Positions 1-23,336 of a DNA stretch of 23,336 nt are shown here, one piece after another. The DNA is from a virus. The stretch spans positions 1 to 23,336 of the IMG/VR virus record IMGVR_UViG_3300025096_000141. The stretch is one strand, 5' to 3'. The translations under genes were made by a program, and so were the position numbers. The first letter of the stretch is position 1. Every line of letters begins with the position of its first letter. The notes beneath the pieces were generated by a model. It was not told the origin of the DNA and did no database searches. It saw only the letters and a list, made by a program, of their open reading frames with translations.

Positions 1-3000
1 GATGCTGAAACAACAAATAGATCAAAAACCTTTACTTCTAGTGGAGTATCTACTAATACATCAATAATAACTTTTGTAGATGATCATAATTTCTATAATG
101 GTGAAAAAATTTATGTTGGTATAGGTACAGAAGGAGTTGTAGATGGCACAAATACTATATTTACTAGTGGATATTACTATGTGAGTGTAGTTAATGTTAA
201 AGATATTCAATTATGTGTAAACCTTCCTAATTTACATGTAGGGATTAATGAATCTATAAAATTTAATGGCGAAGCAGCAAGTGGAATTCATACGGTTACT
301 CCAGCAAGTTTATATAAAAACGGAAGTTTAAAAAATCAAGATAATTTCAAAAGAATACTTAAAACACCAGAATTGGTAGATAATAATTCAGATATTAGTG
401 GCCCAATTGGAGTATCTTTAAATGGAGTAGAACTTCATTCTCCAATATCAGAGGACTCTGTTTATTATGGTCCTCTTACTGATGTTGATATTTTAAATGA
501 AGGTCAAAATTATGATGTAATTAACCCACCAAACGTATCAATTGCTGATACTTATGGTAGTGGTGCAGTAATTAATGCAAATTTCTCAGGAAGTATATCT
601 GATATTGTTTTAACTTCAAGGGGATTTGATTATCGTGAAACTCCATCAGTTTCTATAGTTGGAGGAAATGGATCGGGTGCGATATGTGAAGCTAAGATGC
701 GAGGATATACACATTCAGAAACATTTACTGATTTTAACGTACAATTGGTCGATCCTGGTAGGATTGATAGGTCACATAAGTTCCTAGATGGAGAGGAGGT
801 GACCTATATTGCCTCTGGAACACCAATTGGTATAGGAAATACCCAAGTTGGTTTTGCGACTGATAGATTGGCATCTGGAACCACTTATTACATTGCTAAA
901 CATTCTACAACTTCTTTTGGATTAGCAATATCCAAAAGTGATGCCCTTAATAAAATCAATTTAATACATTTTAATCAATTTGGAAATAAGAGTCATGAAT
1001 TTAGATCTAGAAAAATTAGAAATATAATTGATAGGATTGTTATTAACGATTCTGGTAAATCTTATTCTAATAAAAAGATTACGGTACAATCACAAGTATA
1101 TCCACCAATAAATGCAAAGGATCTATTTAAAACATATGTTGGAATTAATACATTTGATAATTATGTGTATGCAAGAAATCATAATTTTAACAATAAGGAT
1201 ATTGTAAGTTATTCTAGTTCCAATACAGTAATTGGTGGTTTATCTGCAGGAGATTATTATGTTACTCTTATTGATGAAAATAGATTCAAATTGAGTAGCA
1301 ATGAAACAAATTATGATAGAAATATTTTTGTTGATTTGAATAGTATTGGAGTTGGCACTCATACATTCAAATATCCTGATATTGCAGTTAATATTGGTGG
1401 TGAAGTTGGAATTGGTACAACTACATCAATAGAATCATACTATAATGCTGATGCATATGCTGAAGTACGGGGTGGTATTGGTAATATATTTGTTGAGTCT
1501 GGAGGATCAACTTATGGTGTTGATAATACTATCAATTTCCTACGTAGACCAAAAATTACATTATTGACAGGAAAAGATGCAATTTTAAATCCAATTGTTG
1601 ATAGTACAGGAAAAATAGGTGCTGTTGCTATATTGAATAAAGGTAGTGAGTATACTACTCCACCAGAACTTAGAGTTACTGAAGTTGGTGCATCCTCTGG
1701 TCAATTTGCCAAACTAAGAGCAGTCATTAGTAATGGTGAAATAGTTGATGTTGATATTTTAGATCCAGGTATTAATTATAATTCTACTGATACAGTTATT
1801 ACTGTTGTTCCAGCTGGAGAATCTGCCAAATTTAGTGCAAATGTTTATGAATGGAAATTAAATTCTGTTTCACAATATTCAAATATTTTAAGTGATTCAA
1901 CTTATAGGGATATTATACAAGTTGGAACTGGAAGTATACTTAAAGGAAATAAAATTTGCTCATTCTATCCAGGAAATTATTATAGAAAACTTCTAGATGA
2001 TCATATTGAAGATATTTCTGGTGTTTTAAAGGAAAAAACTCCAACTTCACACTCTAAAATTATTGGTTGGGCATATGATGGAAATCCAATTTATGGACCA
2101 GTTGGAGAGGTGGGTATTGGATTGACTTATATGCAATCTAGTTATGATATTGATTCTATAAGTGACAGTGGATTACGACCTGCACAATCCAAGTATTCAC
2201 CTGGATCTTTTGTTCAGGATTATGTTTATAATTCTAGTGGAGATTTGGATGAATATAATGGAAAATTTGTAAAAACTCCAGAATATCCAAATGGAATATA
2301 TGCATATTTTAGTACTATTGATAAAACTTTAACTCCAAATACTGTTCCAACATTCCCTTATATAACAAAACAACATCGTAATAAAACAGATTTATTTAAT
2401 TATGATGTATTGATGAATCAATCTGATAATTTTCTTAATAGTGGAAAGTATAAGAGAAATGTAACCCATCTTGGATTGAATGATCCATTTAGAACATATC
2501 CCTTATTAAGTGATTCTTTAGATTCAAATGCAGAGATTAGAGTAGATTCTTTGAATTCTGGAAAAGTATCGAAAATTATTGTAAATGATGGTGGAGAATC
2601 TTATAAATCTGGAGAATTAATAGGATTCAACAATAAGAGTATTTCTGCTAGTATTGATGAAGTCTATGGTAAAAATATCATATCTGTAGAGACATCTGAT
2701 ACCATTATTGATGACTTAAAATTCTCTGTAGTTGATGGTAAAGTTACAGGACTCTCTACCCTTCCACATGGTCTTACTGATAAAGATATTATAGAAATTT
2801 CAGGTATAACATCTTCCCTTTATACAAATATAGAAGGATTTAGAACAATTGGTGTTTCTTCAGTAACATCTGGATTAACTTCTTCTATGGTAAATTCGGG
2901 AGTAACTACATTTATTGCGTTACATGATTCTACTCTCAGTAAGAAATTTGATATTAACGATGTAGTTCAAGTAGAATCTGAGCAATTACAAGTTATTGCA

Positions 3001-6000
3001 CATGATGATTACAATAACAGATATAGAGTTACTAGGGGTTATAATGGAACTACTGCATCTGGACATGGTTCTGGAGCAATTGTCTATAGACTTGAAACTG
3101 AATTTACGTATGATGTTCCAGAAAAATTAGAGAATAAAAACATAGAATTCCCCAAAATTCAGTATTTTGAGGGAGTAAAATCTGTAGGACTTGGTAGTGT
3201 TTATACGGATGTTGTGGTTGGATATGCTGGTAGTGTTGCTATTAAGAAATCTATACCACCAAGATCAATATATCTACCAAATCATAAGTTTAAAACTGGT
3301 GATGTTTTATCATTTGTTTCTATTGGATCTACCGTATTTGTTTCAGGAACAGATGCATTGACACCTGCTGTTGATTTATCTACTTATGGAAATCTATATT
3401 GTGTAAAACTCAGTGATGAATTTATTGGTGTATCTACACAAAAAGCAAATTATACTACAACACATAGTTGGTTTACTGTAGTTCAGAGCTCTGGTGGGGA
3501 TAATAATAGTTTAGAAGTCGTTACTGATAACGTTAATGGCCGTCTAAAGAAAGTAAGTGCAACAGTAACTACTGATTCTAATCATTCATTAACAGTTGAT
3601 GATAATGTGAGATTGGATATTTCTCCAAATAAAGCACAAACTATTGACCTTAGATTTAATAGTGATATTAGGAAATTAGTTACGAATCCAGTTACTATTG
3701 CATCTACAGGAATTGGAACAATTACGGATGAAATTACAATTGCGAATCATGACTTTAATACGGGAGATATCGTTGTTTATAATTCATCAACTCCTGCAAC
3801 ACCATTAGTTGATGATGGAGTTTATCATGTTATAGATGAATCTGATAATACGATACGTCTTGCGGAAACAAAGTATGATGTTAATTTATTCCCATACAGT
3901 TATATTGGAATAGGAACTACTGGTGGAGATCCTCATACATTTACTAAAATAAATCCAAGAATTGAATTATATCAAGGAAATACAGCTGAGTTTCTAGTAT
4001 CAGACACTAGTTTGGATGGATATAATATTGCTTTCTATAGTGATGAAAACTTTAAAACTAGATATGATTCTGGATTAATTTCTAGAACAGGTGTAATCGG
4101 TGATGGATTAACTGCTAAAATTAGTGTTTCCCTTGGAAGTTCCATTTCGGATAAGTTGTATTATAGAGTTGAAGGTAAAGAATTAAATTACACTAAAACT
4201 TATCCATCTGCTGCTCAGAGTGATGTTATAAGATCTTCAGAACTTGAAATAGTAAATTCTAAATTTAATAAAATTCATAGAGTTACTGGAGTAGCAAATA
4301 CTACTTTCACATTTAATATGGTTGGTAGTGGAGAAACTACATTATACAATAATCTTGGTTTTACGAGTGCGTTTTATGCAACAGATTCTAGTTCTACAAT
4401 GGGTGGAGTTTATTCGATTAAGATTGTTAGTGCTGGTGAAAAAGTAAATAAATTACCAATTATAACTTCTATAGGAACAACTACTGGTAAAAATGCATTG
4501 TTTACTGTTGAATCTCTTGATATTGGAAAGGTAGATGATACTGTTGTTCATAAGCAAGGATTGGAATTCTCTAGAGATAAGACAATTCAACCAAAGGCTG
4601 ACAGTAATATAATCCTAGAATTGAAGGATGTATTTACATTAAAATCAATTGGTGTGACAACTGGAGGAACAAATTATACTTCATCTCCAGTAACTATTGC
4701 TATTGGTAAACCTTCGGTTGTAACAAGAACCAATTTAGTTGGAAATGCAGTTGATAGTGTTGATATACTTTCAAATGAAAGTGGATTGTCGGATTCATTA
4801 AGAATTATTCCTACTGTCAATTCTAATGGTATTCAAGTTACAAGTGCTACAACCAGTTCAACTCAAATTGTTACTTTGGGATTGAGAGGACCAGTTAATG
4901 GATTTGATGCAAATAATCCATTCCCATTTGCTGTTGGTGATAAAGTTTTTGTTGAAAATGTAAAAGTAACAGAATCGGATGTTGATGGATATAATTCAAG
5001 TGATTATGATTATAAGTATTTTACTCTTACTGGAATTAATACTACTGGTGGAACGGAAAGTGTAGCATATTCTATTGCTGGTATTGGGAGTACTGGGGGA
5101 ACTTACAATAGCGGTGTAAGTAATTTTGGTAGAGTTGTAAATGTAGAAGATTTAGCATCATATTCTCCAACTTTTGAGAAAACTTCATTCTTTGAAAATG
5201 AAACTGTTAGGGTTCCGAATAAGAATATATTTGGTTATGTTGCTAAAAATGGTTGGGATCCTGAGGCCCAGACGTTGAAGTTATACAATGTAACTGGAGA
5301 ATTTGGTGAAAATGATACAATAGTTGGTGATATTAGCAATAATAAAGCAGGTATTGGCGCAATATTCTCGTTTGATTTTAATTTAGATGTTGATAGTACA
5401 GTTGAGAATGTTAATGAATGGAAGGATGATGTCGGTAAATTGAATTTAGATATACAAAGAATTCATGATAATGATTATTATCAAAGATTCTCTTATGCAA
5501 TTAAAGGTGAAAATATTCCATATTTGACATGGAAAGATCCCATTAATAGTTTAAGTCATACTTCAGGATTTAGAGGATTCTCCAATTTAGGAATTACTTC
5601 AACAGGTGCATTAAGTACAAAGTCTGATTCTCAATTAGATTTGAGTGTAACACTCAGTAGTGAAGCATCCGTATGGGAAAGATGGTATTATGACGATGTT
5701 ACAGAAGAAACTGACGATTCAAGTTTATCAAAAATTGTTAAATTTGAGAATAGAATAATTACAAAATATAATGAATCACGAACCAATAAAGTTTTATTGA
5801 TAGATGATATTAGTTCTCAATTTAATGGTATTACAACTTCTGTTGGTGGTGGAATTATTGGATTGAGCACTTTTGCTGCATATACTACTGGTGATAGATT
5901 ATTCTATAAAGATTTCAATCCTGCAACTGGTATTGATACAAGCACATATGAAATTAATATTCCTAGACATGAATTTAATACTGGGGAACGTTTACGTTAT

Positions 6001-8976
6001 ACTCCACATACTGGATCAATTGGTATAGGAACCACAACAGTTCCTGGAGTTGGTTCTACAAATATAATGCCTACAGATGTTTATGTAATTAAAATAACTG
6101 ACGATAAATTTAAAGTTGCTGTTGCTCGATCTTTTGCTTCTGCTGGTGCTGCTGTTACATTTACTACTGTTACTGGTATTGGAACTATACACAATTTGCA
6201 AGTTCCTACAGAAGATGCTTCAATTAGAAGTGTGATAACTGTTGATAATGTTATTCAGAGTCCAATTGCAATAACTACTGCAATTAGTGTTAATTTGACA
6301 GGACCAGTTGGTATTAATACTAATTTTGTTTATTTGAATAGTGTTGCTGATATTTCAGGTAAATCTTTAATTAATATCAATCAGGAAATACTTAAAGTTA
6401 GTTTAGTGGGTGTTGGATCCGCAAGAGAGTTGGATGTCCTTAGAGCACAAATGGGAACTGTTGCTGCAGCACATACTGTTGGAGCAGCAGTAACTGTCAT
6501 TAAAGGTGATTATAAGGTAGAAAATGGTAATATCTATTTTGCCGATGCTCCTTATGGCCCTGCTGGTATTGGATCATTAACAAGTCAATCAACATTTGCT
6601 GGAAGATCATATTATAGATTAGACTATACTTCCAATAAGATAATGGATGATATATCTGATCGTTTTGATGGTGCAACTGATAAGTTTGATTTAACTACTA
6701 ATGGTGCAGAAATGTCTGGAATAACTAGTAGTTTTGGTATGGTATTGGTTAACAATATCTTCCAAAGACCAGATGTAGATGAACTTAGTGGAGAATCAAG
6801 TTCGGATTATTCACTTGTGGGTACTGGTAAGACAATTGATTTCACTGGAACATCTGCAAACAAGGATCTTCCTAAAGGTGGTATAATTAATGAATTTGAT
6901 GTTGGAATAGGTAGTGGATATCAATTACCAAGGCAAGCACTTTTGGATGTTGTTATTAATAGCAATACTGGAACAATTTCTACAGTAGGAATATTAACTG
7001 GTGGTTCTGGATATCTTAGTGCTCCAATGGTTTCCATTGCTTCTACAGATAGGCATTTCTCTCATAGTTTCGTATCTGCAGCAAATAATGCAGTAAATGG
7101 ATCATTAACACCAACAAATGCGGAATATACATCATCAACTGGTATGATGGTATTAACTATACCAGGTCACACCCTTACTACTTCAAATACTGTTCAGTTT
7201 ACTAACAATTCTATAACAATGAGTTGTTCTAGGGACAATTATACCACAAATCATACTTATCCAAGAACTACTGATCCTGTTGCTGGTGTTGCAACTGCTA
7301 TTTTAGCAACTAGTGCAAATACAGTTACAGTTTTTGTTGGACTTGGTTCTGGTACTGATGCCGTCCTTACTACTCACATAACAGATGGATCGGTTTCTTG
7401 GGTTAATATAACAAAGGCAGGTACTGGATATACATCAACTGGTATAGGTGGTTCTACTGGATTTGCTGTTGTTGATATTCCAAAACCATATAAAAATATT
7501 GCTTTATCTGGTGGAAGTGGATCAGGTGCGGCAGTTGATGTTGTTGTTGGTACTGGTGGAAGTATTGTTGATTTCAAACTTTCAAATCGTGGCATGGGTT
7601 ATGAAATTGGTGAACAATTGGAAATTATTAATCTTCCATTCCAAGCAGGTATTGCAACAAGTAGATTCAATGTGACAATCAGGAACAAATATCAAGATAA
7701 ATTTGCTGGTTGGTGTTTTGGTGAATTGATTGAATTGGATGATTTTAGTAATCTATTCAATGGATATAGAAAATCATTCTTAATTACTCGTACAGGTGCT
7801 GCTGGTAAAGAGTATTACAGTGTTGTCGCTAAAGATGGATCTGGAATTATTCTTGCAAATAATCTTTTCTTATTCTTAAATGATATTTTACAAATACCTG
7901 ATAGAGATTATGAATTTAGTGGAGGAACAAGAATATCATTCAAAGAAGCACCAAAAACTGGAAGTAAGTTTAAATTCTATCTATATGCTGGTTCGGAGTT
8001 GGATTATGCCGAAGTAGATGTTGATGAGAGTGTTAAACCAGGGGATGAATTGAAACTTCAAGCTGGAATTAATAGTATAACTGGTGGAAGAATTTCTGAA
8101 CAGGATAATAGAATTATCTATGAATTAATTGCTGCAGATACCGTAGAAACACAAACTTATTCTGGTATTGGTATTGTTACAGATCCTGCTGCCAGAAGAC
8201 CAACAATGTGGAGAAAGCAGACAAATGATATGCTTATTGATGGTGTAAAAATTTCTAAGGAGAGGAATTACTTAGAACCACAGATATATCCAACAACTGG
8301 AATTATTAAATCAGTTTCTAATACTGATGGTACAATATGGGTAGAAGATTCTTGGTTATATGATCATGTTGATGAACTAGATCAAGATATTAATAATGTT
8401 CGTATTGTTGGGTTGGGAACAACTGCAGTATCCGAAGTAATTGAAAAAGTTAGTTATAATGGAGATTATGGAACAATCGTTGGTATTGGAACAAGTGCAG
8501 TAGGAATAGGTACTACTACTTCACCTGCACTTTATTTTGATCTTAAGGTTGCTTCGGAAATATTTGCAGATGTTCCGAATGACAATCAACTTAAAATACC
8601 AGGAATTGGTACTGGTGGATATTTTACAATAAAAGGTACCCATATTGGTCCTGGAGTAACTGGTATCGTCACACATACAAGTGAAGTAGTTTCAGTTGGA
8701 AATACTTTCTTAGATAATGTGTATTACGCAGCTACTGTGGTTGGTATGGGAGCAACAACTCTTAGAGTTTTTGCTAATATTACTTCTTTATCTGGAATAG
8801 ATACATCTATAATATCAGATGTTGTGACGTGTGGATCATATAGTTGGGGTTCTTTGAGTGGTAGTAGAGATTTTAGTGCAAAATCTTATACATTCCACAA
8901 TCAAAATGGTTTAATTGGGATCCAAACTTCTGCTCAGGTCATACGAGATGTCCAATTAAAGGTTAAGTATACTTAA
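1..8976 (+). CDS. Giant virion structural protein, gene-7 position, 5' truncated
   Basis: The frame is open from base 1, so the true start lies upstream; a GTG at 181 is internal. At least 2991 residues are visible before the TAA at 8974-8976. I infer a baseplate or fibre-like structural protein, since it lies directly before gp8, where T4 has wedge gene 7 (about 1032 residues). I see no clear gp7 similarity. The protein is rich in Gly, Ser, Thr, Asn and G-I-G-T turns and is built of repeated beta-type modules: HxF-x-G-D (six copies), G-x-G-Y (several), R-G...H (two), FDG (two), and one YHYH-like domain (visible residues about 679-788). The C-terminal 350 residues, with MWRKQTND near 8209-8232 and LEPQIYPTTGIIKSV near 8272-8316, resemble a segment I recall from cyanophage structural proteins. 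No signal peptide or membrane segment is visible. Being structural is well supported; the exact role is not. Confidence 0.85.
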   Translation, partial: DAETTNRSKTFTSSGVSTNTSIITFVDDHNFYNGEKIYVGIGTEGVVDGTNTIFTSGYYYVSVVNVKDIQLCVNLPNLHVGINESIKFNGEAASGIHTVTPASLYKNGSLKNQDNFKRILKTPELVDNNSDISGPIGVSLNGVELHSPISEDSVYYGPLTDVDILNEGQNYDVINPPNVSIADTYGSGAVINANFSGSISDIVLTSRGFDYRETPSVSIVGGNGSGAICEAKMRGYTHSETFTDFNVQLVDPGRIDRSHKFLDGEEVTYIASGTPIGIGNTQVGFATDRLASGTTYYIAKHSTTSFGLAISKSDALNKINLIHFNQFGNKSHEFRSRKIRNIIDRIVINDSGKSYSNKKITVQSQVYPPINAKDLFKTYVGINTFDNYVYARNHNFNNKDIVSYSSSNTVIGGLSAGDYYVTLIDENRFKLSSNETNYDRNIFVDLNSIGVGTHTFKYPDIAVNIGGEVGIGTTTSIESYYNADAYAEVRGGIGNIFVESGGSTYGVDNTINFLRRPKITLLTGKDAILNPIVDSTGKIGAVAILNKGSEYTTPPELRVTEVGASSGQFAKLRAVISNGEIVDVDILDPGINYNSTDTVITVVPAGESAKFSANVYEWKLNSVSQYSNILSDSTYRDIIQVGTGSILKGNKICSFYPGNYYRKLLDDHIEDISGVLKEKTPTSHSKIIGWAYDGNPIYGPVGEVGIGLTYMQSSYDIDSISDSGLRPAQSKYSPGSFVQDYVYNSSGDLDEYNGKFVKTPEYPNGIYAYFSTIDKTLTPNTVPTFPYITKQHRNKTDLFNYDVLMNQSDNFLNSGKYKRNVTHLGLNDPFRTYPLLSDSLDSNAEIRVDSLNSGKVSKIIVNDGGESYKSGELIGFNNKSISASIDEVYGKNIISVETSDTIIDDLKFSVVDGKVTGLSTLPHGLTDKDIIEISGITSSLYTNIEGFRTIGVSSVTSGLTSSMVNSGVTTFIALHDSTLSKKFDINDVVQVESEQLQVIAHDDYNNRYRVTRGYNGTTASGHGSGAIVYRLETEFTYDVPEKLENKNIEFPKIQYFEGVKSVGLGSVYTDVVVGYAGSVAIKKSIPPRSIYLPNHKFKTGDVLSFVSIGSTVFVSGTDALTPAVDLSTYGNLYCVKLSDEFIGVSTQKANYTTTHSWFTVVQSSGGDNNSLEVVTDNVNGRLKKVSATVTTDSNHSLTVDDNVRLDISPNKAQTIDLRFNSDIRKLVTNPVTIASTGIGTITDEITIANHDFNTGDIVVYNSSTPATPLVDDGVYHVIDESDNTIRLAETKYDVNLFPYSYIGIGTTGGDPHTFTKINPRIELYQGNTAEFLVSDTSLDGYNIAFYSDENFKTRYDSGLISRTGVIGDGLTAKISVSLGSSISDKLYYRVEGKELNYTKTYPSAAQSDVIRSSELEIVNSKFNKIHRVTGVANTTFTFNMVGSGETTLYNNLGFTSAFYATDSSSTMGGVYSIKIVSAGEKVNKLPIITSIGTTTGKNALFTVESLDIGKVDDTVVHKQGLEFSRDKTIQPKADSNIILELKDVFTLKSIGVTTGGTNYTSSPVTIAIGKPSVVTRTNLVGNAVDSVDILSNESGLSDSLRIIPTVNSNGIQVTSATTSSTQIVTLGLRGPVNGFDANNPFPFAVGDKVFVENVKVTESDVDGYNSSDYDYKYFTLTGINTTGGTESVAYSIAGIGSTGGTYNSGVSNFGRVVNVEDLASYSPTFEKTSFFENETVRVPNKNIFGYVAKNGWDPEAQTLKLYNVTGEFGENDTIVGDISNNKAGIGAIFSFDFNLDVDSTVENVNEWKDDVGKLNLDIQRIHDNDYYQRFSYAIKGENIPYLTWKDPINSLSHTSGFRGFSNLGITSTGALSTKSDSQLDLSVTLSSEASVWERWYYDDVTEETDDSSLSKIVKFENRIITKYNESRTNKVLLIDDISSQFNGITTSVGGGIIGLSTFAAYTTGDRLFYKDFNPATGIDTSTYEINIPRHEFNTGERLRYTPHTGSIGIGTTTVPGVGSTNIMPTDVYVIKITDDKFKVAVARSFASAGAAVTFTTVTGIGTIHNLQVPTEDASIRSVITVDNVIQSPIAITTAISVNLTGPVGINTNFVYLNSVADISGKSLININQEILKVSLVGVGSARELDVLRAQMGTVAAAHTVGAAVTVIKGDYKVENGNIYFADAPYGPAGIGSLTSQSTFAGRSYYRLDYTSNKIMDDISDRFDGATDKFDLTTNGAEMSGITSSFGMVLVNNIFQRPDVDELSGESSSDYSLVGTGKTIDFTGTSANKDLPKGGIINEFDVGIGSGYQLPRQALLDVVINSNTGTISTVGILTGGSGYLSAPMVSIASTDRHFSHSFVSAANNAVNGSLTPTNAEYTSSTGMMVLTIPGHTLTTSNTVQFTNNSITMSCSRDNYTTNHTYPRTTDPVAGVATAILATSANTVTVFVGLGSGTDAVLTTHITDGSVSWVNITKAGTGYTSTGIGGSTGFAVVDIPKPYKNIALSGGSGSGAAVDVVVGTGGSIVDFKLSNRGMGYEIGEQLEIINLPFQAGIATSRFNVTIRNKYQDKFAGWCFGELIELDDFSNLFNGYRKSFLITRTGAAGKEYYSVVAKDGSGIILANNLFLFLNDILQIPDRDYEFSGGTRISFKEAPKTGSKFKFYLYAGSELDYAEVDVDESVKPGDELKLQAGINSITGGRISEQDNRIIYELIAADTVETQTYSGIGIVTDPAARRPTMWRKQTNDMLIDGVKISKERNYLEPQIYPTTGIIKSVSNTDGTIWVEDSWLYDHVDELDQDINNVRIVGLGTTAVSEVIEKVSYNGDYGTIVGIGTSAVGIGTTTSPALYFDLKVASEIFADVPNDNQLKIPGIGTGGYFTIKGTHIGPGVTGIVTHTSEVVSVGNTFLDNVYYAATVVGMGATTLRVFANITSLSGIDTSIISDVVTCGSYSWGSLSGSRDFSAKSYTFHNQNGLIGIQTSAQVIRDVQLKVKYT
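2035..2364 (+). other. YHYH-like domain within the giant structural protein
   Basis: Visible residues about 679-788 carry the hallmarks I recall for the YHYH family (Pfam PF14240): S-H-S-x-I-I-G-W-A-Y-D-G-N-P-I-Y-G-P, then D-L-D-E-Y-N-G-K-F, then T-P-E-Y-P-N-G-I-Y-A-Y-F, and a closing F-P-Y-I. The literal YHYH string is not seen here. The family is known from secreted bacterial proteins and marine phage structural proteins and has no established biochemical role that I know of. The assignment is by pattern only. Confidence 0.75.
2881..3093 (+). repeat. R-G...H module, first copy
   Basis: This segment has a strand-rich start, an E-x-L-Q-V strand, then V-T-R-G-Y-N-G-T-T-A-S-G-H-G-S-G-A. The pattern 'E-I-x-x...R-G-x-x-G-T-x-A-x-x-H' is common in phage tail proteins. 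Related copies lie at 6235-6540 in the same protein and at 16730-16978 in the DUF4815 protein. Confidence 0.6.
5218..5376 (+). repeat. G-Y-V...W-D...G-E module in the giant protein
   Basis: The segment reads F-G-Y-V-A-x-x-G-W-D-P, then T-L-K-L-Y-N-V-T-G-E-F-G-E-N-D. It matches a module seen in gp8 (10214-10324), gp14 (22321-22500) and, more loosely, twice in the DUF4815 protein (10886-11068 and 13175-13351). Confidence 0.55.
6235..6540 (+). repeat. R-G...H module, second copy
   Basis: The segment carries I-N-Q-E-I-L-K-V, then L-D-V-L-R-A-Q-M-G-T-V-A-A-A-H and V-G-A-A-V. It is recognisably the same unit as 2881-3093, but the R-G is R-A here. It is followed by G-N-I-Y-F and A-P-Y-G-P. Confidence 0.6.
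6649..6849 (+). repeat. FDG module, first copy
   Basis: The segment contains D-D-I-S-D-R-F-D-G, F-D-L-T-T-N-G-A, V-N-N-I-F-Q-R-P-D and a D-Y-S strand. It pairs with 7732-7953, which has D-D-F-S-N-L-F-N-G, F-L-I-T-R-T-G-A, N-D-I-L-Q-I-P-D and D-Y-E-F in the same order. This points to an internal duplication about 1.1 kb apart. Confidence 0.6.
7732..7953 (+). repeat. FDG module, second copy
   Basis: This is the second member of the pair described at 6649-6849. It leads into the C-terminal region of the giant protein that I recall as conserved in cyanophage structural proteins, so this copy may be the ancestral one. Confidence 0.55.
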
Positions 8977-8979
8977 CCT
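8960..8979. other. Perfect 20-base palindrome over a stop codon
   Basis: AGGTTAAGTATACTTAACCT is its own reverse complement over all 20 bases. As RNA it could fold to an 8-bp stem with a UAUA loop. It contains the TAA stop of the giant protein (8974-8976) and ends two bases before the late promoter box at 8982. No U-run follows, so it is not a standard rho-independent terminator. It might act as transcript punctuation, a processing site or a protein-binding site, or have no role. Confidence 0.6.
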
Positions 8980-8981
8980 GG

Positions 8982-8989
8982 TATAAATA
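8982..8989 (+). promoter_or_regulatory. T4-type late promoter upstream of gp8
   Basis: TATAAATA is an exact match to the T4 late promoter box, which in T4 is read by gp55 sigma with gp33 and the gp45 clamp. It lies in the 31-base gap between the giant protein and gp8, ending 18 bases before the ATG. It should drive gp8, the DUF4815 gene and the first coiled-coil gene. Confidence 0.8.
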
Positions 8990-9007
8990 TTCAAAAAAAC
9001 ACTAGCA

Positions 9008-10597
9008 ATGCCAGCAATAATAACTGACCAATACAGAATACTGAATGCTGAAACGTTCGTTGACAGTTTTGTAGGTATTGGTACAACAGGTAATAATAAC
9101 TATTACACATTTTTAGGTCACCCCCAACCTAAGAACATCAATGTTCCAAAATATGGAGATGCTAATTGGGATAGTAAGATTCCTGATCCTAAAGATAATT
9201 TCGATCAAGAAAGTTTATACTATGATAGTATGCTTTTTTTGAAGAAGGTAACTGAAAATGACGTAAGAAGAGTAATTAAGAGGATTGATTGGCAATCTGG
9301 TACATCATATGACATGTATCGGAATAACTATGAAATTGATAATAAAACACCACAAACAAAATTTTCAACATTATATGAATCAAATTATTATGTTCTGAAC
9401 TCAGAGTATAAGGTTTATGCTTGTGTTAATAATGGATCTAATAAAGATTATCCACTTGGGCAAAAATCACAATATGAACCAACCTTTGTAGACACAATTC
9501 CACGACAAGCAGGAAATGGATCTGATGGATATTGGTGGAAATATCTTTATACTATTGCTCCTGCAGATATTGTTAAGTTTGCTACTAATAAGTACATACC
9601 TCTTCCTAAAAAATGGGGTGATACAACCACAGCAACCGTTAAAAATGCTTCAATAAATGGAAAAATTGAAGCAGTTATAGTCAAAGAAGTTGGTAGTGGA
9701 TATCAAATTGATGATGGTACTACATCAAATTCAACTGGAACTATTTCAAATATACCTATTGTTGGTGATGGATCAGGTGGTCAAGTAGCAGTAAAACTCA
9801 ATAGTGGTATTGTTGAGAGTGTTGAAATGGTAGCAGGTGGAACTGACTATACTTATGGAGTGGTTAGATTTGAAGATGGAGTAGCAGGTGGAGGTAAAGA
9901 AGTAAAAGGTGGATCTGGTGGAGAATTTGAAGTTATAATTCCACCAAAAGGTGGCCACGGTTCAGACATATATCGTGAACTTGGTGGTTATAAAGTTATG
10001 GTATATTCCAAGTATGATAATAACGTTGCAGATGCTCCAGATTATGTTGTTGGTAATGATTTTTCTCGTGTTGGATTAGTTAGAAATCCTCTTGTGTATG
10101 GTGGAACACAGCTACTAAATAGTACGACTGCCACTAATCTTGGCGCATTAAAACTAAAACCTTCTCCTGGTACAGCGAGAACGGATGATGTTATATTTGT
10201 CAAGAACTCTCAGATTACTCAAACAGTCGGAGTTGGTTCTACAGCAGTTGGTTATGTTGCTTCTTGGAATCCAGATACTGGAGTTTTGAGATATTATCAA
10301 CCAGTTGGATTTTCAACTTTATCCCAATATTCATATAAGAAATTGGATTTTGTTGGAGCAGCAGCAACAGTTAATGGTGGTACTGGTGGAAATCTTTGGC
10401 CTGATATTACTTTTGATAATGTAAGTTCTACCAAAGTTGGTGGAAAAGATGTTGATTTAGGACAAACCTTTGTTGATGGTAAAGCACCTCCAGATGTTAA
10501 AAAATATTCTGGTGATATAATCTATATTGATAATAGATCATCAGTCACCAGGTCTTCCTCACAGAAAGAAGAAGTAAAAATCGTAGTAGAGTTCTAA
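9008..10597 (+). CDS. gp8: Baseplate wedge protein gp8
   Basis: This is the baseplate wedge subunit homologous to T4 gp8 (334 residues there, 529 here). The matches to T4 gp8 are the D-G-Y-W-W-K-Y-L-Y motif near residue 176 (T4: D-G-Y-V-W-E-Y-L-F) and the C-terminal Y-S-G-D-I-I-Y-I-D-N-R-S with K-E-E-V-K-I-V-V-E-F (T4: S-G-E-M-I-Y-M-E-N-R-P with T-E-E-I-N-I-L-F-T-F). The extra length includes a Gly-rich G-x-G-Y insertion at residues 217-291 and a W-N-P-D-T-G-V-L module near residue 403. The ATG at 9008 starts a family-like M-P-A-I-I-T-D-Q-Y-R-I-L-N. There is no clear Shine-Dalgarno: the leader is A-rich. It is preceded by a late promoter box and followed three bases later by the DUF4815 gene. 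In the virion it should sit in the wedge with gp6 and the gp7 equivalent. Confidence 0.92.
   Translation: MPAIITDQYRILNAETFVDSFVGIGTTGNNNYYTFLGHPQPKNINVPKYGDANWDSKIPDPKDNFDQESLYYDSMLFLKKVTENDVRRVIKRIDWQSGTSYDMYRNNYEIDNKTPQTKFSTLYESNYYVLNSEYKVYACVNNGSNKDYPLGQKSQYEPTFVDTIPRQAGNGSDGYWWKYLYTIAPADIVKFATNKYIPLPKKWGDTTTATVKNASINGKIEAVIVKEVGSGYQIDDGTTSNSTGTISNIPIVGDGSGGQVAVKLNSGIVESVEMVAGGTDYTYGVVRFEDGVAGGGKEVKGGSGGEFEVIIPPKGGHGSDIYRELGGYKVMVYSKYDNNVADAPDYVVGNDFSRVGLVRNPLVYGGTQLLNSTTATNLGALKLKPSPGTARTDDVIFVKNSQITQTVGVGSTAVGYVASWNPDTGVLRYYQPVGFSTLSQYSYKKLDFVGAAATVNGGTGGNLWPDITFDNVSSTKVGGKDVDLGQTFVDGKAPPDVKKYSGDIIYIDNRSSVTRSSSQKEEVKIVVEF
9656..9880 (+). repeat. G-x-G-Y module inserted in gp8
   Basis: Residues 217-291 of gp8 contain V-G-S-G-Y-Q-I-D, then G-D-G-S-G-G-Q-V-A-V, a second strand start V-E-S-V-E-M-V and G-G-T-D-Y-T-Y-G. 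T4 gp8 has no such stretch. The same two-unit layout occurs in the giant protein and gp14. Confidence 0.65.
10214..10324 (+). repeat. W-N-P...L module in gp8
   Basis: This reads V-G-V-G-S-T-A-V-G-Y-V-A-S-W-N-P-D-T-G-V-L-R-Y-Y, close in pattern to the G-Y-V-A-x-x-G-W-D-P...L-K-L-Y segment of the giant protein and the A-Y-V-E-A-W-D...L-K-I segment of gp14. Confidence 0.5.
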
Positions 10598-10600
10598 AAA

Positions 10601-13600
10601 ATGACACAGAATACTAATTTAAATGTCTCTCCATATTTTGATGATTTCAATGAGGATAAGAACTATAATAAAGTTCTATTTAAACCTGGATTTCCAGTTC
10701 AAGCGAGAGAATTAACAACTCTACAATCGATTCTTCAGAATCAGATAGAAAGATTTGGTCAACATTTCTTTAAGGAAGGTTCGATAGTAATTCCTGGTGG
10801 AACATTTTATGATGATAGTTATTTTGCGGTAAAGATAGATCCAAATTTCCTGAATATACCAGTTCATAATTACACAAAATATCTTGTAGATAATAATATT
10901 GAGATTGAAGGTGAAACTTCTGGAGTAAGAGCAACTGTAGTTAATAGATTGATTGCACCTGAATCTACTGCAGGTTATGATACATTATATGTAAAATATT
11001 CAAAATCTGGAACTGATGGAGTTACCAAAACATTCCAAGATGGTGAAAATTTAGTTACTTTATCAAATATTTCTTATTTGAATACAAGTATTGCTGCGAA
11101 TAGTCAATTCGCCAGATGTGTTATATCTGAAGCTTCTAAAACTGGATGTTCTTTCTCTGTTAGTGAGGGTGTATTCTTTATTAGAGGATATTTTGTTAAA
11201 GTTCCAGATTCTACTGTAATTTTAGATCAATATACCAATTTACCTAGTTATAGAGTTGGTTTACTTATTAACGAAGAAGTAGTACGTGCTTCATGTGCCA
11301 ATTCTGATCTTTATGATAATGCTAAGGGATTCTCCAATGAGGCTGCTCCTGGTGCTGATAGATTTAAAGTCTCTGCTACTTTACATAAGAAAGAACTTAC
11401 AGATAAGAATGATTTAGACTTTATTGAATTATTACGTGTTGAGAATGGAATTGTAAGGAATATTGTAACTAGAACACAGTATAATATCATTGCAGATGAA
11501 CTTGCAAGAAGAACTTATGACGAGTCTGGAGATTATTATGTTAAACCTTTCTCTATTGATGTAAGAGAGTCGTTGAATGATAGAGTTGGAAATAGAGGAA
11601 TATATTTCTCCAATCAACAGACTCAAAATGGAAATACACCATCAGATGATATAATATCACTTCAGGTATCCCCAGGAAAGGCGTATGTAAGGGGTTATGA
11701 GGTCGATAAAATATCTACTTCGTCTATTGATGTCGTCAAACCAAGAACGACCAAGTTAAAGGAGAATGCAAGTACTCCTATAAGAATTGGAAATTACGTT
11801 GATCTTGAGAATTCTTGGGGATCACCTACTATTGGATTCTCTACAAGTGTAAAATTACTTGATAGAAGATGTAAGGATAATGGAGAAGCACATGGAGATT
11901 CTATTGTTGTTGGTCAAGCAAGAGTATTTGATTTTAATCAGAAGAGTATATCTGGAGTTTCTACAACTACTCATGAGGCACGTCTGTATGACATTCAGAC
12001 CCACACAAAGGTCTCATTAGGTGCAACCATAGCATCTGTGCCAAATAGCGCACAAATTAAAGGAAAATATAGTGGATCTGTTGGATTTGCAACTGCTGCA
12101 AGTACGGATACACAATTACTCGTTATGAGTGATGTTAGTGGTCAATTCCAGTTAAATGAACCAATTTTAATCAATGGAAATGATACTGGTAATAATATTA
12201 CTGAAGTTACTGATTGGTCATTTGATGATATAAAAGCACTTAATAGTGAGGCTGGTATTGGTGCTGGAACTTCTACTTTTGCTGCTAACTTATTATTAGA
12301 TCGTAGAAAAGGTGCATTTAATGAAGGAATTGAATTTCAGTTTACAAATACTAGTGTTCAAAGTGGTGGTGTATCAGACTTTAGCGGACTTGTTAAAGTT
12401 GGTGATATTATAAATTATTCTCCTGCATCTGGAACTACTGTCTACAATAGAGTATCTGCTGTTAATGGATCAACTCTTACTATCGAAGCAGTATCCAATG
12501 TTGATGGAGTATGTAGTGGAGTCTTGTCAGGTGGTACAACCCCAACTGGTGTAGATGTTCTTATCCCTTCCATTAAACAAGGTGATAATCCTGGATTTAG
12601 AATGAAGTTGCCACATAATTATGTGTCGTCTATTAATATTCTTGATAGTTCTTATATTGTAAGAAAGCAGTTTACTAATGTTACTATTAGTTCGGTTGCT
12701 TCTCATACTTTCCAGATAACTGCTCTTTCAGATAATGCTGATTTATATTTTGAACCATTTACAGAACAAAACTATACTTTAACTTGGAGTACTGGAGAAA
12801 AGGAAATAGTTAGAGAGTCCCAAGTTACAATTAGTGCAAATTCCAAAGAACTTGAAATTAAAACTCTTTCAAAAACAGGAACAGCAACTCTTACTGCTTC
12901 TGTAAGAAGAAGTAAACTTTCATCTAAGGATAAAGATTTAGTAAGATGTGCTAATCTTCTCATCACAAGATCAAATGATACTTCATCTGGTATTACTACG
13001 TTTACCAAGAATGATGGTTTAACTGTAAATGCTGTCTACGGAACGAGAGTACAAGATGATGAAATTTCATTAAATGTTCCAGATGTAAGTAGAATATTAG
13101 GAATATTTGAATCTACAGATGGTACTGATCCCGATGTACCATTAGTAACTGTGTCAACTCAATCTGATACGTTTACTAATAATGTATTAGTTGGTGAAGA
13201 GTTTATTGGTGCTACTTCTGGTGCTGTTGGTCGTGTAATATCTGTTGTTAATGGTACAACGTTACAATTTGTTTATGAAAATGAAAATACCTTTGAATTG
13301 GGTGAATCATTTACATTAAAAACTGCAGGTATTTTGGCAACAATTTCTGCTTTAGTTAAAGGTGACACAAATATCACCAATAATTATAAGTTAGATGATG
13401 GACATAGAGAGGAATTTGCTGATTATTCAAGAATTGTAAGAAAGAAAGGTATTGCGGCACCTTCAAGAAAAATAAGAATCATTTATGATCACTATACAAA
13501 TAATGAAGGTAGTGGAACTCTAGAAACAGTTAATAGTTATACTGGATTGGATTATTCAACGGAAGTACCATTTATTATTGATAACTGGGCATCGGATTTT

Positions 13601-16600
13601 CTAGATTTAAGACCAAGAGTTGCAGCATATAATACAAGTAGTGGAGATTCACCATTCTCATTTGCGAGTAGGAACTTTAGTAATTCTACTTCAGAAACAG
13701 TAGTTTCTAATAAGAGTGTTATTGTTGATTATAGTTACTATCAAGGAAGAATTGATAGATTATACTTAACAAAGGATGGATTATTTGAAGTTAAGAAGGG
13801 AAGTCCAGCTGATAGACCAAAAACACCATTACCAAATGATGAAGCAATGGAAATTGCTGTCATTTCATTGGAACCATATATTCGTAATGCTACTGCTGAA
13901 AGTGCAGTAAAAACAATTCCACATAAGAGATACACCATGAAAGATATTGGTGGTCTTGAAAATAGAATTAAAAATCTTGAAACATACACCACACTTTCTC
14001 TTCTTGAAACAGATACGAAAAATTTATCAGTTAAAGATCCTAATACTGGATTGGATAAATTTAAATCTGGATTCTTTGTAGATAACTTTAGAAATCATGC
14101 TTCTCATAATTTGACTGGTGAGTCTAAATTTGATATTGATATGTCAACTGGTGAAATGAGACCAAGATCAACTGAAAGAAATGTTAAGTTGATGTTTGAA
14201 ACTGTTAGTACTTTGGCAAGTCCATCTACTGCAGATTATCGTTGGGTAGAAGATTTTGCGGATGCTAATGTTACAAGAAATGGTCCTGCTGTTAGTCTTA
14301 AGTTTGATGAAGTTGAGTTCCTCAACCAACCATTAGCAACAAGAACTGAGAACTTAAATCCATTCCATATTGCACTATTTGCAGGAACAATCACACTTAA
14401 TCCTGAATCTGATTTCTGGATTGAAGAAGTTCCATTGGGATCTCCTGAAGTATTCAGAATTGATTCACCATTCAACGCAATTGCAGATCTTCTTGGTGTT
14501 GAGGATCGTGAAAATGGTGGAATGGGGGCATCGTATTGGAATTCTCATGAGCAAACTTGGACTGGAAGGGAAGTACTTGATGAAGAAGTTGTAGATAGGG
14601 AAGTAATTTCCAGAGACGTGGAGAGTATGCGTGGAAGAGGAAGAAGGGAGATTACTACAACTGTTCTTAATGAAGATATTTTACAAACTGTCAAACAAAC
14701 GGGAATTGAAAAAACATTTAATTTTGATTTAAGTGTTGGACAAGAAACCATAGACCTTGGTAAGAAAGTTATCGGAGTCGATGTTCTGTATAATGTCAGA
14801 ACAAGGAATGTTGAGGTTATTGGTAAACGATTAAAACCAAATACAAGATATTATGTCTTCATGGAAAATGTTGACATGACTAAGTATGCTATTCCAAAAC
14901 TTCTACCAATAACAATGGTGAGGGGATCTTTTGCACCAGCTGATATTGTAGATAGTACAACTCCTGCAGGTACTGGAGTTGCAGGTATTAGATTTAGAGC
15001 AGCAACATCTAATCATAAAGAAGGTAAATTTAACGATCCAGATGAAGTGGTTACGATATTACCATATCCTTTACCTGGAACTACACTTCCTGGAAGTTAT
15101 TCCAGTACAAGTTCAGTATTGAACGTTGATACTGCTGGTCTTGCAATGCATACTACACCTGATCATCTTGGTTGGGTTAAGCAAGGTATGAGTTTGGTTA
15201 ATACTCAAGGAAGTGCTGAATGTACAATTGATGAACTTAAATTGGTGAGTGATGAAAAAGGAGATTTGATTTTCTCTTTACATATTCCTGATCCTACTAT
15301 TGCAAGCAATCCTAAGTTCCTTACAGGTACTAGTACAATTAGATTATCATCTAGTGCAACAAATGCTGCAGTTTTAGATCCAGGTGAAAGTTCTGCAGAA
15401 GCAAATTATCTTGCTACTGGACATGCACAAAATACAACTGAGCAAACTTTAGCTATTAAATCTGCTCACATTGAACGGAAACAAGTAGGTTCTGATCAAC
15501 CTGTAACTAGAGTTACTCAAGATCTTCTTGAGGATCAAGTTAGAACACGTGTTCATGACACTGGATGGTATGATCCACTTGCACAATCATTCTTAGTGGA
15601 AAGAGATAGATTCCAAGATGGAATATTCATAACTGGTGGTGACCTCTTCTTTAAGAAGAAAGATAATACTGCTCCAGTAACAGTTCAGTTGAGGACTATG
15701 AGAAATGGAACTCCAACTACAACTATTGTTCCATTTGGTCAAACTCAAATAGATTCGGCTGATGTTAATCTATCAGATGATGGTAGTGCTGCTACTAATT
15801 TTAAATTTGAGACACCAGTATATTTGCAGGCTGGATATGAATATGCAATAGTATTAATTGCTCCTACTGAGAAATATCTAACATTTATTACTAGAATGGG
15901 TGAAGAAGATTTGGTTCTCCAATCAGTAAGTAATAGACAACCATATTTGGGATCGCTATTTAAGTCACAGAATAGTTCAACATGGACTCCAAGTCAATAC
16001 GAAGATCTTAAATTTAAACTTAATAAAGCAAAGTTTGTAACTAATACTCCCTCTAGTGTTATCTTCTATAATACTGAATTACCTCTAGGTAAAATTAGAA
16101 AACGTAATCCAGTTATTGGATATGCTAATAGAGCAGCAGTATCGATAGCAACAACTACTAAAACGTTTACTGAGGGACATGAATTCTTACAAGGAACTAA
16201 TACTGGAAGACTTTTTAAAGCAGCTGGTCCAGTAAGTCTTGGTACAACTACTATGACATTAATGTCAAATACTGGTATTGGTTTAACTAATGGAACCTTT
16301 ACTGGAATAGGATTTAGTGCTCTTAGTGGAGATGGAACAGGAGCACAAGGAACAGTAACTGTTGCTGGTAATCTAATAACTTCTATTAATATAACTGCTG
16401 GTGGTAGTGGGTATGTTGCAGGTGATCCCCTTCTTATGAATAATGTAGGTGCCGAAGGTTCTGGTGTAAGAACAGTCGTTGCCATTTCTTCTTTGACTAA
16501 TTATCTTGTTATGGATGAGGTTAATAACAAATTTGTAGATAATGTAGATTTAACTTATGTTGATGGTAATGGTGCTCGTAGTACTATTGCTAATTCTAAT

Positions 16601-17875
16601 ATTACTGGAGTTGCTTCTGACACATTCAGAGATGGATATACATTGATGTTTGATCATAGAAATCATGGTATGCATTCAAGTCAAAATAAACTTAAGATTG
16701 TAGATTTCGGAAGTGATATTGCCCCAACGACTTTATCATCAAATGTTGATAATGATTCGACGACATTGGCAGTTGCTGATGGTGCTGCATTTGCTACTTT
16801 TGAAGGAACTGCAGTTGGAGCAGGTCAAACTGGATACTTAAAATTAGATAAAGAAATTATTTCTTATAATAACATTTCTGGAAATGATATTACTATTAAT
16901 ACTAGATCAATTGATTCTAGTTTGAAATCCAATCATGCAGCAAATGCTTTTGTTCATAAGTATGAATTTAATGGAGTTTCTTTAAGGAAGATTAATGGAG
17001 AACATAATATTGATCCTAGAGAAAAAACATTTGATAGTTATCATGTTAGGATTACAGATAATAGTAAATCATTCAATGTGACAAGATCTGGTGGTGGTGA
17101 TACTCTTCAAGTATCTCAAAATATTCCGTTTGAAGTTATTGATCCAAGAGTAAGTACAATTACACCAACTGGTACAAGTATCACTTCAAGGATTAAGACA
17201 ACTTCTGGAACAAGTATGAGTGGTAATGAGGCTTCATTTATCGATAAAGGATATGAAAATGTTGCTCTGAATAAATTAAATTACTTAGATAGTCCAAGAA
17301 TTGTTGCTTCCAAAGTTAATGAATATGGAATACTTAAGAATCAGAGGTCATTTGCACTTGAGATGACATTAACAACTGATAAAGAAGATGTTTCACCTAT
17401 TGTTGATTTAGAGACAGCAAATATTATTACTATGAGTAATCTTGTCGATCAACCAATTTCTGATAATAATTGGGAAACTGATAGTAGACCAAGAGTTTCA
17501 GGAATGGATCCAAATAATGCAATTTATGAAACTAAAAAGATTGCACTTGAATTTACATCCAATTCACTCTATGTTCAACTTGATGGTAATAGAGAAAACG
17601 GAGCAAATATTCGTGCTTTCTATAAACTCTACAGATTGGATGGAAATGAGTCAACTTCTTATATTCCATTCAATGCAAATGGTTTACCTGATAAAGAAGT
17701 AAATACAAATAATAATAGAAGAGAATTTAGTGAGTATAAATTTACTGCTGAAAATACTCCACAATTTAATGCATTTATGATTAAAATTGTTATGACTTCT
17801 ACGAATCAAGCAACACCACCAAGAATTAAAAACTTTAGGTCTATTGCATTGAGATCGTTCAAAATTGACGGATAA
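10601..17875 (+). CDS. DUF4815-type giant virion structural protein
   Basis: This 2424-residue protein opens with P-Y-F-D-D-F-N-E-D-K-N-Y, F-K-P-G-F-P-V-Q-A-R-E-L-T-T-L-Q and L-Q-N-Q-I-E-R-F-G, the N-terminal signature I recall for DUF4815 (PF16075), found in phage tail and baseplate proteins. Further conserved-looking parts are R-L-K-P-N-T-R-Y-Y-V-F near residue 1410 and D-T-G-W-Y-D-P-L-A-Q-S-F-L-V near 1653. A beta-rich region with P-V-Y-L-Q-A-G-Y-E-Y-A-I follows. Residues 1919-1964 hold a G-x-G-Y module and 2044-2126 an R-G...H-like module. The ATG lies three bases after the gp8 stop. T4 has genes 9, 10, 11 and 12 here; none is recognisable, so I infer that this protein provides peripheral baseplate or fibre-attachment functions. 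It ends in R-S-F-K-I-D-G. Structural role likely; precise role unknown. Confidence 0.85.
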   Translation: MTQNTNLNVSPYFDDFNEDKNYNKVLFKPGFPVQARELTTLQSILQNQIERFGQHFFKEGSIVIPGGTFYDDSYFAVKIDPNFLNIPVHNYTKYLVDNNIEIEGETSGVRATVVNRLIAPESTAGYDTLYVKYSKSGTDGVTKTFQDGENLVTLSNISYLNTSIAANSQFARCVISEASKTGCSFSVSEGVFFIRGYFVKVPDSTVILDQYTNLPSYRVGLLINEEVVRASCANSDLYDNAKGFSNEAAPGADRFKVSATLHKKELTDKNDLDFIELLRVENGIVRNIVTRTQYNIIADELARRTYDESGDYYVKPFSIDVRESLNDRVGNRGIYFSNQQTQNGNTPSDDIISLQVSPGKAYVRGYEVDKISTSSIDVVKPRTTKLKENASTPIRIGNYVDLENSWGSPTIGFSTSVKLLDRRCKDNGEAHGDSIVVGQARVFDFNQKSISGVSTTTHEARLYDIQTHTKVSLGATIASVPNSAQIKGKYSGSVGFATAASTDTQLLVMSDVSGQFQLNEPILINGNDTGNNITEVTDWSFDDIKALNSEAGIGAGTSTFAANLLLDRRKGAFNEGIEFQFTNTSVQSGGVSDFSGLVKVGDIINYSPASGTTVYNRVSAVNGSTLTIEAVSNVDGVCSGVLSGGTTPTGVDVLIPSIKQGDNPGFRMKLPHNYVSSINILDSSYIVRKQFTNVTISSVASHTFQITALSDNADLYFEPFTEQNYTLTWSTGEKEIVRESQVTISANSKELEIKTLSKTGTATLTASVRRSKLSSKDKDLVRCANLLITRSNDTSSGITTFTKNDGLTVNAVYGTRVQDDEISLNVPDVSRILGIFESTDGTDPDVPLVTVSTQSDTFTNNVLVGEEFIGATSGAVGRVISVVNGTTLQFVYENENTFELGESFTLKTAGILATISALVKGDTNITNNYKLDDGHREEFADYSRIVRKKGIAAPSRKIRIIYDHYTNNEGSGTLETVNSYTGLDYSTEVPFIIDNWASDFLDLRPRVAAYNTSSGDSPFSFASRNFSNSTSETVVSNKSVIVDYSYYQGRIDRLYLTKDGLFEVKKGSPADRPKTPLPNDEAMEIAVISLEPYIRNATAESAVKTIPHKRYTMKDIGGLENRIKNLETYTTLSLLETDTKNLSVKDPNTGLDKFKSGFFVDNFRNHASHNLTGESKFDIDMSTGEMRPRSTERNVKLMFETVSTLASPSTADYRWVEDFADANVTRNGPAVSLKFDEVEFLNQPLATRTENLNPFHIALFAGTITLNPESDFWIEEVPLGSPEVFRIDSPFNAIADLLGVEDRENGGMGASYWNSHEQTWTGREVLDEEVVDREVISRDVESMRGRGRREITTTVLNEDILQTVKQTGIEKTFNFDLSVGQETIDLGKKVIGVDVLYNVRTRNVEVIGKRLKPNTRYYVFMENVDMTKYAIPKLLPITMVRGSFAPADIVDSTTPAGTGVAGIRFRAATSNHKEGKFNDPDEVVTILPYPLPGTTLPGSYSSTSSVLNVDTAGLAMHTTPDHLGWVKQGMSLVNTQGSAECTIDELKLVSDEKGDLIFSLHIPDPTIASNPKFLTGTSTIRLSSSATNAAVLDPGESSAEANYLATGHAQNTTEQTLAIKSAHIERKQVGSDQPVTRVTQDLLEDQVRTRVHDTGWYDPLAQSFLVERDRFQDGIFITGGDLFFKKKDNTAPVTVQLRTMRNGTPTTTIVPFGQTQIDSADVNLSDDGSAATNFKFETPVYLQAGYEYAIVLIAPTEKYLTFITRMGEEDLVLQSVSNRQPYLGSLFKSQNSSTWTPSQYEDLKFKLNKAKFVTNTPSSVIFYNTELPLGKIRKRNPVIGYANRAAVSIATTTKTFTEGHEFLQGTNTGRLFKAAGPVSLGTTTMTLMSNTGIGLTNGTFTGIGFSALSGDGTGAQGTVTVAGNLITSINITAGGSGYVAGDPLLMNNVGAEGSGVRTVVAISSLTNYLVMDEVNNKFVDNVDLTYVDGNGARSTIANSNITGVASDTFRDGYTLMFDHRNHGMHSSQNKLKIVDFGSDIAPTTLSSNVDNDSTTLAVADGAAFATFEGTAVGAGQTGYLKLDKEIISYNNISGNDITINTRSIDSSLKSNHAANAFVHKYEFNGVSLRKINGEHNIDPREKTFDSYHVRITDNSKSFNVTRSGGGDTLQVSQNIPFEVIDPRVSTITPTGTSITSRIKTTSGTSMSGNEASFIDKGYENVALNKLNYLDSPRIVASKVNEYGILKNQRSFALEMTLTTDKEDVSPIVDLETANIITMSNLVDQPISDNNWETDSRPRVSGMDPNNAIYETKKIALEFTSNSLYVQLDGNRENGANIRAFYKLYRLDGNESTSYIPFNANGLPDKEVNTNNNRREFSEYKFTAENTPQFNAFMIKIVMTSTNQATPPRIKNFRSIALRSFKIDG
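10886..11068 (+). repeat. T-S-G module, first copy in DUF4815 protein
   Basis: Residues 96-156 read I-E-I-E-G-E-T-S-G-V-R-A-T-V, then a Y-D-T-L-Y-V-K-Y strand and F-Q-D-G-E-N-L. A second copy lies at 13175-13351 and a better-defined one in gp14. The match is loose. Confidence 0.4.
13175..13351 (+). repeat. T-S-G module, second copy in DUF4815 protein
   Basis: Residues 859-917 contain G-E-E-F-I-G-A-T-S-G-A-V-G-R-V, then T-L-Q-F-V-Y and F-E-L-G-E-S-F. The order of strand, T-S-G, strand and G-E matches the first copy and the gp14 copy. Confidence 0.45.
16355..16492 (+). repeat. G-x-G-Y module in the DUF4815 protein
   Basis: Residues 1919-1964 read N-L-I-T-S-I-N-I-T-A-G-G-S-G-Y-V-A-G-D-P, then G-A-E-G-S-G-V-R-T-V-V. 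This is one unit of the repeat also present in the giant protein, gp8 and gp14. Confidence 0.6.
16730..16978 (+). repeat. R-G...H module, third copy
   Basis: Residues 2044-2126 carry S-T-T-L-A-V-A-D-G-A-A-F, D-K-E-I-I-S-Y-N-N-I and I-N-T-R-S-I-D...H-A-A-N-A-F-V. The order matches the copies at 2881-3093 and 6235-6540 of the giant protein. Confidence 0.55.
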
Positions 17876-18099
17876 TGAATAATTTTGTAAAGGTAAAGTC
17901 CGAGGTTTCCTTAGTAAGGGATATGGATTCTAATGCCATAGTAAATCAAAATAAAAGTGAATTTGATAAGTTCATACAATTATCAGAGACAAAATATAGA
18001 GAAAAGCAGAGTTTAGAACAGGTGAAAACTGATTTAGACTCCTTGAAAACTGAAATGGAAGAGATAAAAACTCTTTTAAAGCAAATGGTGAGTAAATGA
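17875..18099 (+). CDS. Small coiled-coil protein (74 residues)
   Basis: Function unknown. The C-terminal third is a clean heptad coiled coil: from L47, hydrophobic residues fall at 1, 4, 8, 11, 15, 18, 22 and 25 of the segment ending L-L-K-Q-M. The N-terminal part has V-R-D-M-D-S-N-A-I, a pattern I recall from small proteins at the same place in marine T4-like phages. The ATG overlaps the DUF4815 stop by one base (TAATG), so translation is probably coupled. It is the last gene before a late promoter. Possible roles are an oligomerisation factor or fibre-assembly helper, or a minor virion component; this is inference. No signal peptide or membrane segment. Confidence 0.8.
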   Translation: MNNFVKVKSEVSLVRDMDSNAIVNQNKSEFDKFIQLSETKYREKQSLEQVKTDLDSLKTEMEEIKTLLKQMVSK

Positions 18100-18101
18100 T
18101 T

Positions 18102-18109
18102 TATAAATA
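18102..18109 (+). promoter_or_regulatory. T4-type late promoter upstream of the fibre cassette
   Basis: This is a second exact TATAAATA box, in the 39-base gap between the 74-residue and 112-residue genes. It ends 29 bases before the ATG at 18139, leaving room for a short leader. It probably starts the transcript running to gp14. Confidence 0.8.
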
Positions 18110-18138
18110 CCTCAAGGTAGATTTTAACTGATTTAATA

Positions 18139-18477
18139 ATGGCAGCATACGTTAACAATATAGTAATTGATGCTGGGGCTGATTTTAATCAGACTTACAC
18201 ACTTGAAGATAATAATAGTGCTCCTTTGGATTTAACAGGGTATACAGGTGATGCAAAGATAAAGAAGCATCCAGCTTCTTTAAACGATACTGCAACTTTT
18301 ACTGTATCATTCCCTAATAGAACACAAGGACAATTGAAGATATCATTGACAGATACCGTTACCAAGACCTTAAAGTCTGGTAGATATAGTTATGATATAC
18401 TAGTCACTGATTCTGGTGGTATAAAAACTAGAGTCGTTGGTGGTAGTGCAATTGTGACTGCTGGAGTTACTCTATAG
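18139..18477 (+). CDS. Ig-like beta-sandwich structural protein (112 residues)
   Basis: The pattern is I-D-A-G-A-D-F-N-Q-T-Y-T-L, then P-L-D-L-T-G-Y-T-G-D-A-K-I-K-K and G-R-Y-S-Y-D-I-L-V-T, closing with V-V-G-G-S-A-I-V-T. This layout is widespread in small phage tail proteins and resembles the N-terminal beta-sandwich of baseplate upper proteins such as BppU. It is probably an accessory structural or adaptor protein of the tail or fibre; I cannot place it more exactly. It is the first gene after a late promoter box, with no strong Shine-Dalgarno at normal spacing; an AAGGTAG lies about 20 bases upstream, too far to be convincing. The next gene starts four bases after its stop. Confidence 0.8.
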   Translation: MAAYVNNIVIDAGADFNQTYTLEDNNSAPLDLTGYTGDAKIKKHPASLNDTATFTVSFPNRTQGQLKISLTDTVTKTLKSGRYSYDILVTDSGGIKTRVVGGSAIVTAGVTL

Positions 18478-18481
18478 AAAT

Positions 18482-18709
18482 ATGGCAAACATTAAAGTTC
18501 GAGTTGGATCGAAAAACGCTACTAAAGTTGTATCTGCGATTGCAGGTAGTGGAGGTACTTTAGGGGCATTAGGTGACGTTGACATTTCTGGTGGACTTGG
18601 TAATGGAATGGTATTAGTTTACAATACCTCCACATCTAAATGGGAAGCCACATCGGAATTGACCCCAGGAGCAACACAAAATTTAAATATCAACGGAGGT
18701 AGCTTTTAA
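18482..18709 (+). CDS. Small fibre-associated protein (75 residues)
   Basis: The protein has a basic N-terminus with K-V-R-V-G-S-K-N-A-T-K-V-V-S, a Gly-rich link, then L-G-D-V-D-I-S-G...N-G-M-V-L-V-Y-N-T-S-T-S-K-W, a motif frequent in phage tail fibres. It ends in I-N-G-G-S-F, resembling the I-D-G-G-Q-F end of the next, larger protein. I infer a small virion or fibre-associated protein. Its stop codon is followed directly by the next ATG, and its last glycine codons form the next gene's Shine-Dalgarno. I recall short proteins of this kind in marine T4-like phages but no known function. Confidence 0.78.
   Translation: MANIKVRVGSKNATKVVSAIAGSGGTLGALGDVDISGGLGNGMVLVYNTSTSKWEATSELTPGATQNLNINGGSF
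18695..18700 (+). promoter_or_regulatory. Ribosome binding site inside the preceding gene
   Basis: GGAGGT lies nine bases before the ATG at 18710 and simultaneously encodes the G-G of the C-terminal N-G-G-S-F of the 75-residue protein. It fixes the start of the 481-residue gene. Confidence 0.7.
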
Positions 18710-20155
18710 ATGGCCAGTATTATTCGAGTAAAAAGATCGACTGGTGCAACTGCTCCGTCAAGTATAAATTATGGTGAATTAGCGGTCACCATGACCAATG
18801 GAACCCAAGCAAATGGGGGTGGTAGATTATACGTAGGTAATAACGATAATCCAGATGCTAATCCAATTATGATCGGTGGTAAGTATTACACCGATATGAT
18901 GCAAAATACACCAGGAACAGTCGCTACTGGTGCAAACGCAAATGGCAGTACACTGTCTAATGGATTCATTCCAATTCTTAGTGTAGGAAGTGCGGGTAGT
19001 CCTGGTTTAAATGCTACTGGATTTGGTGCAGGAACTGCTGATGCAAGTATGCCAAGAGTTGATCAGTGGAACGTAGACAATTTAACAATTGACGGAAATA
19101 CAATATATTCTAACAATACAAATGGAGATATCAATTTTGTTACTAATGGTTCACCAGGATCTAATGGTCATATCGTAATTAACGATGATACTAAACTATC
19201 ATTTGGTGCAAATAAAGATTCTAGTATTGAATATGATGAAAATGGTACAGATAAGATTCAGGTAACTGGTAAAGCATGGGTTTATAATAATGGAGTAGAA
19301 ATTGTAGGTGGACTTGTTGTTGATAACATTGGCATTTCTTCCAATGTTATTTCAACCAGATCTGGTGGTGGTAATACATTATATCTTGACCCATATCCTG
19401 ATGGATTGAGTAGTGATGGTTTAGTCGTAGTTAAAGGTAGTTTGCAAGTTGATGGAACAACAACTACTGTTAACTCCACCAATGCTACCGTAAATGATCC
19501 AGTGATGACTATTGGTGATGTTACCAGTGTAAGAACTGTTACAGCAACGGTTGGATCTGGTACTTCTGCAATTACTCTTGATGGTATTGTTGGTGTTAAT
19601 ACTGGAGATACTATTACTGGTAGTTCAGCACTTCCAGGTGCAGGAACAACAACTATAGCATATTATGGAAGTGCAGCTGGCATATCAACAGTTTATATTA
19701 CTGGTCAAACAACTGCTGGTATTACAACAACCACTCAACTAACCATTACACATGGTTATGATACCAACACTGACCGTGGTATTGCTTACAACTATAACAC
19801 TAGTTCTGGAGTAGCAAATAACAAAACTGGTTTCTTTGGTATGAATGATAGTGCTGGAGAATCCAACACTAATGTTCCAGAAAGATCATGGACTTTTATC
19901 CCAGAGGCTACAGTAACGGGTAATGTTGCTGCTGGTGTAAGAGGATTCCTAGATGTTAAAGGTATATACTACCAAGGTGCAACTAGTGGATCAGGAGATT
20001 GGTGGTCTAGTGGTGCAGCATATTTTGATGCTACTGGTAAGTTAACTTCAACTTCAAACCCTGCTGCAGGTATCTCTACTTCTAACTATATACTAACAAC
20101 GAATGCTTCTGGCATTCCAGTCTGGACGACAACAATTGATGGAGGTCAATTCTAA
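18710..20155 (+). CDS. Fibre-like structural protein with Mtd-N-like head
   Basis: Residues 1-70 (I-I-R-V-K-R-S-T-G...A-P-S-S-I-N-Y-G-E-L-A, then G-R-L-Y-V-G-N and I-G-G-K-Y-Y-T-D-M) match the N-terminal domain I recall from the major tropism determinant family (Mtd_N) and many phage fibres, which usually attaches the fibre to the virion. Residues about 120-180 have fibre-type repeats: N-L-T-I-D-G-N-T-I, G-D-I-N-F-V-T-N-G and T-K-L-S-F-G-A. Residues about 360-410 carry D-R-G-I-A-Y-N-Y...K-T-G-F-F-G-M-N-D and W-T-F-I-P-E-A, also common in marine phage fibres. The Thr/Gly-rich middle (about 255-345) is low complexity. It lies between the baseplate genes and gp13, where T4 has gene 12 and wac, so a fibre or whisker role is likely by inference. 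No catalytic domain or C-type lectin signature is seen. Confidence 0.82.
   Translation: MASIIRVKRSTGATAPSSINYGELAVTMTNGTQANGGGRLYVGNNDNPDANPIMIGGKYYTDMMQNTPGTVATGANANGSTLSNGFIPILSVGSAGSPGLNATGFGAGTADASMPRVDQWNVDNLTIDGNTIYSNNTNGDINFVTNGSPGSNGHIVINDDTKLSFGANKDSSIEYDENGTDKIQVTGKAWVYNNGVEIVGGLVVDNIGISSNVISTRSGGGNTLYLDPYPDGLSSDGLVVVKGSLQVDGTTTTVNSTNATVNDPVMTIGDVTSVRTVTATVGSGTSAITLDGIVGVNTGDTITGSSALPGAGTTTIAYYGSAAGISTVYITGQTTAGITTTTQLTITHGYDTNTDRGIAYNYNTSSGVANNKTGFFGMNDSAGESNTNVPERSWTFIPEATVTGNVAAGVRGFLDVKGIYYQGATSGSGDWWSSGAAYFDATGKLTSTSNPAAGISTSNYILTTNASGIPVWTTTIDGGQF
20141..20146 (+). promoter_or_regulatory. Ribosome binding site inside the fibre gene
   Basis: GGAGGT lies eleven bases before the ATG at 20158 and encodes the G-G of the D-G-G-Q-F end of the fibre-like protein, the same arrangement as at 18695. 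Confidence 0.65.
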
Positions 20156-20157
20156 AC

Positions 20158-20349
20158 ATGAATAGTGAACTTGATGTGAATATTTTGGTTAATCATTATC
20201 ATAAAAAATTATCAGAATTGATTAACCAAAATGTTCTAATGGAAGCAAAAATAGCATCTATTACCAAAGACTATGTGGATTTGGAAGAACAGTTTCTCAA
20301 ATTGCAAAATGGAGAAACAGAAGATAACGAAGAAGGATTCGACGAATGA
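20158..20349 (+). CDS. Small coiled-coil protein with acidic tail (63 residues)
   Basis: Function unknown. Nearly the whole protein is one heptad coiled coil: hydrophobic residues stand at 7, 11, 14, 18, 21, 28, 32, 35, 39, 42, 46 and 49, with an Asn at core position 25, a common buried polar residue in such coils. The last 12 residues are strongly acidic (E-T-E-D-N-E-E and D-E). It starts two bases after the fibre gene and overlaps gp13 by four bases. Its size, helical make-up, acidic tail and place beside a fibre gene recall T4 gp57A (79 residues), the trimerisation chaperone for fibres. I see no sequence homology that proves this, so the idea is inference. Confidence 0.8.
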   Translation: MNSELDVNILVNHYHKKLSELINQNVLMEAKIASITKDYVDLEEQFLKLQNGETEDNEEGFDE

Positions 20350-21170
20350 GCAAACCATCAACCAGACAAGGATTAATAGATTATAGTCTACGAAGGCTGG
20401 GATATCCTGTATTGGAAATTAATGTTGATGATGATCAGATTGATGATCTGGTAGATGATGCTCTACAATATTTCCAAGAAAGGCATTTTGATGGTATTGA
20501 GAGAACTTTTTTAAAGCACAAAGTAACTTTAGCAGAAAAAACAAAACTTGAAGGTGGTACTGGTGGAACTACCACCACAAATGCAACATCAAGTGTTGGT
20601 GTATCTGCAGTTGGATGGGATGAAAATTATAATTTCTTACAGTTACCAGATCATGTGATTGGTGTAGAAAAAGTATTTAAGATGGATAATAGTACCATAT
20701 CTAGTGGTATGTTTAATCTTAAGTATCAAATATTCTTAAATGATCTTTATTATTATGGAGCACTTGATTTGATGAATTATACAATGACTAAAACTTACCT
20801 AGAAGATCTGAGTAGATTGATTACTCCAGATATCCAACTTAGGTTTAATAAGAAAAGTCATAGATTGTATATGGATATTGATTGGAAGGAGTTTACTGAA
20901 GATCAATTTATAGTCTTAGATTGCTATAGGATTGTAGATCCTTCAACTGCAAGTGATATCTATAATGATTTTTGGTTAAAGAGATATTTGACTGCAATTA
21001 TCAAGAAACAGTGGGGTCAGAATCTTATCAAGTTCCAAGGAGTTATGTTGCCTGGTGGAGTTCAATTAAATGGTAGACAAATTTATGATGATGCAATAAA
21101 AGAAATTGAGCAAATAGAATATGAACTTAGGAATGAGTACGAACTTCCTCCACTGGATATGATAGGATAA
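20346..21170 (+). CDS. gp13: Neck protein gp13
   Basis: This is the homologue of T4 gp13 (309 residues there, 274 here), which with gp14 forms the neck that closes the filled head and joins it to the tail. Matches to T4: L-R-R-L-G-Y-P at the N-terminus with D-D-Q-I-D-D and H-F-D-G-I (T4: L-R-R-L-G-A-P, P-D-Q-I-Y-D, H-F-D-G-I), and near the C-terminus G-Q-N-L-I-K-F-Q-G-V-M-L-P-G-G-V (T4: G-Q-I-L-A-R-H-Q-G-M-M-L-P-G-G-V). A Gly/Thr-rich stretch, G-G-T-G-G-T-T-T-T near residues 75-83, interrupts the fold before the L-P-D-H-V-I-G strand. The start overlaps the preceding stop by four bases (ATGA). An AAGGA at 20333-20337 gives normal spacing. The gene is followed four bases later by gp14. Confidence 0.95.
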   Translation: MSKPSTRQGLIDYSLRRLGYPVLEINVDDDQIDDLVDDALQYFQERHFDGIERTFLKHKVTLAEKTKLEGGTGGTTTTNATSSVGVSAVGWDENYNFLQLPDHVIGVEKVFKMDNSTISSGMFNLKYQIFLNDLYYYGALDLMNYTMTKTYLEDLSRLITPDIQLRFNKKSHRLYMDIDWKEFTEDQFIVLDCYRIVDPSTASDIYNDFWLKRYLTAIIKKQWGQNLIKFQGVMLPGGVQLNGRQIYDDAIKEIEQIEYELRNEYELPPLDMIG

Positions 21171-21174
21171 TGTT

Positions 21175-22605
21175 ATGCCACTTTCTCCGTATTTCCTTCA
21201 AGGATCATCGAATGAACAAAGATTGGTTCAAGATCTTATAAATGAACAATTAAAAATTTATGGGCAGGATGTAGTATATCTTCCTAGAAATGTTATAAAC
21301 AAAAATACCATTATGAAAGAGGTTACTTCCTCGGTATTTGATGATGCTTATCGGATGGAAGCATATTTGTTAAATTATGAGGGATTTGAAGGTAATGGAG
21401 ATATTTTATCTAAATTTGGAGTTCAAACAACAGATCAAGTTACATTTGTAGTATCTAAAGAAAGGTATGAGGATTTTATTAGTCCATTTATGGCTGCAGA
21501 CAGTCAAATTGAGTTGGCAACAAGACCAGAAGAAGGCGATTTAATATACTTACCTTTAGATAATACTATGTTTGAGATTAAGTATGTTGAAGGTAAGAAA
21601 CCATTTTATCAGTTGAATAATCTTTATGTTTACACATTAAGTTGTGAAGTAATGGATTATGCTGCTGATGAACTAATTGATACAAGTATTGCCGAAGTTG
21701 ATGAGGCTGCCGTTGAATTTGGATATACACAAAGACTTACTATGGTTGGTCTTGCTGCATCAACTGCTACTGCTTCAGTTGTTATAGCAGAAAATACTGG
21801 ATCACTTGGAACTGGACGATATTCAGTATCTCAAGTTGATTTAATTAATGATGGAACTGGATATACAATTGCACCATTAGTTGGAATTGGAACTGCTCCG
21901 ATTGGTGGAACAAATGCAAGTGCTGTTGCGATCATGACAAGTAGGACTGGTCAGACTGGTCAATCTATTGATAGCATTCAACTTACCAATCCAGGTTATG
22001 GTTACACTGTATCGCCTATTATTACTATTAGAAGTCAAAATGCATTTGGAACTGGTGGTATTGCAACTGCTATCATTTCACAAGGATCTCTAACTATACC
22101 AACTATAAACAATGCTGGTGCAGAATATGGATCAGTGCCAACTGTTCTTATTGGAGTGGCCCCAGCTGGTGGAACTAACGCAGCATCTGTTGCTATAGTC
22201 AATACTGCTGGTGGAATAAATGCTATTAGATATACCAATGCTGGTGCTGGATATACTGTAGTACCGAATGTTATTGTAGATGCTCCTGCAAGTGGCATTA
22301 ATACTGGAAATTATCTCTTCAGAGAGATGGTAAAAGGTGTTTCTACTGGAACTACTGCATATGTTGAAGCTTGGGATAGTGATGATAGAATTCTTAAGAT
22401 TAACAATATTTCTGGAAGTGGTTTTGCAATTGGAGAAGCAGTTGTTGGTATAGGAACTTCTAATAATGGATCTGATTCCAAGTACATTGTTCAGAGTACA
22501 TCTGAACAAGATGAGTATGATCCTTACAATGAAAATATCCTTGTAGAGTCAGAAGCAGATGCACTTTTGGACTTCTCTGAAGATAACCCATTTGGTGATT
22601 TCTAA
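21175..22605 (+). CDS. gp14: Neck protein gp14 with repeat insertion
   Basis: This is the homologue of T4 gp14 (256 residues), the partner of gp13 in the neck. Residues 1-175 match T4 gp14: V-V-Y-L-P-R-N-V (T4: C-Y-Y-V-P-R-E-Y-V), N-Y-E-G-F-E-G (T4: S-F-E-G-Y-E-G), F-G-V-Q-T-T-D-Q-V-T, and G-D-L-I-Y-L-P-L-D-N...F-Y-Q-L. At 476 residues it is almost twice the T4 length. The excess is mainly four tandem G-x-G-Y units at residues 222-382 and a W-D...G-E module at 383-442. It ends in an acidic tail, F-S-E-D-N-P-F-G-D-F. The ATG at 21175 has TAGGA seven bases upstream; the out-of-frame ATG at 21170 is not used. A possible late promoter overlaps its stop codon. Confidence 0.93.
   Translation: MPLSPYFLQGSSNEQRLVQDLINEQLKIYGQDVVYLPRNVINKNTIMKEVTSSVFDDAYRMEAYLLNYEGFEGNGDILSKFGVQTTDQVTFVVSKERYEDFISPFMAADSQIELATRPEEGDLIYLPLDNTMFEIKYVEGKKPFYQLNNLYVYTLSCEVMDYAADELIDTSIAEVDEAAVEFGYTQRLTMVGLAASTATASVVIAENTGSLGTGRYSVSQVDLINDGTGYTIAPLVGIGTAPIGGTNASAVAIMTSRTGQTGQSIDSIQLTNPGYGYTVSPIITIRSQNAFGTGGIATAIISQGSLTIPTINNAGAEYGSVPTVLIGVAPAGGTNAASVAIVNTAGGINAIRYTNAGAGYTVVPNVIVDAPASGINTGNYLFREMVKGVSTGTTAYVEAWDSDDRILKINNISGSGFAIGEAVVGIGTSNNGSDSKYIVQSTSEQDEYDPYNENILVESEADALLDFSEDNPFGDF
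21838..22320 (+). repeat. Four tandem G-x-G-Y units in gp14
   Basis: The units begin at about 21838, 21979, 22102 and 22228 and are 41-47 codons long, the last shorter. Each has N-x-G-x-x-Y-x3-P followed by a V-x-I strand. Units 1 and 3 are the most alike (both with G-G-T-N-A and an S-V-A or A-V-A strand), as if a pair had been duplicated. The units replace nothing in T4 gp14; they are extra. Confidence 0.75.
22321..22500 (+). repeat. W-D...G-E module in gp14
   Basis: Residues 383-442 read V-S-T-G-T-T-A-Y-V-E-A-W-D, then I-L-K-I-N-N-I-S-G-S-G-F-A-I-G-E-A-V. The same order is found at 5218-5376 in the giant protein and, shorter, in gp8. Confidence 0.55.
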
Positions 22606-22608
22606 ATA
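22601..22608 (+). promoter_or_regulatory. Possible late promoter upstream of gp15
   Basis: TCTAAATA differs from the late box TATAAATA at one base and overlaps the gp14 stop codon. It ends 20 bases before the gp15 ATG, a spacing close to that at gp8. The single mismatch and coding overlap make it uncertain. Confidence 0.4.
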
Positions 22609-22614
22609 TAGTAT

Positions 22615-22622
22615 AAGGAGGA
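22615..22622 (+). promoter_or_regulatory. Strong ribosome binding site of gp15
   Basis: AAGGAGGA ends six bases before the ATG at 22629. It is the strongest Shine-Dalgarno in the window and fixes the gp15 start. Confidence 0.8.
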
Positions 22623-22628
22623 CTTGAT

Positions 22629-23336
22629 ATGCTAGGAACTTATTATTATCACGAGATTGTTAGAAGGACTATTATTGCCTTTGGTACTCTTTTCAATACG
22701 ATTGATATTAAACATAAAACCCAATCTGGAGATGCATTCTCTACAGTAAGGGTTCCCATTGCTTATGGACCAACAGAGAAATTTCTTGCAAGGTTAGAAC
22801 AGAAACCAGATTTAAGAAAAAGAGTATCAATAACATTGCCAAGATTGGCATTTGAGATGGATGGTATTTCTTATGATTCGGGAAGAAAAGTTTCAACAAT
22901 GCAAACTTTTAAAGCCTTCACAACAGATGGATCTAAATCTGCCAGAAAGGTTTTTATGCCTGTTCCATATAATTTAGATTTCAAATTATATGCAATGACT
23001 CAATATAATGAAGATTCTTTGCAGATTATTGAACAAATTTTACCATACTTCCAACCATCATTTAATTTGACAGTAGACTTAGTTAAATCTATTGGTGAAA
23101 AAAGAGATATACCAATGGTTTTGAATAGTGTGTCATTTGATGACAACTATGATAGTGGAATGGATGAAAAAAGAGTTATAATTTATACATTAGATTTTAC
23201 TGCTAAGACATACCTATTCGGACCTGTTGCAGATAGTTCTACTGGACTTATTAAGAAAGTTCAGGTTGATTACTCAACTGAAGCAGTTAAGACTGCACCA
23301 AGGACACAGAGATATGTTGCTCAACCAAGAGCACTT
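22629..23336 (+). CDS. gp15: Tail sheath stabiliser gp15, 3' truncated
   Basis: The 236 residues visible run without a stop to the window end, so the gene is cut (T4 gp15 has 272 residues). Matches to T4 gp15: Y-Y-Y-H-E-I-V-R-R at the start (T4: Y-F-Y-N-S-S-F-R-R), V-R-V-P-I-A-Y-G (T4: I-R-V-P-I-T-Y-A), and L-Q-I-I-E-Q-I-L-P-Y-F-Q-P-S-F-N (T4: F-Q-I-V-E-Q-I-L-P-Y-F-Q-P-H-F-N), followed by K-R-D-I-P-M-V-L. In T4 gp15 forms the terminal ring of the tail that caps tube and sheath and binds the neck. The sheath gene and terminase genes would be expected downstream, beyond the window. No odd insertions are seen, unlike its neighbours gp14 and gp8. Confidence 0.95.
   Translation, partial: MLGTYYYHEIVRRTIIAFGTLFNTIDIKHKTQSGDAFSTVRVPIAYGPTEKFLARLEQKPDLRKRVSITLPRLAFEMDGISYDSGRKVSTMQTFKAFTTDGSKSARKVFMPVPYNLDFKLYAMTQYNEDSLQIIEQILPYFQPSFNLTVDLVKSIGEKRDIPMVLNSVSFDDNYDSGMDEKRVIIYTLDFTAKTYLFGPVADSSTGLIKKVQVDYSTEAVKTAPRTQRYVAQPRAL

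Follow-up and report, generated by a model that had tools for sequence, protein, structure and literature searches.

Do four virion proteins of one marine phage, whose conserved cores are unrelated, carry a common domain, and if so, how did it come to lie in all of them? The question is raised by a stretch of 23,336 nucleotides from the IMG/VR virus record IMGVR_UViG_3300025096_000141 (hereafter the window), which comes from a marine T4-like phage, Kyanoviridae in type, and encodes proteins of its virion. On the reading that we favor, with a probability of roughly 60%, two families of small beta modules, M1 and M2, entered loops and tails of the cores by repeated, ancient insertions and form an exposed accessory surface there.

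The initial annotation had described a G-x-G-Y unit in gp14, gp8, a DUF4815 protein and a giant protein at the gp7 position. This unit, M1, is real: its positions in gp14, gp8 and the DUF4815 protein hold, and the giant also carries units. M1 spans about 40 residues, is often found in tandem, and reads V-x-x-I-x-hydrophobic-x-N-x-G-x-G-Y-T, then P-x-V-x-I, then G-x-G-A-x-A-x-A. Its invariant positions are G and Y only; the conserved residues, mainly G, P, A and Y, look structural, and no binding site was found. An iterated M1 HMM (trained on the same proteins that it then scanned; decoy maximum 10.9) gives five units in the giant, at residues 159-197, 198-236, 539-580, 581-615 and 2325-2364. 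A further giant region (residues 2440-2560) was found by profile-profile comparison and has no iterated HMM match above the decoy maximum, and M1 in the window gp8 is detected by profile-profile comparison and orthology with other gp8s only. The M1 features are as follows, with bit scores from the iterated HMM and percentages from profile-profile comparison.

475..708, + strand, giant, two M1 units (residues 159-236): 29.3 and 32.7 bits; 98.2% against the gp14-unit profile
1615..1845, + strand, giant, two M1 units (residues 539-615): 28.0 and 27.3 bits; 96.3% against gp14 units, 97.9% against gp8 units
6973..7092, + strand, giant, M1 unit (residues 2325-2364): 25.0 bits; just 68.8% against gp14 units, from a 5-row alignment
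7318..7680, + strand, giant, M1 region (residues 2440-2560): 96.7% against the gp14-unit profile
9656..9937, + strand, gp8, two M1 units (residues 217-310): 93.7% against gp14 units; pLDDT 81-90 per 10-residue block
16376..16492, + strand, DUF4815 protein, one M1 unit (residues 1926-1964): 20.0 bits; 82.6% against gp14 units, 96.3% against gp8 units
21823..21945, + strand, gp14 M1 unit 1 (HMM; residues 217-257)
21964..22089, + strand, gp14 M1 unit 2 (HMM; residues 264-305)
22090..22212, + strand, gp14 M1 unit 3 (HMM; residues 306-346)
22216..22338, + strand, gp14 M1 unit 4 (HMM; residues 348-376 by the iterated HMM, to 388 by eye), the final third overlapping the start of M2

M1 has no match in the domain and structure libraries that we searched. 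In the window, unit-rich phage and cellular proteins scanned, no match over the unit to a Pfam or NCBIfam model passed the cut-off of that model. Among the matches listed for 8 window, 4 unit-rich phage and 8 cellular proteins, no Ig-like Pfam family lay over M1 and the BACON family did not appear; the sole fn3 match, in an oxidase, fell outside the M1 units and below its cut-off. Two sub-cut-off Pfam matches that touch units, FlgD_tudor (E 0.0032, one cellular protein) and GspH (E 0.33), were set aside. Sequences of solved structures, searched with a six-unit array, the 8S53 gp14 and the unit profile, gave nothing convincing for M1; the best array match was HPr (E 0.21) and the best unit-profile match a beta-lactamase (E 0.63). 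As to an Ig beta-sandwich fold, whole-protein models predict roughly three strands for each 40-residue gp14 unit and a looser arrangement in gp8. The gp14 model has a pTM of 0.43, and comparison of the gp14 and gp8 models with PDB folds matched cores, perhaps M2, and barely tested the array, so the lack of a fold match for M1 carries little weight. No description of the unit was found in the mostly open-access literature searched for unit strings and for inserted or mobile domains.

The same four proteins also carry M2, a strand-rich module of 60 residues.

5176..5352, + strand, giant, M2 (residues 1726-1784): gp14-only M2 HMM 19.1 bits, decoy maximum 7.0; 95.5% against gp14 M2
10181..10402, + strand, gp8, M2 (residues 392-465): iterated M2 HMM 37.1 bits, decoy maximum 12.9; 95.2% against gp14 M2
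10871..11092, + strand, DUF4815 protein, M2 (residues 91-164): iterated M2 HMM 34.5 bits
12023..12202, + strand, DUF4815 protein, M2 (residues 475-534): 36.6 bits; 84.7% against gp14 M2, 1.3% against gp8 M2
13166..13348, + strand, DUF4815 protein, M2 (residues 856-916): 43.3 bits; 83.0% against gp14 M2, 41.8% against gp8 M2
22300..22479, + strand, gp14, M2 (residues 376-435; M2 HMM), completed by a strand at 186-191 and interrupted by the M1 array

In gp8, M2 did not rise above decoys in the first gp14-only HMM pass, and the M2 seeds of S-RIM50-type gp14 started within the last M1 unit. M2 was compared with an elongation-factor-like small beta barrel through fold matches that all lie below the level the tool calls safe: the gp14 model to 1kk1 (eIF2-gamma; Z 5.5, rmsd 3.9, 77 aligned) and 8rk3_b (Z 5.5, rmsd 3.0, 65 aligned), and the gp8 model to 8rk3_b (Z 4.0, 62 aligned) and 8apf_B1 (Z 4.4, 62 aligned). 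The initial annotation had missed this module.

The gp14, gp8 and DUF4815 proteins belong to known families, and the gp14 core is delimited as follows.

21175..21714, + strand, gp14 conserved core (residues 1-180): PF11649 E 5.5e-28 over residues 5-176; T4 gp14 chain 9lu7_M Z 13.1

The window gp14 is a member of the T4 gp14 family PF11649 (98.5 bits, cut-off 25), and its model, from an alignment of the window protein and 39 of 239 environmental gp14 sequences, superposes on 9lu7_M with rmsd 4.3 over 138 aligned residues. The window gp8 is a member of the T4 gp8 family PF09215 (46.7 bits, cut-off 25); its model, from the window protein and 32 of 63 gp8 loci, matches T4 gp8 (1n7z_A) with Z 17.3 and rmsd 3.3 over 263 residues. 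The DUF4815 protein matches PF16075 (177.4 bits, cut-off 30). Core 1-180 is alike in sequence and fold to the T4 neck protein (PDB 9lu5, 9mkb), while T4 gp14 lacks both modules; T4 gp8 (PDB 1n7z) likewise has neither, and the window gp8 adds M1 (217-310) and M2 (392-465) as extra segments. The absence of the unit from T4 gp8 and gp14, proposed at the outset, is borne out: the iterated HMM found it in none of 11 T4 proteins, these two included, and the M2 HMM found no M2 in either.

The insertion sites differ between phages. The M1 array of gp14 starts just past the conserved core, and in comparison with the unit-free gp14 of metaG-MbCM1 such arrays split M2 at two different sites, in four phages each: site A holds 169-341 residues in 4/4 window-type proteins and site B 77-83 residues in 4/4 S-RIM50-type proteins. 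In a plain alignment the start of M2 in window-type gp14 did not fall opposite that in MbCM1 gp14; the best excision in the window gp14 against MbCM1 removes residues 197-375, and in several proteins the runner-up cuts score close and keep the same side of the strand (e.g. S-SCSM2R 79.5 vs 78.5; ACG-2014d 236.5 vs 235.5). In DUF4815 proteins M1 lies at two sites. The second, near residue 633, is filled in S-RIM50, the one case with an HMM match, and by alignment only in ACG-2014b, and is empty in the other 8 of 10. Copy number varies as well: among 239 environmental gp14 sequences, 80 have two units, 16 three, 138 four, 3 six, 1 seven and 1 nine, in a set that under-samples unit-free gp14 since the queries carried units. 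These differences in site and copy number make repeated insertion of the modules very likely.

M1 units evolve faster than the gp14 core, yet under purifying selection. In 978 pairs from 51 sequences (481-residue gp14 only; 85-98.5% identity, pS up to 0.6), dN/dS is 0.194 for the units and 0.059 for the core; values this far below 1 give no sign of an arms race.

Further marine T4-like phages carry M1, and so do cells. Bacterial and archaeal carriers, surveyed for units in 19 of 26 loci with 8 of their proteins scanned against Pfam, include SusD, a multicopper oxidase and a PATR-repeat protein, and two oxidases show reciprocal empty sites. We know of no adhesive role for the multicopper oxidase carrier. 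Within Bacteroidota, M1 appears at E 1e-5 in 2 of 148 genomes, one of them the seed genome. A BFVD search listed matches in neck and baseplate proteins, in structural and YHYH proteins, and in a single protein of Sylvanvirus (E 2.4e-6). It is quite possible, though somewhat short of even odds, that M1 is an undescribed insertion module moving horizontally among viruses, bacteria and archaea, repeatedly entering turns of unrelated exposed proteins in frame and growing in tandem, the proteins in question being those of phage neck, baseplate and possibly sheath, SusD and the multicopper oxidase. If so, marine T4-like virions would be coated with a domain exchanged with cells.

We suggest that recombination brought M1 coding DNA, in frame, to turns able to accommodate an additional domain, and that tandem duplication lengthened the arrays. 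The arrays would project from neck and baseplate, outside the DNA gate and the baseplate core, and enlarge the exposed surface; that they form such an accessory surface is fairly probable. Like the role proposed for the Ig-like domains of phages, its work could be to make weak, non-specific contacts with the host surface or with neighboring parts of the virion; that weak adhesion is the selected function we consider possible, while leaning against it. Glycan binding and linkage between neighboring proteins, the functions raised by the initial annotation, are hypothetical. In its behavior M1 resembles phage Ig-like and BACON domains. The Ig-like domains are described in PMC4332376 and PMC6949934 as suspected of weak carbohydrate contacts, and as patchy and horizontally exchanged (Fraser 2006 and 2007, as cited in PMC4332376; 2006 also in PMC6949934). 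Like them, M1 is a small beta domain of patchy occurrence on several unrelated virion proteins; unlike them, it is 40 residues long, often stands in tandem, is predicted to have three strands in each gp14 unit and has no Pfam Ig-family match. In tail-associated proteins of crAss-like phages, BACON repeats form arrays that grew by tandem duplication, and they have relatives in Bacteroidetes surface proteins (PMC6949934). M1 is alike in these respects, but it lacks a BACON Pfam match and occurs in neck and baseplate proteins, several per phage.

The modules could instead serve as virion cement, M1 and M2 of neighboring proteins pairing to hold neck, baseplate and fibers together. In the T4 particle, gp14 in the neck and gp8 in the baseplate are far apart, which argues against such pairing, as do the occurrence of M1 in cellular proteins and the number of gp14 units, which varies across phages between 0 and 9 and so would be unexpected in an obligatory joint. 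The co-occurrence of both modules in all four proteins and the purifying selection on M1 units are consistent with cement, and extra tail-sheath domains are suggested to stabilize the tail in PMC9230969. In the T4 neck studied in vitro, the core of gp14 extends to residue 177 and its final 80 residues cannot be seen (PMC12270204), which favors an exposed accessory array just past the core. Of T4 gp14, however, 244 residues are modelled in 9mkb, the structure of the whole portal, neck and tail, so its C-terminal part is ordered there and might act as a kind of joint. Virions of S-SM1 were found to contain a gp14 homologue, and a repeat like M1 is not evident at the term matches in that paper (PMC3037559). 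Overall we consider cement unlikely, and prefer repeated insertion that yields an exposed accessory surface.

Convergence of glycine-rich beta turns, rather than homology, would suit a unit this short with so few invariant positions. The initial annotation had taken failure of an HMM of gp14 units to recover those in gp8 and the giant as a refutation; in the weakest form of this test, with an HMM from just the four gp14 units of the window, background was not beaten (best non-gp14 match 6.2 bits, best shuffle 7.5). One built from 242 distinct units of many gp14s reached up to 23.2 bits in giants of other phages (decoy maxima 7.7 and 10.2), was marginal in the window giant (10.6 bits at best), and was marginal or failed in gp8s (at most 10.3 bits; below 2 bits in the window gp8). 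The iterated HMM, scanning its own training proteins, detected units in 8/8 marine-phage proteins taken as giant or gp7-position, 8/11 gp14, 6/11 gp8 (the window gp8 missed) and 4/10 DUF4815 proteins, and none in another four proteins, from HTVC008M, that carry the label baseplate wedge initiator. Against convergence, the gp14-unit profile matches separately built alignments of gp8, the DUF4815 protein and three of four giant regions at 83-98%, over about 45-100 columns. Reversed-profile controls do not exceed 2.2% with this query or 5.7% across all six queries; with core and non-overlapping M2 profiles added, the limits are 2.2% and 6.7%. The weakest M1 pairs are giant 155-240 with DUF4815 (55.0%) and gp8 with giant 2318-2365 (52.4%). 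In addition, PHROG_460, the gp14 family model, matches the giant with a whole-protein E of 3.2e-14, and its best stretch there is 536-619. These matches and controls make convergence very improbable; M1 and M2 are almost certainly homologous modules, and the claim of one module in four proteins with unrelated cores is upheld.

That M1 spread among the proteins of one phage, as the initial annotation suggested, and did so recently, is highly improbable even though four proteins of one genome carry it, environmental gp14s with 6, 7 and 9 units point to tandem growth and one unit in an S-RIM50 giant has its nearest relative in the second giant of S-RIM50, because that is the sole same-phage case in 92 units, for none of the 10 window units does the top match lie in a different protein of that phage, the closest relatives of units are mostly in other phages, the M1 regions of gp14 and gp8 are common to orthologues in other phages, and cross-protein similarity is not higher within phages (mean 27.2, 379 pairs) than between them (30.8, 3500 pairs). 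By family, the means are 26.4 and 29.5, and 94% of label permutations reach the observed difference. These comparisons retained 92 of 95 matches above 11 bits (at least 24 profile positions); the by-family count treats the two S-RIM50 giants as one family, and a by-protein recount yields the one same-phage case. Of the mobile module, then, the variable insertion places and copy numbers in unrelated cores remain, and spread inside one phage is not supported.

Cyanophages and pelagiphages are among the commonest marine viruses, and a large share of the additional mass in the window proteins has no Pfam domain model. M1 and M2 account for part of it and suggest how T4 cores gained accessory parts, and with Pfam-style models of both it would become possible to test what decorates virions in the sea. 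The modules may also mislead annotation: one record labels a DUF4815 protein "gp14 neck protein", and another labels a gp7-position protein "head closure Hc2".

The window is a virus record of 23,336 bases with 34% G+C. It opens within the 3' part of the giant protein in the gene 7 position, which is followed by gp8, the DUF4815 protein, small proteins, gp13, gp14 and gp15. The order of named genes is the same in the stretches read from S-SCSM2R, S-8S53 and ACG-2014f, in which extra genes separate DUF4815 from gp13. One small protein (window 18139-18474) matches PHROG_3304, L-shaped tail fiber protein assembly, and bears weak likeness to the LtfC beta-sandwich (PF23926, E 4.5e-4, below cut-off).

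Family assignments and HMM-located M2 copies (residues) in window proteins
Giant protein, 3' part, open at window start: PHROG_2885 baseplate wedge subunit, YHYH domain; M2 at 1726-1784
gp8: PF09215; M2 at 392-465
DUF4815 protein: M2 at 91-164, 475-534 and 856-916
gp13: PHROG_211
gp14: PF11649; M2 at 376-435
gp15: PF16724

The initial annotation proposed that one G-x-G-Y unit (M1) recurs in four of these virion proteins. This observation is real, although the weakest form of test fails: when the HMM was built from no more than the four gp14 units of the window, its top score outside gp14 in the window was 6.2 bits, under the best shuffle (7.5). A wider gp14 HMM, built from 242 distinct units of gp14 relatives, reached up to 23.2 bits in giants of other phages (decoy maxima 7.7 and 10.2), was marginal on the window giant (10.6 bits), and was marginal or failed on gp8 proteins (at most 10.3 bits; below 2 in the window gp8). 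After iteration, M1 was recognized in 8/8 marine phage proteins that we took as giant or gp7-position proteins, 8/11 gp14, 6/11 gp8 (the window gp8 not among them), 4/10 DUF4815 and 0/11 T4 proteins, with a decoy maximum of 10.9. Because the iterated HMM was trained on these same proteins, profile-profile comparison of separately built alignments is the cleanest test, and here the proposal held: the gp14-unit profile matched gp8 at 93.7%, DUF4815 at 82.6%, and the giant regions at 98.2, 96.3, 96.7 and 68.8% (the 68.8% coming from a 5-row alignment), while two core profiles and reversed profiles all gave 2.2% or less. For all queries the highest reversed control was 5.7%, the highest M1-M2 value 6.7%, and the weakest M1 pairs 52 and 55%; a value of 95.1% between gp14 units and gp14 M2 represents merely 13 residues contained in both regions.

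On its first pass, a gp14-only HMM of M2, the second, strand-rich module, reached up to 31.0 bits in other phages (gp8, DUF4815 and giant proteins; decoy maximum 7.0) and 19.1 bits in the window giant; M2 of the window gp8 and DUF4815 was recovered on iteration only, with a decoy maximum of 12.9. The gp14 M2 profile matched gp8 at 95.2%, the giant at 95.5% and DUF4815 at 84.7 and 83.0%; the gp8 M2 profile matched the two DUF4815 regions at just 1.3 and 41.8%. Given the location of M2, gp14 thus consists of a core, an M2 interrupted by M1 units, and a conserved tail whose closing N-P-F-G is the same in 40/40 alignment rows. The AlphaFold model of gp14 211-390 has mean pLDDT of 78-91 per 10-residue block, except 66 at 371-380, with about three strands per M1 unit; that of gp8 211-310 (pLDDT 81-90 per block) shows a similar, looser strand pattern over M1. 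In fold searches the model cores matched T4 gp14 (Z 13.1) and gp8 (Z 17.3), and the M2 regions of both models had weak neighbors in common, such as 8rk3_b (491-560, Z 5.5; 494-559, Z 4.0). A Sylvanvirus protein (BFVD A0A3G5AH46; E 2.4e-6, 20% identity) was among the gp14-model matches.

We excised arrays against metaG-MbCM1 gp14, which carries no M1 units. The best cut fell after G-E-x-I-x-G or nearby in 4/4 S-RIM50-type gp14 (77-83 residues) and before the equivalent strand in 4/4 window-type gp14 (169-341 residues), several runner-up cuts on the same side of the strand scoring nearly equally, so one and the same gp14 domain, M2, received M1 arrays at two positions. The window-type unit of DUF4815 is located near residue 1926; near 633 an aligned segment is present in S-RIM50 and ACG-2014b and absent from the other 8/10 proteins, and the HMM recognizes M1 there in S-RIM50 only. 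Environmental gp14 proteins carry 2 to 9 M1 units each. The nine-unit protein (locus L244, 2992-5550; 853 residues, units by HMM) has some units nearly repeated by eye, pointing to a probable recent tandem duplication. The proposed spread within one phage is not supported: for 92 units the best partner lay in another phage in 78 cases, in the same protein in 13, and in a different protein encoded by the same phage in 1. Existing M1 copies are mostly old. With dN/dS of 0.194 (M2 0.128, tail 0.075, core 0.059), M1 units are faster-changing than the core, yet constrained.

The S-RIM50 six-unit array matches 327 of 50,697 phage records, all of which carry the name Synechococcus, Prochlorococcus or Cyanophage. 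Both modules, M1 and M2, are present as well in Pelagibacter HTVC008M, Methylophilales Melnitz-3 and phage C48C1 and are weakly detected in Agrobacterium Atu_ph04; in the Vibrio straboviral phage EniLVp02, 0/13 proteins had either. The genome scan gave 26 cellular loci, by record title from Bacteroidota, Planctomycetota, Akkermansia, archaea and others; at least one M1 unit above 11 bits was present in 19/19 cellular proteins checked, and M1 was sparse in Bacteroidota (2/148 genomes). Pfam identified SusD, a multicopper oxidase and a PATR protein among the carriers. A second multicopper oxidase, identified as such because 62% of 738 aligned positions are identical between the two, has its M1 array at a different place, each lacking the other's array. 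One further carrier, without a Pfam match, looks by eye like a prophage tail sheath.

Because the modules sit at inserted positions, vary freely in copy number and are under relaxed constraint, we interpret them as exposed accessory surface. For their function, weak adhesion is our best single guess, drawn from an analogy to Ig-like and BACON domains; the main rival is that the modules cement virion parts together, and any glycan binding is putative. In the in vitro T4 neck of PMC12270204, the gp14 core stops at residue 177, with the 80 C-terminal residues invisible. Since the window gp14 array starts directly past the core, its most likely position is hanging from the neck, without being part of the gate. 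A joint-like role is a less probable alternative, for which whole-tail entry 9mkb, with 244 modelled T4 gp14 residues, leaves room.

In the scanned proteins, M1 was covered by no Pfam or NCBIfam match above cut-off, PDB sequences gave no convincing match, and the literature searched yielded no description of the unit; PHROGs contains it within whole-protein families. By type M1 is one of the promiscuous virion beta domains, and the family itself appears to lack an earlier description in the sources searched. PHROG_1922 (baseplate hub and tail lysozyme family) carries M1 near its C-terminal end (profile positions 829-904 of 932). M1 followed by M2 ends the large structural protein directly upstream of gp13 in three other phage loci.

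Large structural protein upstream of gp13
ACG-2014d, locus L005: 12941-19117
S-RIM14, locus L087: 12433-19119
metaG-MbCM1, locus L089: 14418-19112

The metaG-MbCM1 DUF4815 protein (L089, 5043-12272) is mislabelled gp14 neck protein, the real gp14 being annotated as hypothetical, and the HTVC008M gp7-position protein (locus L095, 19436-22486), with M1 and M2, is mislabelled head closure Hc2. A pattern search found a third repeated motif, H-[NKDE]-F-x-x-[GNK]-[DE], in six copies in the window giant and 0 in four other window proteins tried; by eye it may be a further module.

Copies of the third motif (window position, giant residue)
85, residue 29
775, residue 259
1180, residue 394
3283, residue 1095
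3748, residue 1250
5968, residue 1990
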